A stretch of DNA of 64,000 nt from Leucobacter sp. wl10. GTDB taxonomy: Bacteria > Actinomycetota > Actinomycetes > Actinomycetales > Microbacteriaceae. Below, one piece after another: positions 1-64,000 of this stretch. Position numbers and translations under genes: made by a program. The notes below the pieces were generated by a model, which was given only the letters and a program-made list of their open reading frames with translations, did not search any database and had not been told where the DNA came from. How positions within the stretch are numbered: position 1 is the stretch's first letter; each line of letters opens with the position of its first letter. The stretch is taken from contig NZ_KZ983987.1 of NCBI RefSeq assembly GCF_003569785.1, forward strand, positions 124,001 to 188,000. Direction: 5' to 3'.

Positions 1-995
<995 letters not shown>

Positions 996-1040
996 GAGAG
1001 GCCCCCGGAGGCTTCCTCCGCCGGGCGATCCGCCCGGTTC

Positions 1041-1080
1041 AGAGCCCCGTCCGCCGCGCACCCGCGGTGTACGGGGCTCT
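1041..1080 (+). terminator. Hairpin terminator after guaB
   Basis: Perfect 10-bp arms AGAGCCCCGT (1041-1050) and ACGGGGCTCT (1071-1080) enclose a 20-nt loop. There is no long U tract, as is common in high-GC actinobacteria. It lies 45 nt after the guaB stop. Confidence 0.75.
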
Positions 1081-1170
1081 TCGCGCTGCCCGCGAGCCTG
1101 CTCTCCCGCCCGAGCGTTCACGATCCGCTCACGCCGACACCCTGCGCGCATCCTGCAATACGAACTGCAC

Positions 1171-1214
1171 TTGACATTGCCAGGTGATATTCTGCAATAT
1201 TAATTGCAGAATAT
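1171..1214 (+). promoter_or_regulatory. Promoter with 12-bp perfect inverted repeat (likely RpiR operator)
   Basis: A consensus -35 TTGACA (1171-1176) is followed by an AT-rich palindrome. Arms ATATTCTGCAAT (1187-1198) and ATTGCAGAATAT (1203-1214) are perfect and separated by ATTA. The -10 must fall inside the palindrome (CAATAT at 1195-1200 gives an 18-bp spacer). An extra half site CTGCAATA lies at 1153-1160. The position, 26 nt before the regulator's start codon, suggests autoregulation by the RpiR protein; that assignment is inferred. Confidence 0.75.
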
Positions 1215-1239
1215 TCGAGCCACGAAGGAGTGAGCAGTC

Positions 1240-2085
1240 ATGCAGGGTGACATGTCCGGCGTCGTCGACTTCCTCGACACCACGGGTCTCACGAAGTCGC
1301 AGCAGCGCGTGATCGATGCGTTGGAGCGCAACCCGCAGCTCATCCCCTTCGCGGATACCGCGGAGGTCGCCCGTCGTGCCGACGTGAACAACTCCACCGT
1401 CGTGAGAACCGCCCAGGCGCTCGGCTATCGGGGCTGGCCCGATCTGCAGCGCGAGCTCCGCGCACGCTACCTGACGATGATCTCCTCGGAGGAGACCCTC
1501 ATCGAGCACGGCACCTACCAGTCGCCGCTGCACCGCGCACTCGAGCAGGACTCGACGAACCTCAGGCAGACGTTCGAGACGAACTCTCAGGAGGACGCCG
1601 ACGCCGCGATCGCCGCCCTCGCGGACGCCGGGCAGATCGTCGTGCTCGGCATGGGATCCTTCACCGGCCCGGCGAGCGTGCTCGCGCACCTCGGCAGCAT
1701 CATGGGCTACCGCATCACCCACGAGGCCAGGGGAGGGGTGCACCTCGCGAGCACGCTGAACCCCCTCGGCGAGGGCGATCTCGTAGTGCTCATCAACCTC
1801 TGGCGCACCCAGGGGCAGCTCCAGGCCGCTGCATCAGCCGCTCGAGCCGCCGGCGCCCGGGTGCTGGCGATCACCGACATCAGGAGCGGTCTCGTCGCCT
1901 CGAGCGCCGACCACGTGCTCATCGTCCCCTCGGAGGGCATCTCCTTCTTCCAGTCCGTGACCGCTGCGACCTCGCTCGTGTACGGACTCCTCGCGGGCAT
2001 GGAGGCCGCTCACCCCGAGCGCAGCCGCGAGGCGCTGCGCCGCACGCAGCAGCTCTGGAACGAACTCGACATCTACCTCGACTGA
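1240..2085 (+). CDS. MurR/RpiR-family transcriptional regulator
   Basis: A 281-residue regulator with an N-terminal HTH_6 domain (residues about 15-85; TKSQQRVIDALERNP, then VNNSTVVRTAQALGYRGWPDLQ). A C-terminal SIS sugar-phosphate/ligand domain follows (about 120-260; VVLGMGSFTGPAS, GDLVVLINLWR, ARVLAITDIRSGLVASSADHVLIVPSEGISFFQSV). AAGGAG lies 9 nt before the ATG; an in-frame ATG at 1252 is a weaker alternative. It is the first gene of a same-strand cassette with two NAD(P)-dependent dehydrogenases and a DUF3100 membrane protein, and a perfect palindrome sits in its promoter. It most likely controls that cassette in response to a metabolite bound by the SIS domain. The ligand cannot be read from sequence; SIS domains of this family usually bind phosphosugars. 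Confidence 0.9.
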   Translation: MQGDMSGVVDFLDTTGLTKSQQRVIDALERNPQLIPFADTAEVARRADVNNSTVVRTAQALGYRGWPDLQRELRARYLTMISSEETLIEHGTYQSPLHRALEQDSTNLRQTFETNSQEDADAAIAALADAGQIVVLGMGSFTGPASVLAHLGSIMGYRITHEARGGVHLASTLNPLGEGDLVVLINLWRTQGQLQAAASAARAAGARVLAITDIRSGLVASSADHVLIVPSEGISFFQSVTAATSLVYGLLAGMEAAHPERSREALRRTQQLWNELDIYLD

Positions 2086-2142
2086 CGCGGCGCACAGCCC
2101 CGCGCGTCGTCTCCCCACGAGAAGGAACGGTTGGAAGGAACC

Positions 2143-3060
2143 ATGCAGAAACGAATCGCAGTCATCGGCCTCGGCGCGATGGGAGGCGCCATGGCCGCCA
2201 CTCTGGTCCGCGCCGGGTGGGAGGTCACCGGGTTCGACCCCTCGGAGGGCGCGCGCAGCGCGGCCCAGCAGCAGGGCGTGCGGCCCGTCGACGCCCTGGA
2301 CGCCATCGGCGGGGTCGAGCACGCGGTGCTGTCCTTGCCGAACGCGGCGCTCGTCCGTTCGACCGTGCCCGCCCTGCTCGAGATCCCGGCGCTCTCGGGC
2401 ATCGTCGACACGACGACCTCGGAGCCGGGCACGAGCCGGGAGATGTCGGCGCTCGCCGAGCAGCGCGGGGTCGCATTCATCGACTCCCCGGTCTCAGGAG
2501 GGCGCACCGGGGCTGCGACGGGCAGGCTGAGCGCCTTCATCGGCGGCACCGAGAGCGCGGTCGAGGCCTGCGCCCCGGTGCTCGACTCGCTCACCGGCGG
2601 CCAATACAGGCACCTCGGCGGCCCCGGCGCGGGCAACGTCGTCAAGCTCATCAACAATGCGCTCTGCGCAGCGAACCTCGTGACCGTCGGCGAGGCGCTC
2701 GCGATCGCCAAGGCCTGGGGTGTGGATCCGCAGGCCGCAGTCGAGGGCGTCTCGAGCGCGACGGGCAGCAGCCGGGTGTCGAACACGATGTACCCCGACT
2801 GGGTGCTGAGCGGCACGCATGACTCGGGCTTCACGATGGGGCTCATGGCCCGCGACGTGCATCTGGCCCTCGAGATCGCGGGTGAGGCGGGAGAGCGCCC
2901 GGCCCTCCTCGGAACCGTGGATGCGCTGTGGCAGCAATCGCTCGCCGACCTCGGCGGAGCGGCTGACTTCACCGAGATCGCCCGCGCTGTCGCTCCCGCG
3001 ATCACGGAGGAGGCGGCCGCCCGGCTGAACGAAGCCCGGAACCCGGGAGGCACGCGATGA
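2143..3060 (+). CDS. NAD(P)-dependent beta-hydroxyacid dehydrogenase (3-hydroxyisobutyrate dehydrogenase family)
   Basis: A 305-residue member of the beta-hydroxyacid dehydrogenase family (3-hydroxyisobutyrate, tartronate-semialdehyde, glyoxylate/succinic-semialdehyde reductases). The N-terminal Rossmann motif is IAVIGLGAMGGAMAATLV. The substrate-binding motif FIDSPVSGGRTGAATG is at about 120-135, and the catalytic-lysine helix GNVVKLINNAL at about 170. Start chosen at ATG 2143, preceded by GGAAGGA; a TTG at 2131 in frame is possible. It overlaps the aldehyde dehydrogenase start by 4 nt (ATGA), so the two are translationally coupled. Together they could oxidise a hydroxyacid or alcohol and its aldehyde; the exact substrate is not evident. 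Confidence 0.88.
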   Translation: MQKRIAVIGLGAMGGAMAATLVRAGWEVTGFDPSEGARSAAQQQGVRPVDALDAIGGVEHAVLSLPNAALVRSTVPALLEIPALSGIVDTTTSEPGTSREMSALAEQRGVAFIDSPVSGGRTGAATGRLSAFIGGTESAVEACAPVLDSLTGGQYRHLGGPGAGNVVKLINNALCAANLVTVGEALAIAKAWGVDPQAAVEGVSSATGSSRVSNTMYPDWVLSGTHDSGFTMGLMARDVHLALEIAGEAGERPALLGTVDALWQQSLADLGGAADFTEIARAVAPAITEEAAARLNEARNPGGTR

Positions 3061-4592
3061 ACCCCATGATCTCCTCCGTCGAAACGGCAAGCGCCGCGGT
3101 CGAGCGATCACTCGCCGGGCGGATCGGATCGTTCCTCGACGGTCGCATCGAGACCGGCTCGGGCGCCGATATCGGGCTCATCGTCGCGGCCACGGGCGAG
3201 ACGTTCGCGCGCTTCGCGGATGGGGGACCCGAGGGCGCCCTCGCAGTGCTCGAGAGCTCGCTCAGAGGGGCCGCGACCTGGGCCGCGACGGACGCGTTCG
3301 AGCGGGCCGCCATCCTCCGCAGGGTCTCCGCGGCGGTCGAGGCCCACGCCGAGGAGCTGGCGCTGCTCGAATCCGCGACCGTCGGCAAGGCCCTGCGGGA
3401 TGCGCGCGCCGAGGTCGCGAAGGTCGTCGAGATGTTCGGCTACTACTCCGGCTGGGCCGACAAGGTGATGGGACAGACGATCCCCGTGCCCGGCGATTGG
3501 CACACCTACACCGAGCGCGTGCCTTACGGCGTGGTCGTCGCCATCACACCGTGGAACGCCCCGCTCTTCACCGCCGGCTGGAACTCGGCGGCTCCGCTCG
3601 CGGCGGGCAATGCCGTCATCCTCAAGCCGAGCGAGTTCACGCCGCTTTCCACGCTCCGCCTCGCGCAGATCGCGCACGAGGCCGGTCTCCCAGAGGGAGT
3701 CTTCAACGTCGCCGTCGGCGCCGGCGCGACCGTCGGCGCGGCCCTCACGACAGACGAGCGCGTCGGCAAGGTCTCCTTCATCGGATCCGTCCCCACCGGG
3801 CGTCGCGTCGGCGTCGCGGCTGCCCAGACGGGCATCCCCACGGTGCTCGAGCTCGGCGGCAAGAGCGCGAACATCGTCTTCGCCGATGCCGATCTCGACC
3901 GCGCTGCGGACGGCGCGATCGCCGCGATCTTCTCGGGCGCGGGGCAGTCCTGCGTCGCAGGCTCACGGCTGCTCGTGCAGCGGGAGATCCACGACGAGCT
4001 CATCGCTCGCGTCGCCGAGCGCGCGAGCAAGCTGCGCCTCGGCGACCCGCTCGATCCCTCGACGGAGATCGGCCCGATCATCACGCGCCCGCAGTTCGAG
4101 ACAGTGCGGACGCTCATCGACCGCGGAATCAGGGATGGAGCCCGCCGAGTGACCTCGGACGCGCTTCCCGCCGCCATCACCGCGTCCCACCTCTCGGGGG
4201 GCCACTGGGTGCTTCCGACGCTGCTCGAGGGAGTGGCCCCGTCGAACGCGCTCGAGACGACGGAGGTCTTCGGGCCCGTCGTCGGAGCGGACGTCTTCGA
4301 TACCGAGGAGGAGGCCATCGCGCGAGCGAACGGCACCCGCTTCGGACTCGCGGGAGCCGTGTGGACGGAGAACGTCGCGCGCGCGCACCACGTCGCCCGA
4401 TCCGTGCGCGCCGGCACCTTCTGGGTGAACGCCTACAAGACGATCCACGTCGCAGTGCCGTTCGGCGGTTTCGGGGACTCCGGGCACGGACGCTCCTCGG
4501 GCCCCGGGTTCATCGATGAGTACACCCAGCCGAAGGCCGTCTGGGTGCCGACCCGGGCCGCGGGCGCACCGTTCCCGTCGCTGAGCTACTGA
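3057..4592 (+). CDS. NAD(P)+-dependent aldehyde dehydrogenase
   Basis: A 511-residue member of the aldehyde dehydrogenase superfamily that oxidises an aldehyde to the acid in the cytosol. Visible signatures are the oxyanion Asn motif ITPWNAPLF, the cofactor-binding KPSEFTPLST, FIGSVPTGRRV, the general-base motif VLELGGKSANIVF (Glu), the catalytic Cys in GAGQSCVAGSRLLV, and EVFGPVVGADVF near the C terminus. Length and motif order are normal. It is coupled to the preceding dehydrogenase by ATGA overlap; an in-frame ATG at 3066 is an alternative start. No feature clearly fixes the substrate, so only the superfamily call is firm. Confidence 0.93.
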   Translation: MNPMISSVETASAAVERSLAGRIGSFLDGRIETGSGADIGLIVAATGETFARFADGGPEGALAVLESSLRGAATWAATDAFERAAILRRVSAAVEAHAEELALLESATVGKALRDARAEVAKVVEMFGYYSGWADKVMGQTIPVPGDWHTYTERVPYGVVVAITPWNAPLFTAGWNSAAPLAAGNAVILKPSEFTPLSTLRLAQIAHEAGLPEGVFNVAVGAGATVGAALTTDERVGKVSFIGSVPTGRRVGVAAAQTGIPTVLELGGKSANIVFADADLDRAADGAIAAIFSGAGQSCVAGSRLLVQREIHDELIARVAERASKLRLGDPLDPSTEIGPIITRPQFETVRTLIDRGIRDGARRVTSDALPAAITASHLSGGHWVLPTLLEGVAPSNALETTEVFGPVVGADVFDTEEEAIARANGTRFGLAGAVWTENVARAHHVARSVRAGTFWVNAYKTIHVAVPFGGFGDSGHGRSSGPGFIDEYTQPKAVWVPTRAAGAPFPSLSY

Positions 4593-4618
4593 CAACCTGG
4601 ACGCCGAGGAAGAACGAC

Positions 4619-4759
4619 ATGGATCCCATCCGGGCCGCCGGCTCAGACCCGATACGGCACGCGACGGCCGTGGGCACCGAGAGCCGGCGGGATCGCGTCG
4701 AGCGCGACGGCGGCGGTCCCGAGACCGCCCTGGCCCGGGACCGCCGCTCGGGCGACTGA
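4619..4759 (+). CDS. Possible small protein, 46 aa, unknown
   Basis: A short open frame beginning MDPIRAAGSDPIRHATA lies in the 200-nt gap between the aldehyde dehydrogenase and the DUF3100 gene. GAGGAAG ends 6 nt before its ATG, and about nine in ten of its third codon positions are G or C, as in true genes here. The product is hydrophilic and rich in Arg, Asp and Gly, with no signal peptide or membrane segment. I do not recognise it. Chance open frames are common at this GC content, so it remains a candidate only. Confidence 0.3.
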   Translation: MDPIRAAGSDPIRHATAVGTESRRDRVERDGGGPETALARDRRSGD

Positions 4760-4792
4760 GCCCGCTACACCCCCTCACAAGAAAGGACTACC

Positions 4793-6199
4793 GTGAGCGT
4801 CAAAGCAGCTGCCCCCGTGGTCGGCAGAAAAGAAACCCTCCCCATCGCGCTTCTCGCGCTCGTCATCGTCACGGTGATGCAGCTCATTGGGGCCCTGAAC
4901 ATCGACGTCGGCATCGGCTCCATCGTGATCTTCCCGATGGTGTGGGGCCTCATCGCGGGTCTCCTCGTCTCGGTGCAGAGGTTCAAGCCGCTCGGCATCG
5001 ACCTGCAGAAGGCCGCCTCCGCGCTCGTCGCGGTCGCAGTGCTCGTGCTCGTCGGGCGCCTGGCGTTCAACATCGGCCCGAGCCTCATGATGCTCGTCAA
5101 CGCGGGCCCCGCGCTGCTGCTGCAGGAGATCGGGCACCTGCTCGGCACCGTCGTGCTCGCGCTGCCGCTCGCGGTGCTGCTGCGCATGGGCACCTCGACG
5201 ATCGGCGCGACGTTCTCGCTCGACCGCGAACCCTCCTTCGCGATCGTGTCAGAGAAGTACGGCCCCGACTCGCACCAGTACCGCGGTGTGCTCTCGATGT
5301 ATGTCTTCGGGACCCTGTTCGGCGCGGTGTTCATCACCCTGCTCACCTCGCTCGTCGCGAACTGGGGCGTCTTCGATCCGCTCGCGCTCGCGATGGGCGC
5401 GGGCGTCGGCAGCGGCTCGATGATGGCCGCCTCGGCCGGCGTCATCGCCGCGGCGTACCCCGGGCAGGCCGAGGCGATCCTCGCCATGGCCTCTGTCTCG
5501 AACCTCATCACGACCCTGCTCGGCGTCTACGTGGGCATCTGGATCGCGCTGCCGCTCGCCGACAAGTTCTACCACTTCCTCACCCGGGGCAAGCACAAGC
5601 AGGAGATCGCCGACGCGGAGGCCGCCGCTGCCGATACCGCTGCGGGTGCGGCTGAATCGGCATTCGAGCCCGGCCGCGGCGGTGCGACCGGAGAGATCAG
5701 CACCGAGGAGGCCGAGAAGAACCGGCAGCTCATCGCCGCCATCAAGGATTCGACCTCGACGGTCTCGATCCCGTTGCGGCTCAGCATCCCGATCATCGGC
5801 GTACTCGGCATGGTGACGGCGCTCATCGCGGCGAAGAGCTTCGACTGGCGCGTCATCGTCGGCTACCTGGTGCTCATCGCGCTCACGCTCATCGGCATCG
5901 GCCTCGCGAAGCTCACGAAGCAGAAGGTCGCCGCGGTGCTCTGGGTCACGACGATCGGCGCCTACGTCTCGAGCCCGTGGTTCTTCGGCGCCGACTGGCT
6001 GGTCGAGCAGGTCTCGTCCATCGACGTGCTCTCGGTCGCCACCGTGATGCTCTCGCTCGCCGGCCTCTCGCTCGGCAAGGACCTCCCGCTGCTCAAGAAC
6101 ATCGGCTGGAAGATCATCCCCGTCGGCCTGGTCGCGATCACCGCGTCCTTCCTGCTTTCGGCGGTCATCGCCGAGTTCGCTCTGGGCTTCTGGGGATGA
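4793..6199 (+). CDS. DUF3100-family membrane protein (putative transporter)
   Basis: A 468-residue polytopic membrane protein that I recognise as DUF3100. The family pattern is an N-terminal helix pair with FPMVWGLIAGLLVSVQ, then LQEIGHLLGTVVLALPLAVLL and RMGTSTIGATFSLDREP. YRGVLSMYVFGTLFGAVF and MGAGVGSGSMMAASAGVIAAAYP follow. A charged cytosolic loop at about 265-325 separates two sets of membrane segments. Start is GTG with GAAAGGA upstream. As the last gene of the RpiR cassette it is best read as the uptake or efflux carrier for the compound handled by the two dehydrogenases. DUF3100 has no established substrate that I know of. Confidence 0.85.
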   Translation: MSVKAAAPVVGRKETLPIALLALVIVTVMQLIGALNIDVGIGSIVIFPMVWGLIAGLLVSVQRFKPLGIDLQKAASALVAVAVLVLVGRLAFNIGPSLMMLVNAGPALLLQEIGHLLGTVVLALPLAVLLRMGTSTIGATFSLDREPSFAIVSEKYGPDSHQYRGVLSMYVFGTLFGAVFITLLTSLVANWGVFDPLALAMGAGVGSGSMMAASAGVIAAAYPGQAEAILAMASVSNLITTLLGVYVGIWIALPLADKFYHFLTRGKHKQEIADAEAAAADTAAGAAESAFEPGRGGATGEISTEEAEKNRQLIAAIKDSTSTVSIPLRLSIPIIGVLGMVTALIAAKSFDWRVIVGYLVLIALTLIGIGLAKLTKQKVAAVLWVTTIGAYVSSPWFFGADWLVEQVSSIDVLSVATVMLSLAGLSLGKDLPLLKNIGWKIIPVGLVAITASFLLSAVIAEFALGFWG

Positions 6200-6254
6200 C
6201 TCGCAATCTCGGAGAGGGGCGGGAAGGGGAGACTCGCTCCCAGGAGCACCCGGA

Positions 6255-6260
6255 TAAACT
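6255..6260 (+). promoter_or_regulatory. Leaderless -10 box of guaB3
   Basis: TAAACT ends 6 nt before the GTG start and no Shine-Dalgarno sequence fits between, so the transcript probably begins at or next to the start codon. Confidence 0.6.
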
Positions 6261-6266
6261 GGGCGG

Positions 6267-7388
6267 GTGAGCAACGAGATCGAGATCGGCCGCGGCAAGC
6301 GCGCCAGGCGCGTCTACACCTTCGACGAGATCGGTATCGTGCCGACCCGGCGCACCCGCGACCCGGAGCTGGTCTCGACCGCGTGGTCGATCGACGCGTT
6401 CCAGTTCGAGATCCCCGTGCTCGGCGCCCCCATGGACTCGGTCATGTCCCCGGCGACCGCGATCGCCCTCGGGAGGCTGGGCGGCCTCGGCGTGCTCAAT
6501 CTCGAGGGGCTGTGGACCCGGCACGAGGACCCCGAGCCCCTGCTCGAGCAGCTCGCCGGCATCGACGACGGCGTCGCGGCCGTGCGGCGCATGCGCGAGC
6601 TGTACGCCGCGCCGATCCGGCCCGAGCTGATCCGCGCCCGCCTCGGCGAGATCCGCGAGGCCGGGGTGACCGTCGCCGGCGCCCTCTCCCCGCACCGCAC
6701 GGCCGAGTTCACCGAGACCGTCGTGAACGCGGGCGTCGACCTGTTCGTGATCCGAGGCAACACCGTCTCGGCCGAGCACGTGGCGGAGCCGGGGCGCGAG
6801 CCGCTCAACCTCAAGCAGTTCATCTACGAGCTCGACGTGCCGGTGATCGTGGGCGGTGCCGCGACCTACCAGTCGGCGCTGCATCTGATGCGCACGGGTG
6901 CGGCCGGCGTGCTCGTCGGCTTCGGCGGCGGCGCGTCGTCGACGACCCGCGCGACGCTCGGCATCCGCGCTCCGATGGCGACCGCGATCGCCGACGTCGC
7001 GGGCGCGCGCAGCGACTACCTCGACGAGTCGGGCGGGCGCTACGTGCACGTGATCGCCGACGGCGGCCTCGGCACCTCGGGCGACCTCATCAAGGCGATG
7101 GCGTGCGGCGCCGACGCGGTGATGCTGGGGGCCGCGCTGGCCAAGGCCTCCGACGCCCCGGGGCGCGGGTGGCACTGGGGGCAGGAGGCCCACCACGAGG
7201 ACCTGCCGCGCGGCAAGCGCATGCCGGTCGGCGCGGTCGCCCCGCTCGCGGAGATCGTGAACGGGCCCGCCCACGTCGCCGACGGCAGCGCCAACCTCAT
7301 CGGCGCGCTGCGCCGCGCGATGGCCACGACCGGCTATTCCGAGCTCAAGAGCTTCCAGCGCGTCGGCATCGTCCACGCGGAGCGCTGA
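6267..7388 (+). CDS. guaB3: GuaB3 family IMP dehydrogenase-related protein
   Basis: A 373-residue IMP dehydrogenase/GMP reductase-family protein without CBS domains, matching the actinobacterial GuaB3 branch. The N terminus (EIEIGRGKRARRVYTFDEIGIVPT) and MDSVMSPATAIALGRLGGLGVLNLEG are typical. The barrel includes VIVGGAATYQSALHLMRTG, VIADGGLGTSGDLIKAMACGADAVMLGAALA and a C-terminal region with NGPAHVADGSANLIGALRRAM. The usual active-site Cys loop is replaced by FGGGASSTTRATLGI. Its enzymatic role is less certain than that of GuaB; family members are annotated as IMPDH-related or GMP reductase-like. It has its own leaderless-type promoter, and in actinobacteria it usually follows guaB directly. 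Confidence 0.9.
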   Translation: MSNEIEIGRGKRARRVYTFDEIGIVPTRRTRDPELVSTAWSIDAFQFEIPVLGAPMDSVMSPATAIALGRLGGLGVLNLEGLWTRHEDPEPLLEQLAGIDDGVAAVRRMRELYAAPIRPELIRARLGEIREAGVTVAGALSPHRTAEFTETVVNAGVDLFVIRGNTVSAEHVAEPGREPLNLKQFIYELDVPVIVGGAATYQSALHLMRTGAAGVLVGFGGGASSTTRATLGIRAPMATAIADVAGARSDYLDESGGRYVHVIADGGLGTSGDLIKAMACGADAVMLGAALAKASDAPGRGWHWGQEAHHEDLPRGKRMPVGAVAPLAEIVNGPAHVADGSANLIGALRRAMATTGYSELKSFQRVGIVHAER

Positions 7389-7402
7389 GGGGGAGCGAAC
7401 CG

Positions 7403-8302
7403 TTGTCCCTCACGCAGCAGACCGCATCACGGCGGCCCGAGTACCTGGGAGAGCCCACGCTCTCGCGGGTGATGCGCAGACCCCGCTGGATCCTCGCGCT
7501 GCTGTTCGCACTGCTCGTCGCAGCGGCGTTCGCCTGGCTGGGGCAGTGGCAGATGAGCAACGCCATCCGCTCCGATGCCCAGCAGACGGTCGACACCGAG
7601 ACGCTGCGCCCGCTCGCGGAGGTCGCCGCGCCTGCGAAGGGCGTGACCGATGCCGCCGCGGGCATGGTCGTGCGGGTGAGCGGCGCCCTGGTGCCCGGAG
7701 ACACGCGAGTCGTGGCCCCGCGACAGAATGCCGGGCAGACGGGCGCCTGGGTGGTGGGGCATCTCGCCGTGACGGGGGCGGATGCCGGATCCGGCGGCTC
7801 CGAGGCCGGCCTGGCGGTGGCGATCGGGTGGGCGCCGAGCATCGAGGCCGCGGAGCGCGCGGCCGCGCGCTTCGAGGCGGATCCCTCGTTCGCCGATCGC
7901 CGTGACCTCGAGGGACGGTTCATGCCGCCCGAGGGGCCCGTGATTCCCCGGGCCGACGAGGATCCGCAGGGCGTGCAGGCGATGGTGCCGGCGCAGCTCA
8001 TCAACGCCTGGCAGGACTTCCGGGGGCCCGCGTACTCGGGTTACCTGGTGGCGCATCCGGTCGGCGACGGGGGGGAGATGCTCGAGCGCGCGGGGCTCGA
8101 CGCCATCGACTCCGTGCCGCCCGCGCCCGCAGAGACGGTGAACTGGCTCAACGTCTTCTACGCGATCGAGTGGATCGTGTTCGCGGGATTCGCGATCTTC
8201 CTCTGGTACCGCCTCGCGCGCGACGCGTGGGAGAAGGAGCATGAGAGCAACCGGCTCGAGGCCTCGGAGGCTCTCGGCGATCCCCCACCCCGGGAAACGT
8301 AG
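7403..8302 (+). CDS. SURF1-family cytochrome oxidase assembly protein
   Basis: A protein of about 299 residues with the SURF1 layout. One membrane helix lies near the N terminus (WILALLFALLVAAAFAWLGQWQ), a large extracytoplasmic domain follows, and a second helix lies near the C terminus (IEWIVFAGFAIFLWYRL). The GxWQ-type motif after the first helix (LGQWQMSNA) and NWLNVFYAIEW before the second are family marks. SURF1 helps insert haem a into the aa3-type cytochrome c oxidase. The start is taken as TTG 7403 behind AGGGGGAG; GTG 7469 is an alternative that still keeps the first helix. Its TAG stop forms the first three bases of the next gene's TAGAAT -10 box. Confidence 0.88.
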   Translation: MSLTQQTASRRPEYLGEPTLSRVMRRPRWILALLFALLVAAAFAWLGQWQMSNAIRSDAQQTVDTETLRPLAEVAAPAKGVTDAAAGMVVRVSGALVPGDTRVVAPRQNAGQTGAWVVGHLAVTGADAGSGGSEAGLAVAIGWAPSIEAAERAAARFEADPSFADRRDLEGRFMPPEGPVIPRADEDPQGVQAMVPAQLINAWQDFRGPAYSGYLVAHPVGDGGEMLERAGLDAIDSVPPAPAETVNWLNVFYAIEWIVFAGFAIFLWYRLARDAWEKEHESNRLEASEALGDPPPRET

Positions 8303-8305
8303 AAT
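8300..8305 (+). promoter_or_regulatory. Leaderless -10 box overlapping the surf1 stop codon
   Basis: TAGAAT begins on the TAG stop of the SURF1 gene and ends 7 nt before the next ATG. Stop codon and promoter element are shared. Confidence 0.6.
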
Positions 8306-8312
8306 GGGAACC

Positions 8313-8777
8313 ATGCAGCTGCAGCCCAAGCCATCCGATTACCCGCGCATCCGCAAGGCGCTCGGCTTCTACAAGGTGACCTCGGTGATCACCGGCGTCA
8401 TGCTGCTGCTGCTGTGCGCCGTGATGGTGATGAAGTACGCGTTCAACGTGCAGCTCTTCCTCTTCACCCCCGACGGCTTCGCCTCCTTCTATCCGCTCGC
8501 GCCCGAGGGGCTCGAGAGCGAGTTCCAGGCCGAGGGCTTCGACCTGTTCCGCGCCATCCTCATCGCCCACGGCTGGTTCTACGTCGTGTACCTCGTCTCG
8601 GACTTCATGCTCTGGAGCCCGATGCGGTGGCACTTCGCGCGCTTCCTGGTCATCGCGCTCGGCGGGGTGATCCCGTTCATGTCGTTCTTCCTCGAGGCGC
8701 GGATCGTGCGCGAGGTGACGGCCTTCCTCGACGCTCGGGAGCCGCAACTCGCCGTCGACGCGCCGACGCAGGCGTGA
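8313..8777 (+). CDS. DUF3817-family integral membrane protein
   Basis: A 154-residue membrane protein. The DUF3817 domain spans about 13-135 and contains three hydrophobic segments: YKVTSVITGVMLLLLCAVMV, an amphipathic stretch with the conserved HGWFYVVYLVSDF, and FLVIALGGVIPFMSFFLEARI. Start ATG 8313 is chosen because TAGAAT lies 7 nt upstream and family members begin at this point; upstream in-frame starts would overlap the SURF1 gene. Members of this family often sit next to guaA or cytochrome oxidase assembly genes in actinobacteria. The function is unknown. Confidence 0.85.
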   Translation: MQLQPKPSDYPRIRKALGFYKVTSVITGVMLLLLCAVMVMKYAFNVQLFLFTPDGFASFYPLAPEGLESEFQAEGFDLFRAILIAHGWFYVVYLVSDFMLWSPMRWHFARFLVIALGGVIPFMSFFLEARIVREVTAFLDAREPQLAVDAPTQA

Positions 8778-8828
8778 CTCCGGGTCCTCGGGGCGCTTCG
8801 CCGGACTCGTCCGCGCCTCGCTCGGCGC

Positions 8829-8834
8829 TAGAAT
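8829..8834 (+). promoter_or_regulatory. Probable -10 box of guaA
   Basis: TAGAAT lies 55 nt before the guaA start. The intervening leader contains the direct repeat CGATGCTTCC twice (8851-8870) and then the Shine-Dalgarno sequence GAAAGG. Confidence 0.5.
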
Positions 8835-8888
8835 CTTCCTCTGAGCTTCTCGATGCTTCCCGATGCTTCCCGATCCGAAAGGCCCGTC

Positions 8889-10472
8889 ATGGCAGAACAG
8901 AGTGATACCGGGCACCGTCCGGTTCTCGTCGTCGACTTCGGCGCGCAATACGCGCAGCTGATCGCGCGCCGCGTGCGGGAGGCCGGTGTGTACTCCGAGC
9001 TGGTGCCGCACACGATCACGGCGGCCGAGGTCGCGGCCAGGGAGCCGCTCGGCATCGTGCTCTCGGGCGGCCCCTCGTCGGTGTACGAGGAGGGCGCGCC
9101 GCGGTTCGATCCCGCGATCTTCGAACTGGGCATCCCCGCGCTCGGCATCTGCTACGGGTTTCAGGTCATGGCCCTCTCGCTCGGCGGCACGGTCGGCAAC
9201 ACCGGCGACCGAGAGTACGGCGCGACGGAGGCGACCGTGCTGGGCGGCGGCGGGGCGATCCTGGGCGGCCAGCCGGAGGCGCAGAACGTCTGGATGAGTC
9301 ACGGCGACGCCGTGCAGCAGGCCCCCGAGGGCTTCGACGTGCTCGCGAGCACCTCCGTGACCCCCGTCGCGGCCTTCGGCTCGCCCGAGCGGGGGCTCTA
9401 CGGCGTGCAGTGGCATCCCGAGGTGAAGCACTCGGATCACGGCCAGCGGGTCCTCGAGAACTTCCTGTATCGCGTCGCGGGCATCGCCCCCGACTGGAAC
9501 GCGGGCAACGTCATCGCCGAGCAGGTCGAGCGCATCCGCGAGCAGGTGGGCGGCGCCCGCGTCATCTCCGCGCTCTCGGGCGGCGTGGACTCGGCCGTCT
9601 CGACCGCGCTCGTGCACCGGGCCATCGGCGATCAGCTCACCGCGGTGTTCGTCGACCACGGTCTGCTGCGCAAGGGGGAGCGCGAGCAGGTGGAGCGCGA
9701 CTACGTCGCCTCGACCGGCGTCCACCTCGTCACGGTGCACGCGGCAGACACCTTCCTCGGCCACCTCGAGGGCGTCACCGATCCCGAGCAGAAGCGCAAG
9801 ATCATCGGCCGCGAGTTCATCCGAGCCTTCGAGCAGGTGCAGCGCGATCTCGTCGCCGAGGCGAAGGCCGAGGGCGAGCAGGTCAGGTTCCTCGTGCAGG
9901 GCACGCTGTATCCCGACGTGGTCGAGTCGGGCGGGGGATCCGGCGCCGCGAACATCAAGTCGCACCACAACGTGGGCGGTCTGCCCGACGATCTCGACTT
10001 CGAGCTGATCGAGCCCCTGCGCGCCCTGTTCAAGGACGAGGTGCGCGCGATCGGTCGCGAGCTCGGGATCCCGGAGGCCATCGTCGGCCGCCAGCCCTTC
10101 CCGGGTCCCGGCCTCGGCATCCGCATCGTCGGGGAGGTGACGCGCGAGCGCCTCGACGTGCTGCGCGAGGCCGACGCGATCGCCCGCGAAGAACTCACGG
10201 CCGCGGGCCTCGACGGCGAGATCTGGCAGTGCCCGGTCGTGCTGCTCGCCGACGTGCGCTCGGTGGGCGTGCAGGGCGACGGCCGCACCTACGGTCACCC
10301 GATCGTGCTGCGCCCCGTCTCGTCGGAGGACGCGATGACGGCGGACTGGACGCGCGTGCCCTACGAGGTGCTCGCCCGCATCTCGAACCGCATCACCAAC
10401 CAGGTGCCCGAGGTCAACCGCGTCGTGCTCGACGTGACCTCGAAGCCCCCGGGGACGATCGAGTGGGAGTGA
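8889..10472 (+). CDS. guaA: GMP synthase (glutamine-hydrolysing)
   Basis: A 527-residue GMP synthetase that aminates XMP to GMP with ATP and glutamine. The class I glutamine amidotransferase domain is at about 10-205, with GICYGFQ containing the nucleophile Cys and WHPEVKHSD containing the His/Glu pair. The ATP-pyrophosphatase domain has the P-loop [12 protein letters not shown]. The C-terminal dimerisation domain ends [18 protein letters not shown] and [19 protein letters not shown] are family signatures. Start ATG 8889 is chosen because GAAAGG sits 6 nt upstream and the protein then has the usual N terminus; ATG 8853 in frame has no ribosome site. With guaB and guaB3 nearby this is a purine (GMP) neighbourhood. 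Confidence 0.97.
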
Positions 10473-10522
10473 ACCCGGGGCGCGAGCCGGCTCTTCTTGC
10501 TCCCGCTCGATTGATGGGCGGC

Positions 10523-10789
10523 CAGCCGCTCAGGGCGAAGCGAAGCTTTGCGCGGCGATGCCGCTGAGCGCGTCCTCGCGCTCAGCCGACGTGCGACGCA
10601 CGGAGGAGCAGCCGCTCAGGGCGAAGCGAAGCTTTGCGCGGCGATGCCGCTGAGCGCGTCCTCGCGCTCAGCCGACGTGCGACGCACGGAGGAGCAGCCG
10701 CTCAGGGCGAAGCGAAGCTTTGCGCGGCGATGCCGCTGAGCGCGTCCTCGCGCTCAGCCGACGTGCGACGCACGGAGGAGCAGCCGCTG
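10523..10789. repeat. Three perfect 86-bp tandem repeats plus a partial fourth
   Basis: Units begin at 10523, 10609 and 10695 and are identical over 86 bp. A fourth copy starts at 10781 and breaks off after about 8 bases. Each unit holds a perfect 10-bp hairpin GCTGAGCGCG/CGCGCTCAGC with loop TCCT (first copy 10563-10586). Because 86 is not a multiple of three, reading frames change between copies, so the open frames seen here are not genes. This fills most of the 444-nt gap after guaA and is a candidate variable-number repeat. Confidence 0.95.
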
Positions 10790-10820
10790 AGCAGCTCGTT
10801 CGCGAGCGCCTGTTGCCCTG

Positions 10821-10878
10821 GCGAGAGTGGAGTTTTGGGGGCGTTTCCGCTGAAAAGCCCCCAAAACTCCACTCTCGC
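10821..10878. terminator. Long intergenic hairpin, 22-bp perfect arms
   Basis: Arms at 10821-10842 and 10857-10878 are perfect reverse complements; the core is GAGTTTTGGGGGC against GCCCCCAAAACTC. The 14-nt loop adds four more pairs after one mismatch. It lies after guaA and the 86-bp repeats and 39 nt before the NYN gene, and could terminate transcription in either direction. Confidence 0.7.
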
Positions 10879-10916
10879 GCGTGACCTGAGGCGGCGGCCC
10901 CTGACAGACTGGAGGA

Positions 10917-11861
10917 GTGCCAGACACTCAGAACGGCCGCGTGGCGGTCTACCTCGACTTCGACAACATCGTGCTCTCCCGCTACGACGGGGTGCACGGC
11001 CGCAACTCCTACGCCCGTGACCGGCAGCGCATCGCCGAGAACCCCGGAGACCCCGAGATCGCCGCTCGCCTGCGCGCCGCCGTCGTGGACGTGGGCGCGA
11101 TCATCGATTACGCCTCGTCGTTCGGCACGCTCGTGCTCACGCGCGCGTACGCCGACTGGTCGGCTCCCGTCAACTCGGAGTACCGCTCGCAGCTGGTCGC
11201 CCGGGCGGTCGACCTGGTGCAGCTCTTCCCGGCCGCGGCCTACGCGAAGAACGGCGCCGACATCCGTCTCGCCGTCGACGCGGTGGAGGACATGTTCCGC
11301 CTCGACGACCTCACCCACGTCGTGATCGTGGCCGGCGACTCCGATTACGTGCCGCTGGCGCAGCGCTGCAAGCGGCTCGGACGGTACGTGGTCGGGATCG
11401 GCGTCGCCGGATCCACCGCGAAGGCGCTCACCGCGGCGTGCGACGAGTTCGCCTCGTACGACGCTCTGCCCGGGGTCGAGACGATCGAGCGCGAGCAGCC
11501 CGCGAAGCGTCAGAAGCGGGCGAGCACCGAGCCCGTGCGCAGGAACGAGCCCGTGGCGAGACTGATTGAGGAAGCCGCAGCGGATGACGGCGACGACCTC
11601 GCGGGAGCCGCGGACGATCCGGAGATCGCGGTGACCGGGCTGCTCATCCGCGCGCTCTGGCTGAGCCAGGACAAGGACGACTCCGGCTGGCTCTACAGCT
11701 CGGCCGTGAAGCAGCAGATGCGCCGCATGGACTCGTCGTTCAACGAGAAGGCGCTCGGCTTCCGCTCGTTCTCCGACTTCCTGCGATCCCGATCCGACGT
11801 CGTCGAGCTCGAGGAATCCGGCCACGAACGCCTGGTGCGGCTGAAGGAGCAGAGCTCCTAA
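10917..11861 (+). CDS. NYN-domain putative RNase with C-terminal LOTUS/OST-HTH domain
   Basis: A 314-residue protein. An N-terminal NYN (PIN-like) nuclease domain is at about 1-165, with acidic motifs VAVYLDFDNIVLSRYD, KNGADIRLAVDAVEDMF and VVIVAGDSDYVPLAQRCKRLGRYVVGIG. These supply the Asp residues expected to bind metal. A charged linker follows at about 180-225. A C-terminal winged-helix domain (about 230-314; WLYSSAVKQQMRRMDSSFNEKALGFRSFSDFLRSR) resembles OST-HTH/LOTUS RNA-binding domains. The GTG start has CAGACT 6 nt upstream, the leaderless pattern common in this window. It likely acts on RNA in the cytosol; the target is unknown. Confidence 0.85.
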   Translation: MPDTQNGRVAVYLDFDNIVLSRYDGVHGRNSYARDRQRIAENPGDPEIAARLRAAVVDVGAIIDYASSFGTLVLTRAYADWSAPVNSEYRSQLVARAVDLVQLFPAAAYAKNGADIRLAVDAVEDMFRLDDLTHVVIVAGDSDYVPLAQRCKRLGRYVVGIGVAGSTAKALTAACDEFASYDALPGVETIEREQPAKRQKRASTEPVRRNEPVARLIEEAAADDGDDLAGAADDPEIAVTGLLIRALWLSQDKDDSGWLYSSAVKQQMRRMDSSFNEKALGFRSFSDFLRSRSDVVELEESGHERLVRLKEQSS

Positions 11862-11867
11862 CGGGCG

Positions 11868-11972
11868 GTCGCGGAGCTGCGGGTCGCGGAGCTGCTGTCG
11901 CGGAGCACCGCACCGGCGCGGAGGGGGCGGTGCAGACGACGGAGGGGGCCCGGCCGATGGCCAGACCCCCTC
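11868..11972. repeat. Short direct repeats followed by a terminator-like hairpin
   Basis: GTCGCGGAGCTGC occurs at 11868-11880 and 11883-11895, with a 10-nt partial copy at 11897-11906. Further on, GAGGGGG (11942-11948) pairs with CCCCCTC (11966-11972) around an inner GGCC/GGCC stem. The hairpin lies between convergent genes and could terminate both. Confidence 0.55.
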
Positions 11973-11990
11973 TCAGCGCGGAGGCGAACG

Positions 11991-12815
11991 TCAGTTGCCG
12001 CGCATGATCGCGAGGATGCGCAGGATCTCGACGTACAGCCAGATCAGCGTCACCATGAGGCCGAACGCCGCTGACCACGCCCACTTCTCGGGCACGCGGT
12101 TGCGCACGCCGTTCTGAATGAGCTCGAAGTCCATGACGAGCGAGTAGGCCGCGAGGAGCACGGCGAGCACGCCGATGGCGATCCCGAGCCAGCCCGAGCG
12201 CATGCCCCACGGGCTGTCGGTGAGGTTGAACATGACCAGCACGAAGTTGACGACCGAGAACGCGGCGTAGCCCACGATGGCCACGAGGAAGATCTTGTTG
12301 AGCCGCGGGCTCGTGCGCACCTTGCCGCTGCGGAAGAGCAGCAGCGTCACGCCGAACACCGAGAGCGTGCCGATGATCGCCTGGGAGACGATGCCCGACC
12401 ACTGAGCCTCGAAGATGCCCGAGATGCCGCCCAGGAACACGCCCTGGAAAACGGCGTAGAGCACGATCAGCGGAACGCTCGGCTCCTTCTTGAAGGCGTT
12501 CACGAGGCCGAGCACGAGGCCCGCGATGGCCGCGGGCAGGGCGAGGATCGGCATGAACCAGCCGACCGCGCCGAAGGCGAGCACGATGAGGAACAGCATC
12601 ACCGTCTTGGAGATGGTGTTCTCGTAGCTCATCGGCTTGTCGGAGGGCGTGCCGACGGGCGGCTGATCGCCGCCGAAGCCGATCTCGGTGGCGGGGGTGT
12701 CGATGCCGGGACGCTGCGTCTGCGCGGCGGGCCGGTCGTAGATGCGGCGCAGCTCGTCGGCGGTGAGGGTCTTGCCGTTGAGCGCGGGATTGTTGCTGAG
12801 TGCCGGATTGCTCAT
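11991..12815 (-). CDS. Bax inhibitor-1/YccA family membrane protein
   Basis: A 274-residue protein of the UPF0005 (BI-1/YccA) family. A cytosolic N-terminal tail of about 85 residues (MSNPALSNNPALNGKTLTAD) is rich in Asn and Pro. Seven hydrophobic segments follow, including TVMLFLIVLAFGAVGWFMPI, VPLIVLYAVFQGVFLGGISG, VNFVLVMFNL and WLGIAIGVLAVLLAAYSLVMDF. DFELIQNGVRNRVPEKWAWSAAFGLMVTLIWLYVEILRILA is the characteristic family C terminus. AGGAAAGGA precedes the ATG. Family members are pH-sensitive calcium-leak channels in structural studies of bacterial homologues; the cellular role here is unknown. It is divergent from the phosphodiesterase gene. Confidence 0.92.
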   Translation of the reverse strand: MSNPALSNNPALNGKTLTADELRRIYDRPAAQTQRPGIDTPATEIGFGGDQPPVGTPSDKPMSYENTISKTVMLFLIVLAFGAVGWFMPILALPAAIAGLVLGLVNAFKKEPSVPLIVLYAVFQGVFLGGISGIFEAQWSGIVSQAIIGTLSVFGVTLLLFRSGKVRTSPRLNKIFLVAIVGYAAFSVVNFVLVMFNLTDSPWGMRSGWLGIAIGVLAVLLAAYSLVMDFELIQNGVRNRVPEKWAWSAAFGLMVTLIWLYVEILRILAIMRGN

Positions 12816-12919
12816 GCGTCGGAATCCTTTCCTGGCGTATGGGACTCACTCAGTGTATCGGTATCGGTGGCTCGCGGGGCTGTGACTTCGCGAGGGGTGA
12901 ACGCGCGACGACGGGTCGC

Positions 12920-12925
12920 TAGGGT
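12920..12925 (+). promoter_or_regulatory. Leaderless -10 box of the phosphodiesterase gene
   Basis: TAGGGT ends 7 nt before the ATG at 12933, and there is no convincing ribosome site between. Confidence 0.5.
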
Positions 12926-12932
12926 AGAGGGC

Positions 12933-13979
12933 ATGCCAGAGCAGCCGGCCCCGCTCGTCATCGGTCACCGTGGAGCCCCCGGATACCGGCCGGAGCACAG
13001 CGCATCCTCCTACCGGCTCGCGTGCGAACTGGGGGCGGACGCCGTGGAGCCCGACGTCGTGGCCACGCGGGACGGCGTGCTCGTGGTGCGCCACGAGAAC
13101 GAGATCTCGGGCACCACCGATGTGGCCACCCGTCCCGAGTTCGCGAGCCGTCGCACGACCAAGGTCGTCGACGGCAAGCGCCACGCGGGCTGGTTCACCG
13201 AGGACTTCACGTGGGCCGAGCTCTCGACGCTGTGCTGCCGGGAGCGGCTGGCGCGAGTACGGCCCGACAACCGCGACTACGACGACCGGGAGCCGATCCT
13301 GCGCCTGCGCGACGTGCTCGCGATCGTCGACGAGCAGAGCGCTCGCCTCGGCCGGCAGCTGGGTGCGGTGGTCGAGGTGAAGCACGCGGCCTACTTCGCG
13401 TCCCTCGGCTACGACCTCGGGACGCTGCTGCTCGAGGAGCTCGCGGCCACGGGGTGGGACGCGCGGCCGGAGCGCCTGGTGATCGAGTCCTTCGAGCTGG
13501 GCGCGCTGGATCGGCTGCGCGAGTCCGGCGCGCGGGCGAGCCTCGTGTTCCTCGCGGAGCGCTTCGGGTCCCCGGCCGACGAGCCCGTCGCCGGCGCGCC
13601 GGCGCGCAGCTACGCCTGGTACCGCAGCGACGCCGGTCTCGATCTGCTCGCCTCGCGCGTCGACGGGGTCAGCGTCGCCAAGGGCAATCTGCTGCGCGTG
13701 AACGCGCTGGGCCGGGCGATCGGTCCCACGGGGCTCGTGCAGCGCGCGCACGCGCGCGGCCTCAGGGTGTTCACCTGGACGCTGCGACCCGAGAACCGCT
13801 ATCTCAACCTCCGCTTCCAGACCTCACTGCGCGGCGGCGAGTGGGGCGACTGGCGGGGCGAGTTCGGCATGGTGCTGTCGTCGGGGGTCGATGGCATCTT
13901 CGTCGACCACCCCGATCTGGGCGTGGCGATCCGCGACGCGGTCAATCCGCGAGCTCGCCGACGAGGTTGCGCTCCATGA
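12933..13979 (+). CDS. Glycerophosphodiester phosphodiesterase family protein
   Basis: A 348-residue GDPD-family enzyme that hydrolyses glycerophosphodiesters to glycerol-3-phosphate and an alcohol. The active-site signature is at the N terminus: VIGHRGAPGYRPEHSASSY (catalytic His), GADAVEPDVVATRDGVLVVRHENEI (metal-binding Glu and Asp, second His). VVEVKHAAYFASLGYDL and a C-terminal GVDGIFVDHPDLG follow. There is no signal peptide from ATG 12933, so it is probably cytosolic. The C-terminal 38 bp overlap the end of the asparaginase gene on the other strand. Substrate within the family is not determined. Confidence 0.92.
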   Translation: MPEQPAPLVIGHRGAPGYRPEHSASSYRLACELGADAVEPDVVATRDGVLVVRHENEISGTTDVATRPEFASRRTTKVVDGKRHAGWFTEDFTWAELSTLCCRERLARVRPDNRDYDDREPILRLRDVLAIVDEQSARLGRQLGAVVEVKHAAYFASLGYDLGTLLLEELAATGWDARPERLVIESFELGALDRLRESGARASLVFLAERFGSPADEPVAGAPARSYAWYRSDAGLDLLASRVDGVSVAKGNLLRVNALGRAIGPTGLVQRAHARGLRVFTWTLRPENRYLNLRFQTSLRGGEWGDWRGEFGMVLSSGVDGIFVDHPDLGVAIRDAVNPRARRRGCAP

Positions 13980-14934
13980 GCGCGCGCAGATCCTCGCCCC
14001 GATGGCCCCTGTCGAGCAGGAACCCCAGCTTCGCGGTCGCGGCCTCGACGGTCAGGTCGGATCCGTCGATCACCCCCGCCGCGGCCAGTTCGCGACCCAC
14101 GGCGTAGCGGGTCAGGTCGACCCCGCCGGTGGCGCACTGCGTGATCGCGACCACCGGCATCGCCGCGCTCAGTTCGCGCAGAGTGCCGAGCATGCCCGGG
14201 CGGGCGACCGGCGCGGTGCCGCTGCCGTAGCACTCGAGCACGAGGCCGCCGGGGCCGCCGCCCGCGACGGCGCGCAGGTCCTCAGCGGTGACGGCCGGCG
14301 TGAGGCGGAACGAGAGCACGCGGGCCGGCGCCGCGGGGGAGTCGTGTGCGGCCGGGGCGGCGGGCACGCCGGCGGCCCCGGCCGCCAGCGGGAGTTCGGC
14401 GCGGAATGCGGTGAGCGAGACGCTGTCGTGCTTCGTGGCGCGTGCGGCGGGCAGGATCGATCCGCCGAACGCGATCGACACGGGGGCGCCGGGCGCGGCC
14501 CTGACGGACGCCCGGACGGCCATCGCCAGGTTGTCGACGGCGTCCGTGCCCGCCGCCCCGTGGGGCCGCTGGCTGCCTGTGACGACGACCGGGCTGCCGA
14601 GACCGGACAGCTCGAACGCGAGTCGTGCCGCGGTGTAGGCGAGGGTGTCGGTGCCGTGCAGGATCACGACGCCGCGGGGCCGGTGCGTGCGCACGCGCGC
14701 GCTGATCGCCCGGGCGATGCGCGGAGCGGTCTCGGCGTCGGCGTTCGCGCTGTCGATCGCCGGGAGCAGGTGGTTGATGCGGGCCTCGACGCCGAGCGGC
14801 CGGCAGATACCGCCCACGAGGCGCTCGAGCACCTCGGGGAAGTCGGGATCCGGGGCGAGGCCTCCGTCGGTCTCGTGCATGCCGATGGTACCGCCCGTCG
14901 CGAAGACGAGCACGGTGGGGCGCTGAGTGTCCAT
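13942..14934 (-). CDS. Asparaginase (type I/AnsA-like)
   Basis: A 330-residue L-asparaginase-family amidohydrolase converting asparagine to aspartate and ammonia. The two threonine signatures are present: VLVFATGGTIGMHETDGGL at the N terminus and GVVILHGTDTLAYTAARLAF at about 105-125. VVVTGSQRPHGAAGTDAVDNL and the C-terminal domain with LVLECYGSGTAPV and VVAITQCATGGVDLTRYAVG are also typical. There is no signal sequence, so it is a cytosolic-type enzyme. CAGAAT followed by GGAGGA directly precedes the ATG, another case where a -10-like box sits 6 nt before the start. It is divergent from pcrA and tail-to-tail with the phosphodiesterase. Confidence 0.93.
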   Translation of the reverse strand: MDTQRPTVLVFATGGTIGMHETDGGLAPDPDFPEVLERLVGGICRPLGVEARINHLLPAIDSANADAETAPRIARAISARVRTHRPRGVVILHGTDTLAYTAARLAFELSGLGSPVVVTGSQRPHGAAGTDAVDNLAMAVRASVRAAPGAPVSIAFGGSILPAARATKHDSVSLTAFRAELPLAAGAAGVPAAPAAHDSPAAPARVLSFRLTPAVTAEDLRAVAGGGPGGLVLECYGSGTAPVARPGMLGTLRELSAAMPVVAITQCATGGVDLTRYAVGRELAAAGVIDGSDLTVEAATAKLGFLLDRGHRGEDLRALMERNLVGELAD

Positions 14935-15044
14935 TCCTCCATTCTGGCGCAGCGCGGGTGCTCGCGGCGCGCGGGGCGGTGGGGCGGCGGGCCGCTGTCG
15001 GACCGACTTCGGATCCGGCGCAGCCGAGCGTCGGAGGCCCCGCC

Positions 15045-15050
15045 TAGACT
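15045..15050 (+). promoter_or_regulatory. -10 box of pcrA
   Basis: TAGACT ends 9 nt before the ATG at 15060. GGAAG lies between, so the message is leaderless or has a very short leader. Confidence 0.55.
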
Positions 15051-15059
15051 GGAAGCACG

Positions 15060-17633
15060 ATGAGCGAATTCGAACTTCTGGAGCCGGGCGCTCCGATCGG
15101 TGGTTTCGGTGGGGGCTCGAGCGAGCGGGGCGCCGATCCTCTCCTCGACGGGCTGAACCCGGCGCAGCACCGCGCCGTGATCGCGCGGGGCCCGGCGCTG
15201 CTGATCGTGGCGGGCGCGGGATCGGGCAAGACGCGCGTCCTCACGCACCGCATCGCCCACCTGATCCGGAACAGGGAGGCCTGGCCTAGCCAGATCCTCG
15301 CCATCACGTTCACCAACAAGGCGGCGGCGGAGATGCGCGAGCGCCTCGAGCGGCTGCTGGGCGCCGGGATCGAGGGCATGTGGGTCTCGACGTTCCACTC
15401 GGCCTGCGTGCGCATTCTGCGCCGGGAGGCGGAGCGCTTCGGCTACGTCTCCGGGTTCACCATCTACGACTCCGCCGACTCGCGCGCCCTGCTCAAGCGC
15501 ATCATCAAGGAGCTCGACGCCGACACCTACGGCTTCACCCCCGCCAACGCGGGGTCGAAGATCTCGCGGCTCAAGAACGAGCTGTCCGACGCCGACGCCT
15601 ACGCGTCGACCATGAACGAGAGCGACCCGCGCGAGCGCCTGTTCGTCGAGATCTTCAAGATGTACGAGCAGGAGCTGCGCCGGGCCAACGCCTTCGACTT
15701 CGACGACCTCATCGGCCAGACCGTGCACCTCTTCCGCGCCCACCCCGACGTGGCCGCCGTGTACCAGCGCCGCTTCCGCCACATCCTCGTCGACGAGTAT
15801 CAGGACACCAATCACGCGCAGTACTCGCTCATCCGCGAGCTGACGCGGCCCGTGGAGCCCGAGCAGGTCGAGCGGCTGGTGCCGCCGGCCCGCGACCGCG
15901 AACTCGACGCGAGCGGTCGCGTCCCGCCCGCGAGTCTCACGGTGGTCGGCGACTCCGACCAGTCCATCTACGCCTTCCGCGGCGCCGACATCCGCAACAT
16001 CGTCGAGTTCGAGCGCGACTTCCGCGGCGCCGAGGTGGTGAAGCTCGAGCAGAACTACCGCTCCACGCAGAACATCCTCTCGGCGGCCAACGCCGTGATC
16101 GGCAACAACTTCGACCGGCAGGAGAAGAACCTCTTCACGACCGCGGGCGACGGCGAGCGGATCACCGGCTTCACCGGCTACTCGCAGCACGACGAGGCGC
16201 GCTTCGTCGCCGAGGAGATCGAGGATCTGCACCGCGCCGGTGCCGCGTACAGCGACATCGCCGTGTTCTACCGCACCAACTCCCAGACGCGCGCGCTGGA
16301 GGAGCTGCTGATCCGATCGGCGATCCCGTACCGGGTGCTCGGCGGCACCAAGTTCTACGAGCGCGCCGAGATCAAGGACGCGATGGCGTACCTCACGAGC
16401 ATCGCGAACCCCTACGACCCGATCGCGTGGGCGCGCATGCTCGGCGCCCCCAAGCGCGGCATCGGGCCGATGGCCGAGGCGCACCTCGCCAACTTCCAGG
16501 AGTCGCGGGGCATCTCGTTCCACGACGCGATGCTGCGCGCCGACGAGATCCCGCAACTGGGTCCCAAGCTGCGCGGCACGGTGCGGCAGCTCGGCGAGCT
16601 GCTGGTGCGGGCGGCGCGCATGGCCGCCGGGGGCGGGGCGACTGACGTCGCGGGCGAGGAGGCGAAGCCCGCGCCGGTGGGCGACGTGCTGAAGCTGATC
16701 CTCGACGAGAGCGAGATGATCGAGAAGCTGCGGGCCAAGCGCGACCCGCAGGACGACGCGCGTGCCGAGAACCTCGAGGAGCTGCTGGCCGTGGCCCGCG
16801 AGTTCGACGCGAAGCAGCCGGGGGCGGGGCTGCTCGCCTTTCTCACCGAGGTCAGCCTCGTCGCGGCCGCCGATGAGCTCGACGACACGAGCGGCACCGT
16901 GTCGCTCATGACCATGCACACGGCCAAGGGGCTCGAGTTCAAGGCCGTCTTCATCACGGGCGTCGAGGAGGGCCTGCTGCCGCACCAGATGTCGGTCGAC
17001 GAAACGGGCGGCATCAGCGAGGAGCGGCGACTCATGTACGTCGGGATCACCCGGGCCCGCGAGCGGCTCTACCTCACCCTGGCCTCGACGCGCGCCACCT
17101 TCGGCGACATCTCGGTCGCCATGCCCTCCCGCTTCCTGCAGGAGATCCCCGAGGGGCTCATCGACTGGCGGCAGTCGCCGGGAGAGGTGACCGGCCGCGG
17201 GGGAACGGCATCGCGAGCGCTCAACGCCCCGCGCGGATCCGGTTTCGGGGGGACGGGATCGCGGTCGCGAGGCGGGGACTCGTCGGTGTCGTTCGGTTCC
17301 GGATCGCGCGGCGGCTCGGGCGCCGCCGCGGTCAGCGAGCCCGCGAGCGGCAACATGCAGTCGGCGCTCGACAAGTGGCGGGAGCGCAAGCGGCTCGCGA
17401 AGGAGGCCCAGGCGGCGGGCGGCGGTTTTCCGAACATGATCGGTGGCGGGGCGCGCGACAACGGCGACCTGGAGCTCGGAGCGGGCGATCGCATCCGTCA
17501 CGACGAGTACGGCGAGGGGCGGGTGACGAGCGTCACGGGTGTCGGCTCGAAGCGCATCGCCCACGTCGTCTTCGACTCCGTGGGGGAGCGCAAGCTGCTG
17601 GTGAAGCTGTCGCCGATCTCCCGGATCGACTAG
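15060..17633 (+). CDS. pcrA: ATP-dependent DNA helicase PcrA/UvrD
   Basis: An 857-residue superfamily 1A 3'-5' DNA helicase acting in repair and replication restart. Helicase motifs in order: NPAQHRAVIARG (Q motif), VAGAGSGKTRVL (Walker A, about 50), ITFTNKAAAEMRERLE, ILVDEYQDTNHAQY (Walker B), VVGDSDQSIYAFRGADI (motif III), LEQNYRSTQNIL (IV), VSLMTMHTAKGLEFKAVF (V) and RRLMYVGITRARERLYLT (VI). A Gly/Ser/Arg-rich linker at about 710-765 leads to the PcrA-type C-terminal tudor-like domain (HDEYGEGRVTSVTGVGSKRIAHVVF). It ends 5 nt from the convergent tetR gene. In other actinobacteria pcrA also lies just upstream of sucCD. Confidence 0.97.
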   Translation: MSEFELLEPGAPIGGFGGGSSERGADPLLDGLNPAQHRAVIARGPALLIVAGAGSGKTRVLTHRIAHLIRNREAWPSQILAITFTNKAAAEMRERLERLLGAGIEGMWVSTFHSACVRILRREAERFGYVSGFTIYDSADSRALLKRIIKELDADTYGFTPANAGSKISRLKNELSDADAYASTMNESDPRERLFVEIFKMYEQELRRANAFDFDDLIGQTVHLFRAHPDVAAVYQRRFRHILVDEYQDTNHAQYSLIRELTRPVEPEQVERLVPPARDRELDASGRVPPASLTVVGDSDQSIYAFRGADIRNIVEFERDFRGAEVVKLEQNYRSTQNILSAANAVIGNNFDRQEKNLFTTAGDGERITGFTGYSQHDEARFVAEEIEDLHRAGAAYSDIAVFYRTNSQTRALEELLIRSAIPYRVLGGTKFYERAEIKDAMAYLTSIANPYDPIAWARMLGAPKRGIGPMAEAHLANFQESRGISFHDAMLRADEIPQLGPKLRGTVRQLGELLVRAARMAAGGGATDVAGEEAKPAPVGDVLKLILDESEMIEKLRAKRDPQDDARAENLEELLAVAREFDAKQPGAGLLAFLTEVSLVAAADELDDTSGTVSLMTMHTAKGLEFKAVFITGVEEGLLPHQMSVDETGGISEERRLMYVGITRARERLYLTLASTRATFGDISVAMPSRFLQEIPEGLIDWRQSPGEVTGRGGTASRALNAPRGSGFGGTGSRSRGGDSSVSFGSGSRGGSGAAAVSEPASGNMQSALDKWRERKRLAKEAQAAGGGFPNMIGGGARDNGDLELGAGDRIRHDEYGEGRVTSVTGVGSKRIAHVVFDSVGERKLLVKLSPISRID

Positions 17634-17638
17634 AGGGG

Positions 17639-18271
17639 TCAGCCGAGCAGTTCGCGGTACTCGCGCATCACCCGGAGCAGATCCTCCTCGTCGGCGGTCA
17701 CATCGCCGCTGCCCGCCGTCATCCATTCGCCCATCTGCGTGGCGATGACGCCGTTGACGAGGGTGACGGCCAGCGTGGCTTCGCGCACCGGCGATTCGAG
17801 CTTCGCGCGCTCGGGATGCCGCGTGAGCCACGCGGTCGCCGTCGCCGCGAGGTGCTGCGACGACTCGAGCAACGAGACGAGAGTCATGTGCGCGGCCTCG
17901 GGCTGCTCCGCGACGAGCCGGGCGCGCAGCCGCGCCACGTCGGAGTTCACGTGGCTGTGGCCGATCGCGGCGAAGTACAGGCGGAAGACGCCGAGCGGCA
18001 GATCGTCGGGGCAGCTGTCGAGCACGGAGAAGGCCTCACCGCCCTCAGGAAGACTGATCGCTCGGCCGACGATGGCGTGGTCGCGCGAGGAGAAGTAGTT
18101 GAAGAAGGTGCTGCGCGAGATGTCCGCCATCTCGCAGATCGCCTCCACCGTCACGTTCTCGACGCCCGACTCGATCGCGAGCGTGACGGCCGACGTCTCG
18201 ATCGCGTTCTCGGTCGCGCGGCGCTTGCGCGCTCGCAATCCTTCGGGCCTCGGCTCTTCGATGCGATTCAC
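17639..18271 (-). CDS. TetR/AcrR-family transcriptional regulator
   Basis: A 210-residue regulator with an N-terminal TetR HTH at about 12-60 (RKRRATENAIETSAVTLAIESGVENVTVEAICEMADISRSTFFNYFSSRDHAIVG) and a helical ligand-binding C terminus. The start is GTG 18271. It reads away from the GGDEF gene pair, with a 220-nt shared upstream region; no adjacent efflux pump is present. The target is unknown, and the divergent GGDEF operon is the simplest candidate. Confidence 0.88.
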   Translation of the reverse strand: MNRIEEPRPEGLRARKRRATENAIETSAVTLAIESGVENVTVEAICEMADISRSTFFNYFSSRDHAIVGRAISLPEGGEAFSVLDSCPDDLPLGVFRLYFAAIGHSHVNSDVARLRARLVAEQPEAAHMTLVSLLESSQHLAATATAWLTRHPERAKLESPVREATLAVTLVNGVIATQMGEWMTAGSGDVTADEEDLLRVMREYRELLG

Positions 18272-18492
18272 AGATGCTCAACTCCAACCGTTGCCGGGTG
18301 AAGAGTGCTCGGAACGGCACCCGGAGCGGCGACAGCGGATTCCAGCGTACCCGTCGAGGCTGGGATCTGCGAGCGGCAGCGGGCTCCCGCGGTCGATGTC
18401 TGAGTGAGATCTGTGACTGATATGAGGTCGGCTATGTGTAGCCTAGGTAGGGGGAGCGGTAGGGGGTATGACATCCGTGAAAGGGGTGTGCC

Positions 18493-19461
18493 ATGGCCTG
18501 GCTGACGCGTCAGCTCCAGCGGCAGAATCCGCACTCGCTCTATCTGGCCCTCGCGGCGCTGCTGTTCGCGCTCACGCTCATCGTCGATCTATTCGTCTAC
18601 TATGGCCGGATCGATCCGATGCTGGCGTGGACCCTGCTCGTCGTGTGCCTGACGGGAAGCGCCGCAGCGATCGGTTTCGGTCGGCGGGTTCCGCGATGGA
18701 TCGGCATCGTCGCCGTGCTGATCTTCATCGCAGCCCAGTCCTACTTCCTCGGCCGCGCCGACGATCCGCAGGCCGTCGTGTCCTCGATCCAGCAGTTCCC
18801 GGTCATGGCCTTCTACCTGGGTTGGTTCGTGCGACCGCAGCTCGCGATACCCCTCGTCGCGCTCAGCCTGATGGTGCTCGGAGCGGTGATGGCGGGCAAC
18901 CCTCAGCTGGCTCCGGAGGGGGAGATCGGCGTTCCCGTCGCGGTTCAGGGACTCCTCAGCGTGCTGTTCGGGTACTCGGTCGGCTTCTACCTGTGGCGCC
19001 TGCAGCTGCGGAGCGCCGAGACCGACCCCCTGACCGGCGTGTACAACCGCACCGGTTTCGCCGAGCGGCTCGATGCGCGCCTGCGGAGACTCGCGCCGCA
19101 GCGCGGCAGGCTCTGCCTGGTGGCGATCGACTTCGACGATTTCAAGCTCATCAACGACACCCGCGGGCACGCCGCCGGTGACGCAGCCCTGGTCGAGACG
19201 GTCGGGGCCTGGAAGAGGGAGACCCGGGCGGGTGACGTGATCGGCCGCCTCGGCGGCGACGAGTTCGCTCTGCTGCTGCCGGGGGTCGACGCGGAGGGGG
19301 CGCTGGCCGTGGTGCAGCGCCTGCGGGAGTGTTCGACCTGCGATTGGTCCTGGGGTCTCGCCGAGGGCAGGCCGGGCGATGGCGCCGCGGAGCTGTTCGA
19401 GCGCGCTGATCGCGCCCTCTACGCTCAGAAGCACCTGAGGCGGGGTGAGGTGCATGGATAG
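18493..19461 (+). CDS. Membrane-bound diguanylate cyclase (GGDEF)
   Basis: A 322-residue protein with about five or six hydrophobic segments in the first 165 residues (SLYLALAALLFALTLIVDLF, WTLLVVCLTGSAAAIGF, WIGIVAVLIFIAAQSYFLG, LVALSLMVLGAVMAG). A GGDEF domain follows at about 175-320. The active-site motif is intact (RLGGDEFALLL). An RxxD inhibitory site sits five residues upstream (RAGDVIGRL), so product feedback is possible. FDDFKLINDTRGHAAGDAAL is the nucleotide-binding helix-loop. It makes cyclic di-GMP from two GTP at the membrane. GAAAGGGG lies upstream of the ATG, and it overlaps the next GGDEF gene. Confidence 0.92.
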   Translation: MAWLTRQLQRQNPHSLYLALAALLFALTLIVDLFVYYGRIDPMLAWTLLVVCLTGSAAAIGFGRRVPRWIGIVAVLIFIAAQSYFLGRADDPQAVVSSIQQFPVMAFYLGWFVRPQLAIPLVALSLMVLGAVMAGNPQLAPEGEIGVPVAVQGLLSVLFGYSVGFYLWRLQLRSAETDPLTGVYNRTGFAERLDARLRRLAPQRGRLCLVAIDFDDFKLINDTRGHAAGDAALVETVGAWKRETRAGDVIGRLGGDEFALLLPGVDAEGALAVVQRLRECSTCDWSWGLAEGRPGDGAAELFERADRALYAQKHLRRGEVHG

Positions 19462-20479
19462 GCGGCAGCCCCGGTCTCCGTCGCCACTTGTGCGCGGCAT
19501 CGAGCGCGTGAGGAGCCTCGGGGTCGGCTTCGTGCGCTGGCAGACCCCCTTCTCGTTCGTGAGCGCGATGATCTCGCTCCTCCCGGCGCTGGTGTCCATC
19601 TCCGACCTGGTCATCGGTCACCCCGGCATCGATCGGATCGGGGCTGCCCTGTGGGTGGCGCTCTGCCTGGTCGGGGTGCTGGTGCCGCTCGCTCTGGGGC
19701 GCCGCCACTCGCTGTGGTTCGGCATGCTCGTGGTGGTGGGGGTCGAGGCCTCGTCCAGCTACTTCCTGCTGTTCGCTCCACCGGGGCACGGAGAGATCAA
19801 CGCGCTGCTCACCCTCCCCTTCTCCGCGCTCTACATCGGGTGGTTCTTCCCGACCGCGGTCGCTGTGACCTTCATGGTGCTGAGCATGCTGCGGGTCTGC
19901 ATGACGCTGATCTGGAACCCCGATATGGGCTCCGGCGTCGGTTCGCCGCTGATCCTCGTGAGCTACGCCGTGCTGATCTCCGTCTTCACGTTCGGCGGTG
20001 CCCGGGCGGTGCGCAAGCAGGTGCGGATGCAGGCGGCCATCGACCCGCTCACGGGGGTGCTCAACCGGCGCGGCCTGGGGGGTGCGGCGCGACGGCTGAG
20101 AGAGCGAGCGCTTCGCCGGGACCTGCCGGTCTCGATCGCGATCATCGACTTCGACGACTTCAAGCTGGTGAACGACGTCGGCGGGCACGCGGCGGGCGAC
20201 GCCGCGCTCCGGGAGTCGGCGAGCGCCTGGAAGGACCTCGTCGGCATGCGCGGCGTCTGGTCGCGCGACGACGGAATCGTGGCGAGGATCGGCGGAGACG
20301 AGTTCACCCTGCTGCTGCAGGGGGACATGGACGAGCTGGAGGCGCGTCTGCGCCTCTGGCGGGCCGACTCGCAGTACGCCTGGTCGTGGGGCGTCGCGTC
20401 GGTGCGACCGGGCGAGGGCCTCGATGCGGCTCTGGCGCGAGCCGATCTCGTGCTCTACCGGGCCAAGCAGTACCGCTGA
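19454..20479 (+). CDS. Membrane-bound diguanylate cyclase (GGDEF), second copy
   Basis: A protein of about 341 residues with the same layout as its upstream neighbour: five or six membrane segments (FSFVSAMISLLPALVSISDLVI, ALWVALCLVGVLVPLAL, WFGMLVVVGVEASSSYFLLF, AVTFMVLSMLRVCMTLIW) and then a GGDEF domain. The motif RIGGDEFTLLL and DFDDFKLVNDVGGHAAGDAAL are intact. The canonical RxxD inhibitory site is not in register (RDDGIVARI precedes the motif), so feedback control may differ from the first copy. Its start lies inside the end of the preceding gene (ATG 19454, or GTG 19445), indicating coupled translation. The pair looks like a tandem duplication. Confidence 0.9.
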   Translation: MDRRQPRSPSPLVRGIERVRSLGVGFVRWQTPFSFVSAMISLLPALVSISDLVIGHPGIDRIGAALWVALCLVGVLVPLALGRRHSLWFGMLVVVGVEASSSYFLLFAPPGHGEINALLTLPFSALYIGWFFPTAVAVTFMVLSMLRVCMTLIWNPDMGSGVGSPLILVSYAVLISVFTFGGARAVRKQVRMQAAIDPLTGVLNRRGLGGAARRLRERALRRDLPVSIAIIDFDDFKLVNDVGGHAAGDAALRESASAWKDLVGMRGVWSRDDGIVARIGGDEFTLLLQGDMDELEARLRLWRADSQYAWSWGVASVRPGEGLDAALARADLVLYRAKQYR

Positions 20480-20504
20480 GCGGGACTCGTCCATCTTGCG
20501 ATGA

Positions 20505-20510
20505 TAGACT
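20505..20510 (+). promoter_or_regulatory. Probable -10 box of sucCD
   Basis: TAGACT lies 80 nt before the sucC start, leaving an ordinary leader with AAAGGA (20579-20584) placed 6 nt before the GTG. Confidence 0.5.
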
Positions 20511-20590
20511 CTTCGATTGGTCGACTTTCTCTCGACATCGAGACATTTTCTGCCTCGGATCACACCCGACTCCCAAGCAAAGGACAGTAC

Positions 20591-21757
20591 GTGGATCTGT
20601 ACGAGTACCAGGCACGAGATCTTTTCGAGCGATACGGAGTGCCGGTGCTCGCCGGCATCGTCGCGGACACTCCCGGGGAGGCGAGGGCGGCCGCCGAGAA
20701 GCTGGGCGGCGTGGTCGTCGTGAAGGCGCAGGTGAAGACCGGGGGCCGCGGTAAGGCCGGCGGTGTGAAGGTCGCCAAGAGCCCCGACGAGGCGTTCGAG
20801 GCCGCGCAGTCGATCCTCGGCCTCGACATCAAGGGCCACGTGGTGAAGCGCGTGATGGTGGCGGCCGGCGCCGACATCGCCCAGGAGTTCTACTTCTCCG
20901 TGCTGCTCGACCGCGCCAACCGCTCGTACCTCTCCCTGTGCTCGGTCGAGGGCGGCATGGAGATCGAGCAGCTCGCGGTCGAGAAGCCCGAGGCGCTCGC
21001 GCGCGTCGAGGTCGATCCGCTCGCGGGCATCGACGCGGCGAAGGCCGAGGAGATCGCGCGCGCCGCGCGGTTCCCCGAGGAGCTGGTCGCCAAGGTCGTG
21101 CCGGTCTTCCAGAGGCTGTACGAGGTGTACACGGGCGAGGACGCCACCCTCGTCGAGGTGAATCCGCTCGTGCTGACGGGCGGGGGCGAGATCATCGCGC
21201 TCGACGGAAAGGTGTCGCTCGACGCCAACGCCGACTTCCGCCATGCGGAGCACGAAGCGCTCGAGGACAAGGCCGCGGAGGATCCGCTCGAGGCGAAGGC
21301 GAAGGCCCAGGATCTCAACTACGTGAAGCTCGACGGAGAGGTCGGCGTGATCGGCAACGGGGCGGGTCTCGTGATGTCGACGCTCGACGTGGTCGCCTAC
21401 GCGGGCGAGAATCACGGCGGCGTGAAGCCCGCCAACTTCCTCGACATCGGCGGCGGCGCGTCGGCCGAGGTGATGGCGGCGGGCCTCGACGTGATCCTCG
21501 GCGATCCGCAGGTGAAGTCGGTGTTCGTCAACGTGTTCGGCGGCATCACCGCCTGTGACGCGGTGGCCAACGGCATCGTGGGCGCGCTCGAGAAGCTCGG
21601 CGACACGGCGAACAAGCCGCTCGTGGTGCGCCTCGACGGCAACAACGTGGAGGAGGGGCGCCGGATCCTGACCGATGCCGCTCACCCGCTCGTCACCCTC
21701 GCGGCCACGATGGACGAGGGCGCCGACAAGGCCGCCGAGCTCGCGAACGCCCGCTGA
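20591..21757 (+). CDS. sucC: Succinyl-CoA synthetase (ADP-forming), beta subunit
   Basis: A 388-residue ATP-grasp subunit of succinyl-CoA ligase in the TCA cycle, binding nucleotide and CoA-linked phosphate transfer with SucD. The N terminus [53 protein letters not shown] and the C-terminal ligase domain ([55 protein letters not shown]) are complete. GTG 20591 is chosen over upstream in-frame ATG 20501 because it gives the universal SucC N terminus and has a ribosome site. 2-Oxoglutarate produced by the hydroxyproline genes later in the window would flow through this enzyme. Confidence 0.97.
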
Positions 21758-21789
21758 TCCGCACTGGCACGTAGATAAGGAACACGAGA

Positions 21790-22692
<903 letters not shown>

Positions 22693-22703
22693 ACGCGCCG
22701 CCC

Positions 22704-24215
22704 CTACGCCGCGGTGACGCGGATCGTGTGCCAACCCGTCGCGCCGTCGGGGGCCGGGGGCGCGGTGTCGCCCGTCTGGAGCTCTCCCGACGCGCTGCGC
22801 GCGCGGCAGCTGAGCTCGTGATCGCCGGGCGGCAGCTCGACGGGGAGCGTCCACTGCACCCAGGTGTCGTCCGAGATCGCGGAGGCGAGCTCCGCCTGCT
22901 GCCAGGGGCCGCCGTCGACCCGCACCTCGACGCTCTCGACGCCGACGTTCGGCTGCCAGGCGACCCCCGCGACGACCGTCGTGCCGGACCGGATCCGGGG
23001 CTGCCGCGGCACGTCGATGCGGGATTGCAGCTTGATCGGCCCGCGCGCCGACCAGCCGCGGTCGGTCCAGTACGCTGTGGCGCGGTCGAAGCGGGTGACC
23101 TCGAGCGAGATGACCCACTTCGTCGCGGACACGTACCCGTAGAGGCCGGGCACGACCATGCGCACGGGGAAGCCGTGCTCGGGCGGCAGCGGCTCGCCGT
23201 TCATGCCGACGGCGAGGATCGCGTTCCGCTCGTCGGTCAGGGCCTCGAGCGGCGTGCCTGCGGTGAAGCCCCCGCGCGAGCGCGAGAGCACCATGTCGGC
23301 CCCGGGCCGCACGCCGGCGCGGGCGAGCAGGTGGCGGATCGGATACCCGAGCCACACGGCGGTGCCGACGAGCTCGCCGCCGACCGTGTTCGACACGCAG
23401 GCGAGGGTCGTCACGGACTCCTCCAGCGGCAGCGCGAGCAGCTCCTCCCAGGTGAGTGTCACCTCCTGCTCGACGAGCCCGTGGATCCGCAGCTCCCACT
23501 CGGCCGGATCGACCTGGGGCACGATCAGCGCGGTGTCGATGCGGTAGAAGTCCCGGTTCGGGGTGATGACCGGATCGAGGCCCGCGATCCCCAGTTCGGC
23601 GCCCTCGGGCACCTCCGCGGCGGCGCGTGCGGCGGGAAGGCGGAGCCCCTGCCGGATGGCCTGGAACGAGCGGTCCGCAGCGCGCCCCACGGTCGAGGCC
23701 ACGGCTGCCGCGGCGCCGAGAGCTGCGGCGGAGACGCTCACGATTAGGAAGCCGCGCCGAGACAGCGCCCGGGGCTGCTCGCGCGTGCGCAGCCGGACGA
23801 AGCCGAACACGCAGGCGGCTCCGACCGCGCCCCCGAGGAGCGACGGGACAGCGGCGAGCGGGTCAGGGTTCTCGCGGGTGGCGGCCGCCAGGATCCCGAT
23901 CGCGCCGAGCAGGCCGGCGAGCGCGGCACCCCAGGGCGGGCGGGCCCGCTGCAGCAGCCCCGCGCCCGCTCCCAGTGCGATGAGCGCGACGCCTATGAGG
24001 ACGAGAAGGGCGAGCTTGTCGGCGGTGCCGAACAGCGAGATGACGAGGTCCTTCGCCCACGCGGGTGCGAGATCGATGAGCGCCGCCCCGATCGCCGCGA
24101 CCGGGCTCGACTGCGGCGCGACGAGCAGGGCGGCGAGCTCGCCCGCTCCGGCGCCCGCGATCGCCGATGCGGCGCCCGCCCAAGCGGCGGCGGCAGATCC
24201 GATCCGCTGGTCCAT
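22704..24215 (-). CDS. Membrane-anchored sulfite-oxidase-family molybdopterin oxidoreductase
   Basis: A 503-residue protein. The first 190 residues hold about four or five hydrophobic segments (AAAAWAGAASAIAGAGAGELAALL, LALLVLIGVALIALGAGAG, ALAGLLGAIGILAAA, VPSLLGGAVGAACVFGFV) and a Tat-like stretch SRRGFLIVSVSAAALG. A sulfite-oxidase-type molybdopterin domain follows at about 220-400. The molybdenum-ligating Cys is in TTLACVSNTVGGELVG, with NRDFYRIDTALIVPQVDP, HGFPVRMVVPGLYGYVSATKWV and a Mo-co dimerisation domain (about 410-500). The catalytic domain is expected outside the membrane. Physiological substrate and electron acceptor are unknown. ATG 24215 has TATTCT 6 nt upstream; longer in-frame starts would read through the divergent gene. 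Confidence 0.9.
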   Translation of the reverse strand: MDQRIGSAAAAWAGAASAIAGAGAGELAALLVAPQSSPVAAIGAALIDLAPAWAKDLVISLFGTADKLALLVLIGVALIALGAGAGLLQRARPPWGAALAGLLGAIGILAAATRENPDPLAAVPSLLGGAVGAACVFGFVRLRTREQPRALSRRGFLIVSVSAAALGAAAAVASTVGRAADRSFQAIRQGLRLPAARAAAEVPEGAELGIAGLDPVITPNRDFYRIDTALIVPQVDPAEWELRIHGLVEQEVTLTWEELLALPLEESVTTLACVSNTVGGELVGTAVWLGYPIRHLLARAGVRPGADMVLSRSRGGFTAGTPLEALTDERNAILAVGMNGEPLPPEHGFPVRMVVPGLYGYVSATKWVISLEVTRFDRATAYWTDRGWSARGPIKLQSRIDVPRQPRIRSGTTVVAGVAWQPNVGVESVEVRVDGGPWQQAELASAISDDTWVQWTLPVELPPGDHELSCRARSASGELQTGDTAPPAPDGATGWHTIRVTAA

Positions 24216-24221
24216 GTCTCG

Positions 24222-24266
24222 AGAATACGCTGCGGGCGGTGGCAGCGGGAGAGCGCGTTCTAGACT
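24222..24266. promoter_or_regulatory. Divergent pair of leaderless -10 boxes
   Basis: On the minus strand TATTCT (24222-24227) ends 6 nt before the molybdoenzyme ATG. On the plus strand TAGACT (24261-24266) ends 7 nt before the ATG at 24274. The 58-nt gap therefore holds both promoters back to back with no room for ordinary leaders. Confidence 0.6.
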
Positions 24267-24273
24267 GGAGTGC

Positions 24274-25323
24274 ATGAGCCGACCCCAGGGCTGCCACCTC
24301 GTCGGCAGCATCAACTTCGACGACGCCGAGACCACGATGCGCGCGGCGGCCGAGCACCTCGGCGACCGGCTGAAGCGCATCCCGGACGGCGAGGTGGGGG
24401 AGCGCTTCCACTGGATCGTGTTCCAGGCCGACCGGCTGGGGCGCGCCCACGGCATCGAGCGCGTCGGCGACACGCCGATCCCGCTGCGCATGCTCGACAT
24501 GCGGCCCGTGCGCCTCGCGGAGGGGGTGCGCGCCGAGAGCCTCGAGCTGCCGCCGCTCGGCTACGCCGAGGCGGCCCTCGACTCGTGGGGCGTCTTCTCG
24601 CGGTTGAAGGCCGAGGGGACGATCGCCGCATCCGCGCGCTTCCAGGTGTCGTTGCCCACGCCGCTCGGCGTGGTCGGCAGCTTCGTGAGGGCCGAGGATC
24701 GCCCGGTGTTCGAGCCGGTCTACGAGGCGGCGCTGGCCGCCGAGCTCGACCGCATCCTCGCGGAAATCCCGCACGACCAGCTGGCGATCCAGTGGGACGC
24801 GGCGCTCGAGTTCGCGATGCTCGAGGGGCTGCGGGGATACACGGGCGAGCCCTACGAGTGGTTCGACGACGTCTGGGCCGGCACGAGCGAGCGGCTCGCG
24901 CGGCAGATCGACCGGGTGCCCGCCGAGGTCGAGGTCGGGGTGCATCTCTGCTACGGGGACGTGGCCGAGAAGCACTTCGTCGAGCCGGTCGACACCGGCG
25001 ACCTCGTGCGCTTCGCCAACCTCGTGACGGCCGCCGCGCACCGCCCCCTCACCTGGCTGCACCTGCCGGTGCCGATCGAGCGCGACGACGACGCGTACTT
25101 CGCGCCCCTCGGGGCGCTCGACCTCCCCGGCACGACCGAGCTCTACCTCGGCCTCGTGCACCGCGAGGACGGGGCCCGGGGCGCCGAGCGCCGCATCGCG
25201 ACGGCGCAGCGGCACCTCTCGCGATCCTTCGGCGTCGCGACCGAGTGCGGCTTCGGCCGGGCGCCCGAGGGCGCTGCGATCCCGCTCTTCGAGGCTCACC
25301 GCGCGGTCTCCGCCGCCTGGTAG
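24274..25323 (+). CDS. Conserved hypothetical protein, UROD/MetE-like
   Basis: A 349-residue soluble protein starting MSRPQGCHLVGSINFDDAETTM. Features are RLKRIPDGEVGERFHWIVFQ near the N terminus, LPTPLGVVGSFV, LAIQWDAALEFAMLEG, VGVHLCYGDVAEKHFVEP and GVATECGFGRAP at the C terminus. The pattern of VGS, PDGE, strand-end HLCYGD and ECGFGR suggests the UROD/cobalamin-independent methionine synthase (MetE) barrel fold. I cannot name a reaction, and the fold call is from memory of the pattern. It has its own leaderless-type promoter divergent from the molybdoenzyme gene. It could instead be an uncharacterised hydrolase-like family. Confidence 0.55.
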   Translation: MSRPQGCHLVGSINFDDAETTMRAAAEHLGDRLKRIPDGEVGERFHWIVFQADRLGRAHGIERVGDTPIPLRMLDMRPVRLAEGVRAESLELPPLGYAEAALDSWGVFSRLKAEGTIAASARFQVSLPTPLGVVGSFVRAEDRPVFEPVYEAALAAELDRILAEIPHDQLAIQWDAALEFAMLEGLRGYTGEPYEWFDDVWAGTSERLARQIDRVPAEVEVGVHLCYGDVAEKHFVEPVDTGDLVRFANLVTAAAHRPLTWLHLPVPIERDDDAYFAPLGALDLPGTTELYLGLVHREDGARGAERRIATAQRHLSRSFGVATECGFGRAPEGAAIPLFEAHRAVSAAW

Positions 25324-25338
25324 CGGTGAGCGGCGTGC

Positions 25339-26106
25339 TCAGCCGGGATTGATCACCGGGATGACGATCCCGAGCTGCGTCACGGCGGCGCGGGCGAGCA
25401 GGAAGCCGACGACGCCGAGGATCCAGGACGTGTTCTCGGCGCCGGTGCGCTGCATCCACGAAGTGAACCGCTCGAGCGGCCGCTCGACCGCGCGTGCGGC
25501 GACGACCCGCGCGGCGAGCAGCGCGAGCGCGGGCACGATCATCACGAGGCAGTAGCCCGCGAGCGCCGCGAACCGCAGCGGCATGCCGATCGGGGCGTCC
25601 GCGAGCATCGTCATGCCGATGAGATAGGGGAGCATGCTCGCGACCTCGACGAGCCCCGCCGCGACGGCGACCGCCATCACCGCGGCACGCGTCGTGCGCG
25701 GGGCGAGCAGCCGCTCCCGCCACCTGAGCAGTCGTCCGCTGCCGCGTAGCGCGGTCGGGTCGCCCGCGGCCGCGCGCTTCTTGCGCCGATCGTCCACGAT
25801 CCCCATCCAGATCCCGGCGCCGAGCATGGCGGCTCCGACGACCAGCAGTGCGGTCTGGCCGAGCCGGGATCCCAGGAACTCCCGCCCGACGTCGATCACG
25901 TTCACGAGCCCCAGCGTGAACAGCGCGCCGACGGCGAAGTAGAACGCGGTGATGGCGCCGAGGTAGAGCAGAATCCGGTACACGCGGGGCCTGCCGGGGG
26001 CGATGAGGAGGAAGAGCGGGATCAGCAGCGTGCCGACGCTGAGCCCGTCGACGAGCGCGAGGATCGCGAGCGCCGCCGGCAGCGGGAGTGCGGTGAGGAA
26101 GTCCAT
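25339..26106 (-). CDS. GAP-family (Sap-like) integral membrane protein
   Basis: A 255-residue protein with six predicted membrane segments: MDFLTALPLPAALAILALVDG, LLIPLFLLIAPGRPRVYRIL, LYLGAITAFYFAVGALFTLGL, LGQTALLVVGAAMLGAGIWMG, TRAAVMAVAVAAGLVEVASMLPYL and GYCLVMIVPALALLAARVV. A last segment is near the C terminus. The layout fits GAP-family proteins (Sap, sulfolipid-1-addressing protein), small membrane proteins linked to glycolipid export in mycobacteria. ATG 26106 is chosen because it begins the first helix; the longer frame would add an Arg-rich stretch lying over the kinase promoter. Function here is unproven. Confidence 0.75.
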   Translation of the reverse strand: MDFLTALPLPAALAILALVDGLSVGTLLIPLFLLIAPGRPRVYRILLYLGAITAFYFAVGALFTLGLVNVIDVGREFLGSRLGQTALLVVGAAMLGAGIWMGIVDDRRKKRAAAGDPTALRGSGRLLRWRERLLAPRTTRAAVMAVAVAAGLVEVASMLPYLIGMTMLADAPIGMPLRFAALAGYCLVMIVPALALLAARVVAARAVERPLERFTSWMQRTGAENTSWILGVVGFLLARAAVTQLGIVIPVINPG

Positions 26107-26215
26107 GGCTCCAAGCCTCGCGGCGCGTTGCGACGCCGGCATCGGCGGAAAGCACGAGTGCCGCCTCATCCTTTGGTCTGAGACGAACGTCCGAGGTGCC
26201 TGCTTGGATGGAGGC

Positions 26216-27418
26216 ATGACGACGGACGAGCACGATCGGCCCAGGACGGTGCTGGCGGCGGCTGCCGCGCGGCCGTGGGCCTCGGCGCTGGTCTACCTGC
26301 TGCTCGCGGTGCTGTTCGCCGCGCTGGGCTGGTCGGGGATGTGGAGTTCGCTCTCGCTGCTGAGCGAGCGGGCCTCGGCCTGGTACGCGCTGGTGCCCGC
26401 CGTTCCCGCCTGCGCGGCGGTGCTGCTGAAGCACCGCGCGCCGGGGCTCGGGCTGGCGATCGCCTCCGCGCTCGCCGCCGCGGATCTGCTGACGGTCGGC
26501 GGGCTCGTCCCGCTGCTCGTCGTGCTCGAGCTGCTGCACGCGCGGGTGGTCGCGATGGGTGCGGCCGGGCGCAGGCGGGCGCGCGACGTCGTCGTGGCCT
26601 CCGTGATCGCGGTCGTGGTCGCGGTCCTCGCGATCTCCCAGGACGTGCGGGTGACGGTGATGGTGGGGCTGCAGATCGGGGCGCTGCTCGGCTTCTCGTA
26701 CTGGTACGCGAACTCGGTGGCGCAGTCGCGGGAGCTGGTGCGGCTGTACCGGCAGCGGGCGGAGAGCGCGGAGCGCGTGGTGGAGCTCGACCGGGCCGCG
26801 GCGGTGCAGGGCGAGCGGGATCGCATGGCCCGCGAGCTGCACGACGTGGTGGCGGGGCACATCTCCGCGGTGGCGATCCGCAGCGAGGCGGCGCTCGGCG
26901 CGTCGGGCGAGGACACGCAGGAGCGGCGCGCGCTGAGAGCGGTGCGCGACGCGAGCCTCGAGGCGCACGGCGCGCTGCGGTCGATGATCCAGGTGCTGCG
27001 ATCCGGGGAGCGCGAGTTCGAGGTGCCGCCCGGCCGCTCGCGCGTGGCGGAGCTCGTGGAGCATGCGAACGCGTCGGGGGTGCGGGTGCGCTTGATCGAC
27101 GAGATTGCGGGGGAGCTGCCCGCTCCGGTCGATCAGGCGGTGGGGCGCATCGTGCAGGAGGCGCTGGCGAACAGCGTGCGCCACGCCTCGGGCGCGGAGG
27201 TCGAGGTGCGGCTCTCCGGGGCGCGGGACGAGGTGGCGGTGGAGGTGCTCTCCCGGGGCGGATCGGCCCTCGAGAGTCCCTCGCTCACGGGCAGCGGCAT
27301 GGGGCTCGAGCTGCTCGCCGAGCGGGCGCGGGCGCTCGGCGGCGAGCTGAGCGCCGGGCCGGGGGAAGCGGGGGTCTGGGTGGTCCGCGCCCGGCTTCCG
27401 GAGGGAGGAGCGGCGTGA
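26216..27418 (+). CDS. Two-component sensor histidine kinase (NarL-type partner)
   Basis: A 400-residue kinase. Four to five membrane segments lie in the first 165 residues (ALVYLLLAVLFAALGWSGMW, WYALVPAVPACAAVLL, GLAIASALAAADLLTVGGLVPLLVV, VVVASVIAVVVAVLAIS). A HisKA_3 dimerisation motif RDRMARELHDVVAGHISAVAIRSE carries the phosphoacceptor His. The HATPase domain has IVQEALANSVRHASG (N box), GSGMGLELLAERARALGGEL (G box) and WVVRARLP. TTGGAT sits 6 nt before the ATG, so the message may be leaderless. Its stop overlaps the response-regulator start (GTGA). The signal is unknown; the short loops suggest sensing within the membrane. Confidence 0.93.
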   Translation: MTTDEHDRPRTVLAAAAARPWASALVYLLLAVLFAALGWSGMWSSLSLLSERASAWYALVPAVPACAAVLLKHRAPGLGLAIASALAAADLLTVGGLVPLLVVLELLHARVVAMGAAGRRRARDVVVASVIAVVVAVLAISQDVRVTVMVGLQIGALLGFSYWYANSVAQSRELVRLYRQRAESAERVVELDRAAAVQGERDRMARELHDVVAGHISAVAIRSEAALGASGEDTQERRALRAVRDASLEAHGALRSMIQVLRSGEREFEVPPGRSRVAELVEHANASGVRVRLIDEIAGELPAPVDQAVGRIVQEALANSVRHASGAEVEVRLSGARDEVAVEVLSRGGSALESPSLTGSGMGLELLAERARALGGELSAGPGEAGVWVVRARLPEGGAA

Positions 27419-28161
27419 CCGGGGAAGGCGAGGCGACTGGCGCCGGAGGGGGCCGAGAGCGTGCCGAAGCGGCAGCGGGGCGGGAAGCGCGGCCGGAGGA
27501 GCGCGCACCGCGGCCGCGCGTGCTGCTCGCAGACGATCATGGCATGATCCGCGATGGGCTGCGCATGATCCTCGAGGCGCACGGCGTGGAGGTCGTCGGC
27601 GAGGCCGCCGACGGGGCGGCGGCGATCCGAAATGCCGCTGCGCTGCGCCCCGACGTGGTGCTCATGGATTTGCGCATGCCGGGGATGGACGGCGTCGCGG
27701 CGACGCGGGAGATCGTCGCGGCCGGCACCGCGGAGGTGCTCGCGCTCACGAGCTTCGACGAGGACGAGCTGGTCTTCGCCGCGATCCGCTCGGGCGCCGC
27801 GGGATTCCTGCTGAAGACCACGGCTGCGGGGCCGCTCGTCGACGCCGTCAGGCGCATCGCCGCGGGTGAGGGCGTGCTCGATCCGCGCGTGACCAGGCGG
27901 GCGCTCTCGGCGCTCGCCGACGCCCCGCGCCCCTGGGCGGCCGGCGCCTCCCTGCCGGGCATCGAGCAGCTGACCGCGAGGGAGCGCGAGGTGCTCACCG
28001 CACTGCGCGAGGGGCTCTCGAACGCCGGGATCGCCGAGACCCTCGGCATCTCCATCCCGACGGTGAAGACCCACGTCTCCAGCATTCTGGTGAAGCTTGG
28101 GGCCGAGAGCCGGGCGCACGCCGCGGCCCTCGCCCGCGACGCGCCGCTCGACTCCGACTGA
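27415..28161 (+). CDS. NarL/FixJ-family response regulator
   Basis: A 248-residue regulator. After an unusual N-terminal extension of about 37 residues rich in Gly, Glu and Arg, the receiver domain runs from RVLLADDHGMIRDGLRMIL to about 160. It has the phosphorylated Asp in DVVLMDLRMPGMDGV and the conserved Lys in GFLLKTTAAG. The LuxR-type HTH is at about 185-245 (LTAREREVLTALREGLSNAGIAETLGISIPTVKTHVSSILVKLG). GGAGGGAGGAG precedes the GTG start, which overlaps the kinase stop. It is the DNA-binding partner of that kinase; the regulon is unknown. Confidence 0.94.
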   Translation: MTGEGEATGAGGGRERAEAAAGREARPEERAPRPRVLLADDHGMIRDGLRMILEAHGVEVVGEAADGAAAIRNAAALRPDVVLMDLRMPGMDGVAATREIVAAGTAEVLALTSFDEDELVFAAIRSGAAGFLLKTTAAGPLVDAVRRIAAGEGVLDPRVTRRALSALADAPRPWAAGASLPGIEQLTAREREVLTALREGLSNAGIAETLGISIPTVKTHVSSILVKLGAESRAHAAALARDAPLDSD

Positions 28162-28185
28162 CGCGCCGACCCGACAGGCCTTTCG

Positions 28186-28251
28186 CTTCCCGGGCCTTCG
28201 CCCTCGTCTTCCCGGGCCTTCGCCGTCGTCTTCCCGGGCCTTCGCCCTCGA
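28186..28251. repeat. Three 22-bp tandem repeats
   Basis: The unit CTTCCCGGGCCTTCGCCCTC plus GT occurs at 28186, 28208 and 28230, with single-base differences in the second and third copies. It lies in the 215-nt gap after the response regulator and runs straight into a long hairpin. Confidence 0.85.
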
Positions 28252-28311
28252 TCCGTGTGCGCCTTTCGGGCGTTTCACCGCCGTCCGAGCGTCCGAAAGG
28301 CGCACACGGAT
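28251..28311. terminator. Long intergenic hairpin, 19-bp perfect arms
   Basis: Arms at 28251-28269 and 28293-28311 are perfect complements (core TGTGCGCCTTTCGG against CCGAAAGGCGCACA). They extend through G-U pairs to about 25 pairs with an 11-nt loop. It separates the two-component pair from the DUF6350 gene and is a probable terminator. Confidence 0.7.
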
Positions 28312-28376
28312 GTTTCAGGCCGGGCTCGTCCGGGACGCATGAATCGTACCGGGTCCGCAGAGTAAGCTTCTGGTCG

Positions 28377-30110
28377 ATGAGATCCTTAGTGACTGCGGCG
28401 ATCGCTGCGATCGAGGCCGCGGCCGCGGCTCTCGCGGGTCTCGTGGCCGTCGCGATCCCGGTCCTGCTGCTGTGGGTGGTCACGTTCGATCTCGCCGCAG
28501 AGCCCGAGGTCGTGCTCGCGTCGATCGGGGGCGTCTGGCTGCTCGCCCACTGGGTGCCGTTGAGCTTCGCACTGAGTCCGGAGACGGCGCTGGCCCTGGG
28601 GCAGGCACCCGAGGGGCTGAGCTTCACCCTGTCCCTGGCGCCCCTCGGGATCACGCTGATCACGGCGCTGCTCGCCGCGCGCGCCGGCCGGCGCTTCGCC
28701 CGCCGGGGGGGCGCCGGGGCGGCGGGCGTGCTCGGCGGAACTCTGGGCTTCGGGGCGGTGGCGTTCTCGGTCTGGGCGGCGACCTCCCCGAGCACGCCCT
28801 GGCCCGTCTGGGCCGTGGTCCTGGTGCCCGCGCTCGGCTACGGCTCGGTGGCGGCGGCGGCCTTCGCCGTCGCCGCGGCGATCGACGGCCAGGCCTGGTG
28901 GGCCGGGGCTCTGCGCAGGGCCCAGCGCGGCATGGAGTATCTCGGTGCTCGCGCGACCGCGGCGTTCCCGGCCCGAGCTGCGCTCACGCTGCGGCTCGCC
29001 GCGGCGGCGCTCGCCGTGTCCGTGGGGGTCGCCGCGCTCGCGCTCGCTGCGGCGCTCATCGTCGGCTACCCGCAGATCATGGCGCTCACCCAGAGCCTGC
29101 AGCTGGACGCTCTGGGATCTACGCTGCTCTTCCTCGCGCAGCTGGTCCTGCTGCCGGTCGCACTGATCTGGGCGCTGGCCTGGCTCACGGGCGCCGGCTT
29201 CGCCGTGGGGGCGGGCAGCTCGGCCACCCCCTTCGAGACGCTGCTCGGCCCGGTGCCCACGATGCCCCTCTTCGGCGCCGTGCCCCAGGGCTGGGGCGCC
29301 CTGGGCGCGCTCGCGCCTGCGATCCTGGTGCTCGGGGGGGTGGGCGTCGGTCTGCTCGGGGCGCGGCGTCCCGAGCTGCGACGCGCCCCGTGGAGCGTCG
29401 CGGTCGCGGTACCGGTGGTCGCGTCGGCGCTGGCCGGTCTGGCCATCGCGGGGCTCAGCGCGCTCTCGAGCGGATCGATGGGCCCGGAACGGCTCGCCGA
29501 GACCGGGGCGGATCCCTGGCGCGCGGGGGGACTCGCGGCCGCTGAGCTCGCGGTCGGGCTGCTGCTCGGCGTCGCTGCCGGGAAGGCCGACTACTCCCGA
29601 CTGCGCGTCGCCCTGCCGGACGGCGTCGCGAGCGCGCGGCGCAGGCTGCGCGGGGGACGGAGCGCCGAGACGGCCCCGGCCGACGATCAGGAGACGATTC
29701 CGCTCGACGAGCTGCGGGCTCGGCTGCGCGCGAGCTCGTCATCCGCCCCGCGGGACACGCCGGTGGGGGACGCGCCCCGCAGCGTCGACGGTGAGGATCC
29801 GGGTGTGCGCGAGGCGGAGGACCCGGCCGGGCGGGAGACGGTGGAGATCCCGTCGGCCGAGCATCCTCAACGGAGAGCCGGGGAATCGGAGGGAGAGGCC
29901 GGCCGCGGCGATGAGGATCCGCGAAGGCGCGCGGCCGGCACCGCCTCGGCGGAAGCGCCGGACCCGGCCGACGAGGAATCCGAGACCGAGGAATCCGAGA
30001 CCGAGGCGCTGCTGCGCGCCTACTCGTGGGACCAGCCCGACGCCGAGCCGCGATCCGAGGAGGACCGACCGCGGCGCAGCGGTTGGCGCTGGCCGCGCGG
30101 GAAGGACTAG
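28377..30110 (+). CDS. DUF6350-family polytopic membrane protein
   Basis: A 577-residue protein with many hydrophobic segments over the first 440 residues. The C-terminal tail of about 120 residues is hydrophilic and acidic, likely disordered, and contains the direct repeat EESETEESETEALL. Its position just upstream of purN fits the large membrane protein that lies between sucCD and purN/purH in many actinobacteria (DUF6350, sometimes called cell division protein PerM). Start ATG 28377 has TAAGCT 8 nt upstream and begins the first hydrophobic segment; the longer frame crosses the hairpin. The TAG stop overlaps the promoter of the next operon. Molecular function is unknown. Confidence 0.8.
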   Translation: MRSLVTAAIAAIEAAAAALAGLVAVAIPVLLLWVVTFDLAAEPEVVLASIGGVWLLAHWVPLSFALSPETALALGQAPEGLSFTLSLAPLGITLITALLAARAGRRFARRGGAGAAGVLGGTLGFGAVAFSVWAATSPSTPWPVWAVVLVPALGYGSVAAAAFAVAAAIDGQAWWAGALRRAQRGMEYLGARATAAFPARAALTLRLAAAALAVSVGVAALALAAALIVGYPQIMALTQSLQLDALGSTLLFLAQLVLLPVALIWALAWLTGAGFAVGAGSSATPFETLLGPVPTMPLFGAVPQGWGALGALAPAILVLGGVGVGLLGARRPELRRAPWSVAVAVPVVASALAGLAIAGLSALSSGSMGPERLAETGADPWRAGGLAAAELAVGLLLGVAAGKADYSRLRVALPDGVASARRRLRGGRSAETAPADDQETIPLDELRARLRASSSSAPRDTPVGDAPRSVDGEDPGVREAEDPAGRETVEIPSAEHPQRRAGESEGEAGRGDEDPRRRAAGTASAEAPDPADEESETEESETEALLRAYSWDQPDAEPRSEEDRPRRSGWRWPRGKD

Positions 30111-30113
30111 GGT
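30108..30113 (+). promoter_or_regulatory. -10 box of the thiamine operon overlapping the DUF6350 stop
   Basis: TAGGGT starts on the TAG stop of the preceding gene. Transcription from it would begin near 30120, at the base of the riboswitch. Confidence 0.55.
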
Positions 30114-30120
30114 AGAGGGG

Positions 30121-30212
30121 CAATCCACGGGAGTCCGCGCGCGGCGGGCTGAGAGGGAGCACGCGAGCTCCGACCGTTCAACCTGATCTGGTTCATGCCA
30201 GCGGAGGAAGGA
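30121..30212 (+). promoter_or_regulatory. TPP (THI-box) riboswitch
   Basis: Conserved THI-element bases are clear: ACGGGAGTCC (30127-30136), GGCTGAGAGGG (30147-30157), then GACCGTT, ACCTGATCTGG (30181-30191) and TCATGCCAGCGGAGGAA. The last block includes the Shine-Dalgarno GGAGGAAGG that serves the ATG at 30221. Ligand binding would therefore occlude translation initiation of the transporter operon when thiamine pyrophosphate is abundant. Confidence 0.95.
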
Positions 30213-30220
30213 AGCCCTCG

Positions 30221-31366
30221 ATGACCCCCGCCCACCCGACGAAACCCCTTGCGCGCGTACGCCGCGCCGTTCCGGTCGTCGCGCTCGCCGCCGTCTGCGG
30301 CCTGGCGCTCACCGGTTGCGCCATCGGTCCCTCGGAACCACCCGGCCAGGCCGGCGGGGCCGGGGGCACCGGCACGGTCGTCCTGGCGGTGCACGATTCG
30401 TTCCCCAACGAGGAGTTCGCGAAGGCTGCGAGCAAGGCCACCGGCTACGACGTCAAGGTGGTCTCGGCCGGCGACGGCGGCGAGCTGACCAACAAGCTCG
30501 TGCTCACGAAGGGCGCCCCCATCGCCGACGCGTTCTTCGGCGCCGACACCATCTTCGCGTCGCGCCTCGTCGAGAACGACGTCGTGGTGCCGTACGCTCC
30601 GGCCGGGCTGCCGGAGGGCGCGGAGCAGTACGCCGTCGTCGACGGGACCGGCTCCCAGTCGCCCCCCGCCGACGCCGTGGGGGAGACCGGGCTGGTGCCG
30701 GTCGACCGCGGCGCGACCTGCGTCAACATCGACACGGAGTGGTTCGCGGCCGAGGGGCTCGAGGAGCCCGAGAGCTACGAGGATCTCGCCGACCCCGCCT
30801 ACCGGGATCTCACCGTGCTGCTCGACCCCACCGCCTCGTCGACCGGCGCCTCGTTCCTCGTCGGCACGGTCGCGAAGTTCGGCGAGGACGGTTTCGCAGA
30901 CTACTGGAAGAAGCTCGTCGACAACGGCGCCCGCATCGAGCAGGGCTGGAGCGACGCCTACTACGGGCAGTTCACGCAGGGCGGCGAGGGCGGCACCAGG
31001 CCGATCGTGGTCTCGTACGCGTCCTCTCCGGCCTTCACCGTGAACGAGGAGGGCACGGCCACCACGACGCGGGCGCTGCTCGACACCTGCACGCGCCAGG
31101 TCGAGTACGCCGGCGTGCTCGCCGGCGCCGCGAACGATGCGGGGGCGAGGGCAGTGGTCGACTACCTCGTCTCGACCGAGTTCCAGCGGACCATCCCCGA
31201 CGCCATGTACATGACCCCCATCGACGCATCCGTCGAGATGCCCGAGGCGTGGGCCCGGTTCGCGCCCGATCCGGCCGCGAAGCAGACCTTCGACCTGACG
31301 CCGGGAGAGATCGAGCGCGGCCGCGAGGGCTGGCTGAAGACGCTGGGCGAGCAGATCGGACTCTAG
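30221..31366 (+). CDS. thiB: Thiamine ABC transporter substrate-binding lipoprotein
   Basis: A 381-residue solute-binding protein with a lipoprotein signal peptide (VVALAAVCGLALTGCAIG; lipobox LTGC). Family landmarks of ThiB/TbpA are VLAVHDSFPNEEFAKAASKATGYDVKVV, LVLTKGAPIADAFFGADTIFASR, VPVDRGATCVNIDTEWF, LLDPTASSTGASFLVGTVAKFGEDGF and YYGQFTQGGEGGTRPIVVSYASSPAFTV. It captures thiamine outside the membrane. The TPP riboswitch immediately upstream supports the substrate. The stop overlaps the permease start by 1 nt. Confidence 0.93.
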   Translation: MTPAHPTKPLARVRRAVPVVALAAVCGLALTGCAIGPSEPPGQAGGAGGTGTVVLAVHDSFPNEEFAKAASKATGYDVKVVSAGDGGELTNKLVLTKGAPIADAFFGADTIFASRLVENDVVVPYAPAGLPEGAEQYAVVDGTGSQSPPADAVGETGLVPVDRGATCVNIDTEWFAAEGLEEPESYEDLADPAYRDLTVLLDPTASSTGASFLVGTVAKFGEDGFADYWKKLVDNGARIEQGWSDAYYGQFTQGGEGGTRPIVVSYASSPAFTVNEEGTATTTRALLDTCTRQVEYAGVLAGAANDAGARAVVDYLVSTEFQRTIPDAMYMTPIDASVEMPEAWARFAPDPAAKQTFDLTPGEIERGREGWLKTLGEQIGL

Positions 31367-33039
31367 TGCTCCGGGGGAGGGCGTGGGGCGTCGCGGCGTG
31401 GACACTGGCCGCGACGCTTCCGCTCGCCTTCCTCGCGCTGTTCTTCCTGTGGCCCGTCGTCTCGCTCGTGGCTACCGGTTTCGTCGATGACGGTCGTTTC
31501 GACCCGAGCGGCATCCCCGAGGTGTTCGGCGCGCAGCGCACCTGGCGCGTCGTCGGGCAGACGCTGACCCAGGCGGGGCTCGCGACGCTGCTCTCCTTGG
31601 CGCTCGGCCTGCCGGCCGCCCACGTGCTCTACCGGCTCGACTTTCCGGGGCGCTCGATGCTGCACGGGCTGCTCACCGTGCCGTTCGTGCTGCCCACGGT
31701 GGTGGTGGGTATCGCGTTCTCGGCGCTGCTCGGGCCGGGCGGGCCGCTGGAGCGGCTCGGCCTCGAGCGCAGCCCGGGAGCGATCGTGGCGGCGCTCGCG
31801 TTCTTCAACGTGACCGTCGTCGCGCGCACCGTGGGCGGCTTCTGGGCCCGGCTCGACGACAGCGCCGAGATGGCGGCCCGCGTCATGGGCGCGGGGCGGC
31901 TGCGCGCCTGGGTCACCGTCACGCTTCCGGCGCTGGCCCCGGCGATCGCCTCGGCGGCGTCGCTCGTCTTCCTCTTCAGCGCCACCTCCTTCGGCATCGT
32001 GCTGATCCTCGGCGGGCGGGAGTTCTCGAACGTCGAGACCGAGATCTATCGCCTCACCGTGCAGTTCCTCGACCTGCGGGGCGCCGCCGTGCTCTCGCTC
32101 GCCCAGTTCGCGATCGTCGGCGCCGCGCTCGCCGTCTCGGCCCGGCTGCGTCGCTCGGGGGAGCGCGCGGTGCGGCTGCGGGACGATCGCGACCGGGCGA
32201 GGCGGCCCGGCCCGGGGGACGTCCCCGCGCTGATCGTCTTCGCGGCGACGGCGCTGCTGCTGCACGCGGCGCCGATCCTCGCGCTCGTCCTGCGCTCGCT
32301 GCGGGATCGGGAGGGGAGGTGGACGGTCGCGAATTACGTCGCCCTGGTCGACCCTCCCGCCGAGCTGCCGCTCGACGACTCGGTGCTGAGCGCGATCTGG
32401 CTGTCGTTCCGCATCGCCCTCGTGGCGGCGCTGATGTCGATGGTGCTCGGCGTGCTGATCGCGCTCGTGCTCTCCCGCCGTCCCGCCTCGCGCGCCCTGC
32501 GGCGAGGCATGGCGCTCTTCGACGGCCTCGTCATGCTGCCGCTCGGGGTCTCGGCCGTGACGCTCGGCTTCGGGCTGCTGCTCACGATGAACCGGCCGCT
32601 CGGGATCGGCTTCGATCTGCGCACCTCGCTCGTGCTCATCCCCGTCGCCCAGGCGCTCGTGGCCCTGCCGCTCGTCGTGCGCACGCTGCTGCCGGTGCTG
32701 CGGGGCATCGACCAGCAGCTGCGCTTCGCGGCGGCCACCCTCGGAGCGAGCCCGCTCGCCGTGCTGCGCACCGTGGACCTGCCCATGCTCGGCCGGTCCG
32801 CGGGGCTGGCCCTGGGGTTCGCCTTCGCGGTGTCGCTCGGCGAGTTCGGGGCGACCTCGTTCCTCGTGAGGCCCGGCGCCCAGACCCTGCCGGTCGCCGT
32901 CGCCGAACTCATCGGGCGTCAGGCCCCCGGCAGCTACGGCGCCGGTCTCGCGGGGGCCGTGGTGCTCGCCGCCTTCGCCGCCGCGGTGATGCTGGCCGCA
33001 GAACGCCTGCGCCCCGACGGCGCTAAGGTGGAGTTCTGA
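31366..33039 (+). CDS. thiP: Thiamine ABC transporter permease (fused double permease)
   Basis: A 557-residue protein with two homologous membrane halves, as in ThiP. In the first half the permease loop is DDSAEMAARVMGAGRLRAWVTVTLPALAPAI; in the second it is LRFAAATLGASPLAVLRTVDLPMLGRS. Each is an EAA-type coupling motif for an ABC ATPase. About 12 hydrophobic segments are seen. The GTG start shares its G with the preceding stop (TAGTG), so translation depends on thiB. The downstream gene is not an ABC ATPase, so the coupling partner must be supplied elsewhere. Confidence 0.92.
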   Translation: MLRGRAWGVAAWTLAATLPLAFLALFFLWPVVSLVATGFVDDGRFDPSGIPEVFGAQRTWRVVGQTLTQAGLATLLSLALGLPAAHVLYRLDFPGRSMLHGLLTVPFVLPTVVVGIAFSALLGPGGPLERLGLERSPGAIVAALAFFNVTVVARTVGGFWARLDDSAEMAARVMGAGRLRAWVTVTLPALAPAIASAASLVFLFSATSFGIVLILGGREFSNVETEIYRLTVQFLDLRGAAVLSLAQFAIVGAALAVSARLRRSGERAVRLRDDRDRARRPGPGDVPALIVFAATALLLHAAPILALVLRSLRDREGRWTVANYVALVDPPAELPLDDSVLSAIWLSFRIALVAALMSMVLGVLIALVLSRRPASRALRRGMALFDGLVMLPLGVSAVTLGFGLLLTMNRPLGIGFDLRTSLVLIPVAQALVALPLVVRTLLPVLRGIDQQLRFAAATLGASPLAVLRTVDLPMLGRSAGLALGFAFAVSLGEFGATSFLVRPGAQTLPVAVAELIGRQAPGSYGAGLAGAVVLAAFAAAVMLAAERLRPDGAKVEF

Positions 33040-33581
33040 TGCTCTGCTACGACCTCGAACGCCTCGACGCCCTGCTGATCGACGGCCGGTCGGGCGCCGG
33101 GAAGACCGAGCTGGCGGAGCGCATCTCGCATCGTCTGCGCGCGATCGGACGGGAGCCGCAGCTGCTGCGCGTGGAGCACCTGTATCCGGGGTGGGACGGG
33201 CTGGCGGAGGGATCCCGCGCCCTCGCCGCCGCCCTCGACGAGGGAGGGTACCGTCGCTACGACTGGCGGGCCGGGGCCTTCGCCGAGCACGTGCCCGTCA
33301 CCCGGCATCGGCCCCTGATCATCGAGGGGTGCGGCTCGCTCACGGCCGAGAACCTGTCCGCCGCGCGTCGCTGGGCGGAGCGCGCGGGAGGCTCGGGACG
33401 GTCGGCGAGCGTGCGGGGCATCTGGATCGAGTGCGAGGCGGAGACCAGGCGATCCCGCGCCCTGGCCCGTGACGGCGAGGCCTACGCCCCGCACTGGGAT
33501 CGCTGGGCGGCTCAGGAGGAGAAGCTCTACGGCGAGCACCGCCCCTGGAGGCTCGCCGACGAGGTGCTGCGCGAGCGATAG
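33039..33581 (+). CDS. P-loop ATP-binding protein, uridine-kinase-like
   Basis: A 180-residue protein starting in the stop of thiP (TGATG). It has a Walker A motif [19 protein letters not shown] and later [48 protein letters not shown] and [20 protein letters not shown]. This resembles small nucleoside/phosphoribulokinase-like kinases. There is no ABC signature (LSGGQ), Q loop or H loop, and the length is too short for ThiQ. Its place as third gene of a TPP-riboswitch operon suggests a role in thiamine handling, perhaps phosphorylation, but that is inference. Its TAG stop begins the purN -10 box. Confidence 0.7.
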
Positions 33582-33584
33582 ACT
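33579..33584 (+). promoter_or_regulatory. Leaderless purN -10 box overlapping a stop codon
   Basis: TAGACT begins on the TAG stop of the preceding gene and ends 6 nt before the purN GTG. Confidence 0.6.
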
Positions 33585-33590
33585 GGTGCG

Positions 33591-34253
33591 GTGCTGAAAC
33601 TCGCGGTTCTGATCTCCGGCGGCGGCAGCAACCTGAGGGCGCTGCTCGACGCGGTGGCGGATCCCGAGTTCCCCGCGCGCGTCGTGTGCGTCGGATCCGA
33701 CACCGAAGCCCCCGGCCTCGCACATGCCGAGGCGGCGGGCGTGCCCGCCTTCGTCGTGCGCCCGGGCGACTACGACTCGCGCGAGGAGTGGGGCCAGGTG
33801 CTCGCCGCGGCCATCCAGGAGCACGGCGTGGGAACCGGGCCCGAGCCGGGGCTCGTGGTGAGCGCGGGGCTGATGCGGATCCTGCCGGCCGGGTTCGTGC
33901 GCGAGTTCTCGCCGCACCTCATCAACACCCACCCGGCGCTGCTGCCGCTGCACCCGGGGGCGCACGCCGTGCGCGACGCGCTCGCCGCGGGCGCGACCGA
34001 GACCGGCGTCAGCGTGCACATCATCGACGAGGGGGTCGACACTGGGCCCGTGCTGCGACAGGCTCGCCTCGGGGTGCGCCCCGGCGAGCGCGAGGAGGCG
34101 CTGCACGAGCGCATCAAGCAGCTCGAGCGCCCGCTGCTCGTGCAGACCGTGCGCGAGATCGCACTCGGCGAGCTCGACCTCGCCGCCGCACTCGAAACGG
34201 CTGCCCGGCCCGCGGATACGGGATCTGCGGAGCATATGCCCGGATCAGCCTGA
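33591..34253 (+). CDS. purN: Phosphoribosylglycinamide formyltransferase
   Basis: A 220-residue GAR transformylase that uses 10-formyl-tetrahydrofolate in the third step of purine synthesis. The N-terminal phosphate loop is [19 protein letters not shown]. The catalytic block [21 protein letters not shown] supplies Asn and His, and [18 protein letters not shown] supplies the Asp. The start GTG 33591 directly gives the family N terminus. purH follows after 83 nt on the same strand. Confidence 0.96.
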
Positions 34254-34279
34254 GATCCCATATCGTCTGCAGATCCCGT
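34218..34279 (+). repeat. 11-bp inverted repeat spanning the purN stop
   Basis: ACGGGATCTGC (34218-34228) and GCAGATCCCGT (34269-34279) are perfect complements 40 nt apart, straddling the last purN codons and the purN-purH gap. It could be an RNA stem controlling purH or a regulator site; neither is established. Confidence 0.5.
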
Positions 34280-34336
34280 TTCCCTGCAGCCCGACCTCAC
34301 CGCCACCCGACACCGATACGAAGGGCCCACACCTCC

Positions 34337-35995
34337 ATGGCAGTCCAGAGCCACGACCCCAGTCTCTACGAGCACCGCGACGTCGTCCCCGTGCGGCGCG
34401 CGCTGATCTCGGTGAGCGACAAGACCCGACTGCTCGACCTGGCGTGCGCCCTCGCCGAGGCCGGCGTCGAGATCGTGTCGACCGGCTCGACCGCGGCGAC
34501 CATCCGCGAGGCGGGCCACCCGGTCACCGACGTCTCCGAGGTCACCGGGTTCGCGGAGGCGCTCGACGGCCGGGTGAAGACGCTGCACCCGGCCGTGCAC
34601 TCCGGCCTGCTCGCCGACCTGCGTCTCGCCGACCACCGCGAGCAGCTCGAGCAGCTCGGCTTCGCCCCGTTCGAGCTCGTCGTGGTCAACCTCTACCCCT
34701 TCGAGCAGACCGTCGCCTCGGGCAGGCCCGCGGCCGACGTGATCGAGAACGTGGACATCGGCGGACCCGCCATGGTGCGCGCCGCCGCGAAGAACCACGC
34801 GAACGTGGGCGTAGTGGTGTCGCCCGGCCGCTACGACGAGGTGATCGACGCGGTGGGCGCGGGCGGCACGACGCTCGCCCAGCGGCGCTCGCTCGCCGCC
34901 GAGGCCTTCGTGCACACGGCGCAGTACGACGCCGCGGTGGCCAACTGGTTTCTCGACCGGGAGGACCGCGGCTGGAGCGATGAGGCGGCCGTCGAGAAGA
35001 CCGCCGAGGACGGCTCGATCGACAGCATCTTCGACACCGGCGAGGGCTACGTCGGCTATGAGGTCTTCGGGCTCCGGGAGGCCGTGCTGCGCTACGGCGA
35101 GAACAGCCACCAGCGCGCCGCGCTCTTCACCGAGAACGAGGGCACCGGCATCGCCCAGGCCGCGCAGCTGCACGGCAAGGAGATGTCGTACAACAACTAC
35201 GTCGACGCCGACGCGGCGCTCCGGGCCGCGTTCGATCACGAGCGCCCCGCCGTCGCGATCATCAAGCACGCGAACCCCTGCGGCATCGCCGTCGCACCCG
35301 ACGGTGCGGACGACCCGATCGCGGCGGCGCACGAGCTCGCGCACGCCTGCGATCCCGTATCCGCGTTCGGCGGTGTGATCGCGGCCAATCGAGTCGTCAC
35401 CGAGAAGATGGCCGAGACGGTCTCGGGCATCTTCACCGAGGTGATCATCGCCCCCGGCTTCGAGCCCGAGGCGCTCGCGATCCTCACCCGGAAGAAGAGC
35501 ATCCGACTGCTCGCGCTGCCGGCCGACTTCGCGCCCAGTCCCGTCGAGCTGCGCCAGGTGTCGGGCGGCTTCCTCCTGCAAGACTCCGACCGCTCGTTCA
35601 AGGGGGCCTCCGAGTGGGAGCTCGCCACGGGCGAGCCGGCCGACGCCGAAACGCTCGCCGACCTCGAGTTCGCCTGGCGGGCCTGCCGCGCTGTGAAGTC
35701 GAACGCGATCCTGCTCGCCTCGGGCGGTGCCTCGGTGGGAGTGGGCATGGGGCAGGTCAACCGCGTCGACTCGTGCCGCCTCGCGGTCGAGCGCGCCGGC
35801 GACCGCGCGCGAGGTTCGGTCGCCGCGTCGGACGCGTTCTTCCCCTTCGTCGACGGCCTGCAGGTGCTGCTCGACGCCGGGGTGCGCGCCGTGGTGCAGC
35901 CGGGCGGCTCGGTGCGGGATCCCGAGGTCATCGAGGCGGCGCGGGCGGCCGGCGCGACCGTGTACTTCACCGGAGAGCGGCACTTCTTCCACTGA
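34337..35995 (+). CDS. purH: Bifunctional AICAR formyltransferase/IMP cyclohydrolase
   Basis: A 552-residue protein catalysing the last two steps of IMP synthesis. The N-terminal IMP cyclohydrolase domain (MGS-like) has [41 protein letters not shown] and [17 protein letters not shown]. The AICAR transformylase domain has [47 protein letters not shown], and the C-terminal [35 protein letters not shown] and [12 protein letters not shown] 34337 is the plausible start; the ribosome site (GAAGGG) is 11-12 nt away, which is long. The N-terminal 16 residues before the conserved domain are extra. Confidence 0.96.
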
Positions 35996-36024
35996 GCGTG
36001 GGTGCCGGAAAGAGAGACAGGGAT

Positions 36025-36378
36025 ATGGAAATCGTCAAGGGCATTCTGGTCGTGCTGCACCTCGTCGGCTTCGGGGCGGTGTTCGGCAGCACACTCGCGC
36101 AGCTGCCGGCCGTGAAGGAGACGAGGGCGCGCATCACGCCGGGTATTCTCCACGGCGCGTCGCTGCTGTTCGCGACCGGGCTGCTGCTCGTCGCCTCGAC
36201 CTACATGATGGGCGGCCAGCCGAACAACGCCAAGATCGGGGTGAAGACGCTCGTGCTCGTCGCGATGATCGTCATCATCCTGGCGAACCGCAAGAAGGAG
36301 ACGGTGCCGGGAGGGGCGCTCGGCGCCATCGCCGGCCTCTCGCTGCTCAACGTGGCGCTGGCGGTGCTCTGGAACTGA
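36025..36378 (+). CDS. Small integral membrane protein, unknown
   Basis: A 117-residue protein with four hydrophobic segments: MEIVKGILVVLHLVGFGAVF, LHGASLLFATGLLLVASTYM, LVLVAMIVIILAN and LGAIAGLSLLNVALAVLWN. The motif GAVFGSTLAQLPAVKETRARITPGILHG lies between the first two, with GGQPNNAKIGVKTLVL before the third. It starts 29 nt after purH with ACAGGG upstream and may be cotranscribed with it. I recognise the type as a conserved actinobacterial membrane protein but cannot assign a function. Confidence 0.75.
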   Translation: MEIVKGILVVLHLVGFGAVFGSTLAQLPAVKETRARITPGILHGASLLFATGLLLVASTYMMGGQPNNAKIGVKTLVLVAMIVIILANRKKETVPGGALGAIAGLSLLNVALAVLWN

Positions 36379-36699
36379 GCGGCTGGGCAGCGGGTAGCCT
36401 ACGACGGAGAGCTGTCACTGTGCTCCGGCGCGGTACCGGCGCGAGCACGCGCCGACCCGCGGGTCAGGCGGTCTGGTCCGCCGGGAGAGCAACGTGGCGC
36501 GTCACCTCGGCGATGCGGTCGCCCGCGATCCGCATCCGTCCGAAGAACGGGGACGAGCCCGTACCGCCCCCTGGCGGTGACACAGAACCGTACCTGGTCG
36601 TGCTGATCCGCGACAGCGTCTGCACCGCGCCGCCCGGGGCCGGACAACGCAGCCCGGCCTCCACCGGAGCGTGATCCCGCAGAGCAGCACCGCGAACCG
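36379..36699. other. Non-coding or degraded stretch after the core block
   Basis: No convincing gene is seen. A minus-strand open frame at about 36464-36664 (ending RIAGDRIAEVTRHVALPADQTA) has a SnoaL/NTF2-like flavour but no proper start or ribosome site, and could be a remnant. The stretch marks the border between the conserved block and the accessory scar. Confidence 0.4.
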
Positions 36700-36830
36700 C
36701 TACTCGGGTACGAACTCCTGCTTGAACCGTTCGGGGCCGAGGGCGCGCTCTATGAGCTCGAAATCACGGTCGGAGTTCAGCACGGTCAGATCGTTCGCGG
36801 TCGCGTAGGCCGCGATGAGCGCATCGGCGT
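36700..36830 (-). pseudogene. PIN-domain (VapC-like) toxin, C-terminal remnant
   Basis: The last 43 codons of a minus-strand open frame encode ADALIAAYATANDLTVLNSD followed by RDFELIERALGPERFKQ and a terminal EFVPE. This matches the C-terminal half of a PIN-domain ribonuclease: the Asp of DALIAA and the SDRDF region are metal-site landmarks of VapC toxins. The N-terminal half with the first acidic residue is missing, and no antitoxin gene is nearby. The frame continues upstream without a stop into an unrelated solute-binding-protein fragment. Confidence 0.65.
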
Positions 36831-36999
36831 TCTCCTCGGCGTAACGAGCTTCGAAGGATCCCTGCTGCACGGCGACCTTCTTGTTCGCCGTGTCTGCGAG
36901 CGTGGACACGTCCGACACCTCGGGCACGAGAAGGGCTAGGGTCGTCGTGAAGTGAGTCTCGGCGAAGTCCATGTTCTTCTCGTGCTCGGGAGTCCGATA
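36831..36999 (-). pseudogene. Amino-acid-type solute-binding protein, internal fragment
   Basis: Codons for YRTPEHEKNMDFAETHFTTT, then LALLVPEVSDVSTLADTANK and KVAVQQGSFEARYAEEN, match the internal part of family 3 solute-binding proteins (the stretch around 'R.p.R...mdFs.py' and 'L.gkkVavqqGs'). Both the signal-peptide half and the C-terminal lobe are absent. It is joined in frame to a PIN-domain tail downstream and abuts a transposase remnant upstream near 37000, so it is a broken piece left by recombination. Confidence 0.6.
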
Positions 37000-37000
37000 G

Positions 37001-37328
37001 ATGGGCGCGTCGGTGCAGACGGTGCTCGCGGACAAAGCGCACGCGACGGGCGTGAACCGCGACTACCTCCGCAAGCGAGTCATCGGGGCGGTGGTGCCGG
37101 AGAAGACCACCGAGATCGGCTCCCGTCACCGCAAGGGCAGCCCGGGCGGGAGGCCTCCGAAGTTCGGCGCCTGGAAGTACAAGGATCGGAACGCGATCGA
37201 GCGGGCGTTCGATCTCAGGAAGCAGTGGCGCGGGCTTGCCACACGCCAGGACAAACTCGCGGTGACCTACCGGGCCGACGTGCTGATCACGGCGATTCTC
37301 GCCCGGTCACGCGCACAGGAGACCCACC
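37001..37328 (+). mobile_element. IS5-family transposase, C-terminal remnant
   Basis: The plus-strand frame encodes VQTVLADKAHATGVNRDYLR, KRVIGAVVPEKTTEIGSRHRKGSPGGRPPKF and KYKDRNAIERAFDLRKQWRGLATRQDKLAVTYRADVLITAIL. This is the C-terminal third of an IS5-type DDE transposase, including the D.GYD-like entry and the ERAF helix that carries the catalytic Glu. The N-terminal two thirds and the left end are missing, and no terminal inverted repeats are visible. The LuxR-type gene ends immediately to the right. It is a dead element. Confidence 0.8.
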
Positions 37329-38873
37329 CTAACCGTTTGTTTCGAAGAGTTGAGCGAGCTGAGATCTGCTGGAGATCTGGAGTTTCGCATAGGCGCTTCG
37401 CAGCTGCGTTTTGATTGTGTTCGGGCTGACGTTGAGGCGCTGTGCGATCTCGGGCCTGGTGAGGCCTTCGAGCGCGTGCTCGATGACCTGTGATTCTTTC
37501 TGGGTGAGCGCGTCTGCTCCTGGGACGGGGAGGTGTTGTGGGAGGGTGCGTAGCCGTTCTGCTATGGATGCATTCTCCTCTCCGAGGAGATCTGCCACCT
37601 GTTCGCGGATACTTTCGGACGCTGATGTAAATCCTGAGTAGTGCTCGTGCCATTGCGCGAGCTCGACTGCTCGTCGGAGAAGGTTCTCTGACATGTTGAG
37701 TTCATCAGTTTCGGCCGTGAGCAGGAGCGCGCGGATGAGGATACGGGGACTGGAGCCGGGAACATTGAGGAGCGGTGCGATCAGTTTTCTCGCTTGACGG
37801 GGTCTGTGGAGGCTGATGAGGCGTCGGGCGAGGAGCGTGGCGGCGAGTTGGTTGAGGATGGCGGCTTGCGCGTTGGGCGGTTCGAGCTCGAGCTGGCGTA
37901 CTGCTCGGTGCGGTTGATGCAGATCGAGCAGTAAGAGGTACCGGATAATCTTGGCGGACTCGGCGTTCAGGGCGGCGTCTCTGTGCTCGATTGTCAGCGA
38001 CTCCACGAATGTTTCGAATTCCGATAATTCGGTCTGTGCACCGGCACGAGCAGCTACGACGATGAGTGTTCGAATCAGGTAGTAGATCGGCCAGTACTCC
38101 ATGGCCTGAGTGATGTCGATACGGGAGAGGACTTCGGACGCCTCGGCGTACTCCAGACGGTCAAGGCACAACATTGCATGGGCGAGTGCACCCGGAACGG
38201 GTGCGAAGGTCGACCACCATTCGTGTTCGTGTACGGTCGGGATCGTGCTGAGTTGTGCGTTTGCGGCTTGCCCGCGGCCGTGAATCGCGTGGATCAGAGC
38301 GGCTGCTCCGCCAGCGGCCGTCACCATCATCCGGTGGTTGATGGATTGCGCCCAGTCGAGGCTTTGAGCGAACTGATCCAACGCGTCCGAAAGGCGTCCG
38401 TCTTGAGCGAAAGTGAGTCCCCAGTGATAGTGGAACTCGGGTAGCGCGTTCGCCAGAGTCGGCACCGTCTCGACCGGTAATGCCCGGAGGTAGGTTACCG
38501 CCCGAGCCGCGATGACGACCGCGTCGGCGTGACGGCCTGCTGCCCGAGCGGCGGCGATCTGGCCGGTCAACGCGGCGAGCTTGTCGATTGGCTTGTCGCT
38601 GTCAGCGGTGCCGAGGATATCGTCGTATGCCCGATTCTCGCGCTTCCCAGACAGGTTTCTCTGAACATGGCGCATCCCTAAGCGCAGGCGAGGCTCTTGG
38701 GACAAGGTCGCCTCAGGCAAAGCCCTCAACGCCTCCAGGAGTTCTTTTGGATGGTCTTGATACAGAGCGCTCCAGTCCTCGCCGAGCACACGGAGTACCG
38801 CTTCCCACCCGTGAGCGTCTAGCGCTGCTCGCAGCCTGTCGAGGGCGCCTCGGCCATCCGCCACGGACTTCAT
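37329..38873 (-). CDS. LuxR-family transcriptional regulator (large, helical-repeat N terminus)
   Basis: A protein of about 514 residues with a C-terminal LuxR HTH (LTQKESQVIEHALEGLTRPEIAQRLNVSPNTIKTQLRSAYAKLQI). A long all-helical region resembles the TPR-like part of MalT/LAL regulators (ELLEALRALPEATLSQEPRLRLGM, AAARAAGRHADAVVIAARAVTYLRAL, LDRLEYAEASEVLSRID). No P-loop NTPase domain is present. Start ATG 38873 is chosen because the upstream part of the open frame is unlike protein and lies over the divergent AraC region; the ribosome site is weak. It has lower GC and more AT-ending codons than the core genes. The target is unknown. Confidence 0.8.
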   Translation of the reverse strand: MKSVADGRGALDRLRAALDAHGWEAVLRVLGEDWSALYQDHPKELLEALRALPEATLSQEPRLRLGMRHVQRNLSGKRENRAYDDILGTADSDKPIDKLAALTGQIAAARAAGRHADAVVIAARAVTYLRALPVETVPTLANALPEFHYHWGLTFAQDGRLSDALDQFAQSLDWAQSINHRMMVTAAGGAAALIHAIHGRGQAANAQLSTIPTVHEHEWWSTFAPVPGALAHAMLCLDRLEYAEASEVLSRIDITQAMEYWPIYYLIRTLIVVAARAGAQTELSEFETFVESLTIEHRDAALNAESAKIIRYLLLLDLHQPHRAVRQLELEPPNAQAAILNQLAATLLARRLISLHRPRQARKLIAPLLNVPGSSPRILIRALLLTAETDELNMSENLLRRAVELAQWHEHYSGFTSASESIREQVADLLGEENASIAERLRTLPQHLPVPGADALTQKESQVIEHALEGLTRPEIAQRLNVSPNTIKTQLRSAYAKLQISSRSQLAQLFETNG

Positions 38874-39137
38874 CCCACTTTCGTCTCGTTCGAGTCTTCC
38901 ACCGTCATGCTTCACGCCCGCATCCGCGCCAGTGAGGGCGGATGCGGGCACCTGTGGCTTTGCGGTGCAGCGCAGGCTGATGGCTCCCTCGGCGTCGCGC
39001 CTAGTCCAGGGACGGCGTCTGAGCCCAATCGAAGAGGGTGATTTTTTCCTGTCCCGGGGTGAAGCCGGGATTCTCCGCCTTCCTGTCAAGGCTAGCATTC
39101 TCACGGATGGGTTGCCCCGCGGCACCGAGAGGTATGC

Positions 39138-39992
39138 ATGAGTCCGAGATCGATCGAGATGAGGAACCGTCTTGGCGCATCTGGATGGCGGGTTCCTCCT
39201 GGGCCGCTCGGGGAAACTCAGGTCGATGTTCATCAGGACGAGCATTTTCAAGCTTCGCGTCAAGTTCTCGGAGTCTCCGTCGCCCCCACGTTTCTCGAGC
39301 CGGTGGATTACGACTTTCGAGTGCTGTTAGCAGTCGAGGGCCGGGCGACGATTGGGCCGCTTGCGATATCGCCCGGCCAAGCTCTCGTGCTCCGTGGTGA
39401 TCTGAACCTTGCGAGTGCTCTCGGACGGGGCTGGGCGTGGATTGAGTGGCAACTCAATTCCAGTGCATTGCGCACGCCGGTGCTTCGGAACCTCACGGAG
39501 AAGGTGCAACCGGCTCACTCGGTGTACTGGGAGATGCTCACCGCTGCGACAATGTCGTTGCTCAACGCGCCGATGCTTGCTGCGACACGTTCGTCGCTAC
39601 ATCTTGGTCGTGCGATGGAGCAGCTTGTGGTTGCAGCCCTGCTGTCGAGTGAGGAGGCGGATCCCCCTAATCGTGCGGATACGCCGACGCTCTATCGTGC
39701 GGCGCAGACACTCATCGCGTTGAAGTTCAAGGATCAATCGTTCACCGTCGAGGCGCTCGCGAAAAGCCTCCATGTGTCGACGAGCAGGTTGCACCGTGCA
39801 TTTGCAACGGCCGGGACGACTCCACGACGCGAAATTGAGCGACACCGTATCGCGCGAGCACAGGAACAGTTGCAGCCGGGACGTACTAATGCAGCCCGCG
39901 CGGAACGGGTCGCCCAGAGCTCCGGTTTCAGATCACGCACACAAATGCTTCGCGCGATCAGACGTGCGTCTAGGGGCACCGTAGGCGTGTAA
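39138..39992 (+). CDS. AraC-family transcriptional regulator
   Basis: A 284-residue protein. The N-terminal cupin-like sensing region (about 25-130; VLLAVEGRATIGPLAISPGQALVLRGDLNLA) precedes a C-terminal AraC HTH pair at about 185-280 (FTVEALAKSLHVSTSRLHRAFATAGTTPRREIERHRIARAQEQL). The second helix is partly degenerate (VAQSSGFRSRTQMLRAIRRASRGTVGV). GAGAGG precedes the ATG; ATG 39159 is an alternative. It is divergent from the LuxR-type gene across 264 nt and upstream of an exported-protein gene that it may control. Base composition is lower in GC than in the core region. Confidence 0.83.
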   Translation: MSPRSIEMRNRLGASGWRVPPGPLGETQVDVHQDEHFQASRQVLGVSVAPTFLEPVDYDFRVLLAVEGRATIGPLAISPGQALVLRGDLNLASALGRGWAWIEWQLNSSALRTPVLRNLTEKVQPAHSVYWEMLTAATMSLLNAPMLAATRSSLHLGRAMEQLVVAALLSSEEADPPNRADTPTLYRAAQTLIALKFKDQSFTVEALAKSLHVSTSRLHRAFATAGTTPRREIERHRIARAQEQLQPGRTNAARAERVAQSSGFRSRTQMLRAIRRASRGTVGV

Positions 39993-40139
39993 CTGGTTCG
40001 TTTTCAGGCGGTGTGGTGGCCTGAGAGGCATGGTTTCTGGCGAAGTGCGTTTCGGTGGCCGGGCGTCTTGTGACAATGAAGTCACCACTGCGCGGTCAGG
40101 TCGATCCTGGATCGTGCTCTTACCGGGAGGGTCCACGTT

Positions 40140-40754
40140 ATGAATCATCAAGCTGACCAATCGACGAGCGTCACGCGCCGCACGCTCGTAAAGGGGGCGG
40201 CGTGGTCCCTCCCCGTCGTCGTCGCCGCCGTCGCGGCGCCAATTGCCGCCGCATCGACAGTGGCGCCTGATCCTGTTGTCGATCTCGTGTTGTACGACCT
40301 CGTCTATAGCACCCAGGGAGAGGATCCGGGGCTGCCGCAGTTCCCCACCTTCAACGCCGACAACGGTCTCTTCGTTGACGCGCGATATACGAACAATGGC
40401 CCGGGCGTCGCTCGGGGCGCGTCCATCAACATCAGCCTGCCCGAGAACAGCCACAACTTCGATCTGAACGATCCTCATGGCCCTGCAATCGCACTCGGTG
40501 ATGGATGGGTGATCACGAGCATCCCAGCCTCAGGCACCGGACGTCGGACCATTGTGCTCACCAACCCAACACTGGAACTTGCTCCAGGTGAAACGGGCTT
40601 TGTCCGGCTCAACTATTGGACGACAGCGGTGCCTGGAGTTTCAGAGCAGAACATCTTCCCCGACGCGAGCATCACTCCCGGAGACGGACAGGCGGACGCA
40701 AACCCCGGCAACGACTACCGGCGCACGTCCAACCACTACAACATCCAGACCTGA
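40140..40754 (+). CDS. Exported hypothetical protein with Tat-type signal
   Basis: A 204-residue protein with a twin-arginine-like signal peptide (TSVTRRTLVKGAAWSLPVVV, then an Ala-rich stretch to about residue 40). The mature part is beta-rich, with DLVLYDLVYSTQGEDPGLPQ, GLFVDARYTNNGPGVARGAS, INISLPENSHNFDLND and NPTLELAPGETGFVRLNYWT. The 'NNGPG.A' and 'G.....L....' pattern resembles DUF11/CARDB-type surface repeats of actinobacteria. GGAGGG lies 9 nt before the ATG. I cannot assign a function; it is likely cell-surface or secreted. Confidence 0.75.
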   Translation: MNHQADQSTSVTRRTLVKGAAWSLPVVVAAVAAPIAAASTVAPDPVVDLVLYDLVYSTQGEDPGLPQFPTFNADNGLFVDARYTNNGPGVARGASINISLPENSHNFDLNDPHGPAIALGDGWVITSIPASGTGRRTIVLTNPTLELAPGETGFVRLNYWTTAVPGVSEQNIFPDASITPGDGQADANPGNDYRRTSNHYNIQT

Positions 40755-41255
40755 GCGCGGTGCACGGCCTGGCGGATCAACATGTTGGAGTACGACGAGT
40801 TCGATGCGACGTCGCGATCGCGCACGCTCTACAGAGCCTCGCCATGATTTGAATCTGCAATCAGTGCCGAGTGGATCGGGGCCGCATTATGGCGAGACAA
40901 GCGACTATCGCCACAACCGTCCGTTGAGCGGAACCGACCGCCGAGTTCGAAGACGGGTCGGTCAGTCCGCTCAAGTCAATGAGACATCGGAATGGAGACA
41001 GTGATCTGATCGGTATCTGTCAGCCCGGCGAGAACCGGCGCCGCTCCAGGGTTTGCTGCGGTTCGTACCGCACTGGGCGATGCTCGTCGACACCGGCCGC
41101 GACGCCCAGATGGGGATCCCGATCATCGTTTCGAGATGTTCGAGTCGACTCGCAGAGGTCGGTGCATAGCGACGGTTCTACGAGATGTCGAGTTGTTCCG
41201 AAGCCGAGGCCGTGGGCCCCTTCGCGTGCGATGAGGGATGGGGGCAGGTCTTCGT
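40755..41255. other. Gene-poor stretch in the accessory region
   Basis: About 500 nt with no supported gene. Short open frames exist on both strands, but none has a ribosome site plus a recognisable product. The composition is mixed and the stretch may hold decayed sequence. Confidence 0.5.
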
Positions 41256-41319
41256 GCACCGATTTACCTTTGAGCACCTTGAACGAGCCAAAAGTAGGTG
41301 CTTGAAGGTAAATCGGTGC
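41256..41319. terminator. Long intergenic hairpin, 24-bp arms
   Basis: Arms 41256-41279 and 41296-41319 pair over 24 positions, with two adjacent G-U pairs in RNA and a 16-nt loop. Core bases are GCACCGATTTACC against GGTAAATCGGTGC. It sits downstream of the minus-strand aldehyde dehydrogenase gene and is a probable terminator for it. Confidence 0.7.
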
Positions 41320-41358
41320 TCGGGCGTGAACACGGGCTGCGCGCGGCTGAGCCGGCTT

Positions 41359-42876
41359 CTACAGCTCGCGCCCCCAGCTCTTGGACGCTCCCGCCGGCGC
41401 GACGGCCTGCGGCACGCCGAGCGGATTGTCGTCGCGCAGCGCCTCGGGCAGGAACGCGGCGGGAGCGTTCTGATAGGCGACCGGGCGCAGGAACCGCTTG
41501 ATCGCCGACGTGCCCACCGAGGTGCTGGAGTCGTTGGTGGTCGCCGGCCACGGCCCGCCGTGCTGTTGGGCCGGGGTGACGGCCACGCCGGTCGACCAGC
41601 CGTTGAAGAGTACGCGTCCCACCTGCTGGCTGATGGCGTCGACGAGGGCGCGCAGTTCGGCGGCGTTGGCGGTCTCGCCGGTGGTCTCCTCCGAGCTGAG
41701 GTGGAGCGTGCCTGTGAGGTTGCCCTCGGTGAACTCGGGCAGGAGGGCAGCGAGGTCGGTGCCCTGCGGCGTCTCCACGAGGATCGAGAGCGGGCCGAAG
41801 GCCTCCTCGACGAGCGCCTCCTTGCCGCGGCGGAAGTCGTCGAGCGACACCGCGACGACGGTCGGGGTGGCCCAGCCCTGCCCCTGCTCGTCGATGCGGA
41901 CGCCGCCCTCGATGACGGGACGCACGCCGGGCGAGGCGAGGATCGCGTCGCGGCGCTCGGCGAAGCTCCTCGCGATGCGCGGGTCGAGGAGGCGATGCTC
42001 GGGAAGCTCTCCGGCCGCGGCGCGGATCGCGTCGGGGAGCGCGGAGCCCTCCGGGATGAAGGCGAAGCCGGGCTTGGTGCAGAGCTGGCCGGCGGATCCC
42101 GAGACGCTGGCGAGGTAGCCGCTCGCGATCTCGTCGGTGCGCTCGGCGATGGCGTCGGCGGTGATGAAGACGGGGTTGACGCTGCCGAGCTCGCCGTAGA
42201 ACGGGATGGGAGCGGGACGGGACGCTGCGATGTCGGCGAGGAGCCGGCCGGCCCCGATGGAGCCCGTGAAGGCGCCGGCCTTGATGCGCGGGTCTTTGAG
42301 CACCGCCACGCCGGCCTCGCGGCCGTGGATGAGCTGGAAGACACCGTCGGGCATGCCCGCTGCCGCGAGGGCCTCGGCGGCGACCTCGGCGGTGGCGTCC
42401 GAGAGGTCGGGGTGGCCCGAGTGGGCCTTGACGATGAGGGGGCAGCCCGCGGCGAGGATGGACGCGGAGTCGCCGCCCATCACCGAGAACGCGAACGGGA
42501 AGTTGGATGCGGAGAAGTTGATGACCGGGCCGAGCGGCAGGTGCGTGCGGCGCACGTCGGGGCGCACGCCGAGCGCGAAGTCGTCGTCGGCGGGATCGAT
42601 GCGCACATCGAGGTAGCCGCCGTCGACCAGGGTGTCGGCGAAGAGGCGCAGCTGCACGGCCGTTCGCGTGACCTCGCCGGAGAGACGCGCCTCGGTGAGG
42701 CCGGTCTCGCGCATGGCGATCGCGACGAGGCGCTCCTTCGCGCCCTCGAGCGCGTCGGCGACGGCGACGATGGCGCGGGCGCGGTCCTCGGGGCTCGTCG
42801 CCGCGAAGGCGGGGGCGGCGGATGCGGCCGCCGCGACGACGGCCTCGAACTCGGGGGAGAGGGTGTCGTGAGACAT
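41359..42876 (-). CDS. 2-Oxoglutarate-semialdehyde (2,5-dioxovalerate) dehydrogenase
   Basis: A 505-residue aldehyde dehydrogenase of the alpha-ketoglutarate-semialdehyde type (KGSADH, as LhpG/AraE). Marks are SASNFPFAFSVMGGDSASILAAGCPLIVKAH, AFTGSIGAGRLLADIAASRPAPIPFYGELGSVNPVFI (general-base Glu) and the catalytic Cys in SGSAGQLCTKPGFAF. VLFNGWSTGVAVTPAQQHGGPWPAT follows near the C terminus. It oxidises 2-oxoglutarate semialdehyde to 2-oxoglutarate, the last step of hydroxyproline (and pentose/glucarate) breakdown. AAGGAA precedes the ATG. It is separated from the main hydroxyproline genes but shares their promoter element, which supports that pathway over a sugar-acid role. Confidence 0.9.
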   Translation of the reverse strand: MSHDTLSPEFEAVVAAAASAAPAFAATSPEDRARAIVAVADALEGAKERLVAIAMRETGLTEARLSGEVTRTAVQLRLFADTLVDGGYLDVRIDPADDDFALGVRPDVRRTHLPLGPVINFSASNFPFAFSVMGGDSASILAAGCPLIVKAHSGHPDLSDATAEVAAEALAAAGMPDGVFQLIHGREAGVAVLKDPRIKAGAFTGSIGAGRLLADIAASRPAPIPFYGELGSVNPVFITADAIAERTDEIASGYLASVSGSAGQLCTKPGFAFIPEGSALPDAIRAAAGELPEHRLLDPRIARSFAERRDAILASPGVRPVIEGGVRIDEQGQGWATPTVVAVSLDDFRRGKEALVEEAFGPLSILVETPQGTDLAALLPEFTEGNLTGTLHLSSEETTGETANAAELRALVDAISQQVGRVLFNGWSTGVAVTPAQQHGGPWPATTNDSSTSVGTSAIKRFLRPVAYQNAPAAFLPEALRDDNPLGVPQAVAPAGASKSWGREL

Positions 42877-42944
42877 GCGGGTTCCTTCGTGCTCGGTGCG
42901 GTGGGGCTCCGCTCGGGTGACGTTGCGAAGCGGGCCAACAGCTC

Positions 42945-42963
42945 TACAATGTGCAATTGTACA
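42945..42963 (-). promoter_or_regulatory. Operator/promoter element of the semialdehyde dehydrogenase gene
   Basis: On the minus strand TGTACAATTGCACAT (42963 to 42949) contains the -10-like TACAAT. It forms part of the perfect palindrome TACAAT-N5-ATTGTA (42945-42961). The same 15 bases precede the Liv importer at 49305. A start near 42949 would give a leader of about 73 nt. Confidence 0.7.
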
Positions 42964-43108
42964 GGGGTTCCGCGCTGCTTGCGACCCTGTTCCGCCAGTC
43001 TTGCAGCTCTGCCCCGAGCGACGTCGGGCATTCCTGAACAGTCGCGCCGCCTCGCCTCGTGCAGATGTGCGCAGTCCCGCTGCAGGCTGTCCGAAGGTGG
43101 CGTGCGCC

Positions 43109-43390
43109 CGAAGATTCCGGGAAAGTAGTAGATATTACTATTTCACGGGCGCCTGAATCTTCGAGAGGAACCGACTGCGGGTCAGGATCGCGATGTTCAG
43201 CATAAGTACCTGATCAAGTGCATATTCAATGATACAGGGACTCCTCCTGATCCCCGCGTGGGCGGCAAGGCGGGTGCGCTGCAGGCCACCCCGTTGACAA
43301 GAATTCAATAAGTTATATTTACAACATTCGAATTCCTTGCTAGCGTATGGCGCACGAACACCTCAGCGACGAAGCTGCGAAAGGCGACTC
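43109..43390 (+). promoter_or_regulatory. AT-rich control region of the AfuABC-like importer
   Basis: The roughly 430 nt between the divergent dehydrogenase and ABC genes hold no gene. Visible elements are an inverted pair CGAAGATTC/GAATCTTCG around 43109-43163, the nested GTAGTA/TACTA near 43125-43140, a consensus -35 TTGACA (43294-43299) and AT-rich TATATT (43314-43319). A second imperfect inverted pair CAAGAATTC/GAATTCCTTG flanks the -10 area. One of these is probably the site of the UTRA-type GntR regulator encoded at the end of the cluster; which one is not known. Confidence 0.5.
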
Positions 43391-44473
43391 ATGACCTCTA
43401 TTCATGTGGATCGGCTGACGATCACATACGGCGATAACACGGTGATCTCAGACATGGACCTCACGGTCCGGGACGGCGAGTTCTTCACCCTGCTCGGCCC
43501 GTCCGGCTGCGGAAAGACCACTCTGCTGCGGACCATCGCGGGCTTCATCGCCCCCGCCTCGGGGCGCATCAGCTTCGGCGACCGCGACGTGACCGACGTG
43601 CCCACGCACCGCCGCAACATCGGCATGATGTTCCAGGACTACGCCCTGTTCCCCGACAAGACGGTGGCCGCGAACGTCGCCTACGGTTTGAAGGCGCGGA
43701 AGACCCCGCGGGCCGAGATCGCGTCGCGCGTAGCCGAGGCGCTCGAACGAGTCGGCATGGAGAGCTTCGCGAGTCGCCACCCGGGGGCGCTGTCGGGCGG
43801 ACAGCGGCAGCGCGTAGCGCTGGCGCGCGCTCTCGTGATCCGGCCCAGCGTACTGCTCATGGACGAACCGCTGTCGGCGCTCGACACGAAGCTGCGGTTG
43901 CAGATCCGGGAGTCGATCATGGATCTGCAGCGTGAGCTGGGGATCACGACGGTGTTCGTCACCCACGATCAGGAGGAGGCCCTGGCGATGTCCGACCGGA
44001 TCGCGCTGTTCCGCGCCGGCGACATCGAGCAGTTGGGGTCGCCGTCGGAGATCTACCGAGTGCCGGTGTCGAGTTACGCCGCGGACTTCATCGGAGCCGC
44101 GAACGTGCTCCGCGTGACGGTGCCGGCGGCGTCGGCCGGAGAGGCGGGCGAGAGCATCACCGTCGCACTCGGCAACACGTCGCTGCGGGGTCTGCGCCGG
44201 ACCGAGCTCGCGGCCGGCGAGGCATTCGTCATCGCTCGCCCCGAGCATCTGCGGCTGCTTCCCGCCGGCGGGATCGTCGGCGAAGGGGTGTCGGCCGTGG
44301 CCGGGGAGGTGGTGCGCCAGCAGTACCTCGGTCATCGCCAGCAGCATCGCGTGCGCCTGGCCGACGGCACGGAGATCGAGACCTCCGAGTCGGCGTCGAG
44401 TCGCGGCTTCGCTGCGGGGGAGCGCGTCGCCGTGCTCTTCCCCGAGCACGAGACGCTGGTGATGGCATCATGA
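43391..44473 (+). CDS. ABC transporter ATPase (AfuC/PotA/FbpC type)
   Basis: A 360-residue ATPase of the CUT1/Fe3+/polyamine importer group. Walker A is FTLLGPSGCGKTTLLRTIAGF, the Q loop is MMFQDYALFPDKTV, the signature is HPGALSGGQRQRVALARAL, Walker B is SVLLMDEPLSALDTKLR and the H loop is VFVTHDQEEALAMSDRI. A TOBE-type C-terminal domain follows (about 250-360). ATG 43391 has GAAAGG upstream and gives the family N terminus. It overlaps the permease gene by ATGA. The substrate class is set by the binding protein, which is of the AfuA/ferric family. Confidence 0.93.
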   Translation: MTSIHVDRLTITYGDNTVISDMDLTVRDGEFFTLLGPSGCGKTTLLRTIAGFIAPASGRISFGDRDVTDVPTHRRNIGMMFQDYALFPDKTVAANVAYGLKARKTPRAEIASRVAEALERVGMESFASRHPGALSGGQRQRVALARALVIRPSVLLMDEPLSALDTKLRLQIRESIMDLQRELGITTVFVTHDQEEALAMSDRIALFRAGDIEQLGSPSEIYRVPVSSYAADFIGAANVLRVTVPAASAGEAGESITVALGNTSLRGLRRTELAAGEAFVIARPEHLRLLPAGGIVGEGVSAVAGEVVRQQYLGHRQQHRVRLADGTEIETSESASSRGFAAGERVAVLFPEHETLVMAS

Positions 44474-46167
44474 GCGTGCAGGCCGGGCCGACCACGCAGG
44501 CCTACCGGATCGCGCAGGAGAAGCATCGGCGCCGGTTCTCGCCGTGGCTCGTGCTCGCCGTGGCGTCGGTCGTGCTGGCGCTGGTGTTCGTGGCGTGGCC
44601 GATCCTGAACGTGCTGCTGAAGTCGTTCTCCGGCGCGACGGGCGACCCGCTCGCGGGGTGGGCCGAGTTCTTCGGCGATCCGCAGTACCCGACCGCGGTC
44701 GGGAACACGCTGCTGCTCGCCGCGATCGTCACGGTGCTCGCGACCGCGATCGGGGTTTTCCTGGCCTACTTCACCTCGCGGTTCGCGTTCTGGGGCAAGG
44801 CCGCGATCGCGGTGCTGCCCGTCACGGCGATCCTGGTGCCGGAGGTGATCGTCACCCAGGCCTGGCTCATGTTCCTCGGCAACAACGGGTTCCTCACCCG
44901 CTTCGTGCGGGACGTCTTCGGCGCCGAGATGCCCACCCTGTACGGCTGGCGCGGCCTGATCCTGATCCTGCCGCTCCTGTACTACACCTACGTGTACCTC
45001 GGCACGCTCGCGGCGCTCAAGAGCTTCGACTCGCAGCTCGAGGAGGCCGCGATGAGCCTCGGCTCGCCGCCCCTGGTGGCGCGGTTGAAGGTCATGATCC
45101 CGGCGATCTTCCCGGCGGTGGCCAGCACCTCCATCGTCGTGTTCACGCTCACCATCGGCAACTTCGCCACTTCGACGATCATCGGCGGCAAGGTGCAGCT
45201 CCTCGCACCCCTCACCTACAAGGCGTTCCTCGCCGAGACCGGCGGCAATCCGGTGATGCAGTCCACCCTCGCCACCGTGGCGATCGCGATCGTCGCACTC
45301 GTGCTGTTCTTCCAGCGCATGACCGTCGGGAGGAAGAAGTACGAGATGGTGCAGGGGCGCTCCTGGACGCCGATCAAGCTGCGCGGGGGTTCGGGCGCAC
45401 TGCTCTCCATCATCGCCGCGGCGATCCTGATCGCCTCGACGCTGCCGCTCGTGATGGTCACGGCGATGGCGTTCACCGCGAGCAGCGGGCCCGTGCTCCG
45501 CTGGGGAGCATTCTCCTTCGACAACATCGCGAAGGTGCTCACGCGCGAGCCGCAGCCGATCCTCAACACCATCGGCTTCGGCGCGATCGCCTGTGCGATC
45601 GGAGTGTTCGTCAGCGTCATCGTGTCGGTCGTGATCGTGAAGAAGAAGAACTTCCTCACGCCCGCGCTCGATTACCTCGTGATGCTGCCCATGGCGCTCT
45701 CGGGCACCGTGCTCGGCATCGGCATGATGACCACTTTCGGCTCCGACAGCCTCATCCCGCTGTCGGGCACGACCTCGATCATCGTGCTCGTGTTCGTGAT
45801 CCGGCGCCTGGTCCACGGCGTCAGGAACGCGTCGGCGACGCTCCACGCGATCCCCGACTCCCTCGAGGACGCGTCGATCAGTCTCGGCGTCCCGCCGTTC
45901 CGGTCCTTCCTCAATGTGGTGCTGCCGCTCATGGTGCCGGGCATCGCCGCGGCGACCGTGCTCACGTGGGTCACCATCATCGGCGAGCTCTCGGCCTCCC
46001 TCGTCGTCTACTCCGCAGGCAAGGAGACGATCACGATCAAGGTGTTCCAGCTCATGAACACCGGTCTCAACGGTCAGGCCGCAGCCTACGGGCTGATCCT
46101 CATCCTGCTCGCGATCGTACCCATCTTCATCGCCACCCGGGTCTTCAGGATCCGGCTCTTCACCTGA
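44470..46167 (+). CDS. ABC transporter fused permease (AfuB/FbpB type)
   Basis: A 565-residue membrane protein with two permease halves of about six segments each. The coupling loops are QLEEAAMSLGSPPLVARLKVMIPAIFPA and SLEDASISLGVPPFRSFLNVVLPLMVPG. Such single-chain double permeases are typical of FbpB/AfuB importers. N-terminal residues 1-30 are cytosolic (MSVQAGPTTQAYRIAQEKHR), followed by WLVLAVASVVLALVFVAWPIL. It starts inside the ATPase stop codon, so the genes are coupled. Confidence 0.92.
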   Translation: MSVQAGPTTQAYRIAQEKHRRRFSPWLVLAVASVVLALVFVAWPILNVLLKSFSGATGDPLAGWAEFFGDPQYPTAVGNTLLLAAIVTVLATAIGVFLAYFTSRFAFWGKAAIAVLPVTAILVPEVIVTQAWLMFLGNNGFLTRFVRDVFGAEMPTLYGWRGLILILPLLYYTYVYLGTLAALKSFDSQLEEAAMSLGSPPLVARLKVMIPAIFPAVASTSIVVFTLTIGNFATSTIIGGKVQLLAPLTYKAFLAETGGNPVMQSTLATVAIAIVALVLFFQRMTVGRKKYEMVQGRSWTPIKLRGGSGALLSIIAAAILIASTLPLVMVTAMAFTASSGPVLRWGAFSFDNIAKVLTREPQPILNTIGFGAIACAIGVFVSVIVSVVIVKKKNFLTPALDYLVMLPMALSGTVLGIGMMTTFGSDSLIPLSGTTSIIVLVFVIRRLVHGVRNASATLHAIPDSLEDASISLGVPPFRSFLNVVLPLMVPGIAAATVLTWVTIIGELSASLVVYSAGKETITIKVFQLMNTGLNGQAAAYGLILILLAIVPIFIATRVFRIRLFT

Positions 46168-46215
46168 TCATCCGTCTCCATTCCGCACCACCATCCATCC
46201 CACACAGGAGTACTC

Positions 46216-47259
46216 ATGCGCACTCGAAGAATCATCAAGATCGGAGCTCTCGCCACGGCGGCGGCGTTCCTTCTGGCCGGCTGCTCGGGCGGCTCCAGCG
46301 GCTCGGGCGGCTCCAGCGGCTCGGGCGGCTCGGGCGGTTCGGGCGGCTCGGGCGGCTCCCTCTCAGCGGTCATGTACAGCTCGAACAACGAGACGACGAT
46401 CGGCGTCGTGACCGACGCCGCGTCGAATCGCGACCCCTCGCTCACCGTCGACGTCGTGACCGGCAGCTCGGGCCCGCTGCTGCAGCGCATCCAATCGGAG
46501 GCCTCGAAGCCCGTCGCGGACGTCTTCTACGGAGCGCCCGCAGCGACGCTCGAGGAGTACGCCGACTACGTCGAGCCGTACCGCTCGCCGGAGGCGGACG
46601 CCATCCCCGATGAGTTCATCGACCCCGAGAACCGCTGGGTGGCGACCAACGTGCACGTCGTCGCCTTCATGGCGAATGTCGACCAGATCGACGGCGGCAA
46701 AGCCCCGACGACGTGGAAGGATCTCACCGCGCCGGAGTGGAAGGGCAAGATCATCGTCGCCGACCCGTCGCAGTCCACGACGGCGCTGACCGCGCTCTAC
46801 GGCGCCTACAAGGTGCTCGGAGAGCAGGATTTCGCGAAGCTGGCGGCGAACCTCGAGGTCACCGAGAACTCGGGCAACGTCTACCCCGCCGTGGCCCAGG
46901 GCGAGTACGCCGTGTCCATCGGCTACGAGTCCAACATCTATCCGTACATCGCGGGAGGACAGGCCGGCGTCGAGATGGTCTACCCCGAGGACGGTACGTT
47001 CGTCGAGCAGGATTCCGTGATGATCGTCAAGGGCGGTCCGAATCCCGACGGCGCTCAGGCGTTGATCGACACCATTCTCGCGAAGAAGACGCAGGAGGAG
47101 AACCTTGCGCAGTCGTTCCGGCGCCCGAGCCGCGACGACATCGATGTCACCCAGTTCGTCGACTTCAAGTCTCTCGAAGAACTCGAGATCGTCGACATCA
47201 AGGGTGACGGGGACGTTCAGGGGCGGAAGGACTTCCTCGCCCTCTGGAAGTCGCTGTAA
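46216..47259 (+). CDS. ABC transporter substrate-binding lipoprotein (AfuA-like) with Gly/Ser linker
   Basis: A 347-residue binding protein with a lipoprotein signal (LATAAAFLLAGCSGG; lipobox LAGC). An unusually regular Gly/Ser run of about 26 residues follows directly, then the family 1/ferric-type binding domain (AVMYSSNNETTIGVVTDAAS, LLQRIQSEASKPVADVFYGA, WKGKIIVADPSQSTTALTALYGAYKVLG, IGYESNIYPYIAGGQAGVEMVYPEDGTF). AGGAG precedes the ATG. The best relatives by pattern are AfuA/FbpA proteins, some of which bind sugar phosphates rather than iron. The conserved double Tyr of iron binders is not obvious, so phosphorylated organic ligands are plausible. Confidence 0.9.
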   Translation: MRTRRIIKIGALATAAAFLLAGCSGGSSGSGGSSGSGGSGGSGGSGGSLSAVMYSSNNETTIGVVTDAASNRDPSLTVDVVTGSSGPLLQRIQSEASKPVADVFYGAPAATLEEYADYVEPYRSPEADAIPDEFIDPENRWVATNVHVVAFMANVDQIDGGKAPTTWKDLTAPEWKGKIIVADPSQSTTALTALYGAYKVLGEQDFAKLAANLEVTENSGNVYPAVAQGEYAVSIGYESNIYPYIAGGQAGVEMVYPEDGTFVEQDSVMIVKGGPNPDGAQALIDTILAKKTQEENLAQSFRRPSRDDIDVTQFVDFKSLEELEIVDIKGDGDVQGRKDFLALWKSL

Positions 47260-47342
47260 CCGACACGAGAGCGAGTGGCGCGGGCGCCGGGCCGTCGAAC
47301 GGGCGCCCCGCCATTCCACCGGCACAGATTGAGAGGCAGAGC

Positions 47343-48131
47343 ATGACATTCGCCGAGCACCCTCAGGTCGAGGAGTTCGTCGCCTTCATCGAGAGACTCG
47401 CCGACGCGGCGCGGGACTTTCTCACGGAGCGGCACGAGGGCAGTCGATTCGAGACCAAGGAGGATCTGAGCCCGGTCACGGAGTTCGATCGCGGTGTCGA
47501 GGCGACTCTGCGGGGCATGATCCGGGATCGGTTTCCAGAGCACGGCATCATCGGCGAGGAGTTTCCACCGGAGCGCGCCGACGCCGAGTTCGTGTGGATC
47601 ATGGACCCCATCGACGGCACCAAATCGTTCGTGGCCGGTCTGCCCGTGTTCACGACGCTCGTGGCGCTCTGCCGGGACGGGGCGCCGGTGCTCGGCGTCA
47701 TCGACGCTTCGGTGCCGCGCGACCGCTGGCTGGGCGTGCAGGGGCGGCGGACGACGTTGAACGGTCGTGAAGTGCGGACGAGCGGTCGCACCGAGCTGAC
47801 CGGTGCGACCCTGAGCTGGAGCCAGCCGGACAGGGTGCTCGAGGTGCACCGCAGCGGCTTCCGGGCCCTGTCCGACCGAGCGGCCTGGAGCGTGTTCGGT
47901 GCGGCTTCCTACGGCTTCGGCCGTGTTGCGGCGGGGGCGATCGACGTCGCGGCCTACAGCGGCAGCATCGGCGCGTACGACGTCTGCGCGCTCGTGCCGA
48001 TCATCGAGGGAGCCGGCGGCGCCATCAGCGACGGCGACGGGAGCCCCATCACGATTCGCCAGCCGCTCGCCTGCGTCGCCGCGGCGAGCCCGGAACTGCA
48101 CGCGAGCGTGGTCGAGACCCTGAACCTGTAG
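47343..48131 (+). CDS. Inositol-monophosphatase-family phosphatase (HisN-like)
   Basis: A 262-residue Mg2+-dependent phosphatase with the family metal sites: GIIGEEFPPERAD (Glu), FVWIMDPIDGTKSFVAGLPVFTTLVAL (Asp, Asp) and SIGAYDVCALVPIIEGAGGAISDGDG (Asp). It would hydrolyse a phosphomonoester such as inositol phosphate, histidinol phosphate or a sugar phosphate in the cytosol. It lies 83 nt after the binding-protein gene and before a GntR regulator, so it probably acts on the compound imported by this ABC system. No other histidine genes are near, so a histidine-pathway role is less likely. Confidence 0.88.
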   Translation: MTFAEHPQVEEFVAFIERLADAARDFLTERHEGSRFETKEDLSPVTEFDRGVEATLRGMIRDRFPEHGIIGEEFPPERADAEFVWIMDPIDGTKSFVAGLPVFTTLVALCRDGAPVLGVIDASVPRDRWLGVQGRRTTLNGREVRTSGRTELTGATLSWSQPDRVLEVHRSGFRALSDRAAWSVFGAASYGFGRVAAGAIDVAAYSGSIGAYDVCALVPIIEGAGGAISDGDGSPITIRQPLACVAAASPELHASVVETLNL

Positions 48132-48272
48132 GCTCCGCGGGAGAGGCCGGTCCCGACCCGGTCGCGGGCCGGCCGGCGACGGGGAGAGGCGCTAGATGTT
48201 CGCTGTTCGGTGGACCCGATCGCATCTGCCGCCCACCGGCGACGTCGGCGCGCAAGTCGGCGACGCGGGCGA

Positions 48273-48278
48273 TAGGGT
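48273..48278 (+). promoter_or_regulatory. Leaderless -10 box of the UTRA-type GntR gene
   Basis: TAGGGT ends 6 nt before the ATG at 48285 with no ribosome site between. The 153 nt back to the phosphatase gene hold nothing else notable. Confidence 0.55.
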
Positions 48279-48284
48279 GGCCGC

Positions 48285-49043
48285 ATGACCTCGCAGCATC
48301 CTTTGTACTCGCGGATCTACACGGTCATGGCCGACCGCATCCGCTCGGGGGAGTGGGTCGAAGGCATGCGGCTGCCGAGCGAGGAGAAGCTGCGGGAGGA
48401 GTTCGAGACCTCTCGCGGACCGGTGCGTCAGGCGCTCGCGCTCCTCAGGTCCGAGGGGCTCATCACCGGTGGTCGAGGCGCTCCTCCGAGGGTGCAGAAG
48501 GCGATCCCCTCGCAGCCGTTCGACACCTACATCTCGTTCACGGAGTGGGCTGAGTCGCTGGGACGGGAGCCGAGCCGCAAGGTGATCGAGATGAGCCACA
48601 AGCTCGCCGACGCCTCGTTGGCGCACTCCCTCGACATACCGGAGGAGAGCCCGGTGGTGACCGTTGTACGCGTCCGCGGCCTCGACGCGGTCCCGGTCAT
48701 GCTCGAGCGCAGCTCCTACATCATGGCAGTCGGTCAGTTCTTGCTCTCGGCCGATCTCGAGGCGAGCAGCATCTACCAGATCTTTCGCGAGCACGGCGTG
48801 TTTCCGACGCGTTCGAGGAATGTCATCGATGCGGTCGCCGCGGATGAGACCGATGCGCGCTGGCTCTCCGTGGCCCAGGGAAGCCCTCTGCTGCGCGTGC
48901 GCCGGGTCACGTTCGACCAGGGGGGAAGGCTCATCGACATCACCGACAACCGATATCTGCCGGAACGCGCCACATTCGTCGTCGAGAACACCACGGCCAC
49001 TCCGAATCCGCTGAACTGGCAGGTGGTCGACGAGGCGGAGTGA
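48285..49043 (+). CDS. GntR-family regulator, HutC/UTRA type
   Basis: A 252-residue regulator with an N-terminal wHTH (YSRIYTVMADRIRSGEWVEGMRLPSEEKLREEFETSRGPVRQALALLRSEGLITGGRGAPPRV) and a C-terminal UTRA ligand domain at about 90-245. The latter has SPVVTVVRVRGLDAVPVMLERSSYI and GSPLLRVRRVTFDQGGRLIDITDNRYLPERATFVVEN. UTRA domains bind small effectors such as sugar phosphates, urocanate or phosphonates. Its location at the end of the AfuABC-like/phosphatase group makes it that group's likely repressor. Confidence 0.92.
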   Translation: MTSQHPLYSRIYTVMADRIRSGEWVEGMRLPSEEKLREEFETSRGPVRQALALLRSEGLITGGRGAPPRVQKAIPSQPFDTYISFTEWAESLGREPSRKVIEMSHKLADASLAHSLDIPEESPVVTVVRVRGLDAVPVMLERSSYIMAVGQFLLSADLEASSIYQIFREHGVFPTRSRNVIDAVAADETDARWLSVAQGSPLLRVRRVTFDQGGRLIDITDNRYLPERATFVVENTTATPNPLNWQVVDEAE

Positions 49044-49387
49044 GGGTCTCGCGTTGTGCGTCGGCCGGCGCGCATGAGCGGTCGCGCGGCTTCCGGGTCG
49101 GGATCGGCGCGTTGCTCGCGGGCGCGGGTCGTCCCCGCGCGCGACGTGCGCCACTGCATCGGCCGGATCGAGGGCTCTTCGCGATGCTGTCGCGGGTGGG
49201 GTCTAGCCTGGGGGAGACGGGGCTGCACGGTCGCCGTCACGTGGCCGGTCACGCTCGCGTAGTCAAATCGTAACCTGCGCGGGACGTCAGAGACACGTGA
49301 AGTATGTACAATTGCACATGGCGCTGGCCTCCGGCGCTCACCTCACCCTTCCATATGATCCGAAGAAGCATCGGGAAAGGACACCTC
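49044..49387 (+). promoter_or_regulatory. Control region of the Liv importer with shared 15-bp operator
   Basis: The 344-nt gap has no gene. TGTACAATTGCACAT at 49305-49319 is identical to the element in front of the semialdehyde dehydrogenase and contains TACAAT (49307-49312), a good -10. Transcription from about 49319 gives a leader of about 69 nt ending in the ribosome site GGAAAGGA. Any repressor bound there would block the promoter directly. Confidence 0.7.
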
Positions 49388-50560
49388 ATGTTCTCCATCC
49401 ACACCTCTCGCGGACGCCGCATCGCGGCGGTCGGCGCGATCGTACTCTCGGCGGGGCTGGCGCTCAGCGGTTGCTCCGGCGGCCTCGCGAGCGGCGGCGG
49501 CAGCGCCTCGACCGACGGCCCCATCAAGCTCGGCATGCTGGCGCCCTTCTCGGGTTCGGAGGCGGCGTTCGGGGAGTACATGCAGAACGGCGCGCAGCTC
49601 GCGATCGACGAGATCAACGCCGACGGCGGCGTGGGCGGCCGCGACCTCGAACTCGTGGTCGAGGACGACGGGTGCGACGCGACCGCGGCGGTCGCGGCCG
49701 CGCAGAAGCTCGTGACCGCTGAGGTCTCCGGCTCGGTCGGCGGCTACTGCTCGGGGGCGACGCTGCCCACGCTGCCCATCTTCGCGGAGGCGGGCGTGCC
49801 GATGGTCATCCCCGCTGCGAATTCGAACGAGCTCGTCGGCCAGGGGGTGTTCATGATCAACGGCACGGGCACGCAGCAGGCGGATGCCGCCGTCGCCTGG
49901 ATTCAGCAGGCCGGTGCTCAGAACATCGTCGTCATCGACGACAATCAGGCCTACCCCAAGGACCTCGCGGATTCGATCCAGAAGCAGGCCAAGGGCATCC
50001 AGGTGGCACGGGAGTCGGTGAATCCGAAGGAGAAGGACTTCTCGGCCAACGTCAACAGCGTGCTCGGCGCGAACCCGGACTTCGTGGTGTGGACGGGCTA
50101 CTATCAGGCCGGCGGGCTGCTGATCAACCAGCTGCGCGGCGCCGGGTACGACGGGCCCATCATGGTGGGCGACGGATCGGTCGACGCGCAGCTCGCAGCC
50201 ATCGCGGGGGACTCCGCGATCAAGAACGTCGTCGGCACCTTCACCCGCACGCCGGACATGCTCGAGAACGGGGACGCCTGGATCGCGGACTACCGGAAGG
50301 TGTCCGGAGGGAAGGACCCCGGCCCGTACTCGATCCAGAGCTACGAGGCGGTCAAGACGATGGCGCAGGCCATGGACGACGCCGGTTCGACCGAGTACGA
50401 CGCGGTGGTGAAGGCGCTGCAGGGGCTCAAGGACTTCCCGCTGCTCACCGGCAATCTCACCTTCGCCGACGACGGGTCGCGCCAGGGCGGCGGCTTCGTG
50501 ATCGTAGAGCCCACCGGTGACAACGGCGCCTTCGTGCTGAAGGACGATCTGCAGGGATAG
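49388..50560 (+). CDS. Branched-chain-amino-acid-type ABC transporter substrate-binding lipoprotein
   Basis: A 390-residue Leu/Ile/Val-binding-family protein with a lipoprotein signal (IAAVGAIVLSAGLALSGCSGG; lipobox LSGC). Its type I periplasmic fold has IKLGMLAPFSGSEAAFGEYMQNGAQLAIDEINADGGVGGRDLELVVEDDG, GGYCSGATLPTLPIFAEAGVPMVIPAANS and DFVVWTGYYQAGGLLINQLRGAGYDGPIMVGDG. ATG 49388 has GGAAAGGA 6 nt upstream. It is the first gene of a five-gene importer operon. The shared operator with the hydroxyproline-pathway dehydrogenase suggests the ligand is hydroxyproline or a related imino acid; this is inferred from context. Confidence 0.93.
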   Translation: MFSIHTSRGRRIAAVGAIVLSAGLALSGCSGGLASGGGSASTDGPIKLGMLAPFSGSEAAFGEYMQNGAQLAIDEINADGGVGGRDLELVVEDDGCDATAAVAAAQKLVTAEVSGSVGGYCSGATLPTLPIFAEAGVPMVIPAANSNELVGQGVFMINGTGTQQADAAVAWIQQAGAQNIVVIDDNQAYPKDLADSIQKQAKGIQVARESVNPKEKDFSANVNSVLGANPDFVVWTGYYQAGGLLINQLRGAGYDGPIMVGDGSVDAQLAAIAGDSAIKNVVGTFTRTPDMLENGDAWIADYRKVSGGKDPGPYSIQSYEAVKTMAQAMDDAGSTEYDAVVKALQGLKDFPLLTGNLTFADDGSRQGGGFVIVEPTGDNGAFVLKDDLQG

Positions 50561-50641
50561 CGCTCTCCGGCGCCGACCGGCCCGAACAGGGCGGTCGGCG
50601 CCGGGCGCATCTCCGCCTCGGATCCTCGGAAAGGCACCCAT

Positions 50642-51535
50642 ATGTTCCAACTCATCTGGAACGGGCTCTTCGTCGGCTCGTTCTACGCCCTGGTCGCCCT
50701 CGGCTACAGCATGGTCTACGGCATCATCAAGCTGCTCAACTTCGCCCACGGCGACCTGTACATGCTGGGATCGTTCCTCGCGTTCGTCATCCTCGGCGGC
50801 TTCACGGGTCTCTTCGGGCTGGGCTCGATCCCGATCCTGCTGCTCGTACTGCTGATCACGATGCTGCTGACGGGCGGCATCGGCGTGGTGATCGAGCGAG
50901 TGGCCTATCGGCCGCTGCGCACCAGTCCCCGCCTGGCGGCCCTGATCACCGCGGTCGGCGTCTCCTTCACCATCGAGTACGCCGTGCGGCAGATCTTCGG
51001 TGCGAGCCCGCTCGTGTTCCCCGTGCGGCTGGAAGGCGCCCCCCTGAACGTGCTCGGCGCGCGGATCACCATGCCCCAGCTCGTGCTCATGCTCGTCGCG
51101 GCGGTGCTCATGTTCCTGCTGCAGCGCTACGTCATGCACTCCCGTGAGGGCCGCGCCATGCGCGCGATCGCGCTGGACCAGAAGGCGTCGCTGCTCATGG
51201 GGGTCAACGTCAACCGCGTGATCTCCCGGACCTTCTTCATCGGTTCGGCGCTGGCCGGCGCCGCGGGGGTGATGGCGGCCGCCTACTACGGCACCATCGA
51301 CTTCCTCATGGGCTTCGTCATCGGCCTCAAGGCCTTCACGGCCGCCGTGATCGGGGGCATCGGCAACCTCTACGGCGCGATGATCGGGGGGCTCGTCCTC
51401 GGACTGCTCGAGTCGTTCGGCACGAACTTCTTCGGCGGTCAGTGGCGCGACGTGTTCGCGTTCGGCTTCCTGATCCTGTTCCTGGTATTCAAGCCGACCG
51501 GAATCCTCGGCGAGCGCGTGGTGGAAAGGGTCTGA
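50642..51535 (+). CDS. livH: ABC transporter permease LivH-type
   Basis: A 297-residue membrane protein of the LivH family with about eight hydrophobic segments. The N-terminal LIWNGLFVGSFYALVALGYSMVYGIIKLLNFAHGDLYMLGSF is diagnostic. MRAIALDQKASLLMGVNVNRVISRTFFIGSALAGAAGVMAA is the ATPase-coupling region. It follows the binding-protein gene by 81 nt with GAAAGG upstream and pairs with LivM as the second permease. Confidence 0.94.
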   Translation: MFQLIWNGLFVGSFYALVALGYSMVYGIIKLLNFAHGDLYMLGSFLAFVILGGFTGLFGLGSIPILLLVLLITMLLTGGIGVVIERVAYRPLRTSPRLAALITAVGVSFTIEYAVRQIFGASPLVFPVRLEGAPLNVLGARITMPQLVLMLVAAVLMFLLQRYVMHSREGRAMRAIALDQKASLLMGVNVNRVISRTFFIGSALAGAAGVMAAAYYGTIDFLMGFVIGLKAFTAAVIGGIGNLYGAMIGGLVLGLLESFGTNFFGGQWRDVFAFGFLILFLVFKPTGILGERVVERV

Positions 51536-51537
51536 CC

Positions 51538-52668
51538 ATGGCGAAAACGAAACTGCACCGTCTCGATGTGCCGAAGCCGTTCATCGAGCGGCCGCCCGCA
51601 GTGAGCGGCCTGCTCGCCCCGACGCGCTTCATGAAGCTCGTCGGCCTGGTCCTGTTCGTGGCGGCGGCGGTGCTGCCGTTCGTCACCGCGACGCCCTACA
51701 TCATCTCGATTCTCACCTCCGCGATGATCTACGTCGTGCTGGCGATGGGTCTCAACGTGGTCGTCGGCTACGCGGGACTGCTCGATCTCGGCTACATCGC
51801 CTTCATGGCGGTCGGGGCGTACACGAGCGGGATCCTCACCACCCAGTTCGGCCTCTCCATGCTCGAGACGATCCCGCTCGTGATCATCGCCTGCATCGTC
51901 GCGGGAGTCATCATCGGCGGGCCGACCCTGCGGCTGCGCAGCGACTACCTCGCGATCGTGACACTCGGCTTCGGAGAGATCATCCGGATCACGGCGAACA
52001 ACCTGCAGATCACGGGAGGGCCCAGCGGCATCCACGGCATCCCTACCTGGTCGTTCTTCGGGTGGTCGTTCTCCGACGGGCTCGAGATCGCCGGGATCCA
52101 GTTCAACTCGAAGATCCTCTTCTACTACTTCGTGCTCTTCGTGGGCATCGGCCTCGCGGTGGTCGCCGTCTCGCGCCTCGGCAGGGGCAAGCTCGGGCGG
52201 GCGTGGAAGTCGGTGCGCGACGACGAGGACGTGAGCGAGGCGATGGGCATCAACGGCTACAAGACTAAGCTCGCCGCCTACATCATCGGCGCGGTGTGGG
52301 GCGGGTTCGCGGGGACGCTCATGGCGAGCCACCTCAGCGCGATATCGCCCAACAGCTTCGAGTTCCTGTACTCGGCGCTCGTGCTCATGGCCGTCGTCCT
52401 CGGCGGCATGGGCTCGACCCCGGGGGTGATCATCGGGGCGCTGTTCGTCTCGCTGGCACCCGAGCTGCTGCGCAACTTCTCGGAGTGGCGGTTCCTGCTG
52501 TTCGGGGTGCTGCTCGTGGTCGCGATGATCTTCCGCCCGAAGGGCATCTGGCCGGCGAACGCGGTCCTGCCCTTCCTGAAGAAGCGCAGGATCCCGCCGG
52601 CTCCGGCCACCACGGCGGTCGGCGTGGTGGGCGAATCGGCGGACGAGGACGGGGAGGACCGGCGATGA
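51538..52668 (+). CDS. livM: ABC transporter permease LivM-type
   Basis: A 376-residue permease. It has an N-terminal cytosolic stretch of about 35 residues and then membrane segments starting FMKLVGLVLFVAAAVLPFV. Family marks are GLNVVVGYAGLLDLGYIAFMAVGAYTSGIL, LRLRSDYLAIVTLGFGEIIRI and the coupling region VRDDEDVSEAMGINGYKTKLAAYIIGAVWGGFAGTLMASHL. GGAAAGGG precedes ATG 51538; the longer open frame would overlap livH. The stop overlaps the livG start. Confidence 0.94.
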   Translation: MAKTKLHRLDVPKPFIERPPAVSGLLAPTRFMKLVGLVLFVAAAVLPFVTATPYIISILTSAMIYVVLAMGLNVVVGYAGLLDLGYIAFMAVGAYTSGILTTQFGLSMLETIPLVIIACIVAGVIIGGPTLRLRSDYLAIVTLGFGEIIRITANNLQITGGPSGIHGIPTWSFFGWSFSDGLEIAGIQFNSKILFYYFVLFVGIGLAVVAVSRLGRGKLGRAWKSVRDDEDVSEAMGINGYKTKLAAYIIGAVWGGFAGTLMASHLSAISPNSFEFLYSALVLMAVVLGGMGSTPGVIIGALFVSLAPELLRNFSEWRFLLFGVLLVVAMIFRPKGIWPANAVLPFLKKRRIPPAPATTAVGVVGESADEDGEDRR

Positions 52669-53480
52669 GCGAGACCCAGCAGGCGGTGCGCAAGAGGACC
52701 ACGCATCAGGGCGGCGAGGTCGTGCTCGAGGTCTCGGACCTCGCGGTCTCGTTCGGCGGCATCAAGGCGGTCGACGGCCTCTCGTTCTCGGTGCACCGGG
52801 GAGAGATCGTCTCGGTGATCGGCCCCAACGGCGCCGGCAAGACGAGCGCCTTCAACTGCATCTCGGGCTTCTACCGGCCGAATCGGGGAACGATCGTCTT
52901 CGACGGCCAGCAGATCACCCGCCGCAAGCCGTCGTACATCACCGCGCGCGGAATGGCGCGCACCTTTCAGAACGTGCGGCTCTTCTCGGAGATGACGGTG
53001 CTCGAGAACGTGAAGACCGGCATGCACTCGCATCTCGGCCAGAACGTCTTCGACGCCATGCTGCACACCCCGCGGTACCGGCGCAGCGAGGCGCAGTGCG
53101 CGGAGGACGCGCGGGGGTGGCTCGATTTCGTGGGCTTCCGGGCGGACGACGAACTGCTGGTCACACAGCTCCCGTACGGCGAGCAGCGCCGGGTCGAGAT
53201 CGCTCGGGCGCTCGCGACCCAACCGAAGCTGCTGCTGCTCGACGAGCCCGGCGCGGGGCTCAACCACAGCGAGAAGAACGAACTCATGGGGCTGATCCGG
53301 CGCATCCGCGACCTCGGCGTCAGCATCGTGCTCATCGAGCACGACATGGGGCTGGTGATGGAGGTCTCCGAGCGCATCGTGGTGCTGAACTACGGCAAGG
53401 AGATCGCGGACGGCACGCCGGAGGCCGTGAAACAGGATCCGGTCGTCATCGCGGCCTACCTCGGAGAGGAGGAGGAATGA
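52665..53480 (+). CDS. livG: ABC transporter ATPase LivG-type
   Basis: A 271-residue ATPase. Walker A is VSVIGPNGAGKTSAFNCISGF, the Q loop region ARTFQNVRLFSEMTV, the signature LPYGEQRRVEIARALATQP, Walker B LLLLDEPGAGLNHSEK and the His loop VLIEHDMGLVMEVSERI. The signature reads LPYGEQRR rather than LSGGQ, which is the usual LivG variant. It is coupled by ATGA overlaps to livM before and livF after. Confidence 0.95.
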   Translation: MSETQQAVRKRTTHQGGEVVLEVSDLAVSFGGIKAVDGLSFSVHRGEIVSVIGPNGAGKTSAFNCISGFYRPNRGTIVFDGQQITRRKPSYITARGMARTFQNVRLFSEMTVLENVKTGMHSHLGQNVFDAMLHTPRYRRSEAQCAEDARGWLDFVGFRADDELLVTQLPYGEQRRVEIARALATQPKLLLLDEPGAGLNHSEKNELMGLIRRIRDLGVSIVLIEHDMGLVMEVSERIVVLNYGKEIADGTPEAVKQDPVVIAAYLGEEEE

Positions 53481-54187
53481 GCACGCTCACACTCGAGAAC
53501 GTCGAGCTCTACTACAACCGGGTGCACGCCCTGCGGAGCCTCAGCATCGAGGTGCGGGAGGGGGAGATCGTCTCGCTGCTCGGCAACAACGGCGCCGGCA
53601 AGACCTCGACGCTGTCGCTCATCTCGGGACTGGTGCGGGCGAAGAGCGGCGCCGTGCACTGGGGAGACCGCGATATCGCGCGCCTCCAGCCCTGGGACAT
53701 CGTCGGCGCGGGGGTGCTGCACATTCCCGAGGGGCGCCGCATCTTCTCCACGATGACGGTGCACGAGAACCTGCTCCTCGGCGGATACCTGGTGAAGGAT
53801 CAGAAGCTCATCGCCGAACGCGCCGCGCAGGCGTACGAGCTCATGCCGCGGCTCGCTGAGCGCCGGGACCAGCAGGGCGGAACCCTGTCCGGGGGCGAGC
53901 AGCAGATGCTCGCGCTCGGGCGGGCGCTCGTGGGCGGCCCCAAGCTGCTGCTGCTCGACGAGCCGTCGATGGGTCTGGCCCCGCTGATCGTGAAGCAGGT
54001 GATGGACATCATCCGCGAGGTCAACCGGCAGGGTGCGACGATCCTGCTGGTCGAGCAGAACGCGCGGGCGGCGCTGAAGATCGCGCACCGCGCCTACGTG
54101 CTCGAATCGGGCCGAGTGACGATGCAGGGCCCGGCCGAGCAGCTGGCCGCCGATCCGCGTGTCATCGAGGCGTACCTGGGGGCCTGA
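53477..54187 (+). CDS. livF: ABC transporter ATPase LivF-type
   Basis: A 236-residue ATPase, the last gene of the importer operon. It has Walker A VSLLGNNGAGKTSTLSLISGL, HIPEGRRIFSTMTVHENLLLGGYL (LivF mark), the signature GTLSGGEQQMLALGRALVGGP, Walker B LLLLDEPSMGLAPLIVKQVM and ILLVEQNARAALKIAHRAYVLESG. Together with LivG it energises the LivHM channel. A strong hairpin follows. Confidence 0.95.
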   Translation: MSTLTLENVELYYNRVHALRSLSIEVREGEIVSLLGNNGAGKTSTLSLISGLVRAKSGAVHWGDRDIARLQPWDIVGAGVLHIPEGRRIFSTMTVHENLLLGGYLVKDQKLIAERAAQAYELMPRLAERRDQQGGTLSGGEQQMLALGRALVGGPKLLLLDEPSMGLAPLIVKQVMDIIREVNRQGATILLVEQNARAALKIAHRAYVLESGRVTMQGPAEQLAADPRVIEAYLGA

Positions 54188-54198
54188 GCCGGGCGGGT

Positions 54199-54233
54199 CC
54201 GGGATCGGCGGTCGCGTTGCCCGCCGGTCCCGG
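54199..54233. terminator. Bidirectional hairpin between convergent operons
   Basis: CCGGGATCGGCGG (54199-54211) pairs with CCGCCGGTCCCGG (54221-54233), with a single G-U pair and a 9-nt loop. It lies 11 nt after livF and 23 nt after the end of the minus-strand hydroxyproline operon. Confidence 0.75.
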
Positions 54234-54255
54234 GACGGCCCGGAGCGCGCCGGTG

Positions 54256-55716
54256 CTAGTCGTCGAGGTCGAGCAGCGCCTCGAGCGGCACGGGCTGCGC
54301 GAGCGGGCGCTTGGCGGTCTGCGCGAGCGATTCCGCCCCGGGGGCCGTCGCGTCCTCTCCCGCCGCCAGGCACGAGACCGCGTACCCGCAGACGCGCCCC
54401 TGGCACCACCCCATTCCGGCGCGGGTGACCCCCTTCTGGGTGCGCGCGTCATCGCCGGCCAGCGCCGAGCGGGCGGCGTGGATCTCGCCCGCGCGCACCT
54501 CTTCGCAGCGGCAGGCGATGGTGTCGTCGCGCAGCCGATCGGACCAGCCCCGCGGCACCGGGTGCGCGAGGTGCATCGCCTCGGCGAAGGAGCGCTGCCG
54601 GCGCATCGCCCGCGATTCTCCCGGCGTGGCGCGGGCGGTGCGGCCGAGCGCCTCGGCCGCGGCGACGCGTCCGGCGACCCTGCCCTCGAGCACGGCCAGC
54701 GCCGATCCGCCGACCCCGGTGATCTCGCCCGCGAGCAGCAGGCCCGGAACGGAGGAGCGCTGCTCGGCGTCGGCGACGGCGACGAGGGATCCGTCGACGT
54801 CCTGCCGCGTGGCGGCGCCGAGCTGCACCGGGAGTTCGAGCTGCGGGGTGAAGCCCCAGCCGAGTCCCACGCCGTCGATGCCCTCGATGAGGCGCTCGCT
54901 GCCGGGCGCGATGCCGCCGTCGCCGCGCAGGCGGGCCGTGCGCACGGCCTCGGCCCGGCCGTCGCCGAGGATCTCCGTGATGACGGTGAGCCGCCGGTAG
55001 GGGATGCGGTGCCGCAGGAACGTCCAGGCGTATTCGGCCCCCTCGAGCGCCTTGGCGGGCACCCCGACGGCCCGGTGCGCGCGGGGCAGCCAACCCGTGA
55101 GCGCGGCCGATTCGCAGACCGCGGCCACCTCGCCCCCCGACTGCACGATGTTCGCCGCGACGGGGAGGAGGAACGGGCCGGTGCCCGCGATGACGAAGCG
55201 GCGGCCGGGAAGCATGCCGTTCTGCTTCGTGAAGCCCTGGATGCCGCCGGCGGCCATCACTCCCGGGAGGTCCCAGCCCGGAACCGGGAGCTGGCGATCG
55301 TAGCCCCCGGAGGCGAGCACGAGCCGCGCCGCGCGCAGCTTCGGGATCTCCGACGAGCCGGGTCCGTGCGCCGGGGCGAGGAACAGCGAGAAGCCGGCGG
55401 ACTCGGCGCGCGCCATCCACACCGATGTCGCGGGGAGGAATCGCAGGCGATCGGCGGCGATGCCGGCGTCGAAGGCGCCTCGCAGCTCGAGGTACTCGCC
55501 CCAGCCGTGGTGCAGCGCCCCGTCGTCGACGACCCCGGCCGACTCGGACCGGTGGCGCCAGAACTGGCCTCCCGGCTGCTCGGCGGCATCGATCACGACG
55601 ATGCTCGCTCCCTCGCCCAGCGCGGCCGCTGCCGCGGCGAGACCTGCCGGGCCGGCGCCGACGATGGCGACGTCCCACTCCGGGGCCGGTCCGGTGCGGC
55701 GCGTGTCGTTGCTCAT
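54256..55716 (-). CDS. D-hydroxyproline dehydrogenase-type NAD(P)/FAD oxidoreductase subunit (HcnB/LhpF-like)
   Basis: A 486-residue flavoprotein. The FAD-binding motif is DVAIVGAGPAGLAAAAAALGEGASIVVIDAAEQPGGQFWRH and the second dinucleotide motif is RRFVIAGTGPFLLPVAANIV. VPGLLLAGEITGVGGSALAVLEGRVAG closes the fold. The C terminus carries a BFD-like iron-sulfur segment with Cys pairs IACRCEEV and GMGWCQGRVCG. It matches the largest subunit of three-part imino-acid dehydrogenases that oxidise cis-4-hydroxy-D-proline to the pyrroline. It overlaps the [2Fe-2S] subunit gene by 4 nt and is last in the minus-strand operon. Confidence 0.88.
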   Translation of the reverse strand: MSNDTRRTGPAPEWDVAIVGAGPAGLAAAAAALGEGASIVVIDAAEQPGGQFWRHRSESAGVVDDGALHHGWGEYLELRGAFDAGIAADRLRFLPATSVWMARAESAGFSLFLAPAHGPGSSEIPKLRAARLVLASGGYDRQLPVPGWDLPGVMAAGGIQGFTKQNGMLPGRRFVIAGTGPFLLPVAANIVQSGGEVAAVCESAALTGWLPRAHRAVGVPAKALEGAEYAWTFLRHRIPYRRLTVITEILGDGRAEAVRTARLRGDGGIAPGSERLIEGIDGVGLGWGFTPQLELPVQLGAATRQDVDGSLVAVADAEQRSSVPGLLLAGEITGVGGSALAVLEGRVAGRVAAAEALGRTARATPGESRAMRRQRSFAEAMHLAHPVPRGWSDRLRDDTIACRCEEVRAGEIHAARSALAGDDARTQKGVTRAGMGWCQGRVCGYAVSCLAAGEDATAPGAESLAQTAKRPLAQPVPLEALLDLDD

Positions 55717-56015
55717 GCCTCGCCCTCCATCCGATCCGCGCCGCCGTCGGCGCGGATCTCCATTCCCTCCCGCAGGGGGATCATGCAGGCGCGCTGACCC
55801 GATTCGCCGTCGATCTCCACGATGCAGTCGAAGCAGACGCCGATCCCGCAGAAGAGCCCGCGCGGCGATCCCTCGCGGGTCGTGCGCCAGGCGGAGCGCC
55901 CGGAGGCGGTGAGCGCCGCGGCGACGCTCACCCCGGTCTCCGCCTCCACGGGCTCGCCTTCGAAGCTCGCCCGGATCCGGCGCCCCGTGGGCCGGTACTC
56001 CGATGCCCCGCTCAT
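55713..56015 (-). CDS. [2Fe-2S] ferredoxin-like dehydrogenase subunit (HcnA-like)
   Basis: A 100-residue protein with Cys ligands in LFCGIGVCFDCIVEIDGE and RACMIPLREGMEI, the 2Fe-2S pattern of the small subunit of imino-acid or opine dehydrogenases. It links the two flavin subunits for electron transfer. Both ends overlap neighbouring genes by 4 nt (ATGA), so the three subunits are produced together. Confidence 0.88.
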   Translation of the reverse strand: MSGASEYRPTGRRIRASFEGEPVEAETGVSVAAALTASGRSAWRTTREGSPRGLFCGIGVCFDCIVEIDGESGQRACMIPLREGMEIRADGGADRMEGEA

Positions 56016-57196
56016 GAGGCCCTCCCCTCGAGATGCTCGGCGCCGGGCGCCGCCGCGGCGTCGAAGCGCTCGGGCCGGAAGGGGTGGAGCGCGAGATCCG
56101 GATCCGCGTCGCTCATGGCCTGCGCGAGCAGCTTGCCGGTGCCGGCCGCCAGCCCGATGCCGGCGCCCTCGTGCCCCGCGGCGTGCCACAGCCCGGGCGC
56201 GCGCGGATCGGGGCCGATCACCGGCAGGTGGTCGGGGCAGTACGGGCGGAAGCCGTGATAGTGGCGCAGGATCCGGGTGCGCTCGAGGAAGGGGAAGAGC
56301 GCGACCGCGTTGCGCGCGATGGCGCTCAGCGCCGCCGTGCTGACGGAGCCGTCGAAGCCGACGCGCTCGCGGCTCGAGCCGATGAGGATCGTGCCGGCCG
56401 GGGTGCCCTCCACCACCGGCGAGGCCTGCAGGCCCGCGTCCGAGCTGCCGACGTTGTCGACGTACTCGGCGGCGTAGACCTTGTGATGCACCATGGGAGG
56501 CAGCCGCTCGGTCACCAGCACGAAGCCTCGGCGGGGGAGCACGGGGAGCGCGACGCCGGCGAGCTCCCCGATCCCGCCCGCCCACGTGCCGGTCGCGTTC
56601 ACGATGTGGGCGGCCTGGAAGTCCCCGTTCGGGGTGCGCGCGCCGACCACGCGGTCGCCCCTGCGCAGCAGTTCGACGACCGGTGAGCGCACCATCAGCT
56701 CCGCCCCGCCCTCGCGAGCTAGCCGCAGCAGGTGGGAGGCAGCCAGCACCGGCTGCACCTGGCTGTCCTCCGGATAGTAGGCGGCGCCCAGCGCGCGGTC
56801 GGTGATGTGCGGCTCGTGGGCGCGCAGCTCCGCGGGGTCGAGCCGCTCGGAGCGGATGCCGTACGCGCGCTGAGAGGCCGAGAAGCGATCGAGCGATGCG
56901 AGGCTCGTCTCGCGCGATGCGACGATGATCCCGCCCTTGCGCTCGAACTCCCAGAGGTGCCCGTGCTCGGCGAGCTCGCCCCGCCACAGCCCGAGCGAGT
57001 AGCGGGTGAGTTCGAGCTCCGGCCCCAGTTCCTTGTCCGACACCAGGATGTTGCCCTCGCATCGCGAACTGGTTCCGCAGGCGGGAAGATCGCGCTCGAT
57101 TACGGTGACGGAGAGACCCGCGCGGGTCGCGAAGTAGGCGGTGGCCGCGCCGATGATGCCGGCGCCGATGACGATGATGTCGGAGGTGCGGGTCAT
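56012..57196 (-). CDS. FAD-dependent D-amino/imino-acid dehydrogenase subunit (DAO family, HcnC/LhpB-like)
   Basis: A 394-residue member of the D-amino-acid oxidase family. The N-terminal FAD motif is DIIVIGAGIIGAATAYFATRAGLSVTVIERD. GTSSRCEGNILVSDKE and HIVNATGTWAGGIGELAGVALPVLPRRGFVLVTE follow, and the C-terminal HYHGFRPYCPDHLPVIGPDPRAPGLWHAAGHEGAGIGLAAGTGKLLAQ is the FAD-closing region. This is probably the substrate-oxidising subunit. ATG 57196 begins the Rossmann fold and overlaps the GntR stop by 4 nt. Confidence 0.9.
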   Translation of the reverse strand: MTRTSDIIVIGAGIIGAATAYFATRAGLSVTVIERDLPACGTSSRCEGNILVSDKELGPELELTRYSLGLWRGELAEHGHLWEFERKGGIIVASRETSLASLDRFSASQRAYGIRSERLDPAELRAHEPHITDRALGAAYYPEDSQVQPVLAASHLLRLAREGGAELMVRSPVVELLRRGDRVVGARTPNGDFQAAHIVNATGTWAGGIGELAGVALPVLPRRGFVLVTERLPPMVHHKVYAAEYVDNVGSSDAGLQASPVVEGTPAGTILIGSSRERVGFDGSVSTAALSAIARNAVALFPFLERTRILRHYHGFRPYCPDHLPVIGPDPRAPGLWHAAGHEGAGIGLAAGTGKLLAQAMSDADPDLALHPFRPERFDAAAAPGAEHLEGRAS

Positions 57197-57930
57197 GTTT
57201 CCGTCGGGGGTTCGGTCGGGGATTCGGATTCGGGGCCGGGGCCGCTGCCGCCCGTGGCCCAGATCGAGCGGGCGTGGGAGATGTGCTCGCGCAGCAGCCG
57301 CTCGGCGCCTTCGCCGTCGCCGCTCGCGAGCAGGTCGATCAGCCGATGATGCTCTCGGGCGGAGTCGGCCAGCCGCCCCTCGCGGGCGAGGAGGCCGATG
57401 CCGTACAGGCGCGTGCGCGCGCGCAACGAGGTGGCCAGGTCGACCAGCTGCGGGTTGCCGATGAAGGAGAGCGCGAGGGCGTGGAACTCGCGGTCGTCGC
57501 GGAGGTACTCCTCGAGGTCCTCGCGCTCGGCGGCGCGGAGGCACGCGTCGGCGAGGCGGGTGAGATCGGGGATCGCGGTCTCGGGCAGCTGCCCGGCGAC
57601 GAGGCGGATCGCCGGAGGCTCGAGCAGCAGCCGGATCTGGGCGAGGTCGTCGAGGTCCTTCTCGCTCATGCTCGTGATGCGGAAGCCCTTGTTCTTGATC
57701 GTTTCCACGAGCCCCTCGCGCGCGAGGTCCATCATGGCCTCACGCACGGGCGTCGCCGACACCCCGAGCGCCTGACCGAGCACCGGGGCCGAGACGACCT
57801 CGCCCTCCTTCAGCCGGCCGATCACGATGGCGGTGCGCAGCTGCTCGAGCACGGTCTCGCGCAGGTTCAGCGGCCGGGCGAGCGGGGTGAGCTGCGAGTC
57901 GGACTCGTGGGCAGAAGCGGGGGTTGGCAT
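57193..57930 (-). CDS. GntR-family regulator, FadR/FCD type (hydroxyproline operon)
   Basis: A 245-residue regulator. The wHTH at about 20-85 (LRETVLEQLRTAIVIGRLKEGEVVSAPVLGQALGVSATPVREAMMDLAREGLVETIKNKGFRI) is followed by an FCD helical domain (about 95-225). Metal/ligand-site residues are visible in DDREFHALAL, GLLAREGRLADSAREHHRLIDLLASGD and REHISHARSIW. GAGGAG precedes the ATG, 9 nt after the reductase gene. Being inside the hydroxyproline operon, it is the best candidate to bind the TGT...ACA elements at 42950, 49305 and 60993. This is inferred. Confidence 0.9.
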   Translation of the reverse strand: MPTPASAHESDSQLTPLARPLNLRETVLEQLRTAIVIGRLKEGEVVSAPVLGQALGVSATPVREAMMDLAREGLVETIKNKGFRITSMSEKDLDDLAQIRLLLEPPAIRLVAGQLPETAIPDLTRLADACLRAAEREDLEEYLRDDREFHALALSFIGNPQLVDLATSLRARTRLYGIGLLAREGRLADSAREHHRLIDLLASGDGEGAERLLREHISHARSIWATGGSGPGPESESPTEPPTET

Positions 57931-57939
57931 GACGGCTCC

Positions 57940-58908
57940 TCATCGGCTGGCGTCTCGCCGACCCTCAGCGAAGATCACAGCCGCGCAGATCAAATCCTCC
58001 CACGACATGCCGACGCCGGTGTACAGCGCGGGGCGGTCGGCCCGGCGTGTCACGCCCCGGGAGACGAGCTCGCCGATGTTCACCGGCGCAGTCCCCGCCT
58101 CCCAGTCCTGCGGCAGGAGCGCAGTGGCCAGGTTGCCGTTCTCGCGCCGCGCCGAGGCGCGTCCCTCGACGACGAGGTCGGAGCGCCGCACCAGGCGGTC
58201 GTCGACCTCTCGCAGCGCGCGACCGTGCGTGCCGACGGCGGCGACGATCGCGCCGTCGCGCACGAGCGAACCGTCGAAGAGCGGGGATCCGGCGCTGGTC
58301 GCGCAGATGACGATGTCGGCCTCGTGCACCGCGGCGTCCGGATCGCCGCTGCGATCGCGCGGTTCGAGCTCGGGGAAGCGGGCGATGAGCGCCGCGACGT
58401 TCTCGGGGCTGCGCCCGACGATGCCGAAGTCGGCGTCGGGGAAGTCCACGAGCGTCGCCTCGATGTGCCCCGCCGCCTGGACGCCCGCGCCGAAGACCAG
58501 GACCCTGGGCCGCGCGGGGAGCTGCGCGCCGGGGGAGGCGGAGCGCGCGAGGTGGCGCACGGCGGTCAGCGTCACCGCGGGGGTGCGGATCGCGGTGAGA
58601 CTCGCGCCCTCCATCACGGCGACGGGGGCGAGCGTCTCCGAGGAGTACAGGATGTAGAGCCCCTGGATCTTCGCGAGGCCCCTCGCGGGGTTCTGGGGGG
58701 CCACCGTGAGCGCCTTGAGCCCGCTGAACTCGGCTCCCTGCGCCGGCATCAGCAGGAACTCGCCCTCGGGGGCCGGGCTGAACAGCCGCGGCCCATCCTC
58801 CTCCGGGTCCACTCCGCCGCGCAGGCCCTCCTCGATGGCGCGCATGGCGCGCGCGTACGGAAGCGCGGCGCGCACCGCATCCGCGTCGAAGTAGGGGAGC
58901 GCGTTCAC
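57940..58908 (-). CDS. Ornithine cyclodeaminase/mu-crystallin-family reductase (probable pyrroline-2-carboxylate reductase)
   Basis: A 322-residue protein of the OCD/mu-crystallin family. Marks are LMPAQGAEFSGLKALTVAPQNPARGL, GASLTAIRTPAVTLTAVRHLAR and the NAD(P) motif RVLVFGAGVQAAGHIEATLVDFP, then DIVICATSAGSPLFDGSLVRDGAIVAAVGTH. Family members in hydroxyproline clusters (LhpI) reduce delta-1-pyrroline-2-carboxylate to L-proline, the step after dehydration of 3-hydroxyprolines; true ornithine cyclodeaminase is the alternative. The GTG start overlaps the epimerase stop (GTGA). An enolase-superfamily gene at the right edge could supply the pyrroline. Confidence 0.82.
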   Translation of the reverse strand: MNALPYFDADAVRAALPYARAMRAIEEGLRGGVDPEEDGPRLFSPAPEGEFLLMPAQGAEFSGLKALTVAPQNPARGLAKIQGLYILYSSETLAPVAVMEGASLTAIRTPAVTLTAVRHLARSASPGAQLPARPRVLVFGAGVQAAGHIEATLVDFPDADFGIVGRSPENVAALIARFPELEPRDRSGDPDAAVHEADIVICATSAGSPLFDGSLVRDGAIVAAVGTHGRALREVDDRLVRRSDLVVEGRASARRENGNLATALLPQDWEAGTAPVNIGELVSRGVTRRADRPALYTGVGMSWEDLICAAVIFAEGRRDASR

Positions 58909-59912
58909 AGCAGGAACCCCCTCGGGAAGGGATCCGTTGGATCGAGGAAGTACTGGGCGGTGCCGGTGATCCAGGCGCGTCCCATGACGGTGGGGATGAC
59001 CGCGGACCGGCCCGCGATCTCCGTCTGCTCGATCAGGCGGCCGGTGAAGCGCGATCCGATGTACGACTCGTTGATGAAGTCGGTGCCGAGAGCCAGTTCG
59101 CCGCGAGCGTGCAGCTGGGCCATCCGGGCGCTCGTGCCGGTGCCGCAGGGGGAGCGGTCGAACCAGCCGGGGTGGATCGCCATGGCGTGCCGTGAGTGCT
59201 CGGCCGTGGAGCCGGGGGCCTGCAGGTACACGTGGTGGCATCCGCGGATGTCCGGGCGCTCGGGGTGCACCGGCTCGTCCGCGGTGTTGATCGCGTCCAT
59301 GATGGAGAGCGCCGCACGCAGCAGCTCGTCCTGATTCGAGCGGTCCTCCCGCCACTCGATTCCCAGCCGTTCGAGCTCGACGATGGCGTAGAAGTTGCCT
59401 CCGAAGGCCAGATCATAGTCCACCGCGCCGATTCCGGGCACATCGATGCGCGCGCCGAGGCGCTCCGAGAAGGAGGGAACATTGGTGATGGTGACACTCT
59501 CGGCGCGCCCGTCGTTCACCGCGACCTCGGCGACGACGAGACCGGCCGGAGTATCGAGCCGGATCGTGGTCACCGGCTCGGTCACCGCGACCATGCCCGT
59601 CTCGACGAGCACCGTCGCGACCCCGATCGTGCCGTGCCCGCACATGGGGAGGCAGCCCGAGACCTCGATGTAGAGCACGCCCCAGTCCGCATCCGGACGC
59701 GTGGGCGGCTGGAGGATCGCGCCGCTCATGGCGGCGTGGCCGCGCGGCTCGAACATGAGCAGCTGCCGCAGCTCGTCGCTGTGCTCCATGAACCAGGTGC
59801 GGCGCTCGGCCATGGTGTCGCCGGGCATCACGCCGACGCCGCCGGTGATGACCCGTGTGGGCATGCCCTCGGTGTGGGAGTCGACGGCGTGGAAGACGCG
59901 GCTGGTGCGCAT
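58905..59912 (-). CDS. Proline racemase-family 4-hydroxyproline 2-epimerase
   Basis: A 335-residue proline-racemase-family enzyme. Both catalytic Cys residues are present: SGCLPMCGHGTIGVATVLVE and FDRSPCGTGTSARMAQLHA. Trans-3-hydroxy-L-proline dehydratases of the same family carry Thr at the second position, so an epimerase/racemase is favoured. The N terminus RVFHAVDSHTEGMPTRVITGGV and INESYIGSRFTGRL are also typical. It would interconvert trans-4-hydroxy-L-proline and cis-4-hydroxy-D-proline, the first step of the pathway (LhpA). GAGGAA precedes the ATG. A hairpin lies 63 nt upstream. Confidence 0.9.
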   Translation of the reverse strand: MRTSRVFHAVDSHTEGMPTRVITGGVGVMPGDTMAERRTWFMEHSDELRQLLMFEPRGHAAMSGAILQPPTRPDADWGVLYIEVSGCLPMCGHGTIGVATVLVETGMVAVTEPVTTIRLDTPAGLVVAEVAVNDGRAESVTITNVPSFSERLGARIDVPGIGAVDYDLAFGGNFYAIVELERLGIEWREDRSNQDELLRAALSIMDAINTADEPVHPERPDIRGCHHVYLQAPGSTAEHSRHAMAIHPGWFDRSPCGTGTSARMAQLHARGELALGTDFINESYIGSRFTGRLIEQTEIAGRSAVIPTVMGRAWITGTAQYFLDPTDPFPRGFLL

Positions 59913-59974
59913 GTGCGGTTCCTCGGTTCTCGGTGATGGCGGAGCGGCGGGACGCTGCCGGTCGGATCAGCGGA

Positions 59975-60010
59975 GCGAGTCGGACCCTCTATCCCGCGGT
60001 TCCGACTCGC
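59975..60010 (-). terminator. Hairpin between the deaminase and epimerase genes
   Basis: GCGAGTCGGA (59975-59984) and TCCGACTCGC (60001-60010) are perfect arms with a 16-nt loop, starting 17 nt after the deaminase stop (reading the minus strand). It may partly terminate transcription inside the operon and lower expression of the downstream genes. Confidence 0.65.
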
Positions 60011-60026
60011 TGCTTCGGCTCCGACC

Positions 60027-60932
60027 CTACCTGTCGTAGCCCTTCGCGGCCGCGGCCCGCGTGTCGGCGACGATGCGCTCGGCGACCTCGGACGCGAGGG
60101 GCAGGCGCGGCGGGCGGCAGGCGCCGCCCTTGCGGCCGAGCACGTCCATCGAGAGCTTGATGGCCTCGACGAACTCGGTCTTCGAGTCCCAGCGCAGCAG
60201 CGAGTGCAGGTCGCGGTAGATCTGCTGGCCGCGCTCGAGGTCGGCGTAGTCGCCCGAGGTGCAGAGACGGTAGAGCTCGATGCAGGACTGAGGGATCGCG
60301 TTGGGGTAGCCCGACACCCAGCCGACCGCGCCCGCGAGGCCGACCTCGAGCACGGTGTCGTCGGTGCCGATCAGGATGTCGATGTCGGGTGCGAGCTCCT
60401 TGATCTCGTATATGCGACGGGGGTCGCCGGAGAACTCCTTGACGCCGACCATGTTGCCGGCCGCGTGGATCTCGGCGATGAGGTCGGGCACGAGGTCGAC
60501 CTTGGTGTCGATCGGGTTGTTGTAGCCGATGATCGGCAGGCCGACGCTGCCCACGGTGGCGTAGTGGTGCTTCACCTGCTCGCGATTCGCGCGGTAGGTG
60601 TTCGGCGGCAGCAGCATGACGCACTGCGCGCCGGCCTCGGCGGCCTGCTCGGCCCAGTGGGCCGACTGGAGCGCCCCGTAGGCGCCCACGCCGGCCATCA
60701 CGGTGAAGCCCTCGGGGGAGGCCTCCACCGCGGTCTTCACGACCTGCGCGCGCTCGGCCTCGCTGAGGTTCTGGTACTCGCCGAGCGAGCCGTTGGGGGC
60801 GACGCCGTCGCAGCCGTTCTCCGCGAGCCAGGCCACGTGCTCGCCGAAGGCGTCGAAGTCGACGGACAGGTCGTCGTTGAAGGGCAGAGCGGTCGCTACG
60901 ATGACGCCGTGCCAGGGCTGCTTCTCGGTCAT
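60027..60932 (-). CDS. DHDPS-family pyrroline-4-hydroxy-2-carboxylate deaminase (probable)
   Basis: A 301-residue dihydrodipicolinate-synthase/N-acetylneuraminate-lyase-family protein. Schiff-base Lys is in MVGVKEFSGDPRRIYEI, the Tyr in LPIIGYNNPIDTKVDLVPDL and the N-terminal GVAPNGSLGEYQNLSEAERAQVV replaces the usual GTTGE motif. In this operon the fitting role is conversion of 1-pyrroline-4-hydroxy-2-carboxylate to 2-oxoglutarate semialdehyde plus ammonia (LhpC). It is the first gene of the minus-strand operon, with GAAAGGATCC-type ribosome bases just upstream of the ATG. Confidence 0.87.
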   Translation of the reverse strand: MTEKQPWHGVIVATALPFNDDLSVDFDAFGEHVAWLAENGCDGVAPNGSLGEYQNLSEAERAQVVKTAVEASPEGFTVMAGVGAYGALQSAHWAEQAAEAGAQCVMLLPPNTYRANREQVKHHYATVGSVGLPIIGYNNPIDTKVDLVPDLIAEIHAAGNMVGVKEFSGDPRRIYEIKELAPDIDILIGTDDTVLEVGLAGAVGWVSGYPNAIPQSCIELYRLCTSGDYADLERGQQIYRDLHSLLRWDSKTEFVEAIKLSMDVLGRKGGACRPPRLPLASEVAERIVADTRAAAAKGYDR

Positions 60933-60984
60933 GGGCGGGATCCTTTCGTGGGTGGTCTCGGCGCCGTTGTCCGGGCCTGCGCGT

Positions 60985-61006
60985 CAATAATGTGTGACAT
61001 TGCACA
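60985..61006 (-). promoter_or_regulatory. Operator-like element before the hydroxyproline operon
   Basis: TGTGACATTGCACA (60993-61006) matches the shared element TGTACAATTGCACA at 11 of 14 positions and keeps the TGTG...CACA ends. AT-rich CATTAT (minus strand, 60990 to 60985) next to it could be the -10. It lies about 60 nt upstream of the deaminase gene. Confidence 0.6.
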
Positions 61007-61089
61007 AGGTAGCACGGGGTGCCTGGCTTCGCAAGGCGAAGGCTCGGAGTTCGCGCTGCTCACCCGGCCCGGCGTGAGGCCCGCGGTCG

Positions 61090-61809
61090 CTACAGGGCGT
61101 TACCGCGGTCGTCTGCGGCGCTGATCGGGGACGTCGGGTCGTCGACCGGCTCGAGTTCGGGGGAGCTCCATCCGGTCCACAGGTGCCGCAGGTGGGTCTT
61201 CATGAGCGATGCAACCAGTTCGGGGTCGTCGCCGAGCAGTGCATCGAGGATCCCCTGATGCTCTTCGGCCGAGCTCACGAGTTCGCCCTCCGCCGCCAGC
61301 GCGTACAGGCCGTACTGCCTCGTCTGGTCGCGCAACGTGCCGATGAACCGGGTGAGGCGAGCGTTATCGAGCAGATCGAGCAGGCCGAGGTGAAACTCTC
61401 GATCGGCTTCGAGATAGCCCACGATGTCGTTCTTATGAGCCGCATCGACGATGTCGGAGGCGAGCGCGGCGAATCTCCCCGCCGAGTCCCGAACTCTCTG
61501 CGAACCGGTGAGTTTCGCCATCGAGGGGATCTCGAGCAGCGCGCGGATCTCCGCGATGTTCTCGCGGTCTCCTGGCGTGAGCTCGATCACACGAAAGCCT
61601 TTGTTGCGCACGACTTCCATGAGGCCCTGGTTGACGAGCGACAGCATCGCCTCTCTCACCGGGCCGTTCGAGACTCCCAGGTCGTTCGCGATGGATGCCG
61701 CGGAGTAGACCGAGCCGGGCTTGAGCGCTCCGGAGATGAGACGCGCGCGCAACTCCGAGAGCGCTTGCTCCCGGAGGCTCATCGGTCGAAGGTGACGTGT
61801 GGTGGGCAC
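61090..61809 (-). CDS. GntR-family regulator, FadR/FCD type (second)
   Basis: A 239-residue regulator similar in layout to the one at 57.2-57.9 kb. The wHTH is LREQALSELRARLISGALKPGSVYSAASIANDLGVSNGPVREAMLSLVNQGLMEVVRNKGFRVIEL, and the FCD domain has EADREFHLGLLDLL, QYGLYALAAEGELVSSAEEHQGILDALLGDD and KTHLRHLW. The GTG start has GGAGAG 8 nt upstream. It is divergent from the MHS transporter gene, and a palindrome over that promoter is its likely site. The resemblance to the first FCD regulator suggests related ligands. Confidence 0.9.
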   Translation of the reverse strand: MPTTRHLRPMSLREQALSELRARLISGALKPGSVYSAASIANDLGVSNGPVREAMLSLVNQGLMEVVRNKGFRVIELTPGDRENIAEIRALLEIPSMAKLTGSQRVRDSAGRFAALASDIVDAAHKNDIVGYLEADREFHLGLLDLLDNARLTRFIGTLRDQTRQYGLYALAAEGELVSSAEEHQGILDALLGDDPELVASLMKTHLRHLWTGWSSPELEPVDDPTSPISAADDRGNAL

Positions 61810-61913
61810 CGTGTCGGCTCTCCATCTCGTGAAATCTTGCTGCCTGTCACTTTATACGTTCGAATCCGTGGGGGGAGCGGTCCGACGAACTATTGCCATG
61901 TCACATTTTTTTG

Positions 61914-61945
61914 TTGACGTAGTTTGTGATCAGTAATAAATTACT
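61914..61945 (+). promoter_or_regulatory. Promoter of the MHS transporter with palindromic operator
   Basis: TTGACG (61914-61919) and TAAATT (61937-61942) form a promoter with a 17-bp spacer. The palindrome AGTAAT-AA-ATTACT (61932-61945) lies exactly over the -10 and extends outward to GATC...CATC with one mismatch. An FCD-type repressor encoded divergently would block transcription here. Confidence 0.7.
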
Positions 61946-62007
61946 CATCGAACGCTTCGGGGATCTGCCCTCTCGGAGTGCTCCTCAGCAGACGAAAGGT
62001 GTCGAAG

Positions 62008-63306
62008 ATGACTGAAGAGACGCAAGCGCCCCGGAGGGTGAAGGAGCCGCCGCATCGCCGTGCCCTTGCTGCGAGCGTGAGCGGGCAAGCTCTGGAATGG
62101 TACGACTTCGCGCTCTACGGCCTAGCCGCGGCGATCATCTTCCCCAGGATGTTCTTTCCGGATGCCGAGCCGGTAGTCGGGGTGCTCGCCTCGTTCGCCA
62201 CCTTCGCGGTCGGATTCATCGCCCGACCCGTCGGCGGCTTCGTGTTCGGCCGGATGGGGGACAGGATCGGCCGTGCACGCACCCTCATGATCACCATCCT
62301 GCTCATGGGCATCGGTACCATGTTGATCGGCGCGATCCCCTCGTTCGAATCGATCGGGCTGCTCGCTCCGATCCTCCTCGTGATGCTCCGCCTCATTCAG
62401 GGGCTCGGCATCGGAGGCGAGTGGTCGGGCGCCGCCGTGCTCGTCGTTGAGACCTCGCCCCGGGAGCGCCGAGGTTTTCTCTCCTCGATGATCAACTCGG
62501 GCGAGTACGTGGGCACCCTCGTCGCGTCGGGCCTGTTCGCGGTGCTCGCGCTGGTGATGCCCCAAGAGGCGTTTCAGACCTGGGGCTGGCGCGTTCCGTT
62601 CCTGCTCAGCGGCGTCGGCGTGCTGATCTGCTGGGCGATCCGTCGAAGGCTCGAAGAGCCCGAGACGTTCACCGACGCCATCAGCGTCGTCGAGGCCCAG
62701 CCGACCTTCATGCAGTCGATTCGGGCGGAGGGCCGTCACATTCTCGGCATCATCGGGCTCCGCATGTTCGAGAACGCGAGCGCCTACATCATCCTCGCCT
62801 TCGCCGTCACCTATGCGGAGAGCGTCGGAGTGCCCACGAGCACGACGACCCTCGGCGTCTCCCTGGCCTCCGTGGTCGCGATCTTCTTGATCCCGGTGTT
62901 CGGCGGGCTCTCCGACAGGATCGGCCGCCGCAAGACCTACACGATCGGTGCGGTGTTCCTGATCCTGTTCTTCTGGCCGTTCTTCCTGCTGCTCGACACC
63001 AACAACGCATTGCTGGTGTGGGTCGCGTTCGGCGTCGCCTACGGCCTCGGGATGTCGCCGATGCTCGCGGTCGCGCCGGCCTGGTTCGCGGAACTGTTCC
63101 CGACGCGGTTCCGCTACAGCGGCACCGCGATCAGCGCGAACATCGCCACTGTGCTGGCGGGCGGCCTGGCGCCGTTCATCGCCGTCGCCCTGATGGCGAT
63201 GAGCGGCAACCTGGTGCTCGTGATGGTCTATCTCGTGGCTCTCGCCGTGATCTCGTTGCTCGCGGCTCGACTCACTCCCGAGACCGCCGGCAGCGAGCTC
63301 CGTTGA
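62008..63306 (+). CDS. Metabolite:H+ symporter (MHS/ProP-type MFS transporter)
   Basis: A 432-residue 12-helix transporter of the MHS branch of the major facilitator superfamily. Marks are SGQALEWYDFALYGLAAAIIFPRMFFP, FARPVGG-like GFIARPVGGFVFGRMGDRIGRARTLM, LRLIQGLGIGGEWSGAAVLVVETSPRERRGFLSS and GLSDRIGRRKTYTIG. The MHS branch includes carriers for proline/betaine, shikimate and dicarboxylates. ATG 62008 lies 8 nt after GAAAGG; GTG 61978 is an alternative start. With the enolase-superfamily gene that follows 39 nt later it probably brings in that enzyme's substrate, such as a hydroxyproline isomer or betaine. Confidence 0.9.
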   Translation: MTEETQAPRRVKEPPHRRALAASVSGQALEWYDFALYGLAAAIIFPRMFFPDAEPVVGVLASFATFAVGFIARPVGGFVFGRMGDRIGRARTLMITILLMGIGTMLIGAIPSFESIGLLAPILLVMLRLIQGLGIGGEWSGAAVLVVETSPRERRGFLSSMINSGEYVGTLVASGLFAVLALVMPQEAFQTWGWRVPFLLSGVGVLICWAIRRRLEEPETFTDAISVVEAQPTFMQSIRAEGRHILGIIGLRMFENASAYIILAFAVTYAESVGVPTSTTTLGVSLASVVAIFLIPVFGGLSDRIGRRKTYTIGAVFLILFFWPFFLLLDTNNALLVWVAFGVAYGLGMSPMLAVAPAWFAELFPTRFRYSGTAISANIATVLAGGLAPFIAVALMAMSGNLVLVMVYLVALAVISLLAARLTPETAGSELR

Positions 63307-63345
63307 GCCCGGCCGTTCACCCCTGAAAACCCGAAGGAGAGAAGA

Positions 63346-64000
63346 GTGAAGGTCATTGGAATCGACCTGTTCGGATACGAACTGACGTACCGCCACGGCA
63401 CCTATGTGATGTCGGGCGGCCGTGCCGCCGCCGCGCAGGAGGCCACCGTGGTCGCCGTGCGCACCGATGAGGGGCTCACCGGTTACGGCGAGGTGTGCAC
63501 CCTCGGCGGCACCTACCTGCCTGCCTTCTCGGCGGCGGTGCGCGCGGGTATCGCGGAGATGGCCCCTGCGCTGATCGGCCGCGATCCGCTCGACATCCGC
63601 GGAGCGCTGCGGGTGATGGACGACGTGCTGCTCGAGCAGCGCGCGTCGAAGAGTCCGATCGACATCGCACTGTGGGATCTGCTGGGCCGGGTGACCGGGC
63701 AGCCGATCTCGGGTCTGACCGGCGGCATCCAGAATCGCGACTTCCCGCTCTACGAAGCCGTGCCGCTCGAGTCGCCCGAGCGGATGGTCGCATTCGTCGA
63801 GGCCCGCATGGCCGAGGGCATCAGACGGTTCCAGCTCAAGGTGGGCAACGAGCCCGAGCTCGATGCGGAGCGCACCCGCGCGGTCGCGGCGGCGGTACCC
63901 GACGACGTGGTGGTGCTGGCCGACTCGAACGGCGGCTGGGATGTTCACGACGCGATCAAGGCGGTCAAGCTGATCGGCGACATCCCGGTGTACGTCGAGC
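63346..64000 (+). CDS. Mandelate racemase/muconate lactonizing (enolase superfamily) enzyme, 5' part
   Basis: The first 218 codons of an enolase-superfamily enzyme, cut by the right edge. The N-terminal capping domain has VIGIDLFGYELTYRHGTYVM, VAVRTDEGLTGYGEVCTLGG and SKSPIDIALWDLLGRVTGQPISGLTGG. The barrel begins with ESPERMVAFVEARMAEGIRRFQLKVGN, whose lysine is in KVG rather than KxK, and then VVLADSNGGWDVHDAIKAVK, whose Asp is the first metal ligand. GAAGGAG precedes the GTG. Next to an MHS carrier, an FCD regulator and a pyrroline-2-carboxylate-reductase-like gene, cis-3-hydroxy-L-proline dehydratase or a hydroxyproline-betaine epimerase is the most likely function. The missing C-terminal half is needed to decide. 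Confidence 0.82.
   Translation, partial: MKVIGIDLFGYELTYRHGTYVMSGGRAAAAQEATVVAVRTDEGLTGYGEVCTLGGTYLPAFSAAVRAGIAEMAPALIGRDPLDIRGALRVMDDVLLEQRASKSPIDIALWDLLGRVTGQPISGLTGGIQNRDFPLYEAVPLESPERMVAFVEARMAEGIRRFQLKVGNEPELDAERTRAVAAAVPDDVVVLADSNGGWDVHDAIKAVKLIGDIPVYVE

Follow-up and report, generated by a model that had tools for sequence, protein, structure and literature searches.

Hydroxyproline is a building block of collagen, and Leucobacter are soil- and nematode-associated actinobacteria. In the available text of PMC6608401, the operator of Streptomyces coelicolor HypR is given as TRCMATGTCAC, with sites at the −10 element (hypR) or beside the transcription start site (SCO6289), and genes for a collagenase and a 2-oxoglutarate decarboxylase belong to the regulon. 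Of three S. coelicolor fragments deviating from this operator at one base, one is described there as HypR-bound and two as unbound; the effect of HypR on the promoter of the 2-oxoglutarate semialdehyde dehydrogenase (KGSADH) was left untested in that text. For proteobacterial HypR, the predicted regulon core in the available parts of PMC5343134 and PMC4494728 includes hypE, hypD and hypH. The HypO protein of Sinorhizobium meliloti is described as not homologous to the three-subunit dehydrogenase (PMC6608401, available text).

The window, a 64,000-nucleotide stretch of the Leucobacter sp. wl10 genome, carries candidate genes for hydroxyproline uptake and for each step to 2-oxoglutarate. On the minus strand, hypD (60027..60932), a probable pyrroline-4-hydroxy-2-carboxylate deaminase of the DHDPS family (PF00701), corresponds to SCO6292 in family and neighbourhood. 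It is followed by hypE (58905..59912), a probable 4-hydroxyproline epimerase of the proline racemase family (PF05544, E 1.1e-131) that scored 363.9 bits against NF010578 (cut-off 376), and by a probable pyrroline-2-carboxylate reductase (57940..58908; ornithine cyclodeaminase family, PF02423; NF004793 below cut-off). Next come the GntR-type regulator FCD1 (57193..57930; winged HTH and FCD domain, PF00392/PF07729), proposed as HypR from alignment and tree, and three probable subunits of D-hydroxyproline dehydrogenase. These are an FAD/DAO-type subunit (56012..57190; ThiO/SoxB-like NCBIfam matches below cut-off), resembling SCO6289 in family and neighbourhood; a 2Fe-2S subunit (55713..56012; PF13510 at the end of a longer ORF, no NCBIfam match), resembling SCO6290; and a nucleotide-binding subunit (54256..55716; PF07992, soxA-like match below cut-off), resembling SCO6291. 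A five-gene LivJHMGF-type ABC importer (49388..54187, plus strand) was recognized by Pfam matches. The proposed KGSADH (41359..42876, minus strand) is an aldehyde dehydrogenase (PF00171) whose substrate is suggested by context; none of the NCBIfam models shown reached its cut-off.

Exact copies of TGTACAATTGCACAT, a predicted HypR-type operator, lie 5′ of KGSADH (42949..42963, minus strand) and 5′ of the Liv importer (49305..49319, plus strand), as an earlier note on this DNA had stated. Its further observations, a candidate −10 TACAAT inside each 15-mer and near-equal spacing to the start codon, were reproduced, the distances being 72 nt to the KGSADH ATG (42876) and 68 nt to that of LivJ (49388). 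With up to three mismatches to TGTACAATTGCACAT allowed, the window contained four matches, namely both 15-mers, each read on two strands; 100 dinucleotide shuffles gave a mean of 0.05 matches and a maximum of 1.

The predicted operator 5′ of hypD, TGTGCAATGTCACA (60993..61006, minus strand), lies 60 nt before the ATG at 60932. It contains TGCAATGTCAC (60994-61004), which fits the form TGC(A/C)ATGTCAC of hyp-operon operators in Table 1 of PMC6608401 and, according to the available text of that paper, binds HypR of S. coelicolor in EMSA. The reported 11 of 14 matches to the 15-mer core were recovered in the original register; relative to TGTRCAATTGYACA, the hypD 14-mer has two mismatches, whichever strand is read. 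This site had been taken for a weaker relative of the 15-mer. We regard it instead as the canonical HypR operator, with the 15-mer as the variant; containing the published HypR-bound sequence, it is the best anchored of the predicted sites. The published 11-mer differs from the KGSADH and Liv sites of the window (TACAATTGCAC) at two positions, both central, and the centre of these sites is more symmetrical than in the S. coelicolor HypR sites. A candidate hypD promoter, TTGCGA-17-TACCTT (61006..61034, minus strand), was read from the sequence; the last base of its −10 element coincides with the first base of the operator. The consensus promoter scan did not list this candidate before hypD.

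In the 3.81-Mb genome, the exact 15-mer occurs twice, at KGSADH and at the Liv importer. Scanning with TGTRCAATTGYACA at up to three mismatches returned 38 places. The KGSADH and Liv sites were the two perfect ones; hypD and three places centred on CATATG (contigs C13 and C26) each had two mismatches, and the other 32 had three. The three-mismatch level was dropped as noise, the reversed-pattern control having given 30 places against these 38. The CATATG-centred palindromes may, at a guess, be sites of another regulator. The unified motif TGTRCMATNNYACA had three perfect places, all at hyp genes rather than scattered over unrelated genes, and two further places with one mismatch (reversed-pattern control, 1-2); the scan is partly circular, as the motif was partly generalized from these very sites. 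A less circular pattern built from published HypR sites gave two perfect places, hypD and 61894, and one-mismatch matches at C1:192852 and C4:136779. The match at C2:261457 falls within an ORF and was rejected. A weak candidate is C4:229256 (TGTACCACTTTACA, one mismatch), located 21 nt 5′ of an ORF for a DAO-family oxidoreductase. One regulon for uptake and all steps to 2-oxoglutarate, under the FCD-GntR regulator encoded inside the operon, as the earlier note predicted, is the best-supported reading.

The sites are conserved in relatives. TGTGCAATGTCACA was found exactly at 20 of 28 hypD loci (20/20 in the Leucobacter/Brevibacterium group, 0/8 in distant genomes), the relatives compared not being independent of one another. 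It also occurs 5′ of hypD in genomes G014 and G047. Loci L063 and L067 have an additional perfect-scoring site farther upstream.

Before KGSADH, a site within one mismatch was present in the 220 nt upstream of all 16 hyp-associated copies and of none of 12 controls, labels that were assigned after the sites were visible. In multi-copy genomes, adjacency to livJ or hyp genes decided which copy was called hyp-associated, with the best match chosen where no copy was adjacent, and the rest were controls; five controls came from four genomes without hypD at E ≤ 1e-60 and seven were second copies from hyp-bearing genomes. Shuffled sequences contained a KGSADH-type site within one mismatch in 11 of 2800 cases. 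When only the best-matching copy per genome was considered, the site was present in 15/16, and inclusion of the later-added, site-positive genome G407 brought the hyp-associated copies to 17/17 within one mismatch. Two genomes illustrate the assignment. G376 has two copies, each 77% identical, with the site at the one adjoining livJ; in G418, the copy that matches best (85%) is distant from livJ, has no site and was placed among the controls, and the livJ-adjacent partial copy (80%) has one.

Set apart from the 16-versus-12 count were G402 and the first copy of G415 (N-terminus lost to the match or contig end), the partial third copy of G253, G411 (no KGSADH match) and eight distant or other-genus genomes with KGSADH 44-70% identical (G003, G328, G403, G404, G409, G410, G416, G417). 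Searching 600 nt upstream of KGSADH with up to two mismatches revealed one-mismatch sites at −264 and −167 in G416 and a two-mismatch site at −188 before the second copy of G417; the rest of these eight genomes had no site under these settings. The KGSADH site was also missing in Brevibacterium MAGs and other distant hyp-bearing genomes. These distant genomes speak against a general rule and are compatible with drift of the motif beyond the Leucobacter group. For LivJ, a site within two mismatches preceded all 17 relatives' copies shown, five of which have two mismatches; the 18 LivJ rows omit G409 (Microbacterium; two mismatches at −52) and G401 (N-terminus missing). In L43 (G376) and L. coleopterorum (G418), KGSADH and LivJ share one site, which was counted once per list.

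That these sites are plain promoter elements, kept for RNA polymerase through the TACAAT −10, would accord with the 17 of 18 LivJ sites that hold TANNAT in the direction of the gene. We consider it highly improbable: the conserved stretch spans 14 bases, the conserved hypD sites lie in another register relative to the candidate −10, and all 12 control KGSADH promoters are without the site.

The central bases distinguish the two site classes, as does, in most cases, position 4 (A versus G); this would be expected if FCD1 acted at the hypD operator and a different protein at the 15-mer of KGSADH and livJ. However, intermediate forms connect the classes. In L. komagatae and Leucobacter sp. G161, the site before KGSADH contains TACAATGTCAC, the published HypR footprint sequence, and this links the two types; it is of the hypD type except at position 4 (TGTACAATGTCACA). 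The KGSADH site of G407 is TGTGCAATGTCACA, with exact TGCAATGTCAC present in both G406 and G407, and L. celer and L. zeae have the intermediate TGTACAATGGCACA. In addition, the four genomes without a hypD match have no site before KGSADH. Two separate regulators are a very improbable explanation.

We judge it highly probable that FCD1 is HypR in Leucobacter and represses both uptake and every step to 2-oxoglutarate. In the window and at 18 of 20 group loci, FCD1 lies among the hyp genes or immediately after them, L074 and L083 ending at a contig end. The FCD proteins beside Streptomyces hyp operons (L086 and L087, stand-ins for SCO6294) have 46-47% identity to FCD1, carry the recognition segment SATPVREAM as it does and have TACAATGTCAC upstream. 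A parallel of the embedded −10 with the Streptomyces hypR promoter was discarded as proof, TACAATGTCAC in L086/L087 being on the strand opposite hypR. Counting against the assignment, G376 and G253 have FCD1-like paralogs with this recognition segment, near which sites were found only with three mismatches.

Binding of the shared sites by FCD2 (61090..61809, minus strand), the second GntR-FCD regulator, directly upstream of hypD, seems very improbable. No other regulator gene is closer to the hypD site than FCD2, which has 40% identity to FCD1 and an ortholog at the corresponding position in L. komagatae (L079); the tree joins the two Streptomyces rows to FCD2, not FCD1 (97/92, midpoint root), a possible long-branch join. 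Nevertheless, FCD2 was found at 1 of 28 relatives' hypD loci (the loci alone being searched) as against 20 of 28 for the site, and its recognition segment is SNGPVREAM versus SATPVREAM in FCD1 and the Streptomyces rows.

In three relatives, KGSADH and liv adjoin each other and diverge; here a transport cluster stands between them (43337..49043, plus strand), comprising an ABC transporter with phosphonate/polyamine-type matches below cut-off, an inositol-monophosphatase family gene and a UTRA GntR regulator. Of the claim that one operator ties together three separated loci, the sites at all three stand, and the separation itself is probably a rearrangement. The intervening genes with their own UTRA regulator are kept outside the regulon, as before. 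Because the 15-mers are identical, inverted and placed on either side of this cluster, they might be taken for the ends of a mobile insertion that brought it in. That account is almost certainly wrong and is already largely contradicted: L. edaphi (G158) lacks the insert, yet has a site near KGSADH and near livJ (−80 and −84), and in L. zeae these genes occupy the same position, but the flanking site sequences differ.

In the mechanism we propose, dimeric FCD1 would bind TGTRCMATNNYACA-type sites at the hypD, KGSADH and livJ promoters, and possibly the FCD2/MFS intergenic region, hypD being the presumed first gene of an operon hypD-E-reductase-hypR-dehydrogenase. Repression would act by masking the −10 element or start site. 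Hydroxyproline or its metabolite would relieve it, so that uptake and each step to 2-oxoglutarate rise together; hypR, since it sits inside the operon, would be autoregulated.

A fourth candidate operator, ATTGCCATGTCACA (61892..61905, plus strand), absent from the earlier note, lies in the FCD2/MFS intergenic region and contains TGCCATGTCAC; apart from the hypD site, it is the only place in the genome with exact TRCMATGTCACA. The adjacent gene (61978..63306, plus strand; TIGR00883 below cut-off) encodes an MFS metabolite/H+ symporter, a candidate second hydroxyproline-linked transporter. Of 25 genomes, one had an ortholog at E ≤ 1e-120, and in Leucobacter sp. PH1c (L075) the MFS ortholog is directly divergent from hypD. 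Conceivably, HypR acts in two tiers, with two classes of operator, each suited to where it lies in the promoter (TGTGCAATGTCACA overlapping the −10 end at hypD, TGTACAATNNYACA enclosing the −10 at KGSADH and liv) and FCD2 and MFS controlled via the 61892 site. A single repressor would then drive the entire pathway together with two importers and relay the signal to a second FCD protein. We rate this extension as unlikely, the more so as S. coelicolor TGCCATGTCAC sites were bound by HypR in EMSA without in vivo effect (PMC6608401, available text).

With FCD1 as HypR, a complete hydroxyproline regulon from import to 2-oxoglutarate is proposed for Leucobacter. It would extend the HypR operator past Streptomyces, to KGSADH, whose control was not tested in that genus, and it points to a substrate of the Liv-type importer, which sequence families alone could not name. 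As far as the available texts go, the closest likeness is to S. coelicolor, where HypR (SCO6294) is likewise an FCD/FadR-type GntR regulator next to the same three-subunit dehydrogenase, deaminase and epimerase (PMC6608401); in Leucobacter, by contrast, hypR lies within the operon, and KGSADH and the Liv importer carry predicted sites. The hydroxyproline regulator of S. meliloti and other Proteobacteria is also of the GntR/FadR type (PMC5343134, PMC4494728), but its operators, as given in the available text, have GT and AC 2 nt apart (PMC4494728), a feature missing from the Leucobacter sites. Pseudomonas aeruginosa uses the same pathway with the three-subunit dehydrogenase, but its LhpR is described as an AraC-family activator (PMC6608401, available text). 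The Leucobacter regulon is well supported as an extension of known biology rather than a new type of system, its regulator type being known from Streptomyces.

The hypD gene (60932-60027, minus strand), encoding a probable pyrroline-4-hydroxy-2-carboxylate deaminase, is the first gene of an operon reaching down to 54256. The minus-strand order is hypD, an epimerase, an ornithine-cyclodeaminase-family reductase, the FCD1 regulator (57193-57930), which is the proposed Leucobacter HypR, and three dehydrogenase subunits, probably of a D-hydroxyproline dehydrogenase. The LivJHMGF importer (49388-54187) is oriented towards this operon and the gene for the proposed 2-oxoglutarate semialdehyde dehydrogenase, KGSADH (42876-41359), away; a transporter/phosphatase/UTRA cluster occupies the gap between KGSADH and livJ. 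Enzymes were named from Pfam families, likeness to S. coelicolor SCO6289-6293 and context, and the NCBIfam matches shown for them all lie under their cut-offs. The nearest named relatives place the genome in Leucobacter; the hypD protein is 96% identical to its L. celer subsp. astrifaciens counterpart.

An earlier note had proposed that a shared 15-mer links these loci. Both copies, before KGSADH (42949-42963, minus strand) and livJ (49305-49319, plus strand), are exact, and four matches were never reached in 100 shuffles. In a motif scan of the whole genome (3.81 Mb, 64 contigs), TGTRCAATTGYACA occurs perfectly at these two places only. The third site, before hypD (60993-61006), is the key one: it reads TGTGCAATGTCACA on the minus strand and includes, without mismatch, TGCAATGTCAC, a sequence that HypR of S. 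coelicolor binds (PMC6608401). A scan independent of the 15-mer used TRCMATGTCACA, composed from the list of S. coelicolor HypR sites in Kotowska et al. 2019 (PMC6608401) plus one A from the hypD site. Allowing one mismatch, it gave 4 places genome-wide versus 3 in the reversed control; two of the four were perfect, namely the hypD site and 61894-61905, between the gene of a second GntR-FCD regulator, FCD2 (61090-61809, minus strand), and an MFS transporter gene. The central two bases of the 15-mer are unlike the published 11-mer, which counts against a shared regulator. On contig C26 of the same genome (14652-14679) lie two tandem TGTACATATGTACA palindromes, perhaps operators of another regulator.

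Across relatives, TGTGCAATGTCACA precedes hypD in 20 of 28 hypD loci, belonging to Leucobacter, two Brevibacterium-labelled MAGs and one unclassified MAG. It was found before hypD in none of the eight more distant loci, some of which carry related but different sequences. The unified pattern TGTRCMATNNYACA (≤1 mismatch, within 220 nt) precedes KGSADH in 16/16 hyp-associated copies in relatives (15/16 when copies are chosen by best match per genome), against 0/12 control copies and 11/2800 mononucleotide shuffles. The controls comprised five copies from four genomes searched without finding hypD (G253, G096, G208, G323) and seven second copies. Fisher's test (3e-8) is indicative only, as the species are related, labels were set after the sites had been seen, and some of these very sites had served to derive TGTRCMATNNYACA. 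In hyp-bearing genera further away, the KGSADH site is mostly absent. All 18 livJ copies shown, the window's own included, have an upstream site with at most two mismatches, namely none in 7 copies, one in 6 and two in 5; first-order Markov sequence of window composition yields 141 such matches per 2 Mb, or ~0.02 per 250 nt. A second proline-racemase-family gene (34% identical), adjoining the hyp operon at G047:C1:2771149 (locus L051), has its own exact TGTGCAATGTCACA; racemase-family genes with 33-35% identity also lie near hypD in several further Leucobacter.

The sites fall into two classes. Position 4, read in gene direction, is A in 17/18 livJ sites, giving TANNAT, and in 14/18 KGSADH sites; it is G in the 20 hypD sites. 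At KGSADH and liv, where -35 elements look poor, the operator would enclose the -10. The candidate hypD promoter read from the sequence is TTGCGA-17-TACCTT (61034-61006), whose final T is the operator's first base, and here the operator would overlap the -10 end and the start region. Both placements would suit repression. The KGSADH site is TGTACAATGTCACA in L. komagatae and Leucobacter sp. G161, TGTGCAATGTCACA in G407 and TGTACAATGGCACA in L. celer and L. zeae, sequences that bridge the classes; mainly because of them, both classes are assigned to one protein.

As to which protein, the genome holds 31 FCD-domain matches, and a search with FCD1 at E ≤ 1e-30 returned FCD1 itself and FCD2 among the 6 of 47 first-look candidates scored. 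FCD1 follows hypD in 18 of the 20 group loci (65-93% identity), a contig end cutting the other two; FCD2 occurs at one of 28 hypD loci (L. komagatae). In its recognition region FCD1 reads SATPVREAM, as do the FCD regulators next to two hyp operons of Streptomyces (L086, L087), and TACAATGTCAC occurs upstream at both of those loci; FCD2 reads SNGPVREAM there. Conserved D/H residues are presumably metal-binding. Two observations count against FCD1. In the tree the Streptomyces FCD proteins adjoin FCD2, a grouping that carries a warning of possible long-branch attraction. FCD1-like paralogs in G376 (L046:9800-10495) and G253 (L049:9725-10423), 75-77% identical, have only 3-mismatch sites nearby. 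Both lie beside agmatine-deiminase-family genes; a PutA-like gene then follows in the former, and a 2-oxoglutarate-dehydrogenase-like gene precedes in the latter.

The HypR-like fourth site, between FCD2 and the divergent MFS gene (61892-61905), had been overlooked in the earlier note. It lies upstream of an MFS promoter-like sequence and is without ortholog support; in Leucobacter sp. PH1c (L075) an MFS ortholog and hypD are immediate neighbours transcribed divergently. S. coelicolor HypR binds its core, TGCCATGTCAC, but the promoters tested there showed no response in vivo (PMC6608401). A function for this site is possible but rather doubtful.

The description of three separated loci holds in the window, but in three relatives KGSADH and livJ adjoin each other divergently: L. 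edaphi (G158), with a site close to either gene (-80, -84), and Leucobacter sp. L43 (G376) and L. coleopterorum (G418), where the two genes share a single site. Both the window and L. zeae have the same transport cluster between the two genes, each of which retains its own site; L. zeae has ~2.4 kb extra beside the cluster. In L. chromiireducens ~5.7 kb without that cluster intervenes, and in L. celer KGSADH, again with a site of its own, lies after the dehydrogenase genes. The likeliest history is a single neighbourhood split later. L. coleopterorum also has a HypR-like site, TGTACCATTGCACA (L090:569-582), before the transport cluster that splits the pair in the window, and several of its hyp, liv and KGSADH genes (L090:9998-16633 and L160) are matched in at least two fragments each, which looks like decay.

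Among the papers listed in a literature search, none describes such a regulon for Leucobacter in its title or abstract opening. Regulator type, pathway and operator are already known from Streptomyces; inclusion of KGSADH and the Liv importer is an extension of that regulon, not a new kind.
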